In this document: piece after piece, positions 1 through 64,000 of the stretch | How the letters are laid out: each line of letters begins with the position of its first letter | How positions within the stretch are numbered: position 1 is the first letter of the stretch | Source: Flavobacterium magnum | GTDB lineage: Bacteria; Bacteroidota; Bacteroidia; Flavobacteriales; Flavobacteriaceae | DNA: 64,000 bases | Assembly (NCBI RefSeq): GCF_003055625.1 | Contig: NZ_CP028811.1 | Coordinates: 1,178,001-1,242,000 of the forward strand | Direction of reading: 5' to 3' | Made by a program: the position numbers and the translations under genes | The notes under the pieces: model-generated | What the model saw: only the letters and a program-made list of their open reading frames with translations | Databases searched by the model: none | Told to the model about the DNA's origin: nothing

Positions 1-11
1 CACAGTATTAT

Positions 12-818
12 ATGGAGGATAAGAGGATATTGTTTGTATCATCTGAAGTGGTGCCTTACCTGGCAGAAAATGAAGTTTCTTCAATGTCATATGATGTCCC
101 CAAAATGATTAATGATCAAGGCGGGCAGATTAGGATTTTCATGCCGAGATACGGCAATATCAACGAGCGCAGGCACCAGTTGCACGAAGTGATCAGGCTG
201 TCCGGAATGAATCTTGTCGTCAATGACCTGGACATGCCGCTCATCATTAAAGTGGCCTCGATACCAAAAGAGCGGATTCAGGTTTATTTTATCGATAACG
301 ATGAATACTTCAAGCGCAAGGCGACGTTCGCGGACGAAGAGGGCGTGTTGTATCCTGACAATGACGAGCGCGCTATTTTCTTTGCCAAAGGTGTGGTCGA
401 AACGGTAAAAAAGCTCAACTGGGTTCCTGACATCATCCATGTGCACGGCTGGCTCGCAGCCATGCTCCCGATTTACATGAAGCATTATTACAAGGATGAG
501 GCGTTGTTCGCCGACACCAAGATTGTAACCTCAGTGTATTCACAGCCTTTTGATGAGACGCTGAACATCGAAATGATCAACAAAGTCAAGTTTGACGGCA
601 TCCCCGGCGACGCCGTTTCCGATCTTGAAACCCCTACTTACGAAAACATCATCAGGGCATCCGTATTGCATTCTGACGCGGTAATCATTGCCTCTGAGAC
701 CATTTCCCCAAGTTTAACAAAATTTATAGAATCGTCGGGCAAACCTTTTTTACCTTTCGCCCCGAAAGACAAATTCGCAGCGGCTTACACCGATTTTTAC
801 AAAACAAAAGTGCTATAA
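12..818 (+). CDS. Glycogen/starch synthase catalytic-domain-like protein (half-length)
   Basis: The protein has 268 residues and resembles the N-terminal Rossmann half of GT5 glycogen/starch synthases: a start of the type RILFVSSEVVPYL, a PDIIHVHGW block near residue 140, and a later stretch of the kind that reads SDAVIIASETIS. Full glycogen synthases are about 470-490 residues and have a second Rossmann domain, which is missing here. The N-terminal Lys-x-Gly-Gly-Leu loop that binds ADP-glucose is replaced by LAENEVSSMS. I infer that it does not make glycogen and is a regulatory or structural remnant. It lies 17 bp upstream of a DUF4270 lipoprotein and glmS, so it is probably the first gene in this window of a cell-envelope operon. 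Its promoter is outside the window. The family assignment is good; the function is unknown. Confidence 0.75.
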   Translation: MEDKRILFVSSEVVPYLAENEVSSMSYDVPKMINDQGGQIRIFMPRYGNINERRHQLHEVIRLSGMNLVVNDLDMPLIIKVASIPKERIQVYFIDNDEYFKRKATFADEEGVLYPDNDERAIFFAKGVVETVKKLNWVPDIIHVHGWLAAMLPIYMKHYYKDEALFADTKIVTSVYSQPFDETLNIEMINKVKFDGIPGDAVSDLETPTYENIIRASVLHSDAVIIASETISPSLTKFIESSGKPFLPFAPKDKFAAAYTDFYKTKVL

Positions 819-835
819 ATTATTCCTGATTACCC

Positions 836-2527
836 ATGAATTACAACACATTGAGACCACTCGTCCTGTTGACGATTATGACCGCCTTTTTTGCATCTTG
901 CGATAAGGATTATAACGACATAGGGACTGATGTGATCGGTGAGGACCATTTCCTCGTTGACAAATATACCGGCGCGACGGTGGTTGCAGTTGACAAATCC
1001 ACCGGCGTGGTACAGTCGAACAACCTTCCGGTGAATCCGCTGGGCATTTATGATAACCCCACGTTTGGCGTAACCAAGGCGGCATTCGTAACGCAGCTTG
1101 AAATCGATATCACCAACCTGAATACAAAAATCGGGAACAACGCCGTCGTAGACAGCGTGTACATGTCAATCCCTTATTTCAGCACCCGGACCGGCACTGC
1201 CGACGGGGCAAGCACGTACGAGCTGGATTCGATTTACGGCGGAGGGAAAATGAAGCTTAAAATTTTCGAAAATGGTTATTTCCTGAATGATCTGGATCCT
1301 TCCACGGGATTTGAGGACACACAGGCGTTTTACAACGATGATCCGAATATCGAAAGCTACAAAAGGGGAGCCGCATCCCATACTGATGGCACATCGATTG
1401 CAAACGGGATGCAGTTAAACGATGCGATGGCCAATGCAACAGATTTCACGGATGACCATTTTTCATTCAGCAACAAAGAGGTAATTTCCACTACGACAAA
1501 CGACGATGGCGAGCAGGTCATCTCAAGATCAGTGCCTGCCATGCGGATGAGGCTAAACAAGGATTTCTTCCAGAAGAAGATACTTAACGCGCCTGCGGCA
1601 ATGATTGCGACCAATGCGTCGTTCAGGGACTATTTCCGCGGACTTTATTTTAAGATGGAAGATGACGACACAAGCGACGGCACAAGCATGGCAATGATGG
1701 ATTTCTCGAAAGGAACCGTAAATATTGCCTACACCGAGGACAAGATTATCCGGAACAAGGCCAATACGGCGGACAGCCTCACGCGGGTGCCGAAAAAGTA
1801 TGTACTGAATCTCAGGGGAAATACCATCAGCCTGCAGCAGCATAGCGGCACGGCCGATTACAACGCAGCGTTGGCATCAACCAATACCACGGTAGGCGAT
1901 GAAAAACTTTATCTTAAAGGCGGGCAGGGTTCTATCGCAGTGATCGATTTGTTCGGTCCGGGCGAACTTGAAGCGATACGCAGCAAAAAATGGCTGATCA
2001 ATGAAGCGAACCTGACCTTTTATATTGACCGTGAAAGCATGAAATCAGATGAAGGCAGCGGCGTTGCGAAGCCGGCAGAACCGGAACGGCTGTATCTTTA
2101 TGACCTCACTAACAAACGTCCATTATATGATTATGCCACTGATGGTACGACAAATTCTACAAAGCCAAAGTTTGCCAAAATCATCCATGACGGGATTATA
2201 CAGCGTGAAGAAGTCAAAGGCCGTGGCGTGAAATACAGGGTCAGGATTACCAACCACCTCAGGAACCTGATCAGGAATGACTCGACAAACGTGCGCATCG
2301 GATTGGCGGTGACCGAATCAATCAACATTATTTCGAACGCTAAGCTTAAAAATCCTGCGACACTTCCTTTGCCATTTACAAATACTTCCACTACATTTGA
2401 CAGGTTGCCATCGGCCGCCGTGATACACCCTTTAGGTACAGTGCTTTGGGGAAGTGCCCCAACGGTTGCTGAGGATAAACGACTGAAACTCGAAATTTAT
2501 TACACGGAACAAACTAACACGAATTAA
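836..2527 (+). CDS. DUF4270 family lipoprotein
   Basis: A 563-residue secreted lipoprotein. The signal peptide ends in a lipobox (FFASC, Cys near residue 22) followed by acidic residues (DKDYND), as in exported Bacteroidota lipoproteins. The rest is a long beta-rich domain typical of DUF4270 proteins, including repeated predictions of the kind YLKGGQGS and a late RVRITNHLRNLI stretch. The family occurs in Bacteroidota and has no established biochemical role that I know of. It sits 17 bp after the glycogen-synthase-like gene and 5 bp before glmS, so the three are almost certainly co-transcribed. This placement suggests an envelope role, which is inference. Confidence 0.82.
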   Translation: MNYNTLRPLVLLTIMTAFFASCDKDYNDIGTDVIGEDHFLVDKYTGATVVAVDKSTGVVQSNNLPVNPLGIYDNPTFGVTKAAFVTQLEIDITNLNTKIGNNAVVDSVYMSIPYFSTRTGTADGASTYELDSIYGGGKMKLKIFENGYFLNDLDPSTGFEDTQAFYNDDPNIESYKRGAASHTDGTSIANGMQLNDAMANATDFTDDHFSFSNKEVISTTTNDDGEQVISRSVPAMRMRLNKDFFQKKILNAPAAMIATNASFRDYFRGLYFKMEDDDTSDGTSMAMMDFSKGTVNIAYTEDKIIRNKANTADSLTRVPKKYVLNLRGNTISLQQHSGTADYNAALASTNTTVGDEKLYLKGGQGSIAVIDLFGPGELEAIRSKKWLINEANLTFYIDRESMKSDEGSGVAKPAEPERLYLYDLTNKRPLYDYATDGTTNSTKPKFAKIIHDGIIQREEVKGRGVKYRVRITNHLRNLIRNDSTNVRIGLAVTESINIISNAKLKNPATLPLPFTNTSTTFDRLPSAAVIHPLGTVLWGSAPTVAEDKRLKLEIYYTEQTNTN

Positions 2528-2532
2528 GGATT

Positions 2533-4377
2533 ATGTGCGGAATTGTAGGTTATATCGGACATAGGGAGGCTTATCCCATTATTATAAAAGGCCTTAAAAG
2601 GCTTGAGTACAGGGGGTATGACAGTGCCGGCGTGATGCTGTACGATGGCGACAGCCTTAAACTTTCCAAAACAAAGGGAAAAGTGTCTGATCTTGAAGAG
2701 CGTGCCAAACAAATGACTACCAATGGTACCATCGGTATCGGCCACACCCGCTGGGCGACCCATGGCGTGCCGAACGATATCAATTCGCACCCACATCTTT
2801 CCAATTCCGGAAACCTCGCCATTATCCATAACGGGATCATAGAAAATTATGAGCCGCTCAAGAAGGAGCTTATTAAAAGAGGATACACCTTTCAATCTGA
2901 TACCGATACTGAAGTACTGGTCAACCTGATTGAGGAAGTCCAGAAAAAAGAAAACCTCAAGCTGGGCAAAGCGGTCCAGGTTGCATTGAACCAAGTTGTA
3001 GGTGCGTACGCCATCGCTGTGTTTGATAAACAAAACCCGGATGAAATCGTGGCCGCGCGTCTCGGTAGCCCGCTGGCAATCGGCGTGGGTGAGGATGAGT
3101 TTTTCATTGCGTCAGATGCCTCGCCATTCATCGAATATACTTCAAACGCCGTATACCTTGAAGACGAGGAAATGGCCATCGTAAGGTTGCATAAGCCGCT
3201 GAAGATCAGGAAAATCAAGGATGATACTTTGGTTGATCCCTACGTGCAGGAACTGCAGCTGAACCTGGAGCAGATTGAGAAAGACGGTTATGACCACTTT
3301 ATGCTCAAGGAAATCTACGAGCAGCCCAACGTCATCAGGGATACATACCGAGGCAGGCTTTTAGCCAATGAGGGCATCATCAAGATGGCAGGAGTTGAGG
3401 ACAATCTCGAGAAATTCCTCAACGCCGAACGGATTTTGATTGTAGCCTGCGGTACGTCATGGCATGCGGGTCTGGTAGCCGAATACATTCTTGAAGAATT
3501 CACGCGGATTCCTGTTGAAGTAGAGTATGCTTCTGAGTTCAGGTACCGTAACCCAATCATCAATAAGTCAGATGTCGTGATTGCCATTTCGCAATCCGGT
3601 GAAACAGCAGATACGCTTGCGGCAATAAAATTGTCAAAAGAAAAAGGAGCGTTTGTTTTCGGTGTCTGTAATGTGGTCGGATCTTCCATTTCGAGAGAGA
3701 CGCATGCAGGAGCTTATACCCATGCCGGACCTGAAATAGGCGTGGCCTCAACCAAGGCTTTTACAACACAGATTACCATATTGACTTTGATCGCATTGCG
3801 CCTGGCGAAGGCCAAAGGGACTTTATCACATACCGATTTCCACCGCTACCTGCAGGAACTTGAAATCATCCCGGAGAAAGTCGCCGAAGCGCTCCTCACC
3901 AATGATAAAGCCAAAGAGATCGCGGCAAGATTCAAAGATGCGCCCAATTGCCTTTACCTTGGGCGTGGCTACAACTTTCCGGTAGCGCTGGAAGGAGCAT
4001 TAAAATTAAAAGAGATTTCTTACATACATGCTGAAGGCTATCCGGCTGCAGAGATGAAGCATGGACCAATCGCGCTGATCGACGAGCTGATGCCGGTAAT
4101 CGTCATTGCGCCAAAACAGGGACACTACGATAAGGTGGTAAGTAACATCCAGGAAATCAAGTCGCGCAGTGGTAAAATTATTGCGGTAGTGACCAAAGGC
4201 GACACGCAGGTGAGGGAACTCGCGGATTATGTTATCGAAATTCCTGACACCTCCGACGCGTTATCGCCGCTGCTCACCACTATTCCGCTGCAATTGCTGT
4301 CGTACCATATTGCCGTAATGCGCAATTGCAACGTCGACCAGCCGCGTAATTTGGCGAAATCAGTTACGGTGGAATAA
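2533..4377 (+). CDS. glmS: Glutamine--fructose-6-phosphate aminotransferase (isomerizing)
   Basis: Makes glucosamine-6-phosphate from fructose-6-phosphate and glutamine, the entry step to UDP-GlcNAc for peptidoglycan and LPS; cytoplasmic. The 614 residues match the family length. The protein begins MCGIVGYIG, so Cys2 is the N-terminal nucleophile of the glutamine amidotransferase domain (about residues 1-220), with the GHTRWATHG block following. Two SIS sugar-isomerase domains follow; ACGTSWHAG and SQSGETADT lie in the first and EGALKLKEISY in the second. The C terminus ends in AKSVTVE, as usual for GlmS. It is the last gene of the operon, followed by a strong terminator. No glmS ribozyme is visible, as there are only 5 bp upstream of the start. 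Confidence 0.97.
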   Translation: MCGIVGYIGHREAYPIIIKGLKRLEYRGYDSAGVMLYDGDSLKLSKTKGKVSDLEERAKQMTTNGTIGIGHTRWATHGVPNDINSHPHLSNSGNLAIIHNGIIENYEPLKKELIKRGYTFQSDTDTEVLVNLIEEVQKKENLKLGKAVQVALNQVVGAYAIAVFDKQNPDEIVAARLGSPLAIGVGEDEFFIASDASPFIEYTSNAVYLEDEEMAIVRLHKPLKIRKIKDDTLVDPYVQELQLNLEQIEKDGYDHFMLKEIYEQPNVIRDTYRGRLLANEGIIKMAGVEDNLEKFLNAERILIVACGTSWHAGLVAEYILEEFTRIPVEVEYASEFRYRNPIINKSDVVIAISQSGETADTLAAIKLSKEKGAFVFGVCNVVGSSISRETHAGAYTHAGPEIGVASTKAFTTQITILTLIALRLAKAKGTLSHTDFHRYLQELEIIPEKVAEALLTNDKAKEIAARFKDAPNCLYLGRGYNFPVALEGALKLKEISYIHAEGYPAAEMKHGPIALIDELMPVIVIAPKQGHYDKVVSNIQEIKSRSGKIIAVVTKGDTQVRELADYVIEIPDTSDALSPLLTTIPLQLLSYHIAVMRNCNVDQPRNLAKSVTVE

Positions 4378-4399
4378 ATTTTACTACGTTAACACACAC

Positions 4400-4428
4400 A
4401 AAGGCGGGATTTTTTCCTGCCTTTTTTT
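4400..4428 (+). terminator. Intrinsic terminator of glmS operon
   Basis: AAAGGCGGG and CCTGCCTTT form a nine-pair stem with one G-U pair around an ATTTTTT loop. The right arm runs into a T tract. Confidence 0.85.
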
Positions 4429-4591
4429 GTGCCCTCACATTGCGTTTTCTTCATAAATCGGACTGTTTAATATGTATGCATAGTATTTAATGTAAGCGCG
4501 TTACCAAATTGTTAAGGAAAATTTAAAAAATCGATATTGTCGTGTTATATTCAGAAAAAAACCAAAAAACTGACGATACTTAAATTTTTAT

Positions 4592-4622
4592 TTGATTTTA
4601 TTACCGATATTAAAATTCTTTG
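4592..4622 (+). promoter_or_regulatory. Weak candidate promoter for the TonB-dependent receptor
   Basis: TTG at 4592 is followed after 20 bp by ATTCTTTG, which matches the TTTG half of the Bacteroidota -7 box but not the TA. Transcription would start about 30 bp before the receptor gene. The rest of the 280-bp gap after glmS is AT-rich and shows only the glmS terminator. Confidence 0.3.
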
Positions 4623-4657
4623 TACATTGTCGGGGTAAACTAACAAAAACATAACCA

Positions 4658-7492
4658 ATGAAAGTGTATTTATTTATTTTGTCATTGTTCTTTTGCAGCA
4701 TTTCTTTTGCGCAAAGTTCAATTTCGGGAACCGTAACCGATGGCAACGGACTGCCTGTGCCAGGAGCGAGCGTCGCTGTAATGGGAGACGCTACCGGTAC
4801 GATTACTGACTCTGACGGAAAATTCTCGCTTCGGACGTCACAGATGCCGCCCTTTTCCGTTCAGGTGAGTAATGTAGGGTTCACGACGCAGACCGTGCAG
4901 GTCACTTCAGCCAGTCAAAAGCTCAGCGTCAGCTTGCAGGAAGAGGAGACCAAACTTAATGAAATTGTCATTTCGGCTTCGAGGACGCCTGAAAGGGTGT
5001 TGGAGTCGCCGGTTACTATTGAACGGATGAATGCGCAGGACATCAGGAATACCACGTCTGCAACGTTCTACGATGGTTTGGAAAACCTTAAGGAAGTACA
5101 CTTTAATACCAGCAGTCTCTCCTTTAAATCAATCAACACGCGCGGTTTCGCAACGGTTGCCAACACGCGTTTTATGCAATTGGTTGACGGTATGGACAAC
5201 TCTTCGCCGGCATTGAATTTCGTTTTAGGGAATTTAATCGGTATCTCCGATCTTGATGCAGCCAACGTCGAGTTGCTTCCCGGCGCGTCTTCGGCGCTTT
5301 ACGGGGCAAACGCATTCAACGGGATCCTGTTCATGAATAGCAAAAGCCCGTTTACAAATCAGGGCATCAGTTTCTATTATAAACGAGGCGAAACGTCACA
5401 GGATGTTGCGGGTACCAATGAATTTCATGATTTCGGCATCAGGGCGGCTCATGCTTTCAGCGATACCTTTGCAGGAAAAGCGAATTTCACCTATATGAAA
5501 GGCACCGAATGGATCGCCGCAGATGCTACGGATACCGGCGCCAATCCGGAAGGCCTGTCGCCAAATCCAAATTATGACGGACTCAACCTTTACGGTGATG
5601 AGGTGTCAACAAATATTAAGGATGTCGGCAAGACGCTGGCTTCGCTGGGGTTGATCCCTGCCAGTGCCGTCAACATCCTGCCTAATTACAATGTGGCCAG
5701 GACCGGTTACAGGGAGCAGGATCTGACTGACAATAAGATCAGGAGCGTAAAAGCGGATTTTTCTTTGCATTTCCGTCCTTGGGCGAATGATGTGGAATTC
5801 ATTCTTCAGCACAAGCTCGGATTTGGGAATACGATTTATCAGGGAGCCAACCGTTATGCGCTTAAAGATTTCTACATGAACCAGACCCGTTTCGAAGTGA
5901 AGGCTAAAAACTTTTTCGTAAGGGCTTACATGACTACTGAGGATGCCGGAAACTCCTACGATATGCGTTTTGCAGCGTGGAATGTCAACCGTGCCTGGAA
6001 AGATGACAGCACCTGGTTCGGACAATATGCCGGGGCTTATATTCAGGCCACGCTTGCCGGGCAAGCTCCGGAAACGGCCCATGCAATCGCCAGAGGAGTG
6101 GCAGATACCGGACGCTTCCTCCCCGGTTCCACCCAGTTCAACAATGCGCTGGCCGGTGTTATTGACAATCCGGACCTTACAGAAGGCGCTAAATTCATCG
6201 ACAGGTCTAAATTGTACCATTCTGATGTAAATTATAATTTCAAGGATCTCGTGAAATTTGCCGAAATCCAGCTCGGAGGTTCCTTCAGGCAATACGAAAT
6301 GAACTCGGCAGGAACAATTTTTACAGATTTTGATGGCCCCATCCGTTACGATGAGTATGGTGCCTATACGCAGGTTACTAAAAAATTCCTAACGGATGAG
6401 CGCCTGAAATTCACAGGTTCTGTTCGCTATGACAAAAGCCAGAATTTTGATGGTTTCGTTTCGCCAAGGGTGGCTTTCGTATACTCTGCCGGCGCAGACA
6501 AGAAACATAATTTCCGCCTGTCGTACCAGACCGGTTTCCGAAATCCTACGACACAGGACCAATACATCGGACTTGATCTCGGGCCTTTTGCATTGATCGG
6601 TTCGGCACCGGACAACCTGACCAGGTACGTGGAAACACGCACAAACAGTGCCGCTGGTGCAGCTATTGCAGGGAACGGTCCTGTCTCCACGCTTTCAGGA
6701 GTGCAGGCATATAACAATTCTTATACTATCCCATCAGTACAGGCTTTTGGCGCGGCATTGGCTGCAAATCCCGGTGACCTTGCCGGCGCGGCGGCCTTGC
6801 TTGATGTCGCCGAAATCGGATTGGTAAAACCGGAAAGGGTTCAGGCTTTTGAACTTGGCTACCGTGCCGTTGTAAAAAATGACCTTTCGGTCGATGTCAG
6901 CACCTACTACAATATTTACAACGACTTCCTGAGCCAGGCAAGGGTGTTTACGCCTTACTATGGTCTGGTGGGCAACGATGTGACAAACCCTGAAAACCTG
7001 AAGTCCTATCAGGCGCTGATCAACGGCGACAGAAGGGTATACCAGATTTATACGAACTCTAAAGCCCAGGTAACATCTTTAGGTTTCGGTATCGGCGTTT
7101 CGAAAAAAGTATACAGGGATTTCGAAGTAGGGGTGAATTACAATTATGCCGAATTTAGTTTTGACCAGGCTGAAGACCCAAGTTTTATCCCCGGATTTAA
7201 CACGCCGAAGCACAGGATCAAAGGTTCCTTCGGAAACTCGAAATTGTTTAAGAATTTTGGGTTTAACATGAACGTAAGGTACAATACCGCATACCTTTGG
7301 CAGTCTTCATTCGCCGACGGCATGGTGCCTGAAAACACCGTATTTGATGCTCAGGTCAATTACGCGATCCCATACCTCAAATCAGTGCTTAAAGTAGGTG
7401 CAACCAACCTTTTCGGAAAAGACTACATCCAGGTAATCGGTGCAGGGGCCATCGGCCAGCAATGGTTTGCCTCATTGACAATCAATCCATAA
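4658..7492 (+). CDS. TonB-dependent outer-membrane receptor with carboxypeptidase-like N-terminal domain
   Basis: A 944-residue outer-membrane active transporter. A signal peptide (about residues 1-19, ending SISFAQ) is followed by a carboxypeptidase-regulatory-like beta-sandwich (GTVTDGNGLPVPGASV and FSL strands, about residues 22-105), then a plug domain (LNEIVISASRTPERV to about residue 225, with ELLPGASSALYGANAFNG). The remainder is a 22-strand-type barrel ending in a typical beta strand (WFASLTINP). Energy would come from TonB-ExbBD, which is not in this window. The next gene, 25 bp downstream, is an SGNH-hydrolase lipoprotein, so the pair may work as hydrolase plus importer. It lacks a SusD partner. 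The ligand cannot be told from sequence. Confidence 0.92.
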   Translation: MKVYLFILSLFFCSISFAQSSISGTVTDGNGLPVPGASVAVMGDATGTITDSDGKFSLRTSQMPPFSVQVSNVGFTTQTVQVTSASQKLSVSLQEEETKLNEIVISASRTPERVLESPVTIERMNAQDIRNTTSATFYDGLENLKEVHFNTSSLSFKSINTRGFATVANTRFMQLVDGMDNSSPALNFVLGNLIGISDLDAANVELLPGASSALYGANAFNGILFMNSKSPFTNQGISFYYKRGETSQDVAGTNEFHDFGIRAAHAFSDTFAGKANFTYMKGTEWIAADATDTGANPEGLSPNPNYDGLNLYGDEVSTNIKDVGKTLASLGLIPASAVNILPNYNVARTGYREQDLTDNKIRSVKADFSLHFRPWANDVEFILQHKLGFGNTIYQGANRYALKDFYMNQTRFEVKAKNFFVRAYMTTEDAGNSYDMRFAAWNVNRAWKDDSTWFGQYAGAYIQATLAGQAPETAHAIARGVADTGRFLPGSTQFNNALAGVIDNPDLTEGAKFIDRSKLYHSDVNYNFKDLVKFAEIQLGGSFRQYEMNSAGTIFTDFDGPIRYDEYGAYTQVTKKFLTDERLKFTGSVRYDKSQNFDGFVSPRVAFVYSAGADKKHNFRLSYQTGFRNPTTQDQYIGLDLGPFALIGSAPDNLTRYVETRTNSAAGAAIAGNGPVSTLSGVQAYNNSYTIPSVQAFGAALAANPGDLAGAAALLDVAEIGLVKPERVQAFELGYRAVVKNDLSVDVSTYYNIYNDFLSQARVFTPYYGLVGNDVTNPENLKSYQALINGDRRVYQIYTNSKAQVTSLGFGIGVSKKVYRDFEVGVNYNYAEFSFDQAEDPSFIPGFNTPKHRIKGSFGNSKLFKNFGFNMNVRYNTAYLWQSSFADGMVPENTVFDAQVNYAIPYLKSVLKVGATNLFGKDYIQVIGAGAIGQQWFASLTINP

Positions 7493-7517
7493 TCCATCAA
7501 TATAAAAAGTTTCAATC

Positions 7518-8981
7518 ATGATAAAAAATTTCAAATGGCTGCTTTTGCTTTCGCTCAGTATTACGGCGTGCAGCAGCGATGATGACAATGGTGAGGCGCC
7601 GGTAGTTGTTACATCGGGCACTGCGGATTTCTCTAAATATGTGGCCCTCGGCGATTCGTTTGCGGCCGGATACAGTGACAATGCGCTGTTCAAGGCCGGG
7701 CAGGAGAACTCGTATCCAAATATCCTTTCACAGCAATTTGCACTTGCGGGTGGCGGCATTTTTACGAGCCCACTTATGGCCGATGACCTTGGCGGATTTT
7801 CAATGGGTGGCATGCAGATACCGCAATTCCCGACGCGGCTTTATTTCAACGCCGCCACGAGCACACCGATGAACGTAGCCGGGATTTCCGCAACGGCTAT
7901 CGACGCGCATGTAACGGGACCTATTAATAATCTGGGTGTGCCGGGAGCGAAGAGTTTTCATCTTCTGGCTTCTGGTTACGGTCAGGCCAACCCATATTTT
8001 CGAAGGTTTGCCTCGGCTGCCGATGCGTCTGTGCTTGGAGATGCCGTAGCGCAATCCCCAACTTTCTTCTCATTGTGGATCGGCGGGAACGATGTCCTGG
8101 CCTATGCCACTTCCGGCGGAAGCGGCATGAATCAGACGGGAAACCCAAATTTCGCCACTTATGGCAATTCGGATATCACTGACCCGGGCGTTTTTGCTTT
8201 TGCTTACAATCAGATTCTCAGCGCACTCGCCGTGAACGGTACCAAGGGCGTCGTGGCTAACCTGCCTTACATCAATGCTCTGCCGTTTTTTACCACAGTA
8301 CCATACAATCCGGTTCCACTGGAAGCGAATACCGCAGCACTGCTCAACGGTGCCAATGGTTACGGGCAGTATAACGCCGGAATCCAGTTTGCAAAATCGC
8401 AGGGTCTGATTTCACAGGCTGAAGCTGACAGGAGGACGATTGCATTCCATGCCGGTGCCGGGAACGCGGTCGTAATGAACGACAGTTACCTGACAAATCT
8501 TTCTGCATTCGGAATTCCATCATACCGGCAGGCGACTTCCGATGATTTTATTGTGCTTCCAGCCCGTGCGTTCATCGGTACGCAGGTGAATGGAAACCCT
8601 TTGCAGGTCAACGGCGTTTCTGTTCCCCTGGCTGACAACTGGGTGCTTTCGAAAGAGGAAGTGGCCGAGGTGAAAACGGCTACCGATGCATACAATGCGA
8701 TTATCGAAGCCGCTGCCAATGAAAAAGGACTGGCGTTGGTGGACACAAAAACAATCCTCGCACAGCTTGCAAACGGCGGTATCGTAAGCGACAGTTTTAC
8801 GCTGACCTCGACTTATGTGACCGGTGGTACGTTCTCCCTTGACGGAATCCACCCGAGTCCACGTGGCTACGCGTTCATCGCCAACATGTTCGCTGACGCA
8901 ATCAATGCCAAGTACGGCTCGAACCTGCCTGGTGTCAACCTGGGCGACTACCGTATTTTGTACCCGCAGGCGTTTCAATAA
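7518..8981 (+). CDS. SGNH/GDSL-family hydrolase lipoprotein
   Basis: A 487-residue lipoprotein with lipobox SITAC followed by SSDDD, an acidic tract like the surface-export signals of Bacteroidota lipoproteins. Catalytic blocks of SGNH esterases are present: block I GDSFAAGY (Ser nucleophile, near residue 47), block III GGNDVL, and block V DGIHPSPRGY with the Asp-x-x-His pair near the C terminus. It is longer than simple GDSL esterases (about 200-250 residues) because of insertions between blocks. It would cleave an ester (acylated glycan, lipid or similar) at the cell surface. It follows the TonB receptor by 25 bp and precedes a strong terminator, so the two form one unit. The substrate is unknown. 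Confidence 0.9.
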   Translation: MIKNFKWLLLLSLSITACSSDDDNGEAPVVVTSGTADFSKYVALGDSFAAGYSDNALFKAGQENSYPNILSQQFALAGGGIFTSPLMADDLGGFSMGGMQIPQFPTRLYFNAATSTPMNVAGISATAIDAHVTGPINNLGVPGAKSFHLLASGYGQANPYFRRFASAADASVLGDAVAQSPTFFSLWIGGNDVLAYATSGGSGMNQTGNPNFATYGNSDITDPGVFAFAYNQILSALAVNGTKGVVANLPYINALPFFTTVPYNPVPLEANTAALLNGANGYGQYNAGIQFAKSQGLISQAEADRRTIAFHAGAGNAVVMNDSYLTNLSAFGIPSYRQATSDDFIVLPARAFIGTQVNGNPLQVNGVSVPLADNWVLSKEEVAEVKTATDAYNAIIEAAANEKGLALVDTKTILAQLANGGIVSDSFTLTSTYVTGGTFSLDGIHPSPRGYAFIANMFADAINAKYGSNLPGVNLGDYRILYPQAFQ

Positions 8982-8998
8982 ATCCTCAGGCAACGTAT

Positions 8999-9032
8999 AA
9001 AAAAACCATTCCAGCCAGGAATGGTTTTTTTT
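8999..9032 (+). terminator. Intrinsic terminator after the SGNH lipoprotein gene
   Basis: AAAAACCATTCC and GGAATGGTTTTT form a perfect 12-pair stem with an AGCC loop and a trailing T tract. The stem is symmetrical enough to work in both directions. Confidence 0.9.
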
Positions 9033-9198
9033 ACCCTGAATGGGCAATTATTGCAGTACAGTCAGAAGCAAGCACAATGATGGCACTCAAGCGGCAGTAG
9101 GTCTTAACACTCGCGTACAAATTGACGCAATAAAGCAGTATTCACTCTGCAAAGCAGATAATCCTGCAACAACCGCATATTTTTTTATCAAAAAATTA

Positions 9199-9228
9199 TT
9201 GATTTTATATTTTAAAAAATTATCTTTG
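9199..9228 (+). promoter_or_regulatory. Promoter of atpD-atpC
   Basis: TTG (9199-9201), a 19-bp spacer, then TATCTTTG (9221-9228): an exact match to the Bacteroidota -33/-7 promoter. Transcription would start near 9232, giving a leader of about 70 nt before atpD. The leader holds two overlapping hairpins that exclude each other (CAGGT with ACCTG, or AAAAAAC with GTTTTTT). Confidence 0.85.
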
Positions 9229-9298
9229 CACTCGGAAAAAACAGGTGTTTTTTACCTGCTTGCTCCCGAACCTAAATAGCTATTTAATAAATACATAA

Positions 9299-10810
<1,512 letters not shown>

Positions 10811-10837
10811 AATTGTAGTTGGCAGTATTCGGTCGCA

Positions 10838-10865
10838 GACTGTAAGCTGTAAACAGTAAACTAAA
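10838..10865 (+). repeat. Degenerate 7-bp tandem repeat between atpD and atpC
   Basis: Four consecutive heptamers (GACTGTA, AGCTGTA, AACAGTA, AACTAAA) fill the 3' half of the 60-bp spacer, which is unusually long for an atpD-atpC junction. Similar arrays occur at 23344, 29920 and 30899. Confidence 0.6.
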
Positions 10866-10870
10866 AAAAT

Positions 10871-11152
10871 ATGATTTTAGAAATAGTTTCTCCGGAAGCC
10901 TCCCTTTTTAAAGGTGAAGTCACTTCAGTGACATTGCCGGGTGTAGACGGTTCTTTTCAGATCCTGAACCACCACGCGCCTATCGTCTCCATCCTGAAGG
11001 CCGGTGACGTGAAGATTGTGGCAAATAGCTTCAACATCGGAAAAGAAGTTGCGGATCGTTTCGAGAAAGTAGACAACAACACCTACCGTTTGTCGATCAA
11101 CTCGGGCACTATCGAAATGAATGACAACAAAGTGATTGTATTGGCCGACTAA
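10871..11152 (+). CDS. atpC: F1Fo ATP synthase subunit epsilon (short form)
   Basis: A 93-residue epsilon subunit that links the F1 rotor to the catalytic hexamer. The whole protein is the N-terminal beta-sandwich domain (LEIVSPEASLFKGEV, then LPGVDGSFQILNHHAPIVS). The C-terminal two-helix inhibitory domain found in the 130-140-residue enzymes is absent, as is common in Bacteroidota, so inhibition of ATP hydrolysis by that domain is not expected. It is co-transcribed with atpD and followed by a terminator. Confidence 0.95.
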   Translation: MILEIVSPEASLFKGEVTSVTLPGVDGSFQILNHHAPIVSILKAGDVKIVANSFNIGKEVADRFEKVDNNTYRLSINSGTIEMNDNKVIVLAD

Positions 11153-11172
11153 GCCGATCCGATATATAATAG

Positions 11173-11204
11173 AAAAGTCTGACAGATTTGTCAGGCTTTT
11201 TTTT
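11173..11204 (+). terminator. Intrinsic terminator of atpD-atpC
   Basis: AAAGTCTGACA pairs with TGTCAGGCTTT (11 pairs, one G-U) around a short GATT loop, followed by eight T. Confidence 0.88.
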
Positions 11205-11215
11205 ATTTTTATCCC

Positions 11216-11749
11216 ATGAAAGAAGATGACGAATTTGAACTGGTCGTTCACCAGGGCAGAATGCCAATCTGGAAAACATTACTGGCCGCCATACTTTTTA
11301 CAGGTATGCTTTATTTTTTATATGACATGTTTGTTGTTATCTGGGATTACGGCCTCAATGATGCTACGAACAGGCGTTTTGCCGGAGACATAAAACTCGT
11401 CGGGATGACTCTTGCAGGCGGAATTTCTTTTTCCTTAAGAAAATCCGTAATGATAGACCTTGACAAAAATAGGTTAGTGTCCAAATTTAATGTAGGGCCA
11501 TTTTGCAGGAACGTACGCTCTGAAATTCCACAACTTGAATACGTTTCTGTCTTCCTGGATGGCAAAGGGTACCATCAGGTTAATCTTTGGTATAAAGGGA
11601 ACAAGCACTATAATATGTATGCTTTTGAAGAAAAGAAAAACGCCATGAAATTTGCTGCTAATGTTGCTGTAAAGCTTGATATCGATTTACTTGATGCAAC
11701 CGAAAAAGGAAATTTCCATCGTGTAGATAAATTCTCTTTTATCAATTAA
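11216..11749 (+). CDS. Small membrane protein, unknown function
   Basis: I do not recognise this 177-residue protein. A hydrophobic hairpin lies near the N terminus: a segment at about residues 20-45 (LLAAILFTGMLYFLY) and a shorter one near residues 60-75 (LVGMTLAGGISFSL). The C-terminal hundred residues are soluble, with alternating strands (SVMIDLDKNRLVSKF, YVSVFLDGKGYHQVNLWYKG) that resemble bacterial PH-like domains fused to membrane anchors. This is a fold guess. The gene starts 12 bp after the atpC terminator and no consensus promoter is visible, so some transcription may read through from atpC. Confidence 0.6.
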   Translation: MKEDDEFELVVHQGRMPIWKTLLAAILFTGMLYFLYDMFVVIWDYGLNDATNRRFAGDIKLVGMTLAGGISFSLRKSVMIDLDKNRLVSKFNVGPFCRNVRSEIPQLEYVSVFLDGKGYHQVNLWYKGNKHYNMYAFEEKKNAMKFAANVAVKLDIDLLDATEKGNFHRVDKFSFIN

Positions 11750-11756
11750 TTTTTCA

Positions 11757-11837
11757 GGAGCCATTCCCGCTGTCCGCTATATCTTTTTATTTTTTAAGAA
11801 AAAATAAAAAGGATGCCGCTTCCATCGGGGCTAGGGC
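11757..11837 (+). repeat. Dispersed palindromic repeat, copy A
   Basis: An 81-bp element with a core inverted repeat (TTTTTATTTTTT against AAAAAATAAAAA) flanked by arms ending ATTCCCGC and ATCGGGGCTAGGGC. It matches copies at 23265-23329 (inverted) and 24070-24152 in layout. It lies downstream of the hypothetical gene and of the convergent HTH gene. Confidence 0.75.
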
Positions 11838-11874
11838 TTTGTCCATGAATTTAAAATTTACTCCAGATAACCCA

Positions 11875-12117
11875 TCAAACCGCCTCCAGCATACTTTGAC
11901 GGTTATCCGTACCGTCATCTACATATTCCATAATATCGCCGGGCTGACATTCCAAAACCGCACAAATGGCATCCAACGTCGAAAACCGGATGGCTTTCGC
12001 TTTTCCGGTCTTTAAAATAGAAAGATTTGCTGTTGTAATGCCAATCCTCTCTGCAAGCTCGTTTGAACGCATCTTGCGTTTGGCCAGCATCACGTCTACA
12101 TTGATTATTATAGGCAT
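11875..12117 (-). CDS. XRE-family helix-turn-helix regulator (YozG-like)
   Basis: An 80-residue single-domain DNA-binding protein of the Cro/CI type. The HTH covers about residues 8-62; the recognition region reads AERIGITTANLSILKTGK, and the segment LDAICAVLECQPGDIMEY is typical of short XRE regulators. It starts 2 bp after the end of the DUF2975 gene, an arrangement seen repeatedly for this regulator type, so the membrane protein probably controls or reports to the regulator. This is inference from pairing. The target genes are not known; autoregulation is plausible. Confidence 0.9.
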   Translation of the reverse strand: MPIIINVDVMLAKRKMRSNELAERIGITTANLSILKTGKAKAIRFSTLDAICAVLECQPGDIMEYVDDGTDNRQSMLEAV

Positions 12118-12119
12118 GA

Positions 12120-12632
12120 CTAAACAGTTAATTCATTCTCTTCTTTCAGGTTTTTGGCGATCTTAAAAGCCTCGGCCAACACCATAAAGAACAATCCGAG
12201 GCTGATCGAAAGCAAAAGCGAGTCAAATCCGCCGCCATCGATTTGAATTCCCAAATGGTTCCTGTGAAGCATATTGTAAAAAAATAGCGGAATATGTGTC
12301 AATAAGGTTGATGTAATAATACATTTTCCGATTGCATTAAAATATCGGATGACATCCTCATGGAAAATTTCCCTTTTTCTGAAATGCGCCACAGTCTTAC
12401 GCAAAAGATAAATAGCGTAAACAAAGAACAGTCCGCCCGCAGCGCCCAGCATGATTACCAGTTTTCCGCCCCATTCCGCAGCGCTGACTTCCTGTCCGTT
12501 AATTTTTAAAGGGCCCTCATCGGCCGATCCGGATAAATAGATCGGGACGAAGATTGTCATGCCCGCAACGGCCAGAAGCGAAAACAGGAAGGACAGATCA
12601 ATCAGTGTTTTCAGAATATTCAGCTTTCTCAT
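12120..12632 (-). CDS. DUF2975 family membrane protein
   Basis: A 170-residue protein with four predicted membrane segments (near LIDLSFLFSLLAVAGMTIFV, LVIMLGAAGGLFFVYAIYLL, CIITSTLLTHIPLFFY and LLLSISLGLFFMVLAEAF), the usual layout of DUF2975. I place the start at 12632 (MRKLNILK) rather than 12656, because the -7 box of a consensus promoter covers 12654-12661. This gives a leader of about 15-20 nt. It forms an operon with the HTH gene downstream. The function is unknown; a membrane partner of the XRE regulator is the likely role. Confidence 0.85.
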   Translation of the reverse strand: MRKLNILKTLIDLSFLFSLLAVAGMTIFVPIYLSGSADEGPLKINGQEVSAAEWGGKLVIMLGAAGGLFFVYAIYLLRKTVAHFRKREIFHEDVIRYFNAIGKCIITSTLLTHIPLFFYNMLHRNHLGIQIDGGGFDSLLLSISLGLFFMVLAEAFKIAKNLKEENELTV

Positions 12633-12653
12633 TTTTGATGGTTTTAATCGCAT

Positions 12654-12681
12654 CAAATATATGAAAATTATCGAAAAACAA
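12654..12681 (-). promoter_or_regulatory. Promoter of the DUF2975-HTH operon
   Basis: Read on the minus strand: TTG (12681-12679), a 17-bp spacer, then TATATTTG (12661-12654), an exact consensus. It decides the start codon of the DUF2975 gene. Confidence 0.82.
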
Positions 12682-12799
12682 TAATAAAATACTTTATATC
12701 AATATATTTTGTAATCTATCGTTTAAGGACGTGTTGTCTGCTTTTAAAAAATCCCCGGTGCGCTAATGATCGGACAGATGCCCATCTTACTACTGCCAT

Positions 12800-14485
12800 C
12801 TACCAGAACAGCATATATAACGCCGCCGTTATCGCGCAGACAATAATTGCCCCTACGGTAAAGCTTGCATTGGTTTTGAACATGGAAGAATCCACCTCAA
12901 GGCCATTAGGCTGAACACCGTTACGGGTTTCATATCTACTGATTGCATACATCCCCACCACACAGAATCCAAACACAATGGCCATACGGTCAATAAAAGG
13001 GATTTCATACACGCCACTGCCGTTGGGTACGGCCCAACCATAATCGTAAAGGAACGACAAGTCCATGAATCCGGGCATGAATTTCAGCGCAATCGACAAT
13101 ACAAACCCGCCAATCATAGCGAACAAAGCCGCGTTTGATGTGGTCTTTTTCCAAAAGAAGCCAAGCAGGAACATCGCAAAAACGCCCGGACTTACAAATC
13201 CGGTGTATTCCTGGATGTACTGAAAGCCCTGCTTGCCTTCGCCCATCAGTTTTTCACCGATGACCAGCGCGAGCAATATCGCCATCAGCATCGAGATTAC
13301 TACCGTGATTTTACCGATGCGTACCACTTTTTTGTCATCCGCCTCTTTGTTGATGGCTTTCTTATAAATATCCAGCGAGAAAATGGTAGCAATACTGTTT
13401 GCCTTTCCGGCCAACGAGGCCACGATTGCTGCAGTAAGCGCTGCGAACGCCACGCCTTTTAGTCCGGTGGGCAACAGGTTCAGCAATGTGGGATACGCCT
13501 TATTCACATCGACAATACCGTGCGAATCGAGCAACTCCGTCTGGAACATGCCCTGTTGGTATAATACATAGGCAGCGATTCCGGGAATCACTACGATGAG
13601 CGGCATGAGTAATTTCAGGAAGGCACTAAACAGGATGCCGGCACGCGCGGTTTTCAAATCGGCGCCCAAGGCCCTCTGTGTGATGTATTGGTTGCAGCCC
13701 CAGTAATTCAGGTTGGTGATCAGCATCCCGCCAACCAGAACCGAAATGCCCGGCAAATCCATATAATTTGGGTTGGTTTTGTCAAAGATCATGTGGAAGT
13801 GGTCGTTTGCCTTTGTCGTCAACAGCCGGAACCCATTGAGCACCCCGGATTCACCGAATTTATCAGCTACCAGATCCAATGCGATGTAGGTCGCAACCAA
13901 TCCGCCCAATACCAGGAAAAACACCTGCACCACATCGGTATATCCAATTACTTTCATACCGCCCAACGTGATGAAGATGGCAAACAATGCCAGCAACCCG
14001 ATGCACAGATGGATATCCAGTCCGGAAATACCATGGATTGCCAAGGCGCCCAAATACAGGATGGACATCAGGTTGACCACCACGTACAGCAGCAGCCAGA
14101 ACACCGCCATAATCATCGCGACGGTGCCGTTATAGCGCTGGTTCAGGAATTGGGGCATCGTAAATATCTTATTTTTCAGGTACACCGGAATGAAAAATAC
14201 AGCCACGATGACCAGTGTGATTGCCGCCATCCATTCATAAGTCGCAATGGCAAGTCCGAGTTTAAAGCCACTCCCGCTCATCCCGATGAACTGCTCTGCA
14301 CTGATGTTGCTCGCAATCAGTGAAGCGCCGATGGCCCACCAGGTCAGCGAACCTTCTGCAAGAAAATAGTCCTTGCTCGACGTTTCGGCTGCCTTCTTTT
14401 TGCGGTAAATCCATAGTCCGTAACCGGCAATCAATATGAAATAGCAAAAGAAAACGATATAGTCCTGGGTTGATAAGGTGCTCAT
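12800..14485 (-). CDS. Sodium/sugar symporter (SSS family, SglT-like)
   Basis: A 561-residue inner-membrane transporter of the sodium:solute symporter family, with about 13-14 hydrophobic helices. The family landmark is SLIASNISAEQFIGMSGSG near residues 55-75; the YIALD, LAGKANSIATIFSLDIYK and WKKTTSNAALFAMIGG stretches also fit SglT-like sugar carriers. It is the last gene of the galM-GH53-galK-galT operon (23 bp after galT), which makes galactose the most likely substrate. That substrate is inferred from context. A second weak possibility is a galactobiose or other hexose carrier. Confidence 0.9.
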   Translation of the reverse strand: MSTLSTQDYIVFFCYFILIAGYGLWIYRKKKAAETSSKDYFLAEGSLTWWAIGASLIASNISAEQFIGMSGSGFKLGLAIATYEWMAAITLVIVAVFFIPVYLKNKIFTMPQFLNQRYNGTVAMIMAVFWLLLYVVVNLMSILYLGALAIHGISGLDIHLCIGLLALFAIFITLGGMKVIGYTDVVQVFFLVLGGLVATYIALDLVADKFGESGVLNGFRLLTTKANDHFHMIFDKTNPNYMDLPGISVLVGGMLITNLNYWGCNQYITQRALGADLKTARAGILFSAFLKLLMPLIVVIPGIAAYVLYQQGMFQTELLDSHGIVDVNKAYPTLLNLLPTGLKGVAFAALTAAIVASLAGKANSIATIFSLDIYKKAINKEADDKKVVRIGKITVVISMLMAILLALVIGEKLMGEGKQGFQYIQEYTGFVSPGVFAMFLLGFFWKKTTSNAALFAMIGGFVLSIALKFMPGFMDLSFLYDYGWAVPNGSGVYEIPFIDRMAIVFGFCVVGMYAISRYETRNGVQPNGLEVDSSMFKTNASFTVGAIIVCAITAALYMLFW

Positions 14486-14508
14486 AGGTTTTGGTTTAAG
14501 AGGAAAAG

Positions 14509-15555
14509 TTAACGTTGTTTGTAATGGATGTCCGGAAGCTGCCTCAGGATTTCGGCACTCTTTTCCGGGGTGATGTCTCGCTGCGCCTCGCCTAGCATCT
14601 CATAGCCGACCATAAACTTACGGACGCTCGCGGACCGCAGCAAAGGCGGATAGAAATGCATGTGGAAATGCCATTCCGGGTGCGCGGCTTTGTCCGTCGG
14701 TGCCTGATGTATGCCCGACGAATACGGGAACGAGGTTTCAAAAAGGTTGTCATATTTCACAGTGATGCCCTTCATGATTTCTGCGTAAGCGCGCTTCTCA
14801 TCGTGGCTCATAGCGATCAGGCTCCCGAAGTGCCGCCTGCTGATGATCATCGTTTCATACGGCCAGGTCGCCCAGAATGGGACCAAAGCGACAAAGTGCG
14901 CGTTTGAGAGCACAATTCGTTCTTCACGCTGCATTTCCTGCTCGAGGTAATCCTGCAAAAGGCTCGAATTATTTTTGCGATAGTATTTCTCGAGTTGTCT
15001 CTGCGTTTTTTCTACTTCGGTCGGCAATGAGGATTGTGCCCAGATCTGTCCGTGAGGGTGCGGATTGCTGCAGCCCATCACCGCCCCTTTATTCTCGAAA
15101 ATCTGTACGTGGTTGATGAAATCGTGCTGCCCTAATTCAAGGTATTGCCGGGTCCAGAGCGCAATGATTTTCTCGATGTCAGCTACATACATTTCCGGGA
15201 TGGTAAGGTTATGGTTTGGCGAGAAGCACACCACGCGGTTGATGCCTCGCTCGGGCTGAAACCGAAAAAGCGCATCGGTATTGACGTCGGAAGCAATGTC
15301 ATCGCTGAGCAGCGCCGGGAAATCATTATCGAAAACATAGGCATGCTCGTAGTTTGGATTCTGTTCACCATTAGACCTGAAATTGCCGGGACACAAATAG
15401 CAGCCGGGATCATATTCCGGCAGCCTGTCCTCGCTCAAAGATTCTTTCTGCCCCTGCCATGGCCTTTTGGCCCGGTGCGGGGAAACGAGTATCCATTCGC
15501 CGGTGAGCGGATTGTAACGGCGGTGCGGGTGTTCGTTGCGGTCGAATGTTTTCAT
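14509..15555 (-). CDS. galT: Galactose-1-phosphate uridylyltransferase
   Basis: Exchanges UMP between UDP-glucose and galactose-1-phosphate in the Leloir pathway. The 348 residues starting at MKTFDRNEHPHRRYN match GalT; an upstream in-frame ATG at 15750 would add 65 residues that overlap galK and do not look like GalT, so it is rejected. Conserved blocks: NPLTGEWILVSPHRAKRPWQ, CYLCPGN (metal-binding Cys pair) near residue 53, and the active-site motif SNPHPHGQIWA with its nucleophilic His. It follows galK by 37 bp. Confidence 0.97.
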   Translation of the reverse strand: MKTFDRNEHPHRRYNPLTGEWILVSPHRAKRPWQGQKESLSEDRLPEYDPGCYLCPGNFRSNGEQNPNYEHAYVFDNDFPALLSDDIASDVNTDALFRFQPERGINRVVCFSPNHNLTIPEMYVADIEKIIALWTRQYLELGQHDFINHVQIFENKGAVMGCSNPHPHGQIWAQSSLPTEVEKTQRQLEKYYRKNNSSLLQDYLEQEMQREERIVLSNAHFVALVPFWATWPYETMIISRRHFGSLIAMSHDEKRAYAEIMKGITVKYDNLFETSFPYSSGIHQAPTDKAAHPEWHFHMHFYPPLLRSASVRKFMVGYEMLGEAQRDITPEKSAEILRQLPDIHYKQR

Positions 15556-15592
15556 GTTATACCTTTTCGGTTCTGTGATTGCTTCCGAAGCA

Positions 15593-16765
15593 TCATGGTT
15601 TATATACCGACGTGCCGTCTGAAATCTTAATTTTATATGCTTCAGGCACGATGCCGAATTTTTCTGAATAGGCTCTCGATGTTTTTTCGATGAGGTCATC
15701 TTCACTGCCTTTTTCGACCAGGCAAATCGCACAGCCGCCGAAACCGCCACCCATCATGCGCGCACCGAGCACCGTGGGCTCGCCCAATACCATATCGACC
15801 AGGAAATCGATTTCAGGACAGCTTACCTCGTATTCCTTAGAAAGGCCGCGGTGCGTTTCGCTTATCAAGCTGCCAAGGTATGCAAAATCTGCTTGTTCCA
15901 AAGCAGTGACCGCGTCGCGCACCCGCTGTATTTCCTTGACCACAAAATGGCAACGACGAAAATTGACGTCTCCCAGTACCTCTCGCAGTTGCAGCAACTG
16001 TTCTTCTGTGCAATCCCGGAAATGCTTTACATCGGGAAAGTTTGCCTTCACCACGGCCAGGCCTTCGGCCGTCTCACGGCGCCGGTCATTATATCCTGAA
16101 GTGAGGTGGGTGTGCTTGACTTTACTGTCGAGCAGCAGCAGCGCGTAATTCCGGAAATCGGCGTTGTGGTATTCGTAGGCAAGGCTGTCGCAATCCAGTT
16201 TGATTACCTTGTTTTTCTTGCCAAAGACACTGGCAAACTGGTCCATAATCCCGCAATGGACGCCGGCGAAGGTGTGCTCCGCTTTTTGTCCGATAAGCGC
16301 CAGCTGTTCTTTGGAAAGACCCAATGAAAAAATGGTGTTCATTGCAAATCCGAAGCCGCATTCAACTGCCGCAGACGATGACAGCCCCGCACCCATCGGG
16401 ATGGTACTGCTGAAAGCGAGTTGAAATCCTTTGACGGGCAATCCCATGCTGATAAGCTGCTGCAGCACGCCAAGGATGTAATTCGGCCACATGGCGGCAA
16501 CCGGCACAATCGGGTCCGGAAGGCTGAAGCTGTATTTTTCATTCAGGTCCAACGCTATTAAAGTGCATTGTTCAGAATCGCTTTCTGACACAGCAAAACA
16601 AACGTATTTGTTAATGGCGGCAGGCAACACAAAACCATTGTTGTAGTCCACGTGTTCGCCAATGATATTGATTCGCCCCGGCGACAAGAACAGGTGTTGC
16701 GGCCCGGATCCGAATTCCTTTTCGAAGGCTGCTGCGGTGTGGCCGGCAAGTTTCTTCTTGTTCAT
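15593..16765 (-). CDS. galK: Galactokinase
   Basis: Phosphorylates alpha-D-galactose at C1 using ATP; a GHMP kinase of 390 residues, full length. The galactokinase signature GRINIIGEHVDYNNGFVLP lies near residues 30-48, the ATP-binding GHMP motif is PMGAGLSSSAAVE near residue 125, and the C-terminal GHMP block reads RMMGGGFGGCAI near residue 340. It sits between the endo-galactanase gene (10 bp upstream) and galT (37 bp downstream). Confidence 0.97.
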   Translation of the reverse strand: MNKKKLAGHTAAAFEKEFGSGPQHLFLSPGRINIIGEHVDYNNGFVLPAAINKYVCFAVSESDSEQCTLIALDLNEKYSFSLPDPIVPVAAMWPNYILGVLQQLISMGLPVKGFQLAFSSTIPMGAGLSSSAAVECGFGFAMNTIFSLGLSKEQLALIGQKAEHTFAGVHCGIMDQFASVFGKKNKVIKLDCDSLAYEYHNADFRNYALLLLDSKVKHTHLTSGYNDRRRETAEGLAVVKANFPDVKHFRDCTEEQLLQLREVLGDVNFRRCHFVVKEIQRVRDAVTALEQADFAYLGSLISETHRGLSKEYEVSCPEIDFLVDMVLGEPTVLGARMMGGGFGGCAICLVEKGSEDDLIEKTSRAYSEKFGIVPEAYKIKISDGTSVYKP

Positions 16766-16775
16766 AAATCAGTAC

Positions 16776-17849
16776 TTATTCGGCGAAAGCAGCCATTACA
16801 GGAAGTGCATTGTGGTCGAAATCCCAGAGCGCCTGATTTTCAAAAGTCGAGCCGTTTGTGGCTTCGGCGCCGCGAAAAGACACCCATTCGCCGCCCCAAT
16901 ACGCGAAACCAAAACCTTTTGAAGTGGATTGGACCGTATTTTTCAACGCCGAAAGGAAACCGCTCTGCCCGGTAGGCGTTGCGGGAAAGCCCGGGATGAG
17001 CTGCTCTTCGAGTCCGACGATGTTGTTCGTCCAATCGGACCACTGCAGCGTAAACGGGTAGGCAGTTTCGGCAATGATGACTTTCTTGCCATATGTTGCG
17101 CCCAATGATTCGATCGTATTCTTGAGAGCAGTCAGATTTTTGCCGTGCCACACAGGGTAATAGGACAAACCGATATAATCATAGTCGATGCCCGACACTT
17201 TGCCGAAAAACCAGTCGGCACCCGTAATCCCTGCAAAGTGCAACATGATTTTCGTGTTAGGCGCCTTGGTGCGTATCGTGTTGCTCACCGCGGCAGCGAG
17301 TTGCAGGTACTGTGCTTCGTTGGTGGTCAGTTTCCCTTTTGGCCAAAGAAATCCGTCATTGGTCTCATTCCCGATCTGAAATATATCCGGCTGGATTTCA
17401 TCAATGACAGTCGCCGTGTAAGCCGAAACAGCCGTTTTCAGATCGTCAAATCCAAGATTTTGCCAGGCAGCGGGCGTGGTTTGATTTCCCGGATCGGCCC
17501 AGGTATCCGAATAGTGCACGGTCAGCCAGACCTTCATTCCGGCGTTTTTGACACGCGCGGCGAACGCCTTGACTTCGGCCATCCCTGAATGTGAGGTGCC
17601 GGGATCCTTCCAGAGCCGTATGCGGATCGTGTTGCATCCCGCATTTTTCAGTGTGGTCAATGGATCTTCGGGCTGGCCGTTGCTTTTGTACACGGCACCG
17701 CTATTTTCTGCTTCAGGCAGCGTGGACATGTCGGCCGCACGGATGAATTCTTCAACCGCCGGATTTTCGATGGTTTTTTTGTCGTCGCCGGAGCAGGAAG
17801 CGGCAAATGTGGCTGCAAACGCCAGTAAAGCTATAATTTTCATTTTCAT
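16776..17849 (-). CDS. GH53 endo-beta-1,4-galactanase lipoprotein
   Basis: Hydrolyses beta-1,4-galactan (type I arabinogalactan, pectin side chains) at the cell surface. The 357-residue protein has a lipoprotein signal with lipobox AASC followed by SGDDKK. The rest is a GH53 barrel: FIRAADMSTLPEAE, then RIRLWKDPG, then the acid/base Glu in GNETNDG (Glu162) and the nucleophile Glu in IIAETAYP (Glu261). Its start codon overlaps the galM stop by 4 bp (ATGA), so translation is coupled. Released galactose or galacto-oligosaccharides would feed the neighbouring symporter and Leloir enzymes. Confidence 0.94.
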   Translation of the reverse strand: MKMKIIALLAFAATFAASCSGDDKKTIENPAVEEFIRAADMSTLPEAENSGAVYKSNGQPEDPLTTLKNAGCNTIRIRLWKDPGTSHSGMAEVKAFAARVKNAGMKVWLTVHYSDTWADPGNQTTPAAWQNLGFDDLKTAVSAYTATVIDEIQPDIFQIGNETNDGFLWPKGKLTTNEAQYLQLAAAVSNTIRTKAPNTKIMLHFAGITGADWFFGKVSGIDYDYIGLSYYPVWHGKNLTALKNTIESLGATYGKKVIIAETAYPFTLQWSDWTNNIVGLEEQLIPGFPATPTGQSGFLSALKNTVQSTSKGFGFAYWGGEWVSFRGAEATNGSTFENQALWDFDHNALPVMAAFAE

Positions 17850-18892
17850 GATGAGGGATTTATAAATTTGTAAGTCGTCCGATGGTGGTAGCTGTCGCCT
17901 TTCTTCAATATGGCCGTCGGGAAATGCGCGTGATTCGGCGCGTCAGGAAAGTTCTGGGTTTCAAAACAAATGCCGCTGAGGTTATGGTACGCGGCATCTT
18001 CCTTGCCTTGAATCCTGCCAAAACAATTGCCGCCGACATAAATGTGAAGCCCGGGCTGGTTGGTACGGACCTCCATTTGCAAGTTGCCGCTGCGGGACGA
18101 TAATGTCGCCGCAACTTCTTCATTATCCAATACAAAGGTGTGGTCGATACGCTTCGGGCAGGGTTTGGCGGACCGGAAATCGAATTCGGTATTCTGCACG
18201 TTGATAAAATTTCCGGTAGGCACGTTATCCGGATCGGTCTCGAGCAGCTGCCCTGAATTGACCGTCAACTGCTGCCAGACGATGGATTGATCGTGACCGT
18301 CAAGGTTAAAATAGCTGTGGTGTGTGAGATTGATGATCGTATCCTTATCTGCGGAAGCGACATATTCTAATTTCAATTCATTGTCGTCGGTAAGTGAATA
18401 GGTCAGAGAAACATCCAATGTTCCGGGATAACCCCCCTCGCCATCGGGGCTGTTGCGGGTAAATGTGAGTGTGTTTGTGCCGGGGACACATTTCCAGATT
18501 TGCTGGCTGAATCCGCGGTGACCGCCATGAAGCGCGTGGTTTCTGTGGTTGCTATCGAGTTGGATTGTCTTGCCGTTTAGCTGGCAGCGAGCATGCGCAA
18601 TACGCCCTGCATACCGGCCGACCGTCGCGCCGAGATAAGGTGCGCTGGGCAAACCGAACGAATCGATGTAATCCTTCAGGCATTCAAAACCCAGGCCGAC
18701 ATCGGTCAGGGCGCCACTGTTGTCCGGAATTTTGAGCGAGGTAATCGTGGCGCCGAAGTCAGTAGCGCGCAAAATCATCCCGTTACCGTTTGAGATTTCG
18801 TAAATGAAGCATTCGTTACCCTGCTCATCAAAACCGAATGAATTCGCAGAAATCTCAGTCTGAAAATGTGGAATGTGTTTTGTTTGCATCAC
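17846..18892 (-). CDS. galM: Aldose 1-epimerase (galactose mutarotase)
   Basis: Interconverts beta- and alpha-D-galactose so that GalK can use it. The 348 residues fit the family. The fold blocks include TDFGATITSLKIPDN, PYLGATVGRYAGRIA, NHALHGGHRGFS (catalytic-site His), and HHSYFNLDGH (second His). It is the first gene of the galactan operon, starting 14-20 nt after a -7-like box, and its stop overlaps the GH53 start. Confidence 0.95.
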   Translation of the reverse strand: MMQTKHIPHFQTEISANSFGFDEQGNECFIYEISNGNGMILRATDFGATITSLKIPDNSGALTDVGLGFECLKDYIDSFGLPSAPYLGATVGRYAGRIAHARCQLNGKTIQLDSNHRNHALHGGHRGFSQQIWKCVPGTNTLTFTRNSPDGEGGYPGTLDVSLTYSLTDDNELKLEYVASADKDTIINLTHHSYFNLDGHDQSIVWQQLTVNSGQLLETDPDNVPTGNFINVQNTEFDFRSAKPCPKRIDHTFVLDNEEVAATLSSRSGNLQMEVRTNQPGLHIYVGGNCFGRIQGKEDAAYHNLSGICFETQNFPDAPNHAHFPTAILKKGDSYHHRTTYKFINPSS

Positions 18893-18912
18893 TTTGTTAT
18901 CAAATACAAAAT

Positions 18913-18920
18913 CAAAAATA
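18913..18920 (-). promoter_or_regulatory. -7 box of the galactan operon promoter
   Basis: TATTTTTG on the minus strand matches TAnnTTTG. No TTG is found 17 or 19 bp upstream; that position borders the GntR operator candidate at 18941-18965, which would suit a promoter that needs an activator. Confidence 0.5.
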
Positions 18921-18940
18921 AAAAAAGATGCGTATGACCC

Positions 18941-18965
18941 ATACCAGTACCTACCAGTTTGGTAT
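18941..18965. promoter_or_regulatory. Candidate GntR operator in the galM/gntR divergent region
   Basis: A 25-bp site with end repeats ATACCA and TGGTAT, and inside it a direct repeat of TACCAGT with a 10-bp period. It overlaps a TATATTTG box (18963-18970) that would serve the gntR gene, and lies just upstream of the -7 box of the opposite operon, so one site could control both promoters. Confidence 0.55.
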
Positions 18966-18984
18966 ATTTGAAAAATTTTTCGCC

Positions 18985-19983
18985 ATGAAGCTCATTACCA
19001 TCCAAAACAATATCGGTGTGCCCAAATACCGGCAGATTATCGGCTCGATTGAAAAAGCGATTGAAGAGTCGCGCCTGCCGCGTGGCGTGAAATTGCCGTC
19101 GGTAAATAAAATCAGTATGGAATTTTCGTTGTCGCGCGATACGGTCTTGCTGGCTTATGAAGAGCTCAAGAAGCGTGGTATCGTGTTTGCAATTCCCGGA
19201 AAGGGCTATTATGTGAAAAGTACTGAGGTGGCGATAGAGCAGAAAATCTTCCTGCTGTTCGATGAGCTGAACAGTTTTAAGGAAGATTTGTACAACGCGT
19301 TCCTTGCCAATATTGGGTCGAAAGCGCGCGTTGACATCTTCTTTCACCATTTCAACATTAACGTTTTCAGGAAGCTTGTGGATGACGCCAACGGCAATTA
19401 TACCCGATACGTAATTATGCCCACCAATCTTTCGCTTGCTGCCGACGTAATCAAAACCCTACCGGTTGACGAGGTTTTTATTCTCGACCAGACCAATTCG
19501 GAATTGGAGGCCTACCCATCGGTGCACCAGAATTTCGCAAAGGATATTTACGATGCGTTGCTTCAAGGCAGGCAGCGGCTGCAAATGTACCGTAAGATGA
19601 TCCTGATTTTTCCGGGTTTTCGCGAGCCTTTGGGGATGAAGGAAGGTTTCCTGAAATTCTGTTCGGATTACCAATTTGAGTTTGAAGTCATTCCGGAATT
19701 CGATCAACGCGCTATCAGTAATGGCGAAGTCTATATTATCCCCAATGATCGGGACCTGGTGCGGGTGATTGAAAAATCGAATGCGATGGGTTTGGTTTTG
19801 GGCACCGACTTCGGAATCATTTCCTACAATGAGACGCCGTTGAAAAAAATTGTGGCCAATGGCATTACAACCATTTCGACCGATTTTATTGCGATGGGAC
19901 GGATTATGGCGCAGATGGTTGCTGAAAGCAGGAAAACCCAGATCCAGAATCAGAGTGCTCTGATTATGCGCCGGTCTCTGTAA
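18985..19983 (+). CDS. GntR-family regulator with LacI-type sugar-binding domain
   Basis: A 332-residue regulator. The N-terminal winged helix covers about residues 8-75 (PKYRQIIGSIEKAIEES, LPSVNKISMEFSLSRDTV, IPGKGYYVKS). The rest resembles the periplasmic-binding-protein fold of LacI/GalR effectors (YVIMPTNLSLAADVIKTL, VFILDQTNSELEAY, GLVLGTDFGIISYNE). The start MKLITIQ at 18985 is preferred to 18928, because the earlier start would put the operator and -7 box inside the gene. It is divergent from the galactan operon and is the obvious candidate to control it in response to galactose or a galacto-oligosaccharide. Whether it activates or represses is not shown by sequence. Confidence 0.88.
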   Translation: MKLITIQNNIGVPKYRQIIGSIEKAIEESRLPRGVKLPSVNKISMEFSLSRDTVLLAYEELKKRGIVFAIPGKGYYVKSTEVAIEQKIFLLFDELNSFKEDLYNAFLANIGSKARVDIFFHHFNINVFRKLVDDANGNYTRYVIMPTNLSLAADVIKTLPVDEVFILDQTNSELEAYPSVHQNFAKDIYDALLQGRQRLQMYRKMILIFPGFREPLGMKEGFLKFCSDYQFEFEVIPEFDQRAISNGEVYIIPNDRDLVRVIEKSNAMGLVLGTDFGIISYNETPLKKIVANGITTISTDFIAMGRIMAQMVAESRKTQIQNQSALIMRRSL

Positions 19984-20102
19984 GTTAACTTTTCGTTCTG
20001 GGTGAATTTTGAAAAACTTGAATATTTAAATGTAACACATTGACTGACAGACTGATTAATTTTATTATAAAGTTCACGGAATACAAATTAACAGTCAAAG
20101 TC

Positions 20103-20435
20103 ATGAAAAATTTAGTTATAGCATTAGCCATGATGACCGGCTTGACATTTTACGGAAATGCACTTGACAACCGGCCGGTTAAGAATTCAGTTAAGTCCGA
20201 GAAATCTGCAAGGACTTTAAAAAAGCAGCAGGTGAGCAAGGCAAATCTGCCAAAAGATGCCCGGCAATATATTAAGGAGAATTTCCCGGCGAACGGATTC
20301 GTTTACGCTGTGAAGCAAGGAACGAATTCCGAGGGCACGATTTACGAAGTTGGCATTGCCATGGAGGATAAATTGTCGATCCTGGAATTTGATGCCAAAG
20401 GGGAAACCTTAAGCGAAAGGATGACCGACAAGTAA
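20103..20435 (+). CDS. Secreted PepSY-like (BLIP-like) small protein
   Basis: A 110-residue exported protein. A signal peptide (MKNLVIALAMMTGLTFYGNA) precedes a Lys-rich linker and a C-terminal domain (about residues 45-110) that resembles the PepSY-like repeat of Bacteroidota: LPKDARQYIKENFPANGFVYA, then a hairpin with IYEVGIAMEDKLSILEFDAKG. I chose the start at 20103 because it begins the signal peptide; the upstream ATG at 20040 adds residues without that feature. The function is unknown. Confidence 0.75.
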   Translation: MKNLVIALAMMTGLTFYGNALDNRPVKNSVKSEKSARTLKKQQVSKANLPKDARQYIKENFPANGFVYAVKQGTNSEGTIYEVGIAMEDKLSILEFDAKGETLSERMTDK

Positions 20436-20456
20436 GATCAGTAGAACCAACAAGAT

Positions 20457-20482
20457 AAAATCCGCATTTCGCGGGTTTTTTT
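20457..20482 (+). terminator. Intrinsic terminator after the PepSY-like gene
   Basis: AAAATCCGC pairs with GCGGGTTTT (one G-U) around ATTTC, followed by T. It abuts the stop codon of the convergent thioredoxin-like gene. Confidence 0.78.
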
Positions 20483-20948
20483 ATATCTTATCAGGCACTT
20501 GCCTGTACTTTGACACAAATTGATCCGTCTCATCGTAAAGCAGCAAGGTGGGGAATTCAGCCACAATTCCCAGCCCGAAATCACTTTGAAACCTATCGTC
20601 TCGGTCAATCAGTACGGCATCATCGGCGCGGAGGGATTGGATGGGTGGCTCATTTTGACTGTAATGCACGCTTTGGTCAAACGGGAAGATTACGACCAAA
20701 TTAAAGTCTGATTGTGCGCGCAGCAAGTTTACTTTGTTCAGTTCGGACGCGCAGATGTCGCAATCCGGCAACGCATATAGGAATACCGTTTTCTTTTTTT
20801 GTGTAAGGATTTCCTTTCCGACGACCTTGCCTTCAAGACTGTAATATTTGAAATCAGGGATGCTGCTGCCACCAACGTTCAGCAGTATTATATGGATCGC
20901 GGCATAGCAGATCGCCGATAAAACAACTCCGATTACGATTTTTCCCAT
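20481..20948 (-). CDS. Membrane-anchored thioredoxin-like protein with CxxC
   Basis: A 155-residue protein with one N-terminal membrane segment (about residues 3-24) and a thioredoxin-like domain outside the membrane. A redox motif CDIC lies at Cys63-Cys66, preceded by the strand VFLYALPD and followed by a helix. The rest includes FNLVVIFPFDQ and a cis-Pro-like AEFPTLLLYDE near residue 130. It would act on disulfides in the periplasm. It lies downstream of a small secreted four-cysteine protein, an obvious possible client. The family is not one I can name; the fold call is sound. Confidence 0.72.
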   Translation of the reverse strand: MGKIVIGVVLSAICYAAIHIILLNVGGSSIPDFKYYSLEGKVVGKEILTQKKKTVFLYALPDCDICASELNKVNLLRAQSDFNLVVIFPFDQSVHYSQNEPPIQSLRADDAVLIDRDDRFQSDFGLGIVAEFPTLLLYDETDQFVSKYRQVPDKI

Positions 20949-20966
20949 GACAATTCAGCTTAAAAT

Positions 20967-21002
20967 AAAACGGCTGAATCACCCGCGTGTTCCAGCCATT
21001 TT
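20967..21002 (-). terminator. Hairpin between the four-cysteine peptide gene and the thioredoxin-like gene
   Basis: On the minus strand AAAATGGCTG pairs with CAGCCGTTTT (ten pairs, one G-U), followed by a short T-rich run. It could end most transcription after the peptide gene and let some continue into the thioredoxin-like gene. Confidence 0.55.
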
Positions 21003-21018
21003 GTGTTTAATCCCTTAA

Positions 21019-21288
21019 TTAGTTTTCCCAGAACCACTCTAAGTCACCATGCGTCCCACATTGGTACTCGTTGGTCGTCTGGCAGGTTTCCCCTGTAGCA
21101 TCCTTTTGGAAGTGGCTTGTGGCCTTTATCGAGCCTGACCAGATCTTGACGAGGCCAAGATTAATACTGCGGCAGTTGTTGGTGTAAGTGGTGTCGGTAT
21201 ACCGCCAGCCGGTACCGCCACAATCCTGTGCATAAATTGCGGATGCTATCAGCCCGCTGACAAGGCATCCAAGTAAAATTCTTTTCAT
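21019..21288 (-). CDS. Small secreted four-cysteine protein
   Basis: An 89-residue protein with a clear signal peptide (MKRILLGCLVSGLIASAIYA) and a mature part of about 69 residues holding four Cys (in QDCGG, NNCRS, ETCQT and YQCGT), rich in Thr, Gly and aromatic residues. Two disulfides are likely. I place the start at 21288, because upstream residues from 21321 precede the signal peptide. I do not recognise a family. The neighbouring membrane thioredoxin-like protein suggests oxidative folding of this product. Confidence 0.65.
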   Translation of the reverse strand: MKRILLGCLVSGLIASAIYAQDCGGTGWRYTDTTYTNNCRSINLGLVKIWSGSIKATSHFQKDATGETCQTTNEYQCGTHGDLEWFWEN

Positions 21289-21450
21289 GATAAAATCATT
21301 TAAGTTTGACAAATGCGACATTATAACATTATAAAGTTACATAAGTCGAACTTATTAACCAAAATAATATATTTATAAATATAAATATCGCTAAAATATT
21401 AACTCCTGTTTGATATTTTATGCATATTAATTAACATTCCTCAATTGCAC
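21289..21450. other. AT-rich spacer without recognised genes
   Basis: About 160 bp upstream of the four-cysteine peptide gene, very AT-rich, probably holding its promoter. No exact TTG-N17/19-TAnnTTTG match was found. It ends where the degenerate tRNA-derived array begins. Confidence 0.4.
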
Positions 21451-21927
21451 GGATTGGGGAAACAGGGCGAACCTTGAGACGTTTGCTTCCCGTGAACTAT
21501 TCAAGACAAAAAAATGGATAAAAAAGCTCCTTTTTACAAGGGGCTTAAGTGCCGGGAACCGAAGTCGAACCTCCAGAAGTTTGCTCCATTTGCGCTATTC
21601 CTGATTTAAAAAAATTGCATAAAAAAAGCGCATCGTTACAAGGAGCTTAAAGTACCCGGAGCCGGAGTCGAACCTCTAGAAGTTTGCCTCCTCTGCACTA
21701 TTCCTGATTAAAAAAATTGCATAAAAAAAGCGCGTCGTTACAAGGAGTTTAATTATCCGGAGCCGGAGTCGAACCTCTAGAAGTTTGCCTTCTCTGCACT
21801 ATTCCTGATTTAAAAAAATTGCATAAAAAAAGCGCGTCGTTACAAGGAGCTTAAAGTACCCGGAGCCGGAGTCGAACCTCTGGAAGTTTGCGTCCTCTGC
21901 GCTATTCCTGATTTAAAAAAAGTGCAT
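21451..21927 (-). repeat. Tandem array of five decaying tRNA-Leu 3'-end/terminator units
   Basis: Five head-to-tail units of about 98-104 bp (anchor positions 21469, 21567, then CCGG at 21656, 21757 and 21860). Each carries, on the minus strand, a copy of the tRNA-Leu T-loop and 3' acceptor strand (GGTTCGACTCCGGCTCCGGG), a mutated copy of its terminator hairpin, and an A-rich stretch ending near TTGCATAAAAAAAGC. The 5' part of each unit keeps only a faint D-arm likeness (GGAATAG...GACGC) and lacks a partner for the acceptor strand. The unit farthest from the tRNA gene is the most degraded. Confidence 0.85.
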
Positions 21928-21955
21928 AAAAAAAGCTCCTCGTTACAAGGAGCTT
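21928..21955 (-). terminator. Intrinsic terminator of tRNA-Leu
   Basis: On the minus strand AAGCTCCT pairs with AGGAGCTT around TGTAACG, followed by seven T. It is the intact parent of the mutated hairpins in the array downstream. Confidence 0.85.
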
Positions 21956-21958
21956 AAG

Positions 21959-22038
21959 TACCCGGAGCCGGAGTCGAACCGGCACGGTTTCCCACAGGTG
22001 TTTGAGACCAGCGCGTCTACCAATTCCGCCATCCGGGC
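21959..22038 (-). tRNA. tRNA-Leu, anticodon CAA
   Basis: The minus strand folds as a cloverleaf: acceptor GCCCGGA with TCCGGGT, D-arm GCG...CGC with TTGGTAGA in the loop, anticodon loop CTCAAAC (CAA), a variable arm of the class II kind (TGGGAAACCGTG), and T-arm GCCGG-TTCGACT-CCGGC. The discriminator is A and CCA is not encoded. Confidence 0.93.
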
Positions 22039-22113
22039 AGTTGAAGACAATATCGAACCAATCGATATGTACGCGAAAACAGTAAAATGGCTTACTGCTT
22101 TTCTAACACGGTG

Positions 22114-22141
22114 CAAATGTAAAAAATAATCTGTATTGCAA
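22114..22141 (-). promoter_or_regulatory. Promoter of tRNA-Leu
   Basis: On the minus strand TTG (22141-22139), 17 bp, then TACATTTG (22121-22114). Transcription would begin about 70 nt before the tRNA. Confidence 0.75.
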
Positions 22142-22164
22142 GCAAAAATTACTGAAAAATATAC

Positions 22165-22194
22165 TTCGTTACTCCGATTTTATTTCTAAATTTG
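22165..22194 (+). promoter_or_regulatory. Probable promoter of prs
   Basis: TTC (one mismatch to TTG), 19 bp, then TAAATTTG. It predicts a leader of about 115-118 nt before the prs start codon, long for this window. The leader contains paired segments such as GGCGGC and GCCGTC, and a GGAGG 15 nt upstream of the ATG. Confidence 0.6.
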
Positions 22195-22315
22195 CACCTC
22201 GCTAAGGCGGCACACAACTAACTAACTACACCCGAGGCATTTATACGCCGTCTGCGCTTTGAGTAAAAACAGGGGCAGGCCGCGTAGGATACATCGGAGG
22301 AAAAACCTAAATACA

Positions 22316-23257
22316 ATGCCACACCAGGAACCGGAAGCAAAAATTTTTGCGTGTTCACAAAGCACCTATCTCGCTGAGAAAATTGCCGAGAAATATGGGG
22401 TGCCACTGGGAAAAGTTACGTTCTCTAAATATAGTGACGGGGAATTCCAGCCTTCGTATGAAGAGTCGATCAGGGGATTGCGCGTGTTTATCGTTTGTTC
22501 GACCTTTCCAAGTGCGGACAACCTGATGGAACTGCTCCTGATGATTGACGCAGCCAAAAGGGCTTCAGCCAGGCACGTCACTGCCGTCATCCCGTATTTC
22601 GGGTGGGCAAGGCAGGACCGGAAAGACAAGCCGCGTGTTCCGATAGGGGCAAAGCTGGTCGCCAATTTGCTTGATGCTGCGGGCGCCACAAGGATCATGA
22701 CGATGGATTTGCATGCAGACCAGATTCAGGGTTTTTTCGAGAAACCGGTGGATCACCTGTTTGCCTCGACCATTTTCCTGCCGTATGTCAGGAGCCTGAA
22801 CCTGGAAAACCTCACGATCGCGTCGCCTGATATGGGTGGTTCGAAAAGGGCATATGCTTATTCGAAATTTCTCGAATCCGACGTGGTGATTTGTTACAAG
22901 CAAAGGAAAGCGGCCAATATCATCGATACGATGGAACTCATCGGGGAGGTGAGAGGCAGGAACGTCATCCTGGTGGATGACATGATTGATACGGGAGGCA
23001 CATTGGCGAAAGCCGCGGACCTGATGATCGAAAAAGGCGCGTTAAGCGTCAGGGCGATTTGTACGCACGCGATTTTGTCAGGTGAGGCGTACGATAAGAT
23101 TGAAAAGTCGCAGCTGAGCGAGTTGATTGTCACCGATTCGATTCCGTTGAAGAAGCAATCGCCGAAAATAAGGGTCGTAACCTGTGCCGAGCTGTTTGCC
23201 GATGTGATGAAGATGGTGCAGAAGAACAACTCGATCAGCGGAAAATTCCTCATGTAA
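22316..23257 (+). CDS. prs: Ribose-phosphate pyrophosphokinase (PRPP synthetase)
   Basis: Makes PRPP from ribose-5-phosphate and ATP for nucleotide, His and Trp synthesis; cytoplasmic. The 313 residues fit class I enzymes. Landmarks: KIFACSQSTYLAEKIA at the N terminus, YFGWARQDRK (ATP-binding flexible loop), the metal-binding MDLHADQIQGFF, and the PRPP-binding loop VILVDDMIDTGGTLAKAA near residue 215. The start at 22316 is chosen over an upstream ATG-less extension because it begins the conserved N terminus. Confidence 0.96.
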   Translation: MPHQEPEAKIFACSQSTYLAEKIAEKYGVPLGKVTFSKYSDGEFQPSYEESIRGLRVFIVCSTFPSADNLMELLLMIDAAKRASARHVTAVIPYFGWARQDRKDKPRVPIGAKLVANLLDAAGATRIMTMDLHADQIQGFFEKPVDHLFASTIFLPYVRSLNLENLTIASPDMGGSKRAYAYSKFLESDVVICYKQRKAANIIDTMELIGEVRGRNVILVDDMIDTGGTLAKAADLMIEKGALSVRAICTHAILSGEAYDKIEKSQLSELIVTDSIPLKKQSPKIRVVTCAELFADVMKMVQKNNSISGKFLM

Positions 23258-23264
23258 GAGGGGA

Positions 23265-23329
23265 CTGCGTTAGGGATTGTAGTGGAAATCCTTTTTTGCA
23301 AAAAAAGATTGAAACGGAAAGCCCGGGCC
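23265..23329 (-). repeat. Dispersed palindromic repeat, copy C
   Basis: On the minus strand it has the same layout as copies A and B: GCTTTCCGTTTCAATC, a T-rich/A-rich core, then GGATTTCCACTACAATC. It fills most of the gap directly after the prs stop codon. Confidence 0.7.
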
Positions 23330-23343
23330 AAAGGCAACGCCCA

Positions 23344-23378
23344 AACTGTTAACCTTAAACCGTTAACTGTCAACAAAG
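23344..23378 (+). repeat. Degenerate 7-bp tandem repeat upstream of rplY
   Basis: Five heptamers in phase: AACTGTT, AACCTTA, AACCGTT, AACTGTC, AACAAAG. It lies between the dispersed repeat copy C and rplY. Confidence 0.6.
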
Positions 23379-23407
23379 AGTTTTATTATTAACTATATAT
23401 TTTTACA

Positions 23408-24019
23408 ATGAAATCGATTACAATTAAAGGATCAGAAAGAGAAAGCGTGGGCAAGGCAGCGACCAAAGCCGTACGTAATGCTGGAGCGGTTCCTTGCGTA
23501 TTATACGGAGGAGGTCAGCCAGTTCATTTCTCAGCTGAAGAGAAAGAATTCAAGAACCTCGTTTACACTCCGAACGCACACACTGTTGTGATTGATTTGG
23601 GTGGGAAAACGTATGATGCTGTACTGCAGGACATCCAGATGCACCCTGTGTCTGACAAAATCCTGCACATCGACTTTTTCCAACTGAAAGATGACAAGGA
23701 AATCATCATGGAAGTTCCGGTGAAAGTAACAGGAACATCTCCTGGTGTACTTTTGGGAGGGGTATTGCGTCTGAACCAACGTCGTTTGAAAGTGAAGGCT
23801 TTGCCGAAAAACCTTCCGGATTTCGTAGAGGCAGACATCACGCCGCTTGAAATGGGTAACAAATTGTACGTTACCAAACTGGCTGCTGACAACTACAAAC
23901 TGATGCATCCGGATAACACCGTGGTAGCTCAGGTACGTATCTCGCGTGCGGCGATGAAGGCGGCTCAGGAAGCAGCAAAAGCAGCAAAAGGAGCACCTGC
24001 AAAAGGAAAGAAAAAATAA
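23408..24019 (+). CDS. rplY: 50S ribosomal protein L25 (general stress protein Ctc type)
   Basis: Binds 5S rRNA in the large subunit. The 203-residue protein has the L25 domain at the N terminus ([23 protein letters not shown], about residues 10-92) and the C-terminal beta domain of the longer Ctc form ([18 protein letters not shown], about residues 100-185). It ends with an Ala/Lys-rich tail ([15 protein letters not shown]). It stands as its own unit after prs, with a strong terminator behind it. Confidence 0.95.
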
Positions 24020-24038
24020 TCTTTTCAACATATTATGG

Positions 24039-24069
24039 AAAAGCATCGGGAAACCGGTGCTTTTTTTTT
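24039..24069 (+). terminator. Intrinsic terminator of rplY
   Basis: AAAAGCATCGG pairs with CCGGTGCTTTT (one G-U) around GAAA, followed by a long T run. Repeat copy B begins immediately after it. Confidence 0.88.
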
Positions 24070-24152
24070 GGAGCTGATTCCCGCTTTCCACTGCAATCTT
24101 TTTGTTTTTAAAGAAAAAACAAAAAGGATTTCCGTTGCAATCGGGGCTGGGC
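24070..24152 (+). repeat. Dispersed palindromic repeat, copy B
   Basis: The best-preserved copy. TTTCCACTGCAATC and TTTCCGTTGCAATC repeat directly in the two arms; the core TTTTTGTTTTT pairs with AAAAACAAAAA. The outer arms CCCG and CGGGG complete a larger imperfect palindrome. Confidence 0.75.
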
Positions 24153-24162
24153 AATCAGCGAA

Positions 24163-24192
24163 TTGTCAAATTCATTAATTCATTTACCTTTG
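24163..24192 (+). promoter_or_regulatory. Promoter of pth
   Basis: TTG (24163-24165), 19 bp, TACCTTTG (24185-24192), an exact consensus. Transcription would start at about 24196, at or beside the ATG at 24197, which supports translation from the second ATG at 24251. Confidence 0.85.
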
Positions 24193-24250
24193 CAGCATGA
24201 ACTGGATTTCCAACTTACTTTCATCAACTAAGAAAGAATTTATTGATCCC

Positions 24251-24817
24251 ATGAAGAAATACCTTATTGTAGGCCTCGGCAATATCGGGGCCGAATATGT
24301 GAATACCCGCCATAACATTGGATTTAAGGTATTGGACTTTTTAGCCAGGGAGGAATCGCTTTCTTTTGACACGGTGAAGCTGGGCACGATGGCCGAATAT
24401 AAATTCAAGGGGCGGACTTATTTTTTGCTGAAACCCAATACCTATATGAACCTGAGCGGCAAAGCCGTAAAGTTCTGGATGGACAAGGAAAACATCCCTT
24501 TGGAAAATATCCTGGTGATTACCGATGACCTGAACCTGCCTTTCGGCACCATCCGCATCAAGCCGAAAGGCAGCGACGGCGGACACAACGGATTGAAAAG
24601 TATCAACCAGGTTTTGAACACGCAAAATTATACGCGTTTCCGTTTCGGCATCAGTGACGAATTCAAGAAAGGGCAGCAGGTAAATTACGTCCTGGGCGAG
24701 TGGGACGATGCCGAAAAGGCGAAATTGCCTGAAAGGCTTAAAATGTCGGCCGACGCTGTACGGTCGTTTGGAACCGCCGGACTAGAAAATACGATGACCA
24801 CTTACAATGGGAAATAA
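24251..24817 (+). CDS. pth: Peptidyl-tRNA hydrolase
   Basis: Releases peptides from prematurely dropped peptidyl-tRNA. From MKKYLIVGLGN the protein has 188 residues, the normal length for bacterial Pth. Motifs: GLGNIGAEYVNTRHNIGF, with the catalytic His of the NTRHN block, LLKPNTYMNLSGKAV, and ITDDLNLPFGTIRIKPKGS followed by GGHNGLKS. A start at 24197 would add 18 residues but would leave almost no leader. Confidence 0.95.
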   Translation: MKKYLIVGLGNIGAEYVNTRHNIGFKVLDFLAREESLSFDTVKLGTMAEYKFKGRTYFLLKPNTYMNLSGKAVKFWMDKENIPLENILVITDDLNLPFGTIRIKPKGSDGGHNGLKSINQVLNTQNYTRFRFGISDEFKKGQQVNYVLGEWDDAEKAKLPERLKMSADAVRSFGTAGLENTMTTYNGK

Positions 24818-24845
24818 AAAAGGGAAAGCATTGCTTTCCCTTTTT
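24816..24845. terminator. Bidirectional intrinsic terminator between pth and the metalloprotease gene
   Basis: AAAGGGAAAG pairs with CTTTCCCTTT around CATTG, with A and T runs on either side, so it can serve both convergent genes. Confidence 0.85.
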
Positions 24846-24865
24846 CAATATTGGTAAATCGCGGG

Positions 24866-27800
24866 TTATTGCACCACAATTCTTTTTACTTCTTTATTCT
24901 GTCCGTCAGCAACTGACAACAGGTATACTCCGGCCTGGACGTTATCCAACTGGACCGTCTCGTTAAAGTTGGCACTGCCGGCAAAGTCCTTCTGGAAAAT
25001 CACCCTGCCGCGGATGTCGTACACCATCATATTGATTTTGTCTGAAGTCAGCTTGTCCGATTGTACGGTGAAGCTTCCGTTGTTCGGGTTAGGGTAAACG
25101 GCAAAATTAAACAGCGGCTTGTCCTCAATGCCCAGCGGTGTGGCTGAACATATTTTCATGCTCCATGAATTAAGACTTCCGCCATCGCCACTTTGGTTAT
25201 CAAGGATGCGTAATGTCCATGTACCTTGTGCGGATTGGTTATTAAATGTTGAAAGAGGATTCAATGGCCTCAATGTACCGGCAATCGCAGGATCGGTGCC
25301 GCAAACCAACGTTGATCCGAAATCGTCAAAGGTCGCGCTCATATTCGGAACACCGGGATTTACGTTACATTGATTGGCAATCATCGTCAGGACGGTTCCG
25401 CTTGGGCTAACCAAAGAAACCCTCAGATCGCTGATCCAGCTGTGGGTAATGTCAACCGTCACGTCGAGATCCCTGATCAATACATTGTCAGTGATTGTCA
25501 GCGGGGAGTTGATTGTAATGTTACCTCCTGTTCCAATTGCCACCGGAGTGGTCGAATTATAATCGTTACAATCGAAACTTCCTGTGGTGAATTTGCTCAC
25601 TGGGCTGTAGGCGCTCCTGCATTGTCCACTGTCAGAGGCAACCCTCCAGTAGTAGTCAGTATTTTCCATCAGGCCATGCGCAACATAATAAGCGAATTCT
25701 ATGTTTTGAGTATCGATAACGTTAGTAAAATTAGCATCTGTAGCCAATTCGAATACGTAAGATACGGCTTCAGGAGACGTTTGCCAGCTAAACGCGAGGT
25801 CCGTCAGCTGATCTACCGCAAGGTTTGCCGGTGAAGTTGTCGCTACGGGAGTAACGATGGTTTGCACCTGCAGATAGAAGTTTACAGTCTTGGTGACGGC
25901 TCCCGATGTGGCCGTTACCGTAATCGGGTAAGTGCCTGCGGCGCTGTTGGCCAGTCCGGTGATGCTCATCGTGATTTCGCCATTGGCCGTGGCTGACGTC
26001 GGGTTGAAGCTTACCGTGCTGCCGGCAGGATTTCCTGTGGCACTAAATGTTGTTGTTCCGGAAAAACCGGCTAAAGTAAAGTAATCAAAAATGAAGTTTA
26101 CGGACGCGTCCTGTGCACAGGCTGTTTTATATTGTTCTCCTGCATCGCCTGTAAAAGCGATGGACTGCGTAGCCACCGGCGCGCTGATGGCGAAATTGCT
26201 GTTAGAGACATCGAAGAAGATGTTTCCGTTGGCCCTGACCATAATGCGGTTGCTGGTTCCCGGTGTGTTGGGTACGGTGATGGTTTCCGACCCATCATTT
26301 GGTACATGGCTCGCAAGCAAAGTGTTGAAAGTCAGTCCGGCATTGGTTGAAAGGTAAATGTCAACAAACTGCGTATTGATGTTGTTTGCCGTAGTTCCGG
26401 CTACATTCCAGGTTACATTCTGATTGGATCCGGCCTGCCATGTGATAACCGAATTAGGCGCTGTAACGGCGAAAGGACCCGCAGCGGCGCTTACCGTGAT
26501 GGTCATCGCATCTGTATTGGTCTGCGGTCCGTTCAGTGAATTGTCCCTTGCAGTTAATGTAAAGTTTAGGTTACGCGCCACATTGGAAACAGATTCAAAT
26601 GAAGAGGTGATGTTATTGCTTAACACCCTGTTAAGAGCGGGGCAGTAACGTATCGGTGAAGCAGTTGGCGAAAATGACCTGAATGTCGGGCCCACCGTTT
26701 TTGTAGCTGACGCGATGCTCGAGTTGCCGGACGTAGCGACATTGGAATTGTCGTTTTGCTCCCAGGTGTATTCCAGTACGTCGCCTTCCGCATCAGTTCC
26801 TGAGCCAGTCAGGATAAACGGGGTTCCTTTAGGGATTGTATAGTCTGCACCGGCATCTACGGTCGGAGGGGTGTTGCTCAATGCCACCGAAACCGGGCAG
26901 GTTTTCGTCGCCAGGTTCTGCTGGATCTGGATGATATTGGCGTAGGTGAAATAGTCGTCCGAGTGCAATTGGACGTCCGTTGTCGAGCCGGTAATCCCTG
27001 CGTAACCCATAATCGTGGATCCGCTGCCTGGCTCAACATTGGTTCCTGAGCCCTCAAAATCTACCGAATACGAGTGTGTGCCGCCCAATTGGTGACCCAT
27101 TTCATGTGCTACGTAATCGATGTCAAAAGTGTCTCCCATCGGCACGCCGTCACCAGGAGAGGTAATGCCGCTTCCTTTTCCTTCCGGAACCTGGTTTGTC
27201 GGGTTGTCGCATACGCATCCGATGCAGCCTGCATTACCGCCGCCGCCTGAAGCCCCGAACAGGTGCCCGATGTCATAATTTGCATTTCCGATGATTGAGG
27301 TCAGCTTGGCCTGTAACTCCAGGTTCCAGTTGTCCATATTGGCAGCGTTGGAATAACCGTCGGTGGCTGCATTGGTGTAGACAATCAGGTTGTTGTTTGC
27401 AATCATGTTCAGGTGTACGGCAAGATCGATATCGTACACCCCATTCACGCGCGTCATGGTCGCATTCATAGCGGCCAATGCACCTGCTGCACCGCCGTGG
27501 TAAGTGCCATATTCACCGGTACAGGAAAGAGCAAGCCTCATGGTTTTGTACACGCCATTGTTAGATCGCGCGACACTTGGGTTGCTGTTGATTTGTTTGT
27601 TGATGATTTTGTCCTCGGTACTGCAAACCAGCGGAAGGCTGTTGTTGAGACGGGTATTGGAATCAAACAATACATATAATGTATGGTCTTTGGTGTAAGG
27701 CTCAATAAATTCTGAACCCTTGTCAGCCCTGAGGATCATAGTCTGGATTCCTTCCGGCGCTAGGCTGAAATACAGTTTGGCAGTATTGTCGGTGATGCCC

Positions 27801-28141
27801 CGGCCGATATATGCCCTGATATCAGGATATTTCGCCTGAAGTCCCGGCTCGAAATTAGAGTTTTCCCAAACAAGGAACTCTTCCATGTTGCCGGAAACCG
27901 TCGGGATGCTGATCCTTACGCCGGATTGTCCGGAAAACCTTTCAGGGGCATTGGCCAGCATATTTTTCATTGCAGCCAGGTCAAAAGTGAAGAACTGCTG
28001 GTTTTCCGAATAAGCGCCGCTGCGTATGGTCTCACGTCCCGAAAAAGCGGACGGATCTGCAGCTTGCCAGGCGTTTTTCTTTTGGGCAAAAATCGACCCG
28101 GTAAAGAGCAACGCAATTAAAAACAGTATTATTTTTTTCAT
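24866..28141 (-). CDS. T9SS-secreted reprolysin-like zinc metalloprotease
   Basis: A 1091-residue secreted multidomain protease. Order: signal peptide (about 1-19); propeptide; metzincin catalytic domain with HEMGHQLGGTH near residues 345-355 (three zinc His and the catalytic Glu) and the Met-turn STIMGYAG; an Ig/PKD-like stretch; an fibronectin-III-like part (LAFSWQTSPEAVSYVFELA); a proprotein-convertase P-domain near residues 890-1005 (VTVDITHSWISDLRV, GTWTLRILDNQSGDGG); and a C-terminal type A sorting domain (YPNPNNGSFTV, GVYLLSVADG) that directs export through the type IX system. The protein would be released or bound at the cell surface to degrade proteins. It stands alone, convergent with pth. 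Confidence 0.93.
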   Translation of the reverse strand: MKKIILFLIALLFTGSIFAQKKNAWQAADPSAFSGRETIRSGAYSENQQFFTFDLAAMKNMLANAPERFSGQSGVRISIPTVSGNMEEFLVWENSNFEPGLQAKYPDIRAYIGRGITDNTAKLYFSLAPEGIQTMILRADKGSEFIEPYTKDHTLYVLFDSNTRLNNSLPLVCSTEDKIINKQINSNPSVARSNNGVYKTMRLALSCTGEYGTYHGGAAGALAAMNATMTRVNGVYDIDLAVHLNMIANNNLIVYTNAATDGYSNAANMDNWNLELQAKLTSIIGNANYDIGHLFGASGGGGNAGCIGCVCDNPTNQVPEGKGSGITSPGDGVPMGDTFDIDYVAHEMGHQLGGTHSYSVDFEGSGTNVEPGSGSTIMGYAGITGSTTDVQLHSDDYFTYANIIQIQQNLATKTCPVSVALSNTPPTVDAGADYTIPKGTPFILTGSGTDAEGDVLEYTWEQNDNSNVATSGNSSIASATKTVGPTFRSFSPTASPIRYCPALNRVLSNNITSSFESVSNVARNLNFTLTARDNSLNGPQTNTDAMTITVSAAAGPFAVTAPNSVITWQAGSNQNVTWNVAGTTANNINTQFVDIYLSTNAGLTFNTLLASHVPNDGSETITVPNTPGTSNRIMVRANGNIFFDVSNSNFAISAPVATQSIAFTGDAGEQYKTACAQDASVNFIFDYFTLAGFSGTTTFSATGNPAGSTVSFNPTSATANGEITMSITGLANSAAGTYPITVTATSGAVTKTVNFYLQVQTIVTPVATTSPANLAVDQLTDLAFSWQTSPEAVSYVFELATDANFTNVIDTQNIEFAYYVAHGLMENTDYYWRVASDSGQCRSAYSPVSKFTTGSFDCNDYNSTTPVAIGTGGNITINSPLTITDNVLIRDLDVTVDITHSWISDLRVSLVSPSGTVLTMIANQCNVNPGVPNMSATFDDFGSTLVCGTDPAIAGTLRPLNPLSTFNNQSAQGTWTLRILDNQSGDGGSLNSWSMKICSATPLGIEDKPLFNFAVYPNPNNGSFTVQSDKLTSDKINMMVYDIRGRVIFQKDFAGSANFNETVQLDNVQAGVYLLSVADGQNKEVKRIVVQ

Positions 28142-28301
28142 CTTAAAAGGGGGTAAAGTTTTAAAAGGATTGTAAAAAAGTTTCCAAATGTATCAAAAAA
28201 TATATCAATTGTGCATTAAAGTTTTGAGAATTTGACCCGAGTGGCTGTTAATTTATTTTTTGTACATTTAAAACCCACAAAATACTGAAAATCTTTAAGG
28301 T

Positions 28302-28826
28302 ATGAACAAAATCCTTTCCTTATTACTATGCGCTGCCATGTTTTCCTGTGATACGGCGAAAAGTGCCAGACAATCTGCAACACGGCCGCTGGCAGTCCAA
28401 TCCGGATGCCCTGAAGACGGAGTATGTACCATTGCCAAATACCAGAATAAGTCTATTGTCGTTACCGAAGGCGAACGCGGCAGCCTGAGTTACCAGCTAC
28501 AGGACGCACCGTCAACCGATGTGTATGTACTCACATACACCCGCAATGTGCCCGAAGGCGTGCAGGATGGGACGTACCGCGAAGAAATCATTTTTGAATC
28601 GGTCCATACGAATACGGCTACTGTGATGGAAGGGGCTGCGCTGCAGAACGCAAAGCTGCTGTTCGGACGTTTTTGTTATTGCAAAGGACAAACCGGATAT
28701 TATCGTATAGATAAAGGGACGCTGCGGGTGTCTGGCAGCACAAAGCAACGTCAGTTCAGCCTGGATTTCAGGATTTCAGAGACCCCGCAGATTTTATCGG
28801 CGATCCGGTTTTCGGATCAATCGTAA
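28302..28826 (+). CDS. Hypothetical lipoprotein
   Basis: A 174-residue lipoprotein with lipobox MFSC (Cys near residue 16). The mature part is beta-rich and contains three further Cys (GCPEDGVC and RFCYCKG). No family is recognised. The pattern of strands, with long acidic and Thr-rich loops, is consistent with a small beta-barrel or lipocalin-like fold, but this is only a guess. It is divergent from the metalloprotease gene and has no co-directional neighbour. Confidence 0.7.
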   Translation: MNKILSLLLCAAMFSCDTAKSARQSATRPLAVQSGCPEDGVCTIAKYQNKSIVVTEGERGSLSYQLQDAPSTDVYVLTYTRNVPEGVQDGTYREEIIFESVHTNTATVMEGAALQNAKLLFGRFCYCKGQTGYYRIDKGTLRVSGSTKQRQFSLDFRISETPQILSAIRFSDQS

Positions 28827-28840
28827 AATTTTAACTGTTG

Positions 28841-28896
28841 ATGACACGCGCCGTTACCGGCCATGAGCGGGTGCTTTGTAACGCGTCATGGTTTTT
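28841..28896 (+). other. Large imperfect hairpin downstream of the hypothetical lipoprotein gene
   Basis: CGTTAC pairs with GTAACG, extended by ATGA with TCAT across two bulges, around a loop of about 20 nt, then GGTTTTTC. It may be the terminator of the lipoprotein gene. The rest of 28827-29004 shows nothing else I can support. Confidence 0.35.
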
Positions 28897-29004
28897 CAAT
28901 CGTAACGACTTGGGCCAGGCGGAACGTTTGCTCTGCAGACATTGTACGGAATTCTAAGCATGGCCTAACTGACAAGATTGCAACGATTCGCAACTTTTAC
29001 AAAT

Positions 29005-29037
29005 AAAAAAAGGCACCAGCGTAAGCCGATGCCTTTC
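29005..29037 (-). terminator. Intrinsic terminator of tsf
   Basis: On the minus strand AAAGGCATCGGC pairs with GCTGGTGCCTTT (one G-U) around TTAC, followed by a T run. It ends the rplM-rpsI-rpsB-tsf cluster. Confidence 0.88.
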
Positions 29038-29056
29038 AAAGTAACTTGAATTATAA

Positions 29057-29878
29057 TTATCCCAGGGCAACCCTTTTGAATCCTGTTACAGTAAGACCTG
29101 AATCAACAGACTTCACATAAGCGGCCACGCTCATTGAGCCGTCCTTGATGTAATCCTGGTTTACCAAAGTGTTGTCTTTGAAGAAACGCTGGATTTTTCC
29201 TTTTGCGATGTTGTCAAGCATAGCTTCCGCTTTGCCTTCCTGGCGCAATTGGTCTTTTGCAATCTCGATTTCTTTCTCGATTACGGCAGAATCAACGCCT
29301 GACTCGTCCAAAGCGATCGGAGACATGGCAGCGGCCTGCATTGCTACGTTACGGGCAGCTTCTTCAGCACCTTCAACATTAGCAGAAAGCGCTACCAAAG
29401 TGGCGATTTTCCCTGAGTGAACATAAGAACCCACGAAAGCTCCGCTCAGTTTTTCAAAAGAGTTTACTTCAATTTTTTCACCGATAACGCCGGTTTGCTC
29501 AATCAGCTTGTCGGCAACGGTGATGCCGTTAAAATCGGCAGCAAGGAAAGCCTCTTTATTGTCGAACTGGATGGCCAGCTGTGCCAGATCATTCGCCAGT
29601 TTTACGAAGCCTTCATTTTTACCTACGAAATCTGTTTCGCAGTTCAGTGTGATGGCTACGCCTTCGGTTTTATCAGCATTTACGAAAGCTACGGCAGCGC
29701 CTTCCGTGTTCTCACGGTCAGAGCGGTTGGCAGCTACTTTTTGTCCTTTTTTACGCAGGTTTTCGATAGCCAGGTCAAAATCGCCATCAGCTTCCACCAA
29801 TGCTTTTTTGCAGTCCATCATACCGGCGCCTGTGATTGTCCTTAATTTATTTACATCTGCAGCAGTAATTGTTGCCAT
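29057..29878 (-). CDS. tsf: Translation elongation factor Ts
   Basis: Guanine-nucleotide exchange factor for EF-Tu. The 273 residues include the N-terminal UBA-like domain (DVNKLRTITGAGMMDCKKAL), the conserved core TDFVGKNEGFVKLA with the EF-Tu contact region, and the C-terminal segment containing DYIKDGSMSVAAYVK. It lies after rpsB, as in most bacteria, but with a 142-bp spacer made of heptamer repeats. Confidence 0.97.
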   Translation of the reverse strand: MATITAADVNKLRTITGAGMMDCKKALVEADGDFDLAIENLRKKGQKVAANRSDRENTEGAAVAFVNADKTEGVAITLNCETDFVGKNEGFVKLANDLAQLAIQFDNKEAFLAADFNGITVADKLIEQTGVIGEKIEVNSFEKLSGAFVGSYVHSGKIATLVALSANVEGAEEAARNVAMQAAAMSPIALDESGVDSAVIEKEIEIAKDQLRQEGKAEAMLDNIAKGKIQRFFKDNTLVNQDYIKDGSMSVAAYVKSVDSGLTVTGFKRVALG

Positions 29879-29919
29879 TGTTTATTTATTTTAAGATTAT
29901 ATTTTGTGTAAAAAAAGAA

Positions 29920-30011
29920 ATTCCAATCGTTAAATCCCGGATTCCAATTTTATCAAATCATCAACTTTCAGTTGCTGATCCTTTTGGAACTTGGAATGTA
30001 ACTTTTGGAAT
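29920..30011 (-). repeat. Inverted pair of 7-bp-phased TTGGAAT repeats between rpsB and tsf
   Basis: ATTCCAA occurs at 29920 and 29941 (21 bp apart, three heptads). On the other side TTGGAAC, TTGGAAT, a variant heptad and TTGGAAT run in phase from 29984 to 30011. The two halves are inverted relative to each other. Confidence 0.6.
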
Positions 30012-30020
30012 TTAATGGAT

Positions 30021-30857
30021 TTATTCTTCAGTTGACTCAGCAGCTTCAGGAGCGGCAGCCTCAGTAGTTTCAGCTACGGGGGCTTCCTCAACGGCAGGAG
30101 CGGCTACTTCGGCAGCCGGTGCAGCCTGCGCAGTTTCTGTCTCGTCATCAGCCTCTTCTTTGTCAGAAGTACGGTTAGACAATCCATCAACTACAGCGGC
30201 AGTTACTAAAGATAAAATTTTCTCGATTGATTTAGAAGCATCATCATTTGCCGGGATCACATAATCCACCTCACGCGGGTCGGAGTTTGTGTCTACCATG
30301 GCGAAAACCGGAATGTTTAATTTCTGAGCTTCTTTTATTGCGATGTGTTCTGCTTTGATATCCACTACGAATAACGCGGCAGGAAGTCTTGACATATCAG
30401 CGATAGAACCTAAGTTCTTTTCTAATTTTGCACGCAGACGATCAACCTGTAAACGCTCTTTTTTAGATAAAGTCTGGAATGTGCCGTCTTTCTTCATCCT
30501 GTCGATAGTAGCCATTTTCTTAACAGCTTTACGGATGGTTACGAAGTTAGTCAGCATCCCGCCCGGCCATCTTTCAGTGATGTACGGCATGTTTGCAGCT
30601 TTTGCTTTGTCAGCAACGATGTCTTTTGCTTGTTTTTTGGTCGCAACGAAAAGGATTTTGCGGCCTGATGCAGCGATTTTCTTAAGGGCTTCGTTAGCCT
30701 CTTCAATCTTAGCTGCGGTCTTATACAGGTTAATGATATGAATACCATTACGCTCCATATAGATGTAAGGAGCCATGTTTGGATCCCATTTTCTGGTCAT
30801 GTGCCCGAAGTGAACACCTGCTTCCAGTAATTCTTTAACTTCTACTTTGTTTGCCAT
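30021..30857 (-). CDS. rpsB: 30S ribosomal protein S2
   Basis: A small-subunit protein at the head-body junction. The conserved part runs from VKELLEAGVHFGHMTRKWDPNM through HIINLYKTAAKIEEA to PVFAMVDTNSDPREVDYVIPANDDA, about 225 residues. An Ala/Glu-rich tail of about 50 residues follows (AQAAPAAEVAAPAVEEAP), a low-complexity extension often seen in Bacteroidota S2. It lies 185 bp after rpsI and upstream of tsf. Confidence 0.97.
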   Translation of the reverse strand: MANKVEVKELLEAGVHFGHMTRKWDPNMAPYIYMERNGIHIINLYKTAAKIEEANEALKKIAASGRKILFVATKKQAKDIVADKAKAANMPYITERWPGGMLTNFVTIRKAVKKMATIDRMKKDGTFQTLSKKERLQVDRLRAKLEKNLGSIADMSRLPAALFVVDIKAEHIAIKEAQKLNIPVFAMVDTNSDPREVDYVIPANDDASKSIEKILSLVTAAVVDGLSNRTSDKEEADDETETAQAAPAAEVAAPAVEEAPVAETTEAAAPEAAESTEE

Positions 30858-30898
30858 TTGTAATAGTTTACGTTCTGTCGAATTAGCAATGTTCCATA

Positions 30899-30933
30899 AG
30901 CTGTCAGCTGTTAGCTGTTGGCTATTGGCTTCA
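30899..30933 (+). repeat. Degenerate 7-bp tandem repeat between rpsI and rpsB
   Basis: Five heptamers in phase: AGCTGTC, AGCTGTT, AGCTGTT, GGCTATT, GGCTTCA. They occupy part of the rpsB leader. Confidence 0.65.
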
Positions 30934-31042
30934 TTTAGATGCTAAACTAATTTCCAGCCTCAGCGGGAATAGTAACAATAACTTAGTTTTTAATAATTTA
31001 ATGAACTTGATGCCCTGTACGCTCAGCACAGGACAGGTAATA

Positions 31043-31429
31043 TTAACGTTTAGAGAACTGGAATCTCTTACGGGCTTTCTTCTGACCGAACTTCTTACGT
31101 TCAACCATACGTGGGTCCCTTGTCAATAAACCTTCTGGCTTCAGGATTGCTCTGTTTCCTTCGCCAACTTCGCACATTGCCCTTGCAATTGCCATACGTA
31201 CCGCTTCAGCCTGGCCTGTAACACCACCACCGTATACGTTAATCTTAACGTCATAGTTGTCAGCGTTTTCGGTCATGGTCATTGGCTGCAATACCTTGTA
31301 CTGTAAAGTTGCCGTTGGGAAGTAAGTTGCGAATTCTTTTTTGTTTACGGTGATTTTTCCTGTTCCTTCAGAAACATAAACACGCGCTACAGCAGTTTTT
31401 CTTCTGCCGATTTTGTGGATTACTGCCAT
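31043..31429 (-). CDS. rpsI: 30S ribosomal protein S9
   Basis: A 128-residue protein with the start MAVIHKIGRRKTAVARVYV, a central GGGVTGQAEAVRMAIARAM, and a C-terminal basic tail ending KKARKRFQFSKR that reaches the decoding site. The start ATG overlaps the rplM stop codon by one base (TAATG), giving tight translational coupling. Confidence 0.97.
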   Translation of the reverse strand: MAVIHKIGRRKTAVARVYVSEGTGKITVNKKEFATYFPTATLQYKVLQPMTMTENADNYDVKINVYGGGVTGQAEAVRMAIARAMCEVGEGNRAILKPEGLLTRDPRMVERKKFGQKKARKRFQFSKR

Positions 31430-31884
31430 TACTTAAGGTCGTTTAGGTTAACAGTTTTAGGTTTTTGAGCGCCTTGTTTGTGCTCGCTGCCTACTACTAC
31501 ATTCAGGTTTCTGAAAAGTTCTGCGCCCAGTTTGTTCTTTGGCAACATTCCTTTTACAGCTTTCTCAACTAAAGCAGCAGGGTTCTTTTGCTGTAATACT
31601 TTAGCAGTTAAGGTTCTCTGACCTCCTGGGTAACCGGTATGACGCATGTAAATTTTGTCATCCATTTTTGAACCCGTAAGGTTGATTTTCTCTGCATTGA
31701 TAACGATTACGTTATCGCCACAGTCTACGTGCGGAGTATAACTCGGTTTGTACTTACCTCTAAGGATCATAGCGACCTTTGAAGCAAGACGGCCCAGGTT
31801 ATGCCCTTCAGCGTCAACAACAACCCACTCTTTGGAAACAGTGGCCTTGTTGGCTGAAATCGTCTTGTAACTTAATGTGTTCAC
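31429..31884 (-). CDS. rplM: 50S ribosomal protein L13
   Basis: A 151-residue early-assembly 50S protein; motifs VVDAEGHNLGRLASKVA, HVDCGDNVIVINAEKI and YMRHTGYPGGQRTLTA. First gene of the rplM-rpsI-rpsB-tsf run, with an exact consensus promoter about 45 nt upstream. Confidence 0.97.
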   Translation of the reverse strand: MNTLSYKTISANKATVSKEWVVVDAEGHNLGRLASKVAMILRGKYKPSYTPHVDCGDNVIVINAEKINLTGSKMDDKIYMRHTGYPGGQRTLTAKVLQQKNPAALVEKAVKGMLPKNKLGAELFRNLNVVVGSEHKQGAQKPKTVNLNDLK

Positions 31885-31929
31885 AATAATTTATTTTAAT
31901 TAAACATTCCATCCCCAATAAAGGGAGTG

Positions 31930-31959
31930 CAAAAGTACAATTATTTATTTTAAATGCAA
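31930..31959 (-). promoter_or_regulatory. Promoter of the rplM operon
   Basis: On the minus strand TTG (31959-31957), 19 bp, TACTTTTG (31937-31930). The leader to rplM would be about 40 nt. Confidence 0.85.
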
Positions 31960-32052
31960 ATGTCTGTAAAAGATTATTTTGGCAGTGTTTTTCAGTTTTC
32001 GTTGTAAAGTGTAATCTTCTCTGGAACAACACAAAACCTTCCCGATAAAACG

Positions 32053-32081
32053 ACAAAAAACCACCCGTTTCCGGATGGTTA
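32053..32081 (-). terminator. Intrinsic terminator of the ferritin-like gene pair
   Basis: On the minus strand AACCATCCG pairs with CGGGTGGTT (one G-U) around GAAA, then six T. It lies 70 bp after the stop codon of the second ferritin-like gene. Confidence 0.78.
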
Positions 32082-32151
32082 ATGCTATAGGTTGGCGGAA
32101 TTGTAGTCGGCGTATCAGGAATGCACGCCAAATCCCGGACACATCAGTTCG

Positions 32152-32967
32152 TTACACGATAAACAGGTTGGCAATATCCACGACCTGCTGTGTAGACAAC
32201 GGCTCGTCGAATGCTTCGCTTCCCGCATCAGCGCCGAAAGGTCCGCCTGTATTGAAGCCGGCCTGTGTGGTCACTTCTTCACCATTGTATACGGCCTGGG
32301 TCTCAGCCGGCATTCCGGCACCACGTTGGTTGCCGACAATCCATCCTTTGAGTCCGCGCAGCCTTCTGACCTCTGAAGCGTGTCTTGCTTCAACGGAATG
32401 GATCTGCAATGCAGCGGTGAGTAAATCCGGTTGCGTGATCAGGTTTCCGGCCTGGCCTTTATAAGCCCTTACACCGGTATCCTCAAATGCCTGTGCCAAA
32501 GCCAGGAACTGCGCATATGCCGTAGCCTGCCCGATTCCATTGTCATTAAACGGGTCGAACAACCCGCCGACGGTGAAATCAAAAGTAGGTTTTGCAGGGG
32601 CGCTTGCACCCAAAGCATTGGTCAGGAATGTCACGTGATCGGTTTCATGGGCAGAAATCTGCATGAACACTTTCTCGTCGCGGCCTCCCGTCGGGATTAC
32701 GCCTGATTCAAGGCCCATCATGTAAAACTCTTTTTCAAGGTATTCCAGTATCAGTGCAAATTGTAGTGCACCGGTTGGCGTAGCGGGGGTCGGTGTAATA
32801 TCTGCCGCAAATGCTTTTGATGACATGGTGGCGAGTCCGAATGGCACTGCTGCCAGCGCAAGATTCTTCCCTATTTTTCCGAACTGCCCGAAACTGTCGC
32901 GTCTCGAACCTTCACTGCGCATCATTTCCTCATTGGTAAATGACTCTAAAAATTTGATAATATTCAT
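32152..32967 (-). CDS. Ferritin-like domain protein, probably Tat-exported
   Basis: A 271-residue protein of the ferritin-like (desiccation-related, Ferritin_2) group. The four-helix core carries carboxylate and His positions: ALILEYLEKEFYMM, ISAHETDHVTFL, LAQAFEDTGVRAYKG and IHSVEARHASEVRRL. An unusually long N-terminal region (about 55 residues) contains SRRDSF (Arg22-Arg23), a hydrophobic stretch and an AFA cleavage-type end, which fits a twin-arginine signal. Function in the periplasm is unknown; iron or oxidative-stress roles are guesses. It forms a pair with the next gene (18-bp gap), which is upstream in transcription. Confidence 0.8.
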   Translation of the reverse strand: MNIIKFLESFTNEEMMRSEGSRRDSFGQFGKIGKNLALAAVPFGLATMSSKAFAADITPTPATPTGALQFALILEYLEKEFYMMGLESGVIPTGGRDEKVFMQISAHETDHVTFLTNALGASAPAKPTFDFTVGGLFDPFNDNGIGQATAYAQFLALAQAFEDTGVRAYKGQAGNLITQPDLLTAALQIHSVEARHASEVRRLRGLKGWIVGNQRGAGMPAETQAVYNGEEVTTQAGFNTGGPFGADAGSEAFDEPLSTQQVVDIANLFIV

Positions 32968-32985
32968 GATCGTGAGTTTTAAATG

Positions 32986-33729
32986 TTATAAATAATTCGC
33001 AGTGAATTCCGTAGTAATGAAAGCTCCGGCCACACTAAGTATTTCTGATGGCTCTTTGGCAACGTCCAATCCTGTTGAAGCGCTGACGATATCATCGCCG
33101 GCAAACGAATTGGAATTCGGGTTGATCAGGCTTCGGATCGCCGAAGCATGCCTTGCCTCTACAGAAACAATCTTACCGGCCAGTAACAGGTAATTGACAT
33201 CCGTGATTTGTTTAGCAGCGCCATTGTAGGCAGCTACCCCTGTATCTTCAAGCGCTTTTGCTGTCGCCAATACCGCATTACGGTCATTGAAGTTCAGTCC
33301 GCTGTAATCAAAGGCCAGCGTAGGCAGTAATTGCGTTGACGGATCAGGCAAGCTTCCTGTCAGGGCAGCCTTAAAGAATTCCCGGTGGATCACCTCGTGG
33401 TGGTAAAGATCAGTCAGCACCTGACGGTCTTCATCCGGAAAACTGTTGAAACCTGAAGCATTGACTACCTTTGTATAGAAGTCTGCTTCAAGTTGTTCGA
33501 GCGCATAGGCATAAGTCAGCACGCCGAAATCGCCGCCTCCCAAATCAAATACATTGTTCCGTAAACCCGGCAACTGGTTTTGATTTCCATTGCCATTGTC
33601 ATCGTCGGTGTCGTTACACCCGGCGAGCAGCAAGCCTGTACCGATCACGGTAAGCCCACTCAGCTTCAGGAAACTCCTCCTGTTTGTAAAAGAAGGATTT
33701 ACTTCCTGGATTTTCACTGTGTTTTTCAT
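32986..33729 (-). CDS. Ferritin-like domain lipoprotein with twin-arginine signal
   Basis: A 247-residue paralogue of the downstream gene. The signal region reads RRSFLKLSGLTVIG (Arg17-Arg18), the classic Tat motif, and continues into a lipobox LLAGC (Cys38) with acidic residues after it, so it is a Tat-exported lipoprotein. The ferritin-like core includes TYAYALEQLEADFY, HHEVIHREFFKAAL, TAKALEDTGVAAYNG and SVEARHASAIRSL. A start three codons upstream (33738) is equally possible. Both proteins probably work together at the membrane, inferred from pairing. Confidence 0.82.
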   Translation of the reverse strand: MKNTVKIQEVNPSFTNRRSFLKLSGLTVIGTGLLLAGCNDTDDDNGNGNQNQLPGLRNNVFDLGGGDFGVLTYAYALEQLEADFYTKVVNASGFNSFPDEDRQVLTDLYHHEVIHREFFKAALTGSLPDPSTQLLPTLAFDYSGLNFNDRNAVLATAKALEDTGVAAYNGAAKQITDVNYLLLAGKIVSVEARHASAIRSLINPNSNSFAGDDIVSASTGLDVAKEPSEILSVAGAFITTEFTANYL

Positions 33730-33921
33730 AATGAACATTTAATAGTGGTTAATAATCATTTTACCCGAAATTGGTCCCGCCGCCCCACTTGCGGTACTTT
33801 TCCGGAAATTTAATTTGCCGTCTGTTTACTGGAATCTTTGTTATTTTTTGGTAATGTAAAGTTGTTTATTAATTGTGCATGAATGTTTCACAATAACTTT
33901 AAAACCTTACATAATTCACAT

Positions 33922-33929
33922 TATATTTG
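33922..33929 (+). promoter_or_regulatory. -7 box candidate for the LacI-family gene
   Basis: TATATTTG fits TAnnTTTG, but no TTG lies 17 or 19 bp upstream. The leader would be about 24 nt. The remainder of the 217-bp divergent region has no other signal I can support. Confidence 0.4.
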
Positions 33930-33955
33930 TGTGAACTGCCAATAATCGTATACTG

Positions 33956-34975
33956 ATGAAAGAAAAAGCCACCTTAAAGCAAATCGCGAAAGAACTGCAC
34001 GTCTCCGTCTCCACGGTTTCAAAGGCGCTCAATGACAGTCCTGAAATCTCGGAACCCACCAAAATCAAGATACAGGAATTTGCCAAACTCAAAAACTACA
34101 AGCCCAACATCATTGGCCTGAACCTGAAGAACCGGAAGACCAAAACCATCGGCGTGATTATCCCGAACATCATGAACGCGTTCTTTGCCAAGGTCTTCAG
34201 CGGCATAGAGAAGGTTGCCGAAGCCAAAGGCTATAACGTAATCACCTGCATTTCAAACGAGTCGCTCGAAAAGGAAATCCACACGCTCGACATGCTCAGC
34301 AACGGTACCATTGACGGTTTTATCCTCTCCGTTTCGGAAGAGGCACAGAAGCTCAACGAATACCAGCATTTTGTCGACGTCATTAACGACGGTACACCCA
34401 TTGTGATGTTTGACCGCATCGCTGAAAAGGTAGATTGCGACAAGGTCGTCGTAGATGATTTCGATTCTGCGGTGCATGCCACACAGCATCTGCTGAAACT
34501 CGGCTGTAAAAAAATTGCACTGCTTTCGGCGATCGATAACCTCAGCGTAGGGAAGTTGCGTGCCAAAGGGTATTATGAAGCGCTCGAAAAAAACGGTTCC
34601 CACGCCAGCGATACCCTGATTATCCGTACGGATACCGAAGAGGATTTCAATCAGCGGATTGAGACGTTACTTGACCGTGAGCAACCCGACGGCGTGTTTG
34701 CCTTAGACGAGCATGCGTCGACCATGGCGATGAAAGCGGCAATAAAACGCGGCATCAGGATTCCGGATGATCTCTCAGTAATCGGGTTTGCCGACGGAAT
34801 CTGGTCCAGGCGCATGACCCCAAGCCTGTCGACCATCAGCCAGCACGGACCCGAAATAGGCGAGGCTGCCGCGAGGTTGCTGATTGAGAGGCTCGAAAGT
34901 AAGGAAGAGGTCAAGCCCGTAACCAATATCATTAGGACTGAACTGCGCCAACGGGATTCTACCAGGAAATTATAA
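33956..34975 (+). CDS. LacI-family transcriptional regulator
   Basis: A 339-residue repressor-type regulator. The HTH (about residues 6-30) reads TLKQIAKELHVSVSTVSKALN, with the hinge region following. The effector-binding domain has the usual signposts TIGVIIPNIMNAFFAKVFSGIE, the VVVDDFDSAVHATQHLL block, DGVFALDEHASTMAMKAA and TTIS-type C-terminal segment PSLSTISQHGPEIGEAAARLL. Nothing around it is an obvious sugar operon. It overlaps the next, convergent methyltransferase gene by 6 bp. The effector and targets are unknown. Confidence 0.92.
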   Translation: MKEKATLKQIAKELHVSVSTVSKALNDSPEISEPTKIKIQEFAKLKNYKPNIIGLNLKNRKTKTIGVIIPNIMNAFFAKVFSGIEKVAEAKGYNVITCISNESLEKEIHTLDMLSNGTIDGFILSVSEEAQKLNEYQHFVDVINDGTPIVMFDRIAEKVDCDKVVVDDFDSAVHATQHLLKLGCKKIALLSAIDNLSVGKLRAKGYYEALEKNGSHASDTLIIRTDTEEDFNQRIETLLDREQPDGVFALDEHASTMAMKAAIKRGIRIPDDLSVIGFADGIWSRRMTPSLSTISQHGPEIGEAAARLLIERLESKEEVKPVTNIIRTELRQRDSTRKL

Positions 34976-35635
34976 GCGCGTGATCCTGAAAATGTAGTTT
35001 TTCTCCCCAGCGACCTTTTTCTCCTTAATAGTATCGAAACCCATCCGGTTTTTGAAGGCTATGGATTGGATCGTCGGAAGGTCGCAGTCTTCTGAAAGGA
35101 TCAAATATATATTGTTTTCTGCCGTCGAGAAAACCGGCAGCTGCGCAAACAGTGCTTCAAAATAATTGAAGTCGCTTCCGCAGAACCAGGCTCGTTCAGC
35201 TACAGACTGCGGTTCTTTCGGATAATATGGAGGGTTGATGATAATGCAGTCAAATTCTCTTCCGCTGAGGTTTTCAAATAAGTCTGAAAACACAGCCTCG
35301 ACGTCTACACTGTTCTCCGCAGCATTTTGTGCCAAAGCCGTCAAGGCAATTTCATTGATGTCGGTCGCGGTCACCCGCGCGCCTTTTTTCGCCGCCAGTA
35401 TAGAAATGATGCCGCAGCCGCAGCCGAGTTCGAGAAAGCGCAGGTCTTTCTGCGGAAGCCCATCGATGAAATCCAGCAGGATGCGCGTGCTGATGGTGAG
35501 AAAAGGCGGAAAAACCGTGGGCTCTACCCAAACGGAAATGTCCTTGTAAGTGTATTTTCGGCGCTTTTTGAGGTACACCGCGCTCGCCTTCTTGAGGAAT
35601 GGGCTCAGGATTTTCTTTAGAATCTGTCGCATCAT
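34970..35635 (-). CDS. Class I SAM-dependent methyltransferase (HemK-like)
   Basis: A 221-residue methyltransferase. SAM-binding motif I is FLELGCGCGIISILAAKKGA, motif II includes VTATDINEIALTAL, and the motif IV sequence NPPYYP marks the HemK/N6-adenine group that methylates amide or amino nitrogen. Its start overlaps the stop of the B12-type radical SAM gene by 4 bp, making it the last gene of the radical SAM region. It could modify a glycan or protein of that pathway, or be an unrelated rider; only the placement suggests the former. Confidence 0.85.
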   Translation of the reverse strand: MMRQILKKILSPFLKKASAVYLKKRRKYTYKDISVWVEPTVFPPFLTISTRILLDFIDGLPQKDLRFLELGCGCGIISILAAKKGARVTATDINEIALTALAQNAAENSVDVEAVFSDLFENLSGREFDCIIINPPYYPKEPQSVAERAWFCGSDFNYFEALFAQLPVFSTAENNIYLILSEDCDLPTIQSIAFKNRMGFDTIKEKKVAGEKNYIFRITRL

Positions 35636-37152
35636 TCTGAGTAAAATCCTTCGATTTCAGGCTGGCGGTACTTCCAGATTTTTTGCAATGCCTTGATTTC
35701 GTATGGAAAGTGATACCATCCTGTTTTATATCGGATGCCTGAGACTGCGCGCAGCAAATGCCTTTTGTAGCCCTTAATCCGAAAATCAGACACCGTCGGA
35801 TAATAGCCGTTCAGCACAGTTTCAAAATTCCGGATCGTATCAATCATGTAAGGCTTGAGCCAGGGCGTAAGCGGATTTTTGCGCAAATCGAAGTTTTCCC
35901 AGCTCGGCGAAATCCATTCTTCGAGCGTTTCAGGGAATGAAAATCCGGCATCGGTAATCTGGCGGTACAGTGCAGAACCTTCCGTGGGTACGGGGCTGAA
36001 AAGGTAGATAATGATTTCAGCATCGGGGTTGATGCGCTTGATTTCCTTGATGAAATTGATGTCCCATAAGATCTGATCGTACACTTCCTTTTCGGTATCG
36101 GCAGGCATGCCCAAGACAAATGACAACTCAGGGATGATGTCGGCGTTTTTCATGCGCAGTACAAAATCCCTGATCATCCTGCCGGTCTGCGTACCGCCTT
36201 TATTCATTTGTTTGAGTACGGCGTCATTGCCGGTTTCGGCGCCAAGGAAAATCATCCGGCATCCGGCCCTGCGCATCAGTTTCAGGTCGTCGTCGGAATA
36301 CATATTAATGGTATCAATCCTTCCCTCGCCCCAATAACTGATGTTGTCGTCCATGATCAGTTCGGAAAACTCAAGCACACGCTTTTTCGACGTAAAAAAA
36401 TTATTGTCGTGGAATTCGACGGCGTCGATATTGTATTTTTCCTTAAAATATTTGACATCCTCATAGATCCGCGCGGCTGACATGCCTTTCCATTTCGCAT
36501 TAAATATCGGCACAACCGCACAGAATGAACACGAAAACGGGCAGCCCATACTCGAATGATAGGACAGGGTTTTACGGCCCATGAAGGTTTTCGCAAGATA
36601 ATTGCGTACGGGATAAAACGAATTCAGGTAGTCGTAGGGAAGTTTCGGCAGGGTATCCTGATCCAATAACGCTTCCACGGCGGTTTTAACAATGTCGCCC
36701 TTTTCGTTTTTATAGATCAGGTTCCTGATCAGGAAAATGGTGTCCGTGTCGCCCGATTCGATCGCAGAGATCAGTTGCGGAAAGGTATTGTCGCCCGGCC
36801 CGTTGATTACATAATCGACCACGCCTGATTCGAGTGCCACCTTATATTGGTTGGATGCGAAATAGCCGCCCCACACCGTGATGACATCAGGATAGGCTTC
36901 GCGGATTTTCTTCGTAAACGGAATCGCCTGCCGCAATTGCGGGCCCGGCATCACCGTGGAACCGAAATACCTGAATTCACCGGTTTTGAGGTAGTCCTCT
37001 ATAGTTTGCCACGGGTCTTTCTCGAGATTGCCATCGACAAAAACATACTGGTGTTTGCCATGAATAGAGGCACCAACCTGCAAAATCGAATTCGGGATGC
37101 GGTGCTTTCCGTTGGCACTCCGGGGGTTGAATATGATGACTTTGTTTCTCAT
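35632..37152 (-). CDS. B12-binding-type radical SAM enzyme
   Basis: A 506-residue enzyme with a Rossmann-like N-terminal half (VIIFNPRSANGKHRIPN, VWGGYFASNQY, VVDYVINGPGDNT) of the cobalamin-binding type and a radical SAM barrel with the CxxxCxxC motif in GCPFSCSFCAVVPIF near residues 203-210. No DxHxxG motif is visible, so any cobalamin would bind without the lower His. The barrel goes on to EFHDNNFF and a MIFLGAETGNDAVLKQMNKG block. The start at 37152 (MRNKVIIFN) lies 2 bp after the SPASM gene stop; an earlier ATG at 37248 overlaps that gene. Probable reaction: methylation or rearrangement at an unactivated carbon; substrate unknown. Confidence 0.9.
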   Translation of the reverse strand: MRNKVIIFNPRSANGKHRIPNSILQVGASIHGKHQYVFVDGNLEKDPWQTIEDYLKTGEFRYFGSTVMPGPQLRQAIPFTKKIREAYPDVITVWGGYFASNQYKVALESGVVDYVINGPGDNTFPQLISAIESGDTDTIFLIRNLIYKNEKGDIVKTAVEALLDQDTLPKLPYDYLNSFYPVRNYLAKTFMGRKTLSYHSSMGCPFSCSFCAVVPIFNAKWKGMSAARIYEDVKYFKEKYNIDAVEFHDNNFFTSKKRVLEFSELIMDDNISYWGEGRIDTINMYSDDDLKLMRRAGCRMIFLGAETGNDAVLKQMNKGGTQTGRMIRDFVLRMKNADIIPELSFVLGMPADTEKEVYDQILWDINFIKEIKRINPDAEIIIYLFSPVPTEGSALYRQITDAGFSFPETLEEWISPSWENFDLRKNPLTPWLKPYMIDTIRNFETVLNGYYPTVSDFRIKGYKRHLLRAVSGIRYKTGWYHFPYEIKALQKIWKYRQPEIEGFYSE

Positions 37153-37154
37153 GG

Positions 37155-38234
37155 CTAAAAAGCGCTGCAGCAGCGGGAGCAAGCGGGCAGGAACCCACCC
37201 GCATCCCTGAGGTCTTTGCGGAATTTTCCAAAAACGGGCGAATTCCACAAATCTTTGAGCGAATCGTTATAGATGTTACCGACCTGAAGGTTGTAGCAGC
37301 GGCCGTGCGCCGGAATGGCTGATCCGTCGGATTTGATCATGATGCTGCTGTAAACCGCTTCACACCTTTTGCCCAGGATCACGTCCGATCGGTGGTAATA
37401 GGTTTCCATGCTGTCCGTGTCGTTCAGTTCCGGCGAAAAGTAAATCCTGAACGGGTAATTTCCCGCCTTGACCGCACGAACCTGTTCGAGCAGCGCAGGC
37501 AAATCCATGTTATCGAGATTGACTTCGTCCAGGTTGGATTCGGTTGCCGGATAGCGCTGTCCCCAAATCTCATTATGCAATGCAGCAATTGACGGCTCGC
37601 CGAACTGTGTGTGCATGAAGCCGATTTCATGCAAGGGAAGGTCCTTGAAATAATCTGCGAAAGCCCTGAGGCTGCCTGAATTCCACTCGGTGACCGCGCT
37701 CACGATGGACACTTTCGGCGGATTCTCAAAATCGAACAATCTCCGGATCCCTTCGAGCGCTTTCTGGAACGACTTGTCGTTTCCGCGAATCATGTTGTGT
37801 GTTTCCTGCAAACCGTCAAGCGAGACGAATATCTCCTGAAGGCCCGCTTTCACAAGCGCTTCGGCTTTATTGGGCAGCAGCAGCGCATTGGTCGTGATGG
37901 CCGTATACAAATTGTGATTGGTCGCGTATTGCACGGCTTTGACAATATGGGGGTAGGCAAGCGGCTCAGTGAATAAAAAGCCAAGTTTCGATTTTGGAAA
38001 ATACTGGCGCGTCTGGTCGGCAATTTTCTCGAAAAGTTCCAGTGGCATGTTCAGCGGGGTTGTCCCCACAAGGTTTTTCGCAAAATTGGTTTCGAGGCTC
38101 AGTGTCCCTACATCGCACATCTTGCAGTGCAGGTTACAGGTATTGTTTACGCCGAGCACAATCCATTGCGGTGCAAACCGATAGTCGTCAGGCAGCAGTT
38201 TCTTATTGGCATACCGAAGTGCTCTTTCAATCAT
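37155..38234 (-). CDS. Radical SAM/SPASM enzyme
   Basis: A 359-residue protein with an N-terminal CNLHCKMC cluster motif (Cys32, 36 and 39) and a C-terminal SPASM-type Cys group (KRCEAVYSS, HGRCYNLQVG, PACSRCCSAF) for further Fe-S clusters. SPASM enzymes modify peptides, proteins or sugars; the same architecture is also used in glycan modification. It is the first gene of a three-gene run with the B12-type enzyme and the methyltransferase. It is divergent from the glycosyltransferase at 38297, with only 62 bp between them. Confidence 0.88.
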   Translation of the reverse strand: MIERALRYANKKLLPDDYRFAPQWIVLGVNNTCNLHCKMCDVGTLSLETNFAKNLVGTTPLNMPLELFEKIADQTRQYFPKSKLGFLFTEPLAYPHIVKAVQYATNHNLYTAITTNALLLPNKAEALVKAGLQEIFVSLDGLQETHNMIRGNDKSFQKALEGIRRLFDFENPPKVSIVSAVTEWNSGSLRAFADYFKDLPLHEIGFMHTQFGEPSIAALHNEIWGQRYPATESNLDEVNLDNMDLPALLEQVRAVKAGNYPFRIYFSPELNDTDSMETYYHRSDVILGKRCEAVYSSIMIKSDGSAIPAHGRCYNLQVGNIYNDSLKDLWNSPVFGKFRKDLRDAGGFLPACSRCCSAF

Positions 38235-38296
38235 TGTGGGAATGTGTCGGGTTTGACAAATGTAACGATTTTAAATAATTTTCATAATTTTGGCCA

Positions 38297-39397
38297 ATGG
38301 CACAAAACTACCATAGTTTCCTGGATATATCGGTGTACAACAGGGATATAAAGTCAGTTCAGGAAGAGATCGATTTTACGCCACACTCCCTGGGATACCT
38401 GGACTACCTCGACAAGAATATTGATTATGCCGTAATCCGTTTCGGTGCCTGTGCCGAAGAAAAGCCGCCTTATTTTTTATACAGATACCGTTTTTCCGAT
38501 TTGTTGCGCCTGTATCGCCTCATTAAGTCGAAAAAAAACGCCGTGGCCCTGTTTCACGGGTTTTCATTCCCGTTTCGGTTTTACCTGATGCGTGCTGTTT
38601 TTGGCAGAAAGGTCCAATGGATTGTACAGCATCACGCCGGAGAGCCTTCTGAAAACAGGCTGAAGCGTTTTATCCAGAGAAAATGCTATGCCTTGGCAGA
38701 TCGTTATTTTTTTGTGAGCAGGCAGCAGGCGGAATCATTTATAGCAGCGGGCCTCGTCAGTAGCGCCGACCGCGTAATCGAAGTCATGGAATGTTCCACC
38801 GCGTTTGTCATGAAAGACAAAACAGCTTCGCGTGTGCAGCTCGCCATCGACGAACAGCAACTCACATTCCTTTGGGTAGGGAACCTCGACAGCAATAAAG
38901 ATCCATTGTGCATGCTCAGGGCTTTGGCGCACTACAGGCAGGCCGGATATGTGTTTGAATTGTACATGTTTTTTGTGAATGACCTCCTGCTGCAAACGGT
39001 TGTTTCATTCATCGATGCAAATGATCTCGGAACGCAGGTGCACCTCAAAGGGAAAGTCCCCAATGCGGTGCTTGAAGACTGGTTTAATGCAGCGGATTTC
39101 TTTATTTCATGCTCCCACTCTGAAGGGAGTGGCGTGGCCATGGCCGAAGCTATGGCGTGTGGATGCGTTCCGATAGTGAGCGACATTCCGGCCTTTATCC
39201 GGATGACCGGCGGAAAGACAGGCGTGATTTTTGAAACAGGGAATCCGGATGATCTTTTCGAAAAACTCATGGCATTGGATACTTCGGGTATCGAGCAACG
39301 ACGCGCCGAAACGCGTCAGGCTTTTGTGGACAGCCTCTCCTTTGAGGCCATCGCCCGCGACACCGCCATGGCAATTGCCGGTTTGTCTCAAAAATAA
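38297..39397 (+). CDS. GT4-family glycosyltransferase
   Basis: A 366-residue glycosyltransferase of the GT-B fold. The N-terminal domain includes QWIVQHHAGEP; the C-terminal nucleotide-sugar-binding half has FLWVGNLDSNKDPLCML, LKGKVPNAVLEDWFNAAD and the E-x7-E motif in EGSGVAMAEAMACGCVPI. It is the only plus-strand gene inside the region, and its last 10 bp overlap the convergent glycosyltransferase gene. A TAATTTTG box at 38285-38292 would place transcription about at the ATG, suggesting a very short leader, without a matching TTG. The sugar is unknown. Confidence 0.88.
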   Translation: MAQNYHSFLDISVYNRDIKSVQEEIDFTPHSLGYLDYLDKNIDYAVIRFGACAEEKPPYFLYRYRFSDLLRLYRLIKSKKNAVALFHGFSFPFRFYLMRAVFGRKVQWIVQHHAGEPSENRLKRFIQRKCYALADRYFFVSRQQAESFIAAGLVSSADRVIEVMECSTAFVMKDKTASRVQLAIDEQQLTFLWVGNLDSNKDPLCMLRALAHYRQAGYVFELYMFFVNDLLLQTVVSFIDANDLGTQVHLKGKVPNAVLEDWFNAADFFISCSHSEGSGVAMAEAMACGCVPIVSDIPAFIRMTGGKTGVIFETGNPDDLFEKLMALDTSGIEQRRAETRQAFVDSLSFEAIARDTAMAIAGLSQK

Positions 39398-40416
39398 AGA
39401 TTGTAAATGTCGCGACACACCTCAGCCATGCGGTAATAGGTGACGCGTTTTGCAGGAGCCGGGTTTTCGAGTAAGCTTTTAATACGGATTACAATGTCGT
39501 CTTTGGACTGGATGCAGTGAAAATTTTCAACGGGTTTGTCCGTCATGGGGAGCGTGCCTACGAGTTGACAGCCGGAAAACAGCGATTCAAAGTATACGGT
39601 GGAACCGCCCTCAAAAGTAGACGGATGGAAAAAAACCGTCGCATTATTCATTTTTTCCAGCGTCTGACTGTGGGTCAGTAGTCCCGTAAGCTTCAGGTTT
39701 TGCCCAAGATTGTGGTGCCTGATGAATTCTGTGAGCAGGCCTTCCTCAGGACCCGCTCCGGCAATCTCCGCCCGAATGTCCGGCAAGGTCTTCTTCAGCT
39801 CAAGGATTACCTCCGCAAACAGCCGGTAATTTTTAAGCGGTGTGAGCCATCCTGCGCCAAAAATATCAATTGTCCTTACCCTGGTATTTAATTCCGGAAA
39901 TAAACTTTCATTGATCGCCATCGGAATGATTTTGTGCGCTTTTATCCCGGTGGTTTTCCCCAGAACTTCGTTATTGTAGTGGGATAATGCGGCTATTTTG
40001 TCCGGATTGGGTGTAAACAAACGCAGTGTCAGGTTGCTGTCCATCACATCCTGCCCCAACATCCAGGTGAAAGTTCGTGGATGTATCCATGAGGTGAGGA
40101 CACTGAATTCATGATACCATAAGTTCAGGATGCCATCATAATTGTTGGTTTTATGCAACCGCCTGATCTTAAGAAAGGCTTTTAGCAGAAACAGGGCTTT
40201 TCCGGGATATTTCACATCATTGCCCAATAACGGAATCACTTTTATGCCGTGCCAGATGTAGGGTGCTGAAATCGGTTTGTGAATGGCGACCACCGTGATG
40301 TCAACATCCGGGTATTGCGTCCTGAATTCAAGAAACACATGCCGAAGGAATGGGATCACATGACTTTCAGAGTCGTCTTTGGGGAATGCGGGAGAAAGGA
40401 TGAGGAGCTTTTTCAC
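39388..40416 (-). CDS. GT4-family glycosyltransferase
   Basis: A 342-residue GT-B enzyme. The start is MKKLLILSPAFPKDDSES; the donor-binding half shows DIFGAGWLTPLKNYRLFAE, AEIAGAGPEEGLL and the E-x7-E pair in FEGGSTVYFESLFSG. It follows the ABC exporter gene by 4 bp and is convergent with the plus-strand glycosyltransferase, overlapping it by 10 bp. It probably adds a sugar to the lipid- or protein-linked product exported by the neighbouring transporter. Confidence 0.88.
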   Translation of the reverse strand: MKKLLILSPAFPKDDSESHVIPFLRHVFLEFRTQYPDVDITVVAIHKPISAPYIWHGIKVIPLLGNDVKYPGKALFLLKAFLKIRRLHKTNNYDGILNLWYHEFSVLTSWIHPRTFTWMLGQDVMDSNLTLRLFTPNPDKIAALSHYNNEVLGKTTGIKAHKIIPMAINESLFPELNTRVRTIDIFGAGWLTPLKNYRLFAEVILELKKTLPDIRAEIAGAGPEEGLLTEFIRHHNLGQNLKLTGLLTHSQTLEKMNNATVFFHPSTFEGGSTVYFESLFSGCQLVGTLPMTDKPVENFHCIQSKDDIVIRIKSLLENPAPAKRVTYYRMAEVCRDIYNLYF

Positions 40417-40420
40417 GGTA

Positions 40421-42115
40421 TCAGCAGGGTACTAGCGTTTGGTTTTCCATACGGTAAACGCGGTCACAAAAGCCTGCGATATCAGGATTGTGCGTTACGG
40501 TAAGCACAGCCATGTCCTGAGCGGAACTTACGTGCCGGATGAATTCGTAAATGCGGCGTTCCATGGCTTCATGCTGTTGGTTTGTCGCCTCATCAAGGAT
40601 CAGAAACTGCGGCCTGCCGTACAATGCGCGCATCAATGCCAAACGTTGTTTTTGCCCTCCGGACAGCCTGCCGGTATTATGCTGTAATACAGTGTCCAGC
40701 CCCTGGGGAAGCGCATGAAGCATTTCCATAGACAGGTTTTTCAGGAGGATTTCGATGTAGTCGTAATCAATGCGCGCTGCATCCTGCCGCATCGTAATAT
40801 TTTCCAGCACCGTACCATAGAAAATAAATGGCTGTTGCGGGACGTAGCCCGTAAAAGAAAAGAAAGGGTTGCCGGAGACCGGGCCGTCATCAAGGTATAG
40901 GCTTCCGCTGTCCGGAATGATCAGTCCGGCTGCGAGGTGAAGGAAGGTGGTCTTACCCGAGCCGGTTACCCCATTGATGCCGATAATTTGTCCCTTGCTG
41001 ATGCTGAAATTCAGGTTGCTCAGGATGGGCTCTCCCTGCGGGTACCTGAAATCAATGTTTTTAAACGAGATCGTTTTATCAAAACCGTCGTAACGGGTGG
41101 CATCAGTTAGGGCAGTCTGGTTTCGCCTGAGCAGGCTGATAGTATAATAGTGCGAGTTCACCATCGTAACGGCATTCAAAATCTTATTTATTGATGGGAT
41201 AATTTTAATGCTGAGCGCTGCCAGCACCGAAATCAATACGAATGCATCTTTGCCTTCGGGCATCATCAGGCTGTACAGTATCAATGCGGCAGTACCGGCA
41301 ATCAGGAAAATTTCCAGATATTTCGAATAATTTGCTGACGTGGCAGTAAGCAGCGCACTGGCCTGATCTAGGGGCCGCTGTTCGTTTGCATAGCGCCCGA
41401 TAAATTGCGCCGACTGCCCCGAGATCCGTATATCAACATAGCCGTCCATGATATTAACCAGTTCCGCGTTGGCTTTGGCAGCAGCCTCCTTGTATTGCGT
41501 ATTGATCATTATGATCTCTTTCTTTTTTATACTGTAGATGATCCAGGCGAAGAGGCCGATACCCAAAAGCGTAAAAATGGTTAGTTCGAGGTAAAAGCAT
41601 AGCATGACCGAGAGGATTACAATAAAAGTCAATGTTTCTGATATCAGGAGCATGACCGAAGCCAGTAAACTGGTGGAAAAGTCCCGACATGCCGTTGTGA
41701 TGCGCTGCATGAAAATACCCTTACCCTGTTGCTGGTGTTCGGGGTAATGGGCGCCAAGATGATGCGTTATGGCGTCTACGGAAAGTTCGCGCGACAACTG
41801 GTAAAGGAAATGATATTGCGCAGTGTTAAAGCGGGATTGGAAGATGTTTTTGACCACGTAAATGGCAATGAGCAGCGTCACGGTGACAGCAATCGTTTGC
41901 GGACTGAACACATTGATATCAATACCATACCGCTCAAAGGCGCTGGCCAGTTTTTGCCGGTCCAGCAGCAAAAGCATGGCAGGGATAAGGTAAGCCACTG
42001 AGAGCAGGTCAAGAAAACTGAACACTATTGAGGCGTAGACGAATTTCCGAAAAGACCCGCGGCGGTTCTTCGGGATAACGGAAATGATGTCGCTGAATGC
42101 TGTAATAATCCTCAA
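40421..42115 (-). CDS. ABC exporter, fused permease and ATPase (MsbA/PglK-like)
   Basis: A 564-residue half-transporter that probably flips a lipid-linked or amphipathic product across the inner membrane. Six membrane helices fill about residues 20-320. The nucleotide-binding domain has Walker A GVTGSGKT (near residue 383), the Q-loop in GYVPQQPF, the signature LSGGQKQR (near residue 485), Walker B FLILDEAT and the H-loop in VLTVTHNP, so it should be active. The layout fits flippases such as PglK. It is followed 4 bp later by a glycosyltransferase, which supports glycolipid export. Confidence 0.92.
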   Translation of the reverse strand: MRIITAFSDIISVIPKNRRGSFRKFVYASIVFSFLDLLSVAYLIPAMLLLLDRQKLASAFERYGIDINVFSPQTIAVTVTLLIAIYVVKNIFQSRFNTAQYHFLYQLSRELSVDAITHHLGAHYPEHQQQGKGIFMQRITTACRDFSTSLLASVMLLISETLTFIVILSVMLCFYLELTIFTLLGIGLFAWIIYSIKKKEIIMINTQYKEAAAKANAELVNIMDGYVDIRISGQSAQFIGRYANEQRPLDQASALLTATSANYSKYLEIFLIAGTAALILYSLMMPEGKDAFVLISVLAALSIKIIPSINKILNAVTMVNSHYYTISLLRRNQTALTDATRYDGFDKTISFKNIDFRYPQGEPILSNLNFSISKGQIIGINGVTGSGKTTFLHLAAGLIIPDSGSLYLDDGPVSGNPFFSFTGYVPQQPFIFYGTVLENITMRQDAARIDYDYIEILLKNLSMEMLHALPQGLDTVLQHNTGRLSGGQKQRLALMRALYGRPQFLILDEATNQQHEAMERRIYEFIRHVSSAQDMAVLTVTHNPDIAGFCDRVYRMENQTLVPC

Positions 42116-42148
42116 GGCATAAATTTTTTAAAGATACATTTTTACCGA

Positions 42149-43039
42149 CTACACGACGGAGTATCGCCGCCTCATTTTCTCCGACGTCAACCAGAATTTG
42201 TGAATGTGTGCCAATGCGGGCGCGTCATTCACAACGGTTCTTTCGGACACGACCTCCGCGATATACACATTTTGCGTAGCGTATTCCATAATTTGGACGA
42301 TGCGCGCGGCCTCGTAACCCGAAACGGTCTCGGGCACAGGAATACCCGTACCTGTGTCTGTGCGGAATTTGATTTCGTCCTGCGCCACGCGGAATTTCCC
42401 CAGCTGGTATATCATGTCCCGTTTGCTGAAATCGGCATCACCGATGATGATCACATCGCCGACAGCGCAGCCGCCGATGATGTTATTTGACCTCCGTGCC
42501 CCGAATATATAATGATCCCAAACCTTACGGCAGGTATCGACGGGGAAGGCGTTCGTATTTTCCGTTGTGGCGGTACACACAAGGAATACCGGTTTCGGAT
42601 AGTAAAAAAACGCAATCAGCTTTCGGTAAACGCTGATATCGAGTGTCCCGATGACGTATTTTTTTTTGACCAGCGCCCTCTCATAGAACCGCTGCAGGTA
42701 CCGTTTTCCGAATAATCCCGTACGGATCGCGGCGTCATTTACAGTGCATAAAAAGATATTCCCTGACGAAGTCCGGATGTTTGCGTTATACGTAAGGTCG
42801 AAACGAATGGTGCCATTTTTGATATTCAAACACGAGACGCCGGCCATACTTTCAGGGGTGACTTCAAATTCGGGAAATACAATTCCTATCAGCTGCGGCT
42901 CGTACAGCACATTAAAAAAAATCACCTCGTAATCTGTTGCGTCAATCGTTACAATCGCTTCGTTCCCGGGAACCGTATCGAGTGCGACCTGAACGTATTC
43001 GGGCTGTTTTTTGGCGAAAAATCGGATTAGTCGGAACAT
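42149..43039 (-). CDS. Unrecognised 296-residue protein, faintly flavin-reductase-like
   Basis: I do not recognise this protein with confidence. There is no signal peptide or membrane segment. The middle (PVFLVCTATTENTNAFPVD, about residues 150-170) faintly recalls the FMN-binding split-barrel of flavin reductases, and the region near residue 190-200 contains a Gly-Gly-Cys stretch (GGCAVGDVIIIGD). It lies 5 bp downstream of the GNAT gene and 33 bp upstream of the ABC exporter, so it belongs to the same operon. If the flavin link is right, it could supply electrons to the radical SAM enzymes, but this is only a guess. Confidence 0.4.
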   Translation of the reverse strand: MFRLIRFFAKKQPEYVQVALDTVPGNEAIVTIDATDYEVIFFNVLYEPQLIGIVFPEFEVTPESMAGVSCLNIKNGTIRFDLTYNANIRTSSGNIFLCTVNDAAIRTGLFGKRYLQRFYERALVKKKYVIGTLDISVYRKLIAFFYYPKPVFLVCTATTENTNAFPVDTCRKVWDHYIFGARRSNNIIGGCAVGDVIIIGDADFSKRDMIYQLGKFRVAQDEIKFRTDTGTGIPVPETVSGYEAARIVQIMEYATQNVYIAEVVSERTVVNDAPALAHIHKFWLTSEKMRRRYSVV

Positions 43040-43044
43040 GTCTT

Positions 43045-43977
43045 TTAAAATATATCAACGTCGGCCAGCGTAAATTCAAGTTTTTCCAATGGAAACGACG
43101 AGTTAAAGTTCTTGTATCCTATGATCCACGAATCAAATTGCATGGCTCCGGGAAATGATTTCAACAGGAGATCTTTCCGGCTGCCTGCAGTCACCTGGAA
43201 ATGGATTTCCGATACGCCGCCTTTCTTACAAATGGTTTTCAAGGCAGACAATCCGCGCTGGAATGCTGCGGAAGTATCGGCTTCGAAATCACCAACCACC
43301 AGTTTTTTTCCGTTCTTGATCCAGAAGATGCAACCGCCGGCCTGTATTACAAAATTACCCGAGAAACGCTTATAGTCAAAATGAACGGCATCACGGACGG
43401 TCGTTACGGCACTCCGATCGTTACCTGTCGGCATAAGCGCCGTTGTAACATATTGCAATAATTGTGCTGCGGATTTACGCCGTAACGCATTTTTGAGTAT
43501 CGGAATCTCGTTTATTATTCGGGAGAATAATCCGCTCCCGGTCCTGAAATAATATCCCGACATGCGTTGGCTGAATTGCCAATGAAGCGTGTCGAGCAGG
43601 AGGTGTTCTGAATTTTGGTTTGGAAAGCCGAAAATCATCGTGAAACCGTTTTTTTCCAACACCTCATGCGTCAGTCTCGCAAGTTCGGCAAGCAACCCCC
43701 TGCCACGATATTGGGGATGGGTCATGGCATCGACGGCCTGAGCCGCCCGCTCGGTTTGTGTTCCGTGACCAATCAGCACAGGGACGGCCCCAAAAAACGA
43801 CACCGGTACAGTGCCGTCATAAGCAATAAAACCAAAAAACCGATCGCCCAAGTCAGGCCGGGTAAATTTCGCCCTTATAAATGACGGCGCGATGTTTTTA
43901 CGGTAAACCGCGTGGTACAGCCGTGCAAAATCGCTGAGGTGGGCTTCCGAAAATGATTTTATAGTGCTGGTTTTCAT
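43045..43977 (-). CDS. GNAT-family acetyltransferase
   Basis: A 310-residue protein whose N-terminal half is a GNAT fold: the acetyl-CoA loop reads MTHPQYRGRGLLAELARL near residues 90-110, with a downstream FTMIFGFPNQNSEHLLLD stretch. The C-terminal half is longer than in simple GNATs and could carry a second, CelD/FemAB-like domain. The start overlaps the stop of the polysaccharide deacetylase gene by 4 bp. In this setting an amino sugar or amino-acyl group on the glycan is the likely acceptor, which is inference. Confidence 0.82.
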   Translation of the reverse strand: MKTSTIKSFSEAHLSDFARLYHAVYRKNIAPSFIRAKFTRPDLGDRFFGFIAYDGTVPVSFFGAVPVLIGHGTQTERAAQAVDAMTHPQYRGRGLLAELARLTHEVLEKNGFTMIFGFPNQNSEHLLLDTLHWQFSQRMSGYYFRTGSGLFSRIINEIPILKNALRRKSAAQLLQYVTTALMPTGNDRSAVTTVRDAVHFDYKRFSGNFVIQAGGCIFWIKNGKKLVVGDFEADTSAAFQRGLSALKTICKKGGVSEIHFQVTAGSRKDLLLKSFPGAMQFDSWIIGYKNFNSSFPLEKLEFTLADVDIF

Positions 43978-44999
43978 CTGTATGACCCTTTGAGCAGGCA
44001 GGCGATAAAATGTTTTTTTGAAATGTACGGATTTACCACGAACCGCTCCCGCATGGCCCCGTGTGCCGACTGGTTTTTTAATTTGTCTACCAGAAGCAGC
44101 CTGCTGTAACCCGCGCTTATTGCGATACCTGCGGCCTCGTCGTTATAATCCCCAAACGGGAACGCAAAGTCATCAACGGGTTTTCCTGTAATCTGCTCCA
44201 GGGTAGCTTTTCCTGTGACGATTTCGTTGGCCACACTCACTGGACTCACGTGAATCAGGCTGGAATGGTTCACGCCATGTCCCCCGATCGTAAATAAATC
44301 GTTATTGCTGATGTCCCTGATCTGGTCTGCCGACAGGAGCTTCCAATACAGGGTATGCCCGGGTGAAATTTGTTTCCATTCTTCGGAGAAAATGCCATAT
44401 AAAGGCTTGATGGCTTCGTGTTCGAGGGTTCGGCAATAATTTTTGAGGGTGATCCCACCCGATACGAATTCCCTTTTGCGGTTTAGTCTCCAGATCTTGT
44501 CCCGAAATCTTACTTCTTTCTTGTCCGTGTAAAAACTTACAAGGTCCAGGAAATCGGGCCATATAAAGTCCTGTTCCGTTGGTACGGTGATAAAAAAGGT
44601 AGCCGGAATACGGTATTTTTTAAGCAGCGGGATAGCAAGTTGAAAATTGTTCTGCAATCCGTCATCAAACGTCAATGCGATGTTCAGCACGCCTTCCCTG
44701 AATTTACCTGCATAGAAATCCTCCAGTGACAGGATGTTGAAATGCCTGCTGAAATAACACAGCAGTTCTTCAAAGTAATCCTGTGACAGGTAACGGCTGT
44801 TGAAACGCGTTTCCCCAACGGTATCGATGCCGTGAAACACCAGGATTCTTTCCCCGTACCGATTTTCAAGCCACCTTTTGCCCAACCCGATGCGAAACCC
44901 CAATGACCTGAGCAGCAGCTTGAGGCGGTATTTGATGCGCATCAGTAACAATTGGTTCGTTTGCATAGGGTTTCTGGTATCGATTGCTTTTCTCGGCAC
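43974..44999 (-). CDS. Polysaccharide deacetylase-family protein
   Basis: A 341-residue NodB-like hydrolase. The metal and catalytic motifs are present: LTFDDGLQNNF (Asp-Asp), GGHGVNHSSL (His-x3-His), and FAFPFGDYND. There is no clear signal peptide, though a basic hydrophobic start (KYRLKLLLRSLGFRIGLG) could attach it to the membrane. An alternative start lies at 44966. It is 11 bp downstream of the B12-type radical SAM gene and overlaps the GNAT gene, so deacetylation followed by acylation on the same amino sugar is a plausible sequence of steps. Confidence 0.88.
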   Translation of the reverse strand: MPRKAIDTRNPMQTNQLLLMRIKYRLKLLLRSLGFRIGLGKRWLENRYGERILVFHGIDTVGETRFNSRYLSQDYFEELLCYFSRHFNILSLEDFYAGKFREGVLNIALTFDDGLQNNFQLAIPLLKKYRIPATFFITVPTEQDFIWPDFLDLVSFYTDKKEVRFRDKIWRLNRKREFVSGGITLKNYCRTLEHEAIKPLYGIFSEEWKQISPGHTLYWKLLSADQIRDISNNDLFTIGGHGVNHSSLIHVSPVSVANEIVTGKATLEQITGKPVDDFAFPFGDYNDEAAGIAISAGYSRLLLVDKLKNQSAHGAMRERFVVNPYISKKHFIACLLKGSYR

Positions 45000-45010
45000 G
45001 GAAGCGGTTA

Positions 45011-46390
45011 TTATCCTTTCCGGATTGCCATCATCACCGTAGCAGCCGCGGCTTTGGTCTTTAGTTTTAATGCTTTCCAGGTCATTCGGTTTTGGGCATA
45101 TTCCCTGTGAAATGCTACTTCGTTCGCCACTTTCGATACGGCATAATCGTAGTATTTGCGCGGATATTCTCTTTTAAAATCAATCTGCCTGTCGGTTGAG
45201 GTTTCCCAATCCGGCGCCATGGTGATGTCCTTTTCGATTTCGTCGAAAAGCGGTGTGCCTTTAATCGGATAGGCAATCGTAATGGTGTAATGCGTCGGGT
45301 TAGCCTCTTTGAGGTACTGGATGGTTTCCGAAATATCCGCTTCCGTCTCACCGGGATAACCGACCATGATAAAAGTGCCGGTTTCTATGCCCAAAGCGTT
45401 GGTGTCCTGGATCATTTTCTTTACATGGATGACGTCGACGCGGCGGTCCATCGCATCAATGATGCGCTGCGATCCGCTTTCTGCCCCGATCCAAATGCGG
45501 AAACAGCCTGCTTCCTTAAGCAATTGCAGGATTTCAGCGTTGAGCCGTTCCGCTCTCGTGATGCATTCAAACCGGATCTGGGCGCCCTGCTTCATCACTT
45601 CCTGATGAAATGCCGTAAGCCATTTGTGGCTTATCGTAAACACATCGTCGACAAACCAGATGGCATCGGGATTGTATTTTTCTTTGAGCATTTTCATTTC
45701 TGCAGCCACCTGATCAGCGGGCCGGCGTCGGTAGCTTTGGCCGTACACTGCCGTGCTGCACCATTTACAGGTATACGGGCAGCCGCGTTGGGTCGATATG
45801 GTCATGGCGCTTTCGCCGTGATTTTTCTTCCAGGTCTCCAGGTACTTTTCATTAGGAATCGCATCCCGGTTTGGCCACGGCAGGGTGTCGAGGTCGCGGA
45901 AATTGGTCCGTGCAGCCGTTTTGATTACGGTGCCGTTTTCTGAGTAGGCGATACCGGCAATCTCTGTGTAAGCGGTATTTTGTAAAAGCGCCGTACACAA
46001 TTCAAACATGGTTTCCTCGCCTTCGCCGATGACGAGAAAATCAGCGCCGGCTTTGAGGTAATTTTCAATATTGTAACTTACGTCAGGTCCGCCAAGGATG
46101 ATTTTCGGAAAGCCATACTCTGGCAGTTTCAGGATTTTCATCAGGCTGATGACCTCGATCTTGGTCATCAGGTTGGTATAAATGGCGACGATTTTCGGCT
46201 TTGTTTCCAGGATATATTCCAACTGCTCTGCTTTCGAATAAAAGGTCGTATCATACACATCGTTATCGATGCCCTTGCTGTGCAGGTATGCCGAGATATA
46301 CAGCAATCCCAGCGGCGGATACGGTTTCATGATCCGCTGCTCTTTGGGGTCGGCTGACAAATAATAGCCATGTGTGAGTAGTACGCTCAT
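45011..46390 (-). CDS. B12-binding-type radical SAM enzyme
   Basis: A 459-residue enzyme with the same plan as the gene at 47166: a first block THGYYLSADPKEQ, YPPLGLLYISAYL, a GEGEETMFEL motif at the end of the Rossmann domain, and the radical SAM cluster in RGCPYTCKWC near residues 202-210, followed by YGQSYRRRP. The cobalamin-binding DxHxxG motif is not seen. I chose 46390 (MSVLLTHG), because its ATGA overlaps the methyltransferase stop by 4 bp; an earlier ATG at 46411 overlaps more. Probable carbon methylation or related radical chemistry on a surface glycan or lipid; substrate unknown. Confidence 0.9.
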   Translation of the reverse strand: MSVLLTHGYYLSADPKEQRIMKPYPPLGLLYISAYLHSKGIDNDVYDTTFYSKAEQLEYILETKPKIVAIYTNLMTKIEVISLMKILKLPEYGFPKIILGGPDVSYNIENYLKAGADFLVIGEGEETMFELCTALLQNTAYTEIAGIAYSENGTVIKTAARTNFRDLDTLPWPNRDAIPNEKYLETWKKNHGESAMTISTQRGCPYTCKWCSTAVYGQSYRRRPADQVAAEMKMLKEKYNPDAIWFVDDVFTISHKWLTAFHQEVMKQGAQIRFECITRAERLNAEILQLLKEAGCFRIWIGAESGSQRIIDAMDRRVDVIHVKKMIQDTNALGIETGTFIMVGYPGETEADISETIQYLKEANPTHYTITIAYPIKGTPLFDEIEKDITMAPDWETSTDRQIDFKREYPRKYYDYAVSKVANEVAFHREYAQNRMTWKALKLKTKAAAATVMMAIRKG

Positions 46391-47169
46391 TTTTTCTTCA
46401 GTACGATGCAATAATGATCCGAGTAAGCCGAGAGCCAGGTCGCATTCCGGATGGATTTTTCGAGTCCGGCCAAAAATCGGAGCAGGCGTGGATGCCTGTT
46501 GAAATACGGCTGCAAATAGGAGGGCGGTATGAAAAACCCGATTGGGGCGATGCGTTCCACCTCAAAGCCCGCTGCTGCTAAAGTTACGGTTTCCTGGGGA
46601 TTATAGTAAAAAGTCGGAATTTTTTCACCGCTGACGTCCGCGATTACCAATTCATTTTTCCTGCGCGAGCTGCTGCGGAACGCGCCTTTTGAAACAAAGT
46701 ATATTTTCTCCCAAAGTGTCTTCTTGGGCATAATCACCAAAAAAAGCCTGCCCTCAGGTGACAGCAGATTGTACGCATCCTCGAAAAAGGCTGTCAATGC
46801 TCTTTTCGAAAGGCAATTCAGCCCACCGAAATTGGAAAATATGAGGTCAAATGCCCGGCCCGAAAAATAGGTTCCGAGTTCGGAAATGCCGACAGTTTCA
46901 AAAACCGGCATGGTTTTATGGCTTTTGGTTTTTGCCACAGCGATCATCTGCCCAGAAATATCGGTCGCCGTGATGTTAAAACCCTGATCTGCCATCCAGA
47001 GTGCGTCGGTGCCCGTTCCACAGTTAATTTCAAGTATGGTTTCCGGTTTAGTTCGGTCCAGTATGTCCTGCAGCACTTTGTACACGGCGTAACGCTGGTG
47101 TTTCCCGATTGCCGAATTCGTAAAATCCGTATCGTAAGAACCGGCCGCACGATCGAAGCCGGCGCTCAC
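46387..47169 (-). CDS. Class I SAM-dependent methyltransferase
   Basis: A 260-residue methyltransferase with motif I ILEINCGTGTDALWMADQG and motif II ITATDISGQMI. The post-motif region ILSNFGGLNCLS and the hydrophobic C-terminal half fit the UbiE/small-molecule methyltransferases. It is sandwiched between two paralogous B12-type radical SAM genes, overlapping each by 4 bp, so it almost certainly acts in the same pathway. O- or N-methylation is expected; the substrate is not known. Confidence 0.88.
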   Translation of the reverse strand: MSAGFDRAAGSYDTDFTNSAIGKHQRYAVYKVLQDILDRTKPETILEINCGTGTDALWMADQGFNITATDISGQMIAVAKTKSHKTMPVFETVGISELGTYFSGRAFDLIFSNFGGLNCLSKRALTAFFEDAYNLLSPEGRLFLVIMPKKTLWEKIYFVSKGAFRSSSRRKNELVIADVSGEKIPTFYYNPQETVTLAAAGFEVERIAPIGFFIPPSYLQPYFNRHPRLLRFLAGLEKSIRNATWLSAYSDHYCIVLKKK

Positions 47170-48620
47170 TTTTGAAGTTTTTTAAGACGCAGTCCGCTCG
47201 CAAAGGCCCCCGGCACATAATAACCCAGTTTTAGCACAGAAATGATCTTGCGCAGGGATAGTTGCAGCGGATTGCCGGCAATCGTTTTCAGGTTTTGCAT
47301 CCCTTGCGATTTTCGGAATTCCTTATGCACGAACCGCTGTAATTTTTTATAGTAGGTGGTGTTGAATGTGCCTTTGAACATCATTTCGAGGTCGTCCGAG
47401 TCTGACCAGTTGGCCTTTCCGGAAAGCTCCGACCTGACCCTGTCATAAAACGGGGTGCCGGGCAGGGGATAGGAAACCGAAATCCCGATATTATCCGGCA
47501 TGAGTTCCCTGACCATGGCAATGGTCTGCGCAATATCTTCACGGGTTTCGCCGGGATACCCGAACTGCAGGAAAAATGCGACCCGGACCTTCCTGCTTTT
47601 CAGCAGGCGTGTGGCTTCGTAGATCTGCTCCACCTTTGTGCCCTTATCCATCGCATCGAGGATTTTCTGGCTTGCGCTTTCTGCGCCTACCCAGACTTCC
47701 TCGAGGCCGGATTCCGCCAGCGCATCGATGGTGTCCGCTTTCAGCAACAGGTCGACCCGGCTTTGGATGTAATAGCGTATCTGTAGTTTCCTGCTTTTCA
47801 GCCCGGCATTGAAGTGTTGTACCCAATTGGGTTTCAGGCCGAAGATGTCATCACACATCCAGAAGCGTTTCACCCCAAAAGACTGACGCAGGAATTCAAT
47901 ATGGTCGACAATGTATTCAGGTGAGTGTGAGTTGTAGCGGTTGCCGTAAATAGGCTTTGCGCACCAATTGCATTTGTAGGGACAACCGCGCGTGGTGGCG
48001 ATATTCAACGTAAATTCCTGTCCGCCCTGGTTCCAGATAATCTTGTAATCGTTCATCTCGATCAGGTCCCAGGCAGGCATCGGGAGTGCGTCGAGATTTT
48101 GCAGTACCGGCCTTTTGGGGTTTAACTGGGTGTGGTGGCCATTTTTAAACGCAAGGCCCTGCACATCATCCGGCGCGTCGCCTTGCTGCAATTTGTTGAG
48201 GAGCTCAAGTAAGGTAAATTCGCCTTCGCCCTGTATGATATAATCGGCACCCTGTTCGAGATAGAGCCCGTAATGGTCGGTCGAATCGGAGCTGTTTACG
48301 ACCACCGTCACGCCGTTTTTTTTGGCCAGGCGAATCATGTCAAAAGCCGCTTCCCGCATCGTCGTGAGGCACATCTTGGTCAGGTAATTGAACCCGTCGT
48401 CAAAAATCACGAGGTATCGCGGCCGGAGCGCTTCGATTACAGGCTTGATTTCCATCGGGTTTTCAATGAGGCAGGTGTCAAAAAGCGACACGGTATAGCC
48501 GTTTTCACGCAGCAACGACGCGGCGTATAAGGTCCCTAACGGCGGGAAAGGCGTTTTGTTCTTCCACTGTTTTGGGTCCCTTCGGTAGAAATAGGAATGG
48601 GTAAACAGCACTTCAGACAT
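47166..48620 (-). CDS. B12-binding-type radical SAM enzyme
   Basis: A 484-residue enzyme paralogous to the one at 45011. It starts THSYFYRRDPKQWKNK, followed by PFPPLGTLYAASLL, the domain-closing GEGEFTLLEL, and the radical SAM motif RGCPYKCNWCAKP near residues 210-217 followed by IYGNRYNSHSP. The barrel contains WMCDDIFGL and VWVGAESASQKILDAMDKG. The Cys spacing is intact. Like its paralogue it lacks DxHxxG. The gene overlaps the nucleotidyltransferase gene upstream by 8 bp and the methyltransferase downstream by 4 bp. Confidence 0.9.
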   Translation of the reverse strand: MSEVLFTHSYFYRRDPKQWKNKTPFPPLGTLYAASLLRENGYTVSLFDTCLIENPMEIKPVIEALRPRYLVIFDDGFNYLTKMCLTTMREAAFDMIRLAKKNGVTVVVNSSDSTDHYGLYLEQGADYIIQGEGEFTLLELLNKLQQGDAPDDVQGLAFKNGHHTQLNPKRPVLQNLDALPMPAWDLIEMNDYKIIWNQGGQEFTLNIATTRGCPYKCNWCAKPIYGNRYNSHSPEYIVDHIEFLRQSFGVKRFWMCDDIFGLKPNWVQHFNAGLKSRKLQIRYYIQSRVDLLLKADTIDALAESGLEEVWVGAESASQKILDAMDKGTKVEQIYEATRLLKSRKVRVAFFLQFGYPGETREDIAQTIAMVRELMPDNIGISVSYPLPGTPFYDRVRSELSGKANWSDSDDLEMMFKGTFNTTYYKKLQRFVHKEFRKSQGMQNLKTIAGNPLQLSLRKIISVLKLGYYVPGAFASGLRLKKLQK

Positions 48621-49515
48621 ATTCCCTTTGTAATTCTATATTGTGGTTGATGCGGATTTCGTCGTATTTATCATTCAGCGCATTGATGACCTTTTTCTGG
48701 AAATTCAGCGGATGGTGCTTCGAGATGTCTTTGGTGGATTTCAGTGCGACCTTGAAATCCTCGGAACGCATCTGCCGGAATTTCAATTTCCAGAAAGTGA
48801 CCGTCGTTTTTTTGAACAGCGAATCGAGCTGCTCGCCCGCTTTGGTATCCAGTAACTTCTCGATAATTTTCACGCCTCCGGGCTTGCTGATGATGCCCAC
48901 GCTTTCGAGTTTCGGGTCATACGTGCCGAGCAGGCCCGAAACCCAGTCATTTTTTTTATAAAATTCCTCGAATACCAGCCTGCCTTCGAACGGGATCAGC
49001 GTCTTGATTTCCGTAGCGGTGAACCTGTTTTTCTCCTCGACTTCGAGGCTTGACGAGGACATAAAATAGTTAATGCAGAAATATTTTCTCGAATTCAGAA
49101 GGAACAACTTTTTATACAGCATGAGCAACGTGCGCGAAATCCAAAGCTTCCCGGGTCTTGTAATGACAAAGAAATCAATATCACTGTCCTTGTCATAATA
49201 GCCTTTGGACAGCGAACCGGACACGCCGACGGCTTCTACGAATGGGAACTTCGAAATGAGCGTTGCACGTTCTTTGGCTTTTACCAGCGCATCGACTGCC
49301 ATCTTATTGCCATTTTTCCTTTTTTCAAGGCAGCCGGGGTCGTAAACAGGATAGTAATAATCTTCAATCCTGAAAATGATTTTTTTCGCAACCAGTTCGG
49401 TAAGTTCGGCTTCGATCTTAGGGCAGTCCTTCGAGATCGAAAAACTGCATATTTCGTCCAGCCGCAGCGGATAGTGGAAGAGCGAAAAATACAGTATGGT
49501 TTTTAATGATTCCAC
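48613..49515 (-). CDS. Minimal-nucleotidyltransferase-domain protein
   Basis: A 300-residue protein with the pol-beta-type active site GSLSKGYYDKDSDIDFF (Gly-Ser plus Asp-x-Asp, near residues 96-112). The N-terminal 90 residues look like a winged-helix stretch (LDEICSFSISKDCPKI). The rest is helical and basic. Such proteins transfer a nucleotide to a small molecule, protein or RNA. It is the first gene of the radical SAM run and overlaps the next by 8 bp. It could activate a sugar or lipid intermediate, or serve as a regulatory antitoxin-like enzyme; a toxin partner is not seen. Confidence 0.82.
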   Translation of the reverse strand: MESLKTILYFSLFHYPLRLDEICSFSISKDCPKIEAELTELVAKKIIFRIEDYYYPVYDPGCLEKRKNGNKMAVDALVKAKERATLISKFPFVEAVGVSGSLSKGYYDKDSDIDFFVITRPGKLWISRTLLMLYKKLFLLNSRKYFCINYFMSSSSLEVEEKNRFTATEIKTLIPFEGRLVFEEFYKKNDWVSGLLGTYDPKLESVGIISKPGGVKIIEKLLDTKAGEQLDSLFKKTTVTFWKLKFRQMRSEDFKVALKSTKDISKHHPLNFQKKVINALNDKYDEIRINHNIELQREYV

Positions 49516-49599
49516 GACGGGCGTTTTGGGTTATAAACCGGATGCGCTGTTTTAGTTAAGGTTGCGTTAAAAATAATGCTTTTGCTATTAGAAATCAGT

Positions 49600-50922
49600 T
49601 TATGGCGTTTCTTTTTTAAAATCAAATTTCATCCCGCCCTGATCCAACACCATGGTGTTTTCGCCGAAAGTGATCTTGATGCCTGCCTGGTCAAAAATGA
49701 ATTCGGTTTCACTGCGCGCTTCCAGCGGAAACGCACCCTGTCCGGTAGCCTGTGCGGTCAGTGTGCCGTCCTCGTAGGCAATGGTGAGTTTCAGCGGAAC
49801 TGTTGGTGTGGCATAGGTTCCCACGTAATTTCTGAGGATTTTCTCATCGATACTGATGTTTTTAACTTCGGGAAACTCAAAAGCCTTCCCATAAAATGCG
49901 CTCAGGGCCATTATGGCGATTTTATTCGTGTCGTAATTTGCCGCATTGACGGTCATGGCGAATGCTGCGCCATCCTCCTTGTTGTAACCCAGCGAAGACG
50001 AAAAACCTTCGATGCCTCCGGTGTGTCCGAAAAATTTCTTGTCGTTGAACGGAAATGCGAAAATACCTTTACCGAAACCATTCTCAATCGCAGTCATCTG
50101 ATCCAGTGAATTTTTGGTGATGATTTTGCCTTCAAACAGGGCCCTGATGAATCGGGTCAGGTCATCCGGTGTCGATTGCAGCGCACCTGCGGCATAAGCT
50201 ACGGATTCCTGCCATTCCTCCTGCCTGCTCCATTTCGCGCCCTCCATATTATAGGAAAAGGCCTCGTTATTCGCAGGCATGATCGGCCCGTAATATTTCG
50301 TGTCCGTCAGTCCCGCTTTCTTGATGATGCGGCCGGCGACATTATCAGGATAGCTTTTCTTTGTGATTTTTTCGATGATGTAGCCAAGTATCAGGTAATT
50401 CGAGTTGCTGTAGTCCGATTTGGTTCCGGGCGCAAAGTCCGGCGCATAGGCTGCAATCCGTTTCAGCATGGATTCCTGTGTCTGCGGGATCCGTGAAAAA
50501 TCTATAAAAGTACTGTCGTTGGTAAAATTGTAAATCCCGCTGCTGTGGTTGAGCAGGTTGGTGATGGTAATCTTATCGGCGTTTTTTACCTGTGGGAAAA
50601 ACTTTGACAGTTTGGTGTCCAGCGCCAGTTTCTTTTCTTCCACAAGTTGGAAAATGATGGCAGAAGTGAACATCTTGGTGATCGACCCGATTTTGTATTT
50701 TGTTTTCGGCGTGGCTTTGGTGTTATTTTCCACATCTGCAAACCCGTACGCCTTACTGAAGACAATCTGGTCCTTGTCCCGAAGACAGATAGATCCCATA
50801 AATCGGTTGTTGGAGGCGAGATATGTCAGCGCACTGTCGAGCCTGCTGAATTTTTCTGTTCCCTGGGCCGTGATGTTTTTTGCCGAAAGGCAGAGCCATA
50901 ATAATAAGAGTGTTTTTTTCAT
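49600..50922 (-). CDS. Class C beta-lactamase-like serine hydrolase
   Basis: A 440-residue exported hydrolase with a signal peptide (MKKTLLLLWLCLSAKNITAQ). The catalytic motifs of the penicillin-binding/class C family are intact: SITK (Ser80-Lys83), YSN (Tyr171-Asn173) and HTG in FFGHTGGIEGF. A C-terminal beta domain (about residues 350-440) of the lipocalin-like type follows. Such proteins are often D-aminopeptidases or esterases rather than antibiotic-resistance enzymes. The start at 50922 begins the signal peptide; 50958 is an alternative. It lies 85 bp after polA. Confidence 0.9.
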   Translation of the reverse strand: MKKTLLLLWLCLSAKNITAQGTEKFSRLDSALTYLASNNRFMGSICLRDKDQIVFSKAYGFADVENNTKATPKTKYKIGSITKMFTSAIIFQLVEEKKLALDTKLSKFFPQVKNADKITITNLLNHSSGIYNFTNDSTFIDFSRIPQTQESMLKRIAAYAPDFAPGTKSDYSNSNYLILGYIIEKITKKSYPDNVAGRIIKKAGLTDTKYYGPIMPANNEAFSYNMEGAKWSRQEEWQESVAYAAGALQSTPDDLTRFIRALFEGKIITKNSLDQMTAIENGFGKGIFAFPFNDKKFFGHTGGIEGFSSSLGYNKEDGAAFAMTVNAANYDTNKIAIMALSAFYGKAFEFPEVKNISIDEKILRNYVGTYATPTVPLKLTIAYEDGTLTAQATGQGAFPLEARSETEFIFDQAGIKITFGENTMVLDQGGMKFDFKKETP

Positions 50923-51007
50923 GATCCTGTTCGTTTTGGTTATTTTTTTTTGAAACAACGAAAGTCGCAGCCAAGGTGCCGAGCGGGTCGCGCTGCAAAG
51001 GGTTGTT

Positions 51008-53839
51008 TTAATGCGCTTCTAGCCAGTTCTGACCCATTCCCAGATCTACTTCTAAAGGCACATCGAGTTTGTAGGCGTTTTCCATTTCATATTTGATCAT
51101 CGGCTGGATTTTTTCGAGTTCCGAATTGTGTACGTCGAATACCAATTCATCATGTACCTGCAGCAGCATTTTGCTTTTCCAGTTTTCTGACGTCAGTTTT
51201 TTATGGATGTTGATCATGGCAATCTTGATAATGTCGGCTGCGCTGCCCTGGATTGGCGCATTGACGGCGTTCCTTTCCGCGGCACCGCGAACCACCGCGT
51301 TGGCCGAGTTGATGTCTTTAAGGTAGCGGCGGCGGCCCAGGATGGTCTGCACGAATCCCTGTTCGCGCGCCGTGTCGATCTGCTCACCGATGTAGCTCCG
51401 CAGTCTTGGGTACGTTTGATAATACGCGTCAATAAGGTCTTTGGATTCGCTGCGTGTCAGCGACGTCTGGTTGCTGAGCCCGAACGCGGAGACGCCATAG
51501 ATGATCCCGAAATTCACGGTCTTGGCATGGCTTCGCTGCTCGCGCGTCACGTCATCCAGCAGCACATTGAACACCTTTGCTGCTGTAGCGGCATGGATGT
51601 CCTCCCCGTTCCGGAATGACCGTATCATATTTTCCTCCCCGCTGAGTGCGGCAATGATGCGCAATTCAATTTGCGAGTAATCCGCGGAAACCAACGTGTG
51701 GTTTTCATCTCGTGGTACAAAAGCCTTACGGATCTGCCGACCGCGTTCTGTCCGTATAGGGATATTCTGCAGGTTGGGGTTGTTGGAACTCAGCCGTCCG
51801 GTGGCTGCGACGGCCTGCATATAATCGGTATGGACACGGCCGGTTTTACTGCACACCTGGGTCGGTAATGCCGTTACGTAAGTGCTTTGCAGTTTTACGA
51901 GTTGCCGCCAGTCGAGGATATCCTGTACGAACGGACTGGACAAAGCCAGGTAGGACAGGACCTCTTCTCCCGTAGCATATTGCCCGGTCTTCGTCTTTTT
52001 CTGTTTGCCTTCACCGATTTTCATTTTGTCAAACAGAATTTCGCCGAGCTGTTTCGGGGAAGCCAGGTTGAATTTTTCACCGGCGGTTTCATAAATACGG
52101 TTTTCGAAAACCTTAATATCATGATCCATTTCTGCGGACATGGCTTTCAGGAATCCGGTGTCGAGGCGCACGCCTTCGGTTTCCATCGCAGCCAGCACAG
52201 GGACGAGTGGGATTTCGAGCTCGTCGAAAAGTTTGCGGGTGCCGGTTTGGTCCAGGATTGGCGCAAAATGTTCCTTCAATTGTAAAGTCACATCGGCATC
52301 CTCGGCGGCGTACTCCTTGACATCTTCTACAGCGACATCACGCATCGACTTTTGGTTTTTGCCTTTTTTCCCAATCAGGTCCTCAATTGGCTTTGGGGTG
52401 TATTGCAGGTATGTTTCAGACAATACATCCATATTGTGGCGCATGTCCGGATTGATCAGGTAATGCGCAATCATCGTGTCAAATAATTTTCCCTTAACGG
52501 TCACGCCGTAATTGGACAGCACTTTCAAGTCGTACTTCAGGTTCTGCCCGATTTTTTCAATGGTCTCCGATTCCCAGAAAGGCGCGAATTTATCGACCAA
52601 CGCCTGCGCTGCTTCCCGGTTTTCAGGGACGGGCACATAAAATCCCTTCCCTTTTTCCCACGAGAAAGACAAACCCACGAGCTCAGCGTTCAGCGCGTCG
52701 ATACCGGTGGTTTCAGTGTCGAAGCTTACTGCAGTCTGCCTGAGTAAATTCTGGATCAGGAATTTTACGGCCATTTCGGTTTCCGCCAATTGGTAATGGT
52801 GGTCGGTATTTTCCAGTGTCTTATAGAAACTGTTGATCTGGCCTGAAGCCTCGTCAGCCTGCTCCTGGATCGAAAACAGGTCGAACTGGTCGGTTTTTAC
52901 AATCGTTTTGGTTGGCGGCAGTCCCTGCGTCTCAATACTGGCATAATTTTTCTGGCCCGAAAAGAACAGGCTGTTGAACTGTTCTGACAGCCTTCGGAAT
53001 TCGAGTTCGCGGAAGATTTCCCCCACCTTTTCCGCATCCGGCTTTGACAGTTCATAGTCGTCCTCATTGAAGGTCACGTCGCAATCGCATAAAATGGTGG
53101 CGAGTTGCTTCGATAATAGTCCGAGTGCTTTATTGGCTTCGATATTTTCCTTCATCTTGCCTTTGAGCTTGTCGGTGTTTTCGAGTAAGTTTTCCATTGA
53201 CCCAAATTCCTTAAGGAACTTTTTCGCGGTGACTTCGCCCACGCCGGGAAGTCCCGGGATGTTGTCGACGGCATCTCCCATCATCCCAAGAAAATCGATT
53301 ACCTGTTCCGGGCGCTCAATCTCAAATCGGTCGAGCACTTCGGGAATGCCCCAGATTTCAATGCCGTTGCCCAGACGTGCGGGTTTATACATAAAAATAT
53401 TCTCAGAGACCAACTGGGCAAAATCCTTATCGGGCGTTACCATAAAAACCTGGTAGTTCTGGTTTGCGGCCTGCTTCGCAATGGTGCCGATCAGGTCGTC
53501 GGCTTCGCATCCCGCAAGCTCAAGGATTGGGATGTGCATGGCGCGCAGCAGGTCCTGGATATACGGGATGGCGATGCGGATGGCTTCAGGGGTTTCGTCG
53601 CGATTGGCCTTATATGCGGAATACATTTCGGTACGCACCTGGCTGCCTTCCTTGTCAAATGCAACGGCAAGATGGTCCGGTTTTTCCCGTTTGATGACAT
53701 CGAGCAGGGAATTCATAAATCCGAGTATGGCTGAGGTATCCATTCCCTTTGAATTGATTCGGGGATTTTTGATCAGCGCATAGTAGCCGCGGAAAATCAG
53801 CGCGTACGCATCGAGCAGGAAAAGGCGTTTTTGTGACAT
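51008..53839 (-). CDS. polA: DNA polymerase I
   Basis: A 943-residue enzyme for Okazaki fragment processing and repair. The 5'-3' exonuclease domain (about residues 1-290) holds the helix-hairpin-helix-like PGLPGVGEVTAKKFLKEFG. The 3'-5' exonuclease is intact: Exo I SFDTETTGID, and Exo III YAAEDADVTL. The polymerase domain has motif A DYSQIELRIIAAL, motif B RSHAKTVNFGIIYG and motif C QVHDELVFDV. It therefore should proofread, unlike some family members. Its promoter region (53840-53965) shows no exact consensus match. Confidence 0.98.
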   Translation of the reverse strand: MSQKRLFLLDAYALIFRGYYALIKNPRINSKGMDTSAILGFMNSLLDVIKREKPDHLAVAFDKEGSQVRTEMYSAYKANRDETPEAIRIAIPYIQDLLRAMHIPILELAGCEADDLIGTIAKQAANQNYQVFMVTPDKDFAQLVSENIFMYKPARLGNGIEIWGIPEVLDRFEIERPEQVIDFLGMMGDAVDNIPGLPGVGEVTAKKFLKEFGSMENLLENTDKLKGKMKENIEANKALGLLSKQLATILCDCDVTFNEDDYELSKPDAEKVGEIFRELEFRRLSEQFNSLFFSGQKNYASIETQGLPPTKTIVKTDQFDLFSIQEQADEASGQINSFYKTLENTDHHYQLAETEMAVKFLIQNLLRQTAVSFDTETTGIDALNAELVGLSFSWEKGKGFYVPVPENREAAQALVDKFAPFWESETIEKIGQNLKYDLKVLSNYGVTVKGKLFDTMIAHYLINPDMRHNMDVLSETYLQYTPKPIEDLIGKKGKNQKSMRDVAVEDVKEYAAEDADVTLQLKEHFAPILDQTGTRKLFDELEIPLVPVLAAMETEGVRLDTGFLKAMSAEMDHDIKVFENRIYETAGEKFNLASPKQLGEILFDKMKIGEGKQKKTKTGQYATGEEVLSYLALSSPFVQDILDWRQLVKLQSTYVTALPTQVCSKTGRVHTDYMQAVAATGRLSSNNPNLQNIPIRTERGRQIRKAFVPRDENHTLVSADYSQIELRIIAALSGEENMIRSFRNGEDIHAATAAKVFNVLLDDVTREQRSHAKTVNFGIIYGVSAFGLSNQTSLTRSESKDLIDAYYQTYPRLRSYIGEQIDTAREQGFVQTILGRRRYLKDINSANAVVRGAAERNAVNAPIQGSAADIIKIAMINIHKKLTSENWKSKMLLQVHDELVFDVHNSELEKIQPMIKYEMENAYKLDVPLEVDLGMGQNWLEAH

Positions 53840-54010
53840 AATATTGTAATAAGGATGTAAAAATAGTAATTAGATGGTTAGCAAATGACATCCTTCGCGC
53901 ATTAGCCGATGAAAAATGCGGCGGGCGTCGGTGTTAAATTTTATTTCAAGTGAAAACACATCGGAATGCTTAATTGTTTACTTTGGCGCGGTAAAAATTG
54001 TTTAACCCAG

Positions 54011-54685
54011 ATGAACATACTGATTGTCGAAGACCACGCCGAACTCGCACAGGAACTCACGGATTACCTGAGCAGGCTGGGCTATGTGACCAAGCATGTA
54101 AACAGCTGCGCCGCCGCACGCGATGAGGTGGCTGTGACTGACTATGACGTCATGCTGCTTGATTTAGGACTGCCCGACGGCGACGGATTGGATGCGTTGC
54201 GCGACGTCAGAAAAACCGCATCGAAGATGGCAGTCATCATCTTAACGGCGCGGGGAGCGCTCGACGACCGTGTGCGCGGGCTGCAGCTCGGTGCCGACGA
54301 CTACCTTACCAAACCTTTTGCCTTGCCCGAGCTTGGCGCCAGGCTCAGCGCGATTGTGCGCCGGATGCATGGCTTTGCAGCAAACGAAGTCAGGCTGCAC
54401 GGATTTACCGTACAACTCGAGGACTTTAAGGTAAGTTATGATGGGATTGGCGTGGCCCTGACTAAAAAGGAATTCCAGATTTTCAGATACCTGATATTGA
54501 ACAAGAACCGTGTGATTACCCGGCTTCAACTGACAGAACACATTTGGGGTGATGTTTTGGAAATCAATTCAGATTCGAATTTTATTGACGTGCATGTACG
54601 GAACCTGCGCAATAAACTTGACAGGCACACCGCAATCGACTGGTTTGAAACCGTCCGCAATGTGGGTTACCGGATAAATGAATAA
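54011..54685 (+). CDS. OmpR-family response regulator
   Basis: A 224-residue two-component response regulator. The receiver has acidic Asp8-type positions in VEDH, the phosphoacceptor Asp51 in MLLDLGLPDG and the Lys in YLTKPFALPEL. The C-terminal winged helix (about residues 128-222) reads LTKKEFQIFRYLILNKNRVI, then HVRNLRNKLD and VRNVGYRI. I use MNILIVEDH at 54011; the ATG at 53966 adds residues not found in the family. It overlaps nothing and lies 3 bp before its kinase. Confidence 0.93.
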   Translation: MNILIVEDHAELAQELTDYLSRLGYVTKHVNSCAAARDEVAVTDYDVMLLDLGLPDGDGLDALRDVRKTASKMAVIILTARGALDDRVRGLQLGADDYLTKPFALPELGARLSAIVRRMHGFAANEVRLHGFTVQLEDFKVSYDGIGVALTKKEFQIFRYLILNKNRVITRLQLTEHIWGDVLEINSDSNFIDVHVRNLRNKLDRHTAIDWFETVRNVGYRINE

Positions 54686-54688
54686 CCG

Positions 54689-56011
54689 ATGAAACTCAGG
54701 AGCCAGATTTCCATTTTCAATGTCATTACAAGACTGCTTTTGATAGCCATCCTGGTGTTTGCGCTACCGATGCTCATCGAGCACGTCGTTTACAAGCACA
54801 TCGACAAGACGCTGCTTGAGAAGAAGCAGAAATTCATCCATAATCTGGGGCAGGCTGAAATCAATGAGTTCCTGAATGAAAGCATTAAATCCGATACGTA
54901 TGCCAGCTTTTCAGTGTTGCATGACGAATTTATCCTGCTTTCCAAAGTCGGTGACAAACCGCAGCAGCTGACCTCGGTGTACATCGACGAGCCCCGGATT
55001 ATTGAAGGGCAGCAGGACGACTACCGGATTTTGCAATACGCTTTTAATTATGAAGGCAACGCCTATGCGCTTGAAATCGGCAGCAGTATTGCCGAAATCA
55101 CGGAACTTACCTTCATGATCCGCATCTTTACACTGGTCCTGCTGCTGGTGATTGTGTTGGTCACGTTCCTGATGGATGCGCTTTTTATCGATTACCTGCT
55201 CAAGCCGTTTTATAAGATCATCGATACCAAAATCAGGCGTGTCAATGATCCGGAATCGTTCAATTTCACCGATATCCCAAGTCATTCGACTGATTTCAGG
55301 GAGCTTGATGAGGTGCTGAACCAGATGATGCGGCGCATCGACAATCATTTCAAGCAGGAGAAGCAATTTATCGCCAATGTGTCCCACGAACTGCTCACCC
55401 CCATTTCGTTGTTGAAGAACCGTTTTGAAAACCTGTTGCAGCACCCGCAGCTAGATGACGCGGTAGCCGATAAGATTGTCGCTTCACTGCGGACACTCGA
55501 CATGCTCAGGAAGATCATCAACAACCTGCTGCTGATTTCCAAAATAGAGAATAACCAGTTCAGGGAAACCGAGGCGGTGAGCCTGAAAAATCTCGTTCGC
55601 AACGTTATGGAAGAAATGGAAGACCGCATTGCCGAGAAGTCATTGGAACTCACAATCGATTTTCCGGATGATGTCGTTTTTGAAGGGAATAGGACGCTGC
55701 TGTACATCCTTTTCCACAATATCATTTCCAACGCGGTGAAATACAACGCAACGCGCGGTTTGTTGCTGATCAGTACACGTGAAACCGCCGGTTCTTTTGA
55801 AATTTCCATCACTGATTCCGGACAGGGAATTCCCGATAGCGAAGTTGTGACAATTTTCGACCGGTTCACCCGCATCGACCAGCTGCAGGAAGGACAAGGT
55901 CTCGGACTTGCCATTGCAAGCAGTATTGCACGTTTTCACCGCGTCATCATTAGCGTTGACTCCAAGGTCGGGCGCGGCAGCACCTTCACACTGCAATTTC
56001 CAAAAGTGTAA
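54689..56011 (+). CDS. Sensor histidine kinase
   Basis: A 440-residue kinase that senses something in the periplasm and phosphorylates the preceding regulator. Two membrane segments (about residues 12-34 and 143-166) bound a periplasmic domain of about 105 residues with no recognised fold. A linker leads to HisKA with His233 in NVSHELLTPISLL and the HATPase domain with N-box IISNAVKYN, G1 DSGQGIPD, and G2 GQGLGLAIASSI. It ends 95 bp before a small Lys/Ala-rich secreted protein gene that is a likely target. Confidence 0.93.
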   Translation: MKLRSQISIFNVITRLLLIAILVFALPMLIEHVVYKHIDKTLLEKKQKFIHNLGQAEINEFLNESIKSDTYASFSVLHDEFILLSKVGDKPQQLTSVYIDEPRIIEGQQDDYRILQYAFNYEGNAYALEIGSSIAEITELTFMIRIFTLVLLLVIVLVTFLMDALFIDYLLKPFYKIIDTKIRRVNDPESFNFTDIPSHSTDFRELDEVLNQMMRRIDNHFKQEKQFIANVSHELLTPISLLKNRFENLLQHPQLDDAVADKIVASLRTLDMLRKIINNLLLISKIENNQFRETEAVSLKNLVRNVMEEMEDRIAEKSLELTIDFPDDVVFEGNRTLLYILFHNIISNAVKYNATRGLLLISTRETAGSFEISITDSGQGIPDSEVVTIFDRFTRIDQLQEGQGLGLAIASSIARFHRVIISVDSKVGRGSTFTLQFPKV

Positions 56012-56041
56012 ATAAAAGTTAAATTTCCTGCGTCGCCGGAA

Positions 56042-56077
56042 TCTTCATTTTGTCTTCATTTTACAAACGTAGCTTTG
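56042..56077 (+). promoter_or_regulatory. Promoter with an OmpR-type direct repeat ahead of the Lys/Ala-rich gene
   Basis: TCTTCATTTT occurs at 56042 and 56053, an exact direct repeat with an 11-bp period, the spacing typical of OmpR-family dimers. It overlaps the TTG (56050-56052); 17 bp later comes TAGCTTTG (56070-56077). The response regulator two genes upstream is the obvious candidate to bind it. Confidence 0.7.
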
Positions 56078-56105
56078 ACTCGTTGAATAATTAAATGATA
56101 ACATT

Positions 56106-56351
56106 ATGAAAAATCTATTGATGGCCGCATTAGTCGTTTTAGGCACAGGCACGATGACTTTTGCACAAACCGGCCAACCGAAAGCAGCTCCTGCCAAAGA
56201 AGTAAAATCCGAAAAACATGCAAAAAAAGCAGAAGCGAAAGAAGCCAAGGCAGAGGTAAAGGCTGAAGCCAAAAAAACCACAGCAACCGTAAAAGCGACC
56301 ACGCCTGCGAAGAAAGAAGTAAAAGCGGTAAAAACCACCGTAACGAAATAA
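56106..56351 (+). CDS. Lys/Ala-rich small secreted protein
   Basis: An 81-residue protein: a signal peptide (MKNLLMAALVVLGTGTMTFA) followed by about 60 residues of mostly Lys, Ala, Glu, Thr and Val with no Cys, aromatic or Trp, for example VKSEKHAKKAEAKEAKAEV. It is highly basic, probably disordered or helical, and histone-H1-like in composition. It lies just after a two-component system and has its own regulated-looking promoter and a strong terminator, so it looks like a target of that system. The function is unknown; it may bind the outer membrane or acidic glycans. Confidence 0.7.
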   Translation: MKNLLMAALVVLGTGTMTFAQTGQPKAAPAKEVKSEKHAKKAEAKEAKAEVKAEAKKTTATVKATTPAKKEVKAVKTTVTK

Positions 56352-56415
56352 AAACCATAATGAGTGCTACATTATAAAAAGGTTTTTTGATTAAGGTGAT
56401 AGTGTTTTATGTTGG

Positions 56416-56447
56416 AAACCGGCGGGATTATCCTGCCGGTTTTTTTG
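56416..56447 (+). terminator. Intrinsic terminator of the Lys/Ala-rich gene
   Basis: AAACCGGCGGGA pairs with TCCTGCCGGTTT (one G-U) around TTA, followed by T. Confidence 0.88.
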
Positions 56448-56516
56448 TGCGTTAAAAAATTTGTAATAAAAAATTTCTGACGGACATTCTTTGTTAATTT
56501 GTAAAAATTTTTAAAA

Positions 56517-57749
56517 ATGATTCGATGGATTATCGCTATAGTTATTTTCCTTGCTATAGAAATTTATGCGTTCCAGGCCATTCGCACTCTTACTAAAATC
56601 CGTTGGATATTATGCGGTTATGCCATAGTGAGCCTGTTGGTTTTGATTTTCATCCTGTATTCGTTTTCTCAGTTTGACCGTTCGGTCGGGCAGAACAAGC
56701 AGACACTTTTTACGATAGGACTCTTCCTTGTTGTGTATATCCCAAAAATCCTGCTGACCTTCATCTTGTTTGGTGAAGACCTCTTCAGGCTCGCAGCGGG
56801 CGGGATCAATTATTTCGTAAACAATGACCCCGACAGCGCGTACATCCCGTCAAGGCGAAAATTCGTCAGTCAGTTGGGGCTGGCGTTGGCAGCAATTCCG
56901 TTTGCCTCACTGATTTATGGCATCTTCGAAGGCAAATACAATTTCAAGGTACTCAGGCAGCAGGTGTTTTTCCCGGACCTGCCGGACGCATTTGACGGTT
57001 TCCGCATCGTCCAGATTTCTGATGTACACAGCGGCAGTTTTGATAACCCGGAAAAAATTGAATACGCGATTGACCTGATTAACCAGCAGGAAGCGGATAT
57101 GATCCTGTTTACGGGTGATATCGTAAACACTTTCGCAAAAGAGATGCACCCCTGGATAGGCACATTCAACAAGATCAAAAGTTTTAAGTACGGGAAATAT
57201 TCGGTATTGGGAAACCATGATTACGGCGAATATCTGGAATGGCCGTCACAACAGGCGAAGGACGAAAATTTTAGGGATATCAAGGCCCTTTACGGACAAA
57301 TCGGTTTCGACCTGATGTTGAACCGTCACACGTTTATCGAAAAAGACGGTGAGCGGATCGCGTTGGTCGGGGTGGAGAACTGGGGTGAAGGATTTAAGAA
57401 AGCCGGCGATCTGGCCCTTGCTTCAGACGGACTTACCGATAAGGACTTTAAGATCCTGATGTCGCACGATCCATCACACTGGGACATTGAGGTCAAAAAT
57501 CATCCGAAGCATTTTCAGCTGACGCTGGCGGGACACACGCATGGCATGCAGTTTGGTATTGAAATCCCCGGTTTTATCAAATGGAGCCCGATACAGTTCA
57601 AATATCCGCAATGGGCAGGATTGTATGAAAACCATGGCCGATACGTCTATGTAAACCGCGGTTTGGGATACCACGCTTATCCCGGGAGGGTAGGCATCTG
57701 GCCCGAAATTACCGTTTTACAACTAAAAAAAGGCAATAAAGTGGCGTAA
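56517..57749 (+). CDS. Membrane metallophosphoesterase
   Basis: A 410-residue protein with three N-terminal membrane segments (about residues 1-20, 30-50 and 62-85) and a calcineurin-like phosphoesterase domain. Metal motifs: QISDVHSGSF, LFTGDIVNT, LGNHDYGEY, and LAGHTHGMQ with a His in LMSHDPSHWD. The fold is like that of the YkuE/YpbG-type membrane phosphodiesterases, which may act on phospholipid or nucleotide headgroups. The substrate is unknown. It is followed 50 bp later by a thioredoxin-like gene. Confidence 0.9.
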   Translation: MIRWIIAIVIFLAIEIYAFQAIRTLTKIRWILCGYAIVSLLVLIFILYSFSQFDRSVGQNKQTLFTIGLFLVVYIPKILLTFILFGEDLFRLAAGGINYFVNNDPDSAYIPSRRKFVSQLGLALAAIPFASLIYGIFEGKYNFKVLRQQVFFPDLPDAFDGFRIVQISDVHSGSFDNPEKIEYAIDLINQQEADMILFTGDIVNTFAKEMHPWIGTFNKIKSFKYGKYSVLGNHDYGEYLEWPSQQAKDENFRDIKALYGQIGFDLMLNRHTFIEKDGERIALVGVENWGEGFKKAGDLALASDGLTDKDFKILMSHDPSHWDIEVKNHPKHFQLTLAGHTHGMQFGIEIPGFIKWSPIQFKYPQWAGLYENHGRYVYVNRGLGYHAYPGRVGIWPEITVLQLKKGNKVA

Positions 57750-57799
57750 TTCGTTAAAAATATTACATTTGTATATTCATTGACTCAAAAAATTTTTTT

Positions 57800-58096
57800 A
57801 TGTCAAAATTTGGTGAGCTTATAAATGCCCAGGTTCCGGTACTGATTGACTTTTACACAGAGTGGAACGAACAGTCTGTCTCCATGCATCCCGTAATCAG
57901 GGATGTGGCGGCGGCGTTGGGTGATAAGGCTAAAGTCATTAAGATCGATGTCGATAAGAATCAGGAACTGGCCGACGCCTTGAGGATAAAAGGTTTGCCA
58001 ACGCTGATGATTTATAAGGACGGCGAGATGATCTGGAGGCAATCCGGAGAGCTTGATGCGAACACCATCATCGGCATCGTCCAAGAGCAGCTTTAA
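57800..58096 (+). CDS. Thioredoxin-fold protein without active-site cysteines
   Basis: A 98-residue thioredoxin-like protein: VPVLIDFYTEWNEQS in place of the usual FWAxWCGPC, with Asn23 and Ser26 where the two Cys should be. The cis-Pro (Pro67 in GLPTLMIY) and the strand/helix order are kept. No Cys is present in the protein. It cannot do thiol-disulfide exchange and may bind or chaperone a partner. A -7 box TACATTTG lies at 57764-57771. The last 4 bp overlap the convergent polysaccharide deacetylase gene. Confidence 0.88.
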   Translation: MSKFGELINAQVPVLIDFYTEWNEQSVSMHPVIRDVAAALGDKAKVIKIDVDKNQELADALRIKGLPTLMIYKDGEMIWRQSGELDANTIIGIVQEQL

Positions 58097-58731
58097 GACA
58101 GGATGCCAAACCGGAATCCCTTTTCCTTTAAAATCCTAATCGTTTCAGGCAGCGCAATTTGAAGGTTTACGCGCGCCTTCAGGCTGTCGTGAAATATCAG
58201 TATGCTACCCGATGTGGTCCGTCTGGTGGCATTTTCAACACATTTTTTAGGCGACACCTCTTTGTCGTAATCGACAGTGAGCACATCCCACATGATGATT
58301 TTGTAGCCACGCTTGAGGACTTCGGTGGCTTGGGCCCGCTTAATCTTACCGTAGGGCGGACGGAACAATCTGCCTGGAAGCGGGCTGTTTTCTTCCAATA
58401 TCTTTTGACACCTGCTGATGTTTTCCATGTACGTATCGTTGGCAGTTTTCCATCCGTTCAGGTGGTTGTACGTATGATTCCCTATCGCATGTCCTTCCCG
58501 GACAATCCGCCGGAACAGGTCGGGGTTATCGGTTATATTATTTCCAATACAGAAAAATGTGGCCTTGATCTGGTGCGTGCCTAAGACATCCAGTACCCAG
58601 TCCGTAACGTCCGGTGTGGGTCCGTCATCGAACGTCAGGTATACGGTTCGGTTGCTATCATCGACCTCCCATACATAACGCGCAAAAATCCTCTTAATAA
58701 GCCGGTTTGTCTTTACCCAATAGAATTTCAT
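58093..58731 (-). CDS. Polysaccharide deacetylase (NodB domain)
   Basis: A 212-residue enzyme, nearly all catalytic domain: YLTFDDGPTPDVTDW, GHAIGNHTYNHLNGW, and RLFRPPYGK. Likely a peptidoglycan or chitooligosaccharide deacetylase. There is no clear signal peptide; a basic stretch (KTNRLIKRIFARYVWEV) is at the start. It is downstream of the large DUF2723 gene (a terminator hairpin lies between them) and convergent with the thioredoxin-like gene. Confidence 0.9.
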   Translation of the reverse strand: MKFYWVKTNRLIKRIFARYVWEVDDSNRTVYLTFDDGPTPDVTDWVLDVLGTHQIKATFFCIGNNITDNPDLFRRIVREGHAIGNHTYNHLNGWKTANDTYMENISRCQKILEENSPLPGRLFRPPYGKIKRAQATEVLKRGYKIIMWDVLTVDYDKEVSPKKCVENATRRTTSGSILIFHDSLKARVNLQIALPETIRILKEKGFRFGILS

Positions 58732-58735
58732 AATA

Positions 58736-58768
58736 TAAAAAAAACAGCAACCCGGAGATTGCTGTTTA
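58736..58768 (-). terminator. Intrinsic terminator of the DUF2723 gene
   Basis: On the minus strand AAACAGCAA pairs with TTGCTGTTT around TCTCCGGG, followed by a T run. Confidence 0.82.
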
Positions 58769-58779
58769 GATTGTCTTGG

Positions 58780-61700
58780 TTATTCTTCTTTCTCGAAATG
58801 GTGTATGTCGTAAAGTTTAGCAAACCTTTTGGTATAGCCCAGGAAAGTCTCGTGCGCCGGTCCGTACACCGTCATGTCCTTATTCTCCTTCATGATGTCA
58901 AGCTGGCTCTTGTATTTGTAGATGTCATTGAAGATGTCCATGTGGATGTCATTTTGCTCACTTATCTCCAGTTTGCTGTAGTAGTTCAGGTTTTCCTGGT
59001 ATTTCCTGATGATTTTTGCCGAAAGCTTGCGTGCGTTCGCGGCATCACCTATTTTATAATAACCGTTTACGAACGAATCGAGCATGACATAATAGCCATA
59101 GTATTCAAACGGCATTTTCTGCATGGCCAGTTCAATCACTTTACGGGCTTTATCGGTTTTGCCCTCAAGGATTAACTGATCCATGAGCCTGGCCAGGTTG
59201 GTACGGAAAGAGATGCTGTTTTTCCTAGTTTCCGGATCGTGGTAGATGTGCGGACTTTCGCCGTTGCCCCAATCCCATTTCATGACGATATCGTACATTT
59301 TTTCTGAATCAATCTGGCCCATATCCAACTGGCTGGAGTCTTTATTGAACGGGGTCCTGACCGGAACCAATTTATAGACCATACCGTCGAGTTGCAGGTA
59401 ATCTTTCATCCAGATGTAATCGTCATCGCCGAAACTGCCGCCGGTAAAGTACACAGGTCGCTTCCAATTATTGTTTTTTATGATGTCCAGCATCATTAGC
59501 CTGTTTTTGTAAATCGCCTGGCCTTTGATGGTGATATCTATATAAGGTACGATGGAATCGTTGTACTTCGGGTTGACCACTTTATTGGCAATCACGCTGT
59601 TTTTATCCACAGGAATCCTGATTTTGTTGGTGGGATAAAAATGGATTTTCTGGCCGTTTTTCAGTTCGATGATGTTCCTGCCGGTAGGATCATCGGTGGC
59701 AATGAAGTTGATAAAGGAATTGATGTCAGGACGCACGTCGGATTGCCCGGTATACGCGATATAATCGAGTTTGTCCCCCACGTATTGGTCATGCGTAAAT
59801 GAAATCGGCATGGGCTCAGACTCATACGCTTTGGATTTCATCTGGTCAATGTACCAATCGGTCATCAGCAGGCTGGTGTTGACAATGCGCACGTCCGTGC
59901 GTACTTTCTCGATTTCCTGGGCATACCAAAGCGGGAAGGTATCGTTGTCACCAATGGTAAACAGGATGGCATTCGGCTCACAGGATGTCAGATACGCCTT
60001 GGCCATCGAAACCGCAGTATATTTCCCCGAACGGTCGTGGTCATCCCAATTCTGGCTGGCCATCAATACCGGCCCGGCGAGTAGCGTGACGCCTAAAGTC
60101 AGTGGCACCAATATTTTCGGAGACAACCATTTTTTAGCAGAATCGTACAATGAATACACCCCGAAGCCAAGCCATATCGCGAATACATAAAACGATCCCA
60201 CAAGCGCGTAATCCCGCTCACGCGGCTCAAACGGGCGCTCATTAAGGTAAATTTTGAGTGCCAATCCTGTAAAAAGGAACAGGATCAACAATACATAAAA
60301 GCTTTTAAGGTCTTTGCCGGCATGGTAAATAAAACCGATCAGCCCTAAGATAAAAGGCAGCGCAAAGTAGAGGTTTCGGCCCTTGTTGTTTAAGACATCA
60401 GAAGGCAGGTTTTCCTGTGAACCCAAGCGCAGTTCGTCAAATGGGGTAATCCCTGTCATCCAGTTGCCATCCATGTTGTCGTATTTTCCCTGTACATCGT
60501 TTTGCCTTCCGGAAAAATTCCACATCAGGTAACGCCAGTACATGTAGCCGAATTGGTATTCCAACATAAAGCTCAGGTTGTCGATTGTCGACGGTTTTTC
60601 GATAATCAGGTAATCGCCATAGCTCTTAAGGAATTTCGAATAGCCTTCAATGTCGATTTCCTTTTTTTGGAATGCGACCCGAAATTCGTTTACCGTTTTT
60701 TCCACTTCAGAACGAAGCTGTGCCGCCGCAGCCTGCACCTGTTCAGGATCAGCTGTTTCAACATCGATTCCGTATTGGGCAAGATCTTCGGTATAATCAT
60801 AATTGGGATCCATCCTGAATTCCAGCGGGTGACTGAAACGCATATAATTTTCGGCATGTTCAGTACTCCACATCCTGGGCAGGATGGCTTTGTGGGCGTT
60901 GGATGTATTCTGTTCGGCGTTTTTGTAATTGTTCGTAATAACGTACTTGCCCGTTTTATAATCCCTTTCGTAATTCGGTTCCTTGTCGATATAAGGTTCG
61001 TCCTTGTCGAGGCCGGCATACATATCTGAAAATTGGGGTCCGTAAAACAATGGGTTTACCCCATATTGCTCCCTGTTGTAATAGGCGAGGACTTCCCTTG
61101 CATCTGACGGCTTGTTTTCGTTGATCACCGTGTTGGCATTAGCACGGATTGGCAACATCATCCAGGTCGAGAAACCGATCAGGATGAACAGGATACAAAG
61201 AATGCCTGTATTGAGGTGAACATGGCCTTTCTGGCGTGTATATTTTAGCCCGAAATAGAAGAAAGCGGCAAACAGCAGGGCGACGAAAACGGTTCCGGAA
61301 TTGAAAGGCAGGTTGAGTTCGTTGACCATAAACACTTCCGTGTTCGCGAAAAATGACATTGTCAAAGGCAGCAGCAGCTTGAAAATGAACAACAGTATGG
61401 CCACCACCACAATATTGGCGATGATGAAATTCTTTACGGTTATCTTCTCATAATTCTTAAAATAATATAGGAAACCGATGGCAGGAATCGTAAGCAACGC
61501 CATAAAATGCACACCAAACGACAAACCTACGATCAACGAAATAATCAGCAGCCAGCGATTGCCCCGGGGCGTATGCATGTCCTGTTCCCATCGCAGGCCG
61601 AGCCATAACAGCAACGAAATAAGTAACATCGCCATCGCGTAAACCTCGGCTTCGACGGCGTTAAACCAAAAACTATCGGAAAAAGTGTAGGCCAGTGCGC

Positions 61701-62085
61701 CCACAGCAGAACTTCCGAGAATCATGATGAGGTTGTTTTTGCTCAATTCAGAATATCCGGCAACGACTTTCTTGAGGATCATCGACGACGACCAAAACAT
61801 GAAGAGTATCGTAAAGGCGCTCGAAAAGACGGACATCATATTCACCATCAATGCGATGAGCTTCTCGTTCCCGAACGCGAACATCGCGAAGAATGCCCCC
61901 AGCATTTGAAAAAGCGGTGCTCCCGGCGGGTGGCCTACTTCAAGCTTTGCGGCCGTTGGGATGTATTCCCCGCAATCCCAGAAACTCATGGTCGGTTCGA
62001 CCGTCATGGTGTAGGTGATTAAAGCGATGGTGAACACGCACCAACCAGTAATTGTGTTCCATTTTTTGAAGTTGAATGCCGCCAT
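58780..62085 (-). CDS. DUF2723 multi-pass membrane protein (probable glycosyltransferase)
   Basis: A 1101-residue protein with about 12 membrane segments in its first two thirds and a soluble C-terminal part. The N-terminal block TVEPTMSFWDCGEYIPTAAK is the DUF2723 hallmark, with the acidic Asp/Glu positions of the PMT/GT-C fold. The family includes TMEM260, a protein O-mannosyltransferase of animals, so O-glycosylation at the outer face of the inner membrane is likely but not proven here. The C-terminal part (KARKVIELAMQKMPFEYYG) looks TPR-like. Downstream in the same direction is a polysaccharide deacetylase gene. Confidence 0.88.
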   Translation of the reverse strand: MAAFNFKKWNTITGWCVFTIALITYTMTVEPTMSFWDCGEYIPTAAKLEVGHPPGAPLFQMLGAFFAMFAFGNEKLIALMVNMMSVFSSAFTILFMFWSSSMILKKVVAGYSELSKNNLIMILGSSAVGALAYTFSDSFWFNAVEAEVYAMAMLLISLLLWLGLRWEQDMHTPRGNRWLLIISLIVGLSFGVHFMALLTIPAIGFLYYFKNYEKITVKNFIIANIVVVAILLFIFKLLLPLTMSFFANTEVFMVNELNLPFNSGTVFVALLFAAFFYFGLKYTRQKGHVHLNTGILCILFILIGFSTWMMLPIRANANTVINENKPSDAREVLAYYNREQYGVNPLFYGPQFSDMYAGLDKDEPYIDKEPNYERDYKTGKYVITNNYKNAEQNTSNAHKAILPRMWSTEHAENYMRFSHPLEFRMDPNYDYTEDLAQYGIDVETADPEQVQAAAAQLRSEVEKTVNEFRVAFQKKEIDIEGYSKFLKSYGDYLIIEKPSTIDNLSFMLEYQFGYMYWRYLMWNFSGRQNDVQGKYDNMDGNWMTGITPFDELRLGSQENLPSDVLNNKGRNLYFALPFILGLIGFIYHAGKDLKSFYVLLILFLFTGLALKIYLNERPFEPRERDYALVGSFYVFAIWLGFGVYSLYDSAKKWLSPKILVPLTLGVTLLAGPVLMASQNWDDHDRSGKYTAVSMAKAYLTSCEPNAILFTIGDNDTFPLWYAQEIEKVRTDVRIVNTSLLMTDWYIDQMKSKAYESEPMPISFTHDQYVGDKLDYIAYTGQSDVRPDINSFINFIATDDPTGRNIIELKNGQKIHFYPTNKIRIPVDKNSVIANKVVNPKYNDSIVPYIDITIKGQAIYKNRLMMLDIIKNNNWKRPVYFTGGSFGDDDYIWMKDYLQLDGMVYKLVPVRTPFNKDSSQLDMGQIDSEKMYDIVMKWDWGNGESPHIYHDPETRKNSISFRTNLARLMDQLILEGKTDKARKVIELAMQKMPFEYYGYYVMLDSFVNGYYKIGDAANARKLSAKIIRKYQENLNYYSKLEISEQNDIHMDIFNDIYKYKSQLDIMKENKDMTVYGPAHETFLGYTKRFAKLYDIHHFEKEE

Positions 62086-62273
62086 AACTCGGGTAGGTTT
62101 CAGTTTTGATTTTTGTGATACAAAGAAAATGTTTTTTTACGGAATGTAACGGGCATTAACAATTTTTTCATTAATAGGTTGATTATTTGGTGAAAGCGCG
62201 TTTTCAATGGTGTGGAAGCGGCTGTGGCGATGGGTTCGCGACTAAAATATTTGCATTTTTTTTCTTCAAAAAT

Positions 62274-62303
62274 TTGGAAGGTTTGTTTTTTGTACTAAAT
62301 TTG
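62274..62303 (+). promoter_or_regulatory. Promoter of tRNA-Gln
   Basis: TTG (62274-62276), 19 bp, TAAATTTG (62296-62303): exact consensus. Transcription would start about 15 nt before the tRNA. The rest of 62086-62273 is AT-rich upstream DNA for the DUF2723 gene; no exact second promoter was found. Confidence 0.85.
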
Positions 62304-62322
62304 CACTCGCAATATGCAATGC

Positions 62323-62393
62323 TGGCCTATGGTGTAATGGTAACACTACGGTTTTTGGTGCCGTCTTTCTAGGTTCGAGTCCTAGTGGGCCAA
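62323..62393 (+). tRNA. tRNA-Gln, anticodon TTG
   Basis: Acceptor TGGCCTA pairs with TGGGCCA, D-loop GTAATGGTAAC, anticodon stem ACGGT with GCCGT around loop TTTTGGT (anticodon TTG), and T-arm CTAGG-TTCGAGT-CCTAG. The first pair U-A at the acceptor end is typical of tRNA-Gln. No CCA is encoded. Confidence 0.95.
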
Positions 62394-62395
62394 CA

Positions 62396-62427
62396 GAAAA
62401 AGCCTCTCAATCGAGAGGCTTTTTTAT
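62396..62427. terminator. Intrinsic terminator after tRNA-Gln (bidirectional)
   Basis: AAAAAGCCTCTC pairs with GAGAGGCTTTTT around AATC. A and T runs on both sides allow it also to serve the convergent stress-protein gene. Confidence 0.87.
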
Positions 62428-62493
62428 TTTGGGTGAAGGAAAATATCGCTTCGTTTTCTGCCGGTGGTCGCTTACTGCCGTCTTATTCCAATT

Positions 62494-63318
62494 TTAAATT
62501 TTAAAGGTTACCACGGGCCTGACGGCATGGTTGACGAGATCCTCGCTGATACTGCCGTTGAAGAAATGGGAAAAACCGGTACGTCCGTGCGTGCAGACCC
62601 CAATCACATCCGCATCGACCTTATTGGCGTAATTCAGGATGCCTTTTTCAACATTGTAGTCATTGTAAATATGAAGGGAATGCCTGCTGATGCTGAAGTC
62701 CTTAATGAAGTCGTTCATTACTTTTTCCGCTTCCGTCGTGGAACGGAAACTATTCGGGGTATTGATCATGACCAGATTCAGGTCGGCATCAAAAATATTG
62801 GCGAAGGCAACCAGTTTTTGGAACGGTTTTTTGATTTCCGCAGAAAAATCTGAGGCGAATACGAAATTGTCGGCCTTGAAATTGGCAATGTTGTTCTTTA
62901 CAACCAAAACCGGAACCTCTGACGTGCGCACGGTTTTTTCAGTAATCGAGCCAATCGTGTTGTTGTCATATCCTGATGCCCCGTGCGATCCCATAACAAT
63001 AAGGTCTATATTGTGTTCCCGGCTGTACGTTGCAATACCTTCAAACGCCTTTTCACTGCGGGCTTCGGTAACGACGTGTATGCCGTTTAGTTCACCGTTT
63101 TCCTTAAGCAGGTCCAGTTTTTCCTGGGTTTTTTTGAGGAAAAGCATGACTTCAGGGATATTTACGCCGCTGCTCACGGCATCGTTCATGTGTGTCGGCA
63201 GGTCGAGCAGGTTGAGAAGGTACAGGTCGCTGTTGGTTTTTTTTGCAATTTGGGCCGCCACGTTCATGGCGTAGTTGGCGTGTTCAGAAAAATCGGTTGG
63301 GACGAGGATTCTTTTCAT
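62494..63318 (-). CDS. Tandem universal stress protein
   Basis: A 274-residue protein with two UspA domains. The first carries the nucleotide-binding-type motif GSHGASGYDN plus VLVV (about residues 115-145). The second has VCTHGRTGFSHFF near the C terminus. The start MKRILVPTDFSEHANYAM is typical. It would bind ATP or act as a stress/adhesion effector; cytoplasmic. It is monocistronic and convergent with the tRNA-Gln unit. Confidence 0.93.
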   Translation of the reverse strand: MKRILVPTDFSEHANYAMNVAAQIAKKTNSDLYLLNLLDLPTHMNDAVSSGVNIPEVMLFLKKTQEKLDLLKENGELNGIHVVTEARSEKAFEGIATYSREHNIDLIVMGSHGASGYDNNTIGSITEKTVRTSEVPVLVVKNNIANFKADNFVFASDFSAEIKKPFQKLVAFANIFDADLNLVMINTPNSFRSTTEAEKVMNDFIKDFSISRHSLHIYNDYNVEKGILNYANKVDADVIGVCTHGRTGFSHFFNGSISEDLVNHAVRPVVTFKI

Positions 63319-63401
63319 GATAAAAGTGTAAGAAGATTATTAAAAAATCAATTGTTTTAACAAAATAAAGGTAAGAAATATTTTTAGACAAGGCAAAGAT
63401 T

Positions 63402-63429
63402 TTGATTTACAAAAAAATCGCTATATTTG
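63402..63429 (+). promoter_or_regulatory. Promoter of rimP-nusA
   Basis: TTG (63402-63404), 17 bp, TATATTTG (63422-63429), an exact consensus. Transcription would begin about 63434, about 24 nt before a strong terminator hairpin in the leader. Confidence 0.85.
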
Positions 63430-63457
63430 CACCGTTATTTATTACAACTTAAATAAT

Positions 63458-63483
63458 GAGGGGAGCATCGCTCCCCTCTTTTT
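63458..63483 (+). terminator. Leader terminator (possible attenuator) of rimP-nusA
   Basis: GAGGGGAGC pairs perfectly with GCTCCCCTC around ATC (nine pairs), followed by a T5 tract. It lies between the promoter and the rimP start codon, so it would stop transcription before the operon unless overcome, for example by NusA level. Confidence 0.8.
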
Positions 63484-63491
63484 ATAAAATT

Positions 63492-63959
63492 ATGACATTC
63501 AGGGAAAAAGTCGCAGCATTATTAGAACAGGGATTGAGTGAAAAACCCGATATTTTCTTAATTGATTTCAATATTTCAGACGGATTTAAGATTACCGTAA
63601 CCCTTGACGGCGACCACGGAGTGACTCTGCAGGACTGCATTGATGTCAGTCGCGCCATCGAGCACAACCTGGACAGGGAAGAACAGGATTTTTCGCTGGA
63701 AGTGGCTTCGGCAGGCGTTTCATCACCACTGAAAATCGTCAGGCAGTACAGGAAGAACCTTGGCAGGACGCTGCAGGTAAAGACGACTTCGGAAACTATT
63801 GAGGCTGAGCTTGTTGACGTCAATGAGGAATTCATTACCTTAGCATGGGAAGCCAGGGAGCCAAAAAAAATCGGGAAAGGAAAGGAAACCGTGCAGAAAA
63901 CGCAGCAGGTTCCTTATTCGGACATAAAAGAAGCAATGGTTACAATAACATTTAATTAA
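63492..63959 (+). CDS. rimP: Ribosome maturation factor RimP
   Basis: A 155-residue factor for 30S assembly. The start [19 protein letters not shown] fits the family; an in-frame ATG at 63456 would make a 12-residue extension encoded by the leader hairpin and is rejected. Motifs: [21 protein letters not shown], and [13 protein letters not shown], which is the RimP hallmark. It is followed 10 bp later by nusA. Confidence 0.95.
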
Positions 63960-63969
63960 AAGAGTTGGC

Positions 63970-64000
63970 ATGGAAAATTTAGCATTAATCGATTCATTTT
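63970..64000 (+). CDS. nusA: Transcription termination factor NusA (start only)
   Basis: Ten codons, beginning MENLALIDSF, are in the window before it ends. The position after rimP and the sequence of this start match NusA, a termination and antitermination factor. The gene continues beyond the right edge. Confidence 0.85.
   Translation, partial: MENLALIDSF

Follow-up and report, generated by a model that had tools for sequence, protein, structure and literature searches.

A putative glycan locus with a constant radical SAM gene frame and an exchangeable centre in Flavobacterium magnum and its relatives

The window analysed here, a 64,000-nucleotide stretch of Flavobacterium magnum DNA, contains between positions 34970 and 49515 a locus of 13 genes, with 12 on the minus strand and one, D, on the plus strand (Table 1). 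A preliminary description gave the coordinates and gene families correctly, as judged by Pfam and NCBIfam comparison of the 13 genes, and counted twelve genes (eleven minus-strand and one plus-strand); the correct number is 13, which is also the number in its own list of functions. The locus ends are M and A, and beyond them lie, on one side, a beta-lactamase-family gene followed by polA and, on the other, a LacI-type gene, a ferritin-like gene, and rplM. The genes from M to E are tightly spaced, with −25 to +33 bp between neighbors (the −25 value depending on the start chosen), and the spacing of C, B, and A is likewise tight. The two groups are separated by plus-strand D, which is convergent with E at its 3′ end (10 bp overlap) and divergent from C at its 5′ end (62 bp gap), so that the minus-strand genes must form two or more transcription units. 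Thus, the near-universal tight linkage reported earlier holds within M-E and within C-B-A, but not across D, and coupled expression of the whole gene set is unsupported.

Table 1. Genes of the locus in window coordinates, with Pfam scores and occurrence among the 54 loci compared
Gene	Position	Strand	Assignment	Pfam score (bits)	Loci (of 54)
A	34970..35635	-	MTS-fold methyltransferase, NPPY motif	PF05175 62	
B	35632..37152	-	B12-type radical SAM	PF04055 56.1; PF02310 31.7 (longer start)	41
C	37155..38234	-	SPASM radical SAM	PF04055 62.4; PF13186 36.5	14
D	38297..39397	+	GT4 glycosyltransferase	PF00534 67.3	8
E	39388..40416	-	GT4 glycosyltransferase	PF00534 45.2	26
F	40421..42115	-	ABC exporter, putative PglK/MsbA-like flippase	PF00005 90.8	18
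G	42149..43039	-	Protein without Pfam match above cut-off		3
H	43045..43977	-	GNAT acetyltransferase	PF13527 31.2	12
I	43974..44999	-	NodB-type polysaccharide deacetylase	PF01522 72.9	12
J	45011..46411	-	B12-type radical SAM	PF04055 87.3; PF02310 47.5	
K	46387..47169	-	Class I methyltransferase	PF13649 52.8	53
L	47166..48620	-	B12-type radical SAM	PF04055 77.7; PF02310 26.2 (below cut-off)	
M	48613..49515	-	Winged-helix domain and nucleotidyltransferase, ANT(4′)-like fold		

L, J, B, and C belong to the radical SAM superfamily, each scoring above the PF04055 cut-off and carrying a CxxxCxxC motif; the motif is present in L of 54/54 loci, in B of 41/41, and in C of 14/14, and in 49 of the 50 loci (of 54) with a second L/J-family gene. 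In addition, C exceeds the cut-off for the SPASM domain PF13186 (21.5 bits) and has C-terminal cysteines at positions 291, 313, 352, 355, and 356. The assignment of L, J, and B as three B12-type enzymes stands as far as PF04055 is concerned, but the PF02310 cut-off of 32.1 bits is exceeded only by J, with B borderline (31.7 or 32.6 bits) and L below. Three B12-binding domains are found elsewhere in the genome, in open frames of 899, 715, and 1170 amino acids, making B12 use plausible. For B, the ATG at 37152, 2 bp past the C stop, is the most likely start, in keeping with the ortholog median length of 506 amino acids; an upstream GTG, which would overlap C by 94 bp, is less likely.

Comparison of the three enzymes with characterized B12 radical SAM families, as proposed in the preliminary description, assigned them to no named family (BchE, HpnJ, HpnR, PhpK, AprD4, TIGR04295, and others): no NCBIfam cut-off was reached among the matches listed (the best 25 of 38 for L, the best 25 of 39 for J, and all 25 for B). 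BchE, HpnJ, PhpK, MgmA (PDB 9CCB), and AprD4 share the domain architecture of L, J, and B and give the best profile or sequence matches, but weak ones, with L and B scoring 141 and 113 bits, respectively, against the BchE cut-off of 481 bits, and J scoring 169 bits against the PhpK cut-off of 600 bits, all far below these equivalog or subfamily thresholds. RiPP maturation was set aside, with the ApyD and rSAM_ocin models scoring far below cut-off. From their superfamily membership, the radical SAM enzymes may catalyze C-methylation or carbon rearrangement.

M has the aminoglycoside nucleotidyltransferase fold, with an NTase fold and two invariant Asp residues, as judged against the highest-ranked Foldseek chains; a profile search against solved structures returned no match better than E 0.1. 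A retains the NPPY motif in 41/41 loci. For G, the predicted model was too poor to use (pLDDT 47.6, 3 sequences), and no fold was assigned. Among NCBIfam models, F matches PglK best, over residues 26–558, yet its 179 bits are far below the cut-off of 1000. PglK is a flippase of lipid-linked oligosaccharides; an oligosaccharyltransferase was not recognized by Pfam among the 13 genes, and neither was an initiating phosphoglycosyltransferase, a polymerase, or a nucleotide-sugar gene. The PF02397 and PF04932 genes of the genome sit outside the cluster.

Relatives of the locus were collected through L; in every locus listed (80 of 328 passing), the match spans 473 or more of the 484 residues. Searching 50 of these named genomes for B found it at 67% identity or higher in 40, in 39 of them on the L contig. 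Of these 40, 36 loci were used whole, and four were omitted, G175, G185, and G189 because of long spans and G190 because L and B lie on different contigs. The compared set of 54 loci comprises the window, these 36, and four same-genus B-bearing genomes (G021, G061, G077, and G089), together with the 10 named genomes lacking B (represented by 10 kb flanks), the same-genus, L-bearing G050, which lacks B, and G096 and G113, two genomes of the same order with L relatives at 52–57% identity and no B. Gene calling used a greedy longest-ORF script, in which short or overlapping genes can be missed, as happened with L in L189. A further 28 neighborhoods include four reached via M (G143, G674, G678, and G710) and one duplicate (L207, of L068); the L-bearing G278 and G395 were left out.

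The comparison revealed a constant frame around a variable middle. One frame end consists of M, L, K, and J and the other, in 41 of the 54 loci, of B and A, with varying glycosyltransferases and other sugar genes between them. M-L-K-J is contiguous in 47/54 loci, and this contiguity, together with the near-full-length L matches, exceeds chance. A adjoins B in 41/41 B-bearing loci and is absent from the 13/13 loci without B, and C is an optional companion of B. D is inverted here and in the other seven loci that carry it. In the 41 B-bearing loci, conservation among the families compared is highest for B (mean pairwise identity 0.79), followed by J (0.73) and L (0.70), which fall in one cluster and were distinguished by gene order, versus 0.38 for F, 0.43 for E, and 0.41 for GT87 in the middle, with within-family identities biased upward by the score threshold of the blastp single-linkage clustering. 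M, K, and A (0.51, 0.52, and 0.56) do not exceed the middle families I, D, c18, and c7 (0.52–0.57), and are themselves exceeded by C (0.62) and the GT2 family c6 (0.69); the frame is therefore distinct more in presence and order than in identity, with the exception of L, J, and B. The genes between the frame ends are replaced wholesale among close relatives: the sister loci J27 and NRK F7 have six frame proteins in common at 75–91% identity and zero middle families. Thus, the single pathway of twelve co-conserved genes proposed earlier narrows to M, L, K, J, and the B-A pair, which co-occur in relatives, with C to I coming and going; scattering is not seen for the frame, and is partly seen for the middle.

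Within the genus, the region between polA and rplM either holds the block or lacks it. Most of the same-genus genomes sampled do not carry the block, and in 22 of 24 same-genus genomes without it the polA-rplM interval is short. Strong B orthologs (E <1e-200) were found among 150 genomes in F. magnum itself, included in that number, and in six same-genus genomes, and every genome with a strong B ortholog also carries a strong L ortholog. A hypervariable middle at a site of gain and loss would also be expected from loose accumulation of genes at a recombination hotspot without a common pathway, but the frame order and the pattern of one flippase per locus are maintained, and B matches or exceeds PolA in conservation in the three same-genus genomes with scores for both (86 versus 77% identity in G011, 85 versus 77% in G021, and 81 versus 80% in G034), which makes such accumulation very improbable indeed. 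In the same three genomes, L (66–70%) is less conserved than PolA.

One flippase candidate per locus was found in 50 of the 54 loci, none in three, and two in one, where the count for loci without B took in every gene that follows J in the fetched stretch, and where the flippase of L133 may have been lost in gene calling. The candidate is of the ABC type in 18 loci and Wzx-like in 33, the latter label being based on length and hydropathy, with a weak Pfam match (E 0.034) in one of three representatives scanned. On a quick L+J+B tree of 40 loci (13 ABC), in which 23 of 38 inner branches have SH-aLRT support of at least 95, flippase type requires at least nine changes, versus a mean of 11 (range 7–13) for 200 shuffles of the labels; 43 of 500 shuffles need nine or fewer. 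Little tree signal therefore remains.

The proposal that a locus with radical SAM enzymes assembles and exports a glycan or glycolipid is upheld by its two GT4 enzymes, deacetylase, and PglK-like ABC protein, and by GT2, GT87, carbamoyltransferase, and Wzx-like genes in the same place in relatives. With moderate confidence, the locus can be read as a glycan cassette that is exchanged within a fixed frame, producing a lineage-specific, flippase-exported glycan with a shared moiety that the frame synthesizes or modifies. The product of a block common to many Flavobacterium relatives is thus probably a species-specific surface sugar with a shared chemical group. At the inner face of the inner membrane, a short glycan particular to each lineage would be assembled on a lipid carrier by the variable glycosyltransferases, deacetylase, and acetyltransferase; flipping by the ABC or Wzx-like protein would then lead to its surface display, either lipid- or protein-linked. 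Less firmly, the frame may produce or modify a single moiety present in all of these glycans. In this scheme, nucleotidyl transfer by M would activate or tag the moiety, radical reactions of L, J, and B would bring about its C-methylation, deoxygenation, or skeletal rearrangement, and methylation at O or N would fall to K and A. In a more tentative form of this proposal, M, L, K, J, B, and A might constitute an undescribed radical SAM assembly line for one unusual residue serving as a universal adapter for the lineage-specific glycans; such an adapter might be, for example, a C-methylated, deoxygenated, or ring-contracted aminosugar, and the different glycans mounted on it would be handled by either of two unrelated flippase types.

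Two other products of the frame have to be weighed. In distant Bacteroidota (L194, L195, and L200), M-L occurs with the sugar families of this cluster unmatched nearby, as judged by sequence match, and the substrate of the frame therefore need not be a glycan. In favor of a glycan, M is fused to a GT4 in L186, and in L202 and L204 it is found at most two genes away from a Wzy_C-family gene, with weakly GNVR- or Wzz-like genes also present. If the frame enzymes modified a lipid, either the polyprenyl carrier or a glycolipid anchor, rather than a sugar, the shared carrier would account for a frame that stays constant as the glycan varies, and the top five NCBIfam matches of L and J include HpnJ and a B12 radical SAM model of the ladderane-type lipid kind, far below cut-off. 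No lipid-biosynthesis family is prominent among the Pfam matches of the frame, however, and the fold of M and the best solved match of B, AprD4, point away from lipids, so that a lipid substrate appears unlikely. AprD4 is an oxidoreductase of apramycin biosynthesis and acts on an aminoglycoside. As it ranks first for B and second for L and J among solved structures, as M has an ANT(4′)-like fold, and as the best solved match of C is cytosylglucuronate decarboxylase, the product might instead be a small molecule of aminoglycoside-like or pseudo-oligosaccharide type, secreted by way of F. This is quite improbable, given that Wzx-like proteins replace the ABC gene in most loci, that Pfam identifies no cyclitol synthase or aminotransferase in the 13 genes, and that GT87 and GT2 of relatives, the latter weakly like polyprenyl-phosphate transferases, point to membrane-linked assembly.

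If the cassette reading, with a variable glycan carrying a moiety shared through the frame, is correct, a surface-glycan family of environmental Flavobacteriaceae rests on B12-type radical chemistry outside the named enzyme families searched, and surface structure is tied to cobalamin supply. The constant frame with exchangeable flippases would then be a natural experiment in which the chemistry of the shared group is separable from that of the variable glycan.

Among the literature titles and abstract openings covered (parts of the hit lists, mostly outside subscription papers), none describes this cluster. The Bacteroides O-glycosylation locus LFG is bounded by metG/wzx and two conserved terminal glycosyltransferases, and O-glycosylation of this type is described for the phylum, although LFG itself is not conserved phylum-wide (PMC12871550). 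The present locus resembles it in its conserved ends, species-specific glycosyltransferases inside, and one flippase, but its ends consist of radical SAM, methyltransferase, and nucleotidyltransferase genes. It was thus rejected as an LFG-type locus, its ends being M and A rather than metG with wzx and two conserved glycosyltransferases; the word "radical" does not occur in the main text of that paper. The variable glycan could nevertheless be the outer part of Bacteroidota protein O-glycans, with the locus as a non-homologous counterpart of LFG and the shared moiety joining it to the protein-bound core, in keeping with the PglK match of F. This is rather unlikely, as the LFG gene order is not seen here and the block is missing from most same-genus genomes sampled, versus the O-glycosylation described for the phylum (PMC12871550).

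A conventional Wzx/Wzy O-antigen or capsule locus was also rejected, as Pfam recognizes neither an initiating transferase nor a Wzy polymerase among the 13 genes. The O-antigen locus of Flavobacterium psychrophilum has a conserved backbone with substituted genes and recombinational exchange, and carries rmlA, rmlB, wbpM, flnA-C, and Wzy-type variants (PMC5601056); these nucleotide-sugar and Wzy genes have no Pfam counterpart in the 13 genes, whereas a conserved backbone with exchanged genes, in the same genus, is common to both loci (PMC5601056). The features of constant-ends, variable-centre polysaccharide loci, namely conserved flanks, a replaced centre, and a fixed site, are all found here, with the B-A end seen in 41 of the 54 loci and the chromosomal site measured within the genus.

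The cluster comprises 13 genes, A to M, of which D alone is on the plus strand. Its 3′ end meets E and its 5′ end points away from C, and because it interrupts the minus-strand run, the minus-strand genes must be transcribed in two or more units. The GC content of the cluster (0.47–0.51) is inside the window's own range.

Features of the cluster, its surroundings and related loci (window coordinates unless a genome, G, or locus, L, is given; genes M to A in order from the minus-strand 5′ end)
Feature	Coordinates	Strand	Description
Cluster	34970-49515	12 minus, 1 plus	13 genes
M		minus	nucleotidyltransferase
L		minus	radical SAM
K		minus	methyltransferase
J		minus	radical SAM
I		minus	NodB-type deacetylase
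H		minus	GNAT
G		minus	unknown
F		minus	ABC exporter
E		minus	GT4
D		plus	GT4
C		minus	SPASM radical SAM
B	best start 37152	minus	radical SAM; start 2 bases past C
A		minus	MTS-fold methyltransferase
Gene pair	32152-33738		two adjacent genes between rplM and LacI-type gene
Second of pair	32986-33738		ferritin-like (Ferritin_2)
Serine hydrolase	49600-50958		beta-lactamase family, DUF3471-like tail; adjoins M; family at one locus end in 7/54 loci, window included
PF02397 hits	G000 (own genome):C1, about 92-96, 884-887 and 1652-1655 kb		two of three places adjoin Wzy_C hit
c26 gene	L134:4030-5448	opposite	further B12-type radical SAM gene (protein cluster c26) inside middle; with relatives in 7/54 loci
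GT4-M fusion	L186:12743-14731		M as C-terminal part, single open frame; 26% identity over 207 residues

Clustering of the 804 called proteins of 54 loci into families showed a constant frame, M-L-K-J at one end and B-A at the other, around an exchangeable middle. M was found in all 54 loci, K in 53, and the L/J-type radical SAM pair in 50, with M-L-K-J contiguous in 47; B and A occurred in the same 41 loci, adjacent every time. The window's middle genes were found in 26 (E), 18 (F), 14 (C), 12 (I), 12 (H), 8 (D), and 3 (G) of the 54 loci, and the J-to-B middle is 2.8 to 21.5 kb long across the 41 B-bearing loci. Other middle families, assigned by Pfam from one representative each, include GT2, GT87, further methyltransferases, an extra B12-type radical SAM gene, and carbamoyltransferase, arylsulfotransferase-like, and GDSL proteins. 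Exactly one flippase candidate, judged by length and hydropathy, was present in 50 of the 54 loci (none in three, two in one)—an ABC protein in 18 loci, and otherwise a protein called Wzx-like from length and hydropathy, with a weak Pfam match in one of the three Wzx-like representatives scanned.

Mean pairwise identities in the 41 B-bearing loci were 0.79 (B), 0.73 (J), 0.70 (L), 0.56 (A), 0.52 (K), and 0.51 (M) for the frame. Those of the middle were 0.38 for F, 0.40–0.45 for E, H, GT87, and protein clusters c11, c16, c17, c19, and c20, 0.52–0.57 for c7, c18, D, and I, 0.62 for C, and 0.69 for the GT2 family c6. Thus, presence and order, not high identity, place M, K, and A in the frame, as their values overlap those of middle genes. 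At least nine changes of flippase type were needed on an L+J+B tree of 40 loci; label shuffling gave 7–13 changes (mean 11, 200 shuffles), with nine or fewer in 43 of 500 shuffles, indicating that little tree signal is left in flippase type. In the sister loci of Flavobacterium strains J27 and NRK F7, six frame proteins are 75–91% identical and no middle family is common to both.

Relatives of L are encoded by 328 stretches, and the 80 named loci kept are titled nearly all as Flavobacteriaceae or Flavobacteriales. Among 150 genomes, own included, a strong L ortholog (E below 1e-200) was found in seven other same-genus genomes, six of which also have a strong B ortholog, and a weaker one in two same-order genomes, G113 (57%) and G096 (52%). 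In this search, strong B was absent from G050 (83% complete), G096, and G113, and was never found without strong L. Forty of 50 named L-bearing genomes encode a B ortholog (67–91% identity), on the L contig in 39, and the other 10 gave none. A phylum-wide sample of 395 genomes yielded L relatives (E 1e-60 or better) in 27, own included.

The chromosomal site was surveyed in 37 same-genus genomes (own included) among 60 searched; in 27 of the 37, polA and rplM lie together on a single contig. The polA-rplM distance is 11.6, 14.3, and 19.1 kb in the three genomes with the block, and 1.4–4.9 kb, on the same strand, in 22 of the 24 without it, the two exceptions being 26 kb (opposite strands) and 70 kb. 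The window's interval also contains a LacI-type gene, a ferritin-like gene with its neighbor, and a beta-lactamase-family gene. Among the 80 named L loci, polA was seen in the retrieved flank (no more than 10 kb) in 43, so some loci may occupy a different site. The cluster also occurs, together with a flavobacterial polA (75–76% to the window's), in L054, titled Bifidobacterium breve, and in L057, titled Sphingobacterium thalpophilum; both bins look mislabelled. Judged by length and position, L054, L154, and G021:C27 are one contig.

Twenty-eight further neighborhoods were taken, 24 via L and four via M (L207 repeats L068). M is near L in 22 of the 24, is cut by the contig end in L208, and was not found in the L201 neighborhood; B is nearby in at least 11 of these 24 stretches, which are 19 kb long at most. 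In L187 and L206, Pfam identified an amidohydrolase-family gene and a methyltransferase no more than four genes from B; a pair that looks the same in size and first residues accompanies B in L182, L186, and L198. In these distant Bacteroidota the pair may form a second module, and no amidohydrolase is encoded in the window's cluster. A Wzy_C-family gene is no more than two genes away from M in L202 and L204, accompanied by genes with a weak resemblance to GNVR or Wzz. Family comparison matched none of the cluster's sugar families close by in the distant loci L194, L195, and L200, which argues against a strictly glycan-bound frame.

The middle genes would assemble a short glycan specific to each lineage, probably while it is bound to a lipid carrier, and one flippase would carry it across the inner membrane. 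Initiation would fall to phosphoglycosyltransferases encoded elsewhere in the genome, which has four PF02397 hits; their occurrence at three places, two with Wzy_C, makes further polysaccharide loci probable. No polymerase was recognised in the window's middle, whose sugar enzymes are the two GT4 proteins, the deacetylase, and the acetyltransferase, so a short oligosaccharide is a likelier product than a long polymer. The frame is predicted to make or alter something needed by every such glycan, and is best read as the maker or modifier of a component common to them all. Parallels with AprD4, ANT(4′), and cytosylglucuronate decarboxylase, each a weak resemblance, point to an unusual aminosugar as its possible product. 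A glycan-building middle with flippase export and a frame making or modifying the shared component is, with moderate confidence, the best overall explanation; this confidence is slightly tempered because several middle genes match or exceed M, K, and A in conservation and because polA was seen near the locus in just 43 of 80 cases.

In its architecture the cluster belongs with the known variable-centre polysaccharide loci, examples of which are the LFG O-glycosylation locus of Bacteroides (PMC12871550) and the O-antigen locus of F. psychrophilum (PMC5601056). A radical SAM frame like this one was not described among the papers listed by literature searches on the cluster.
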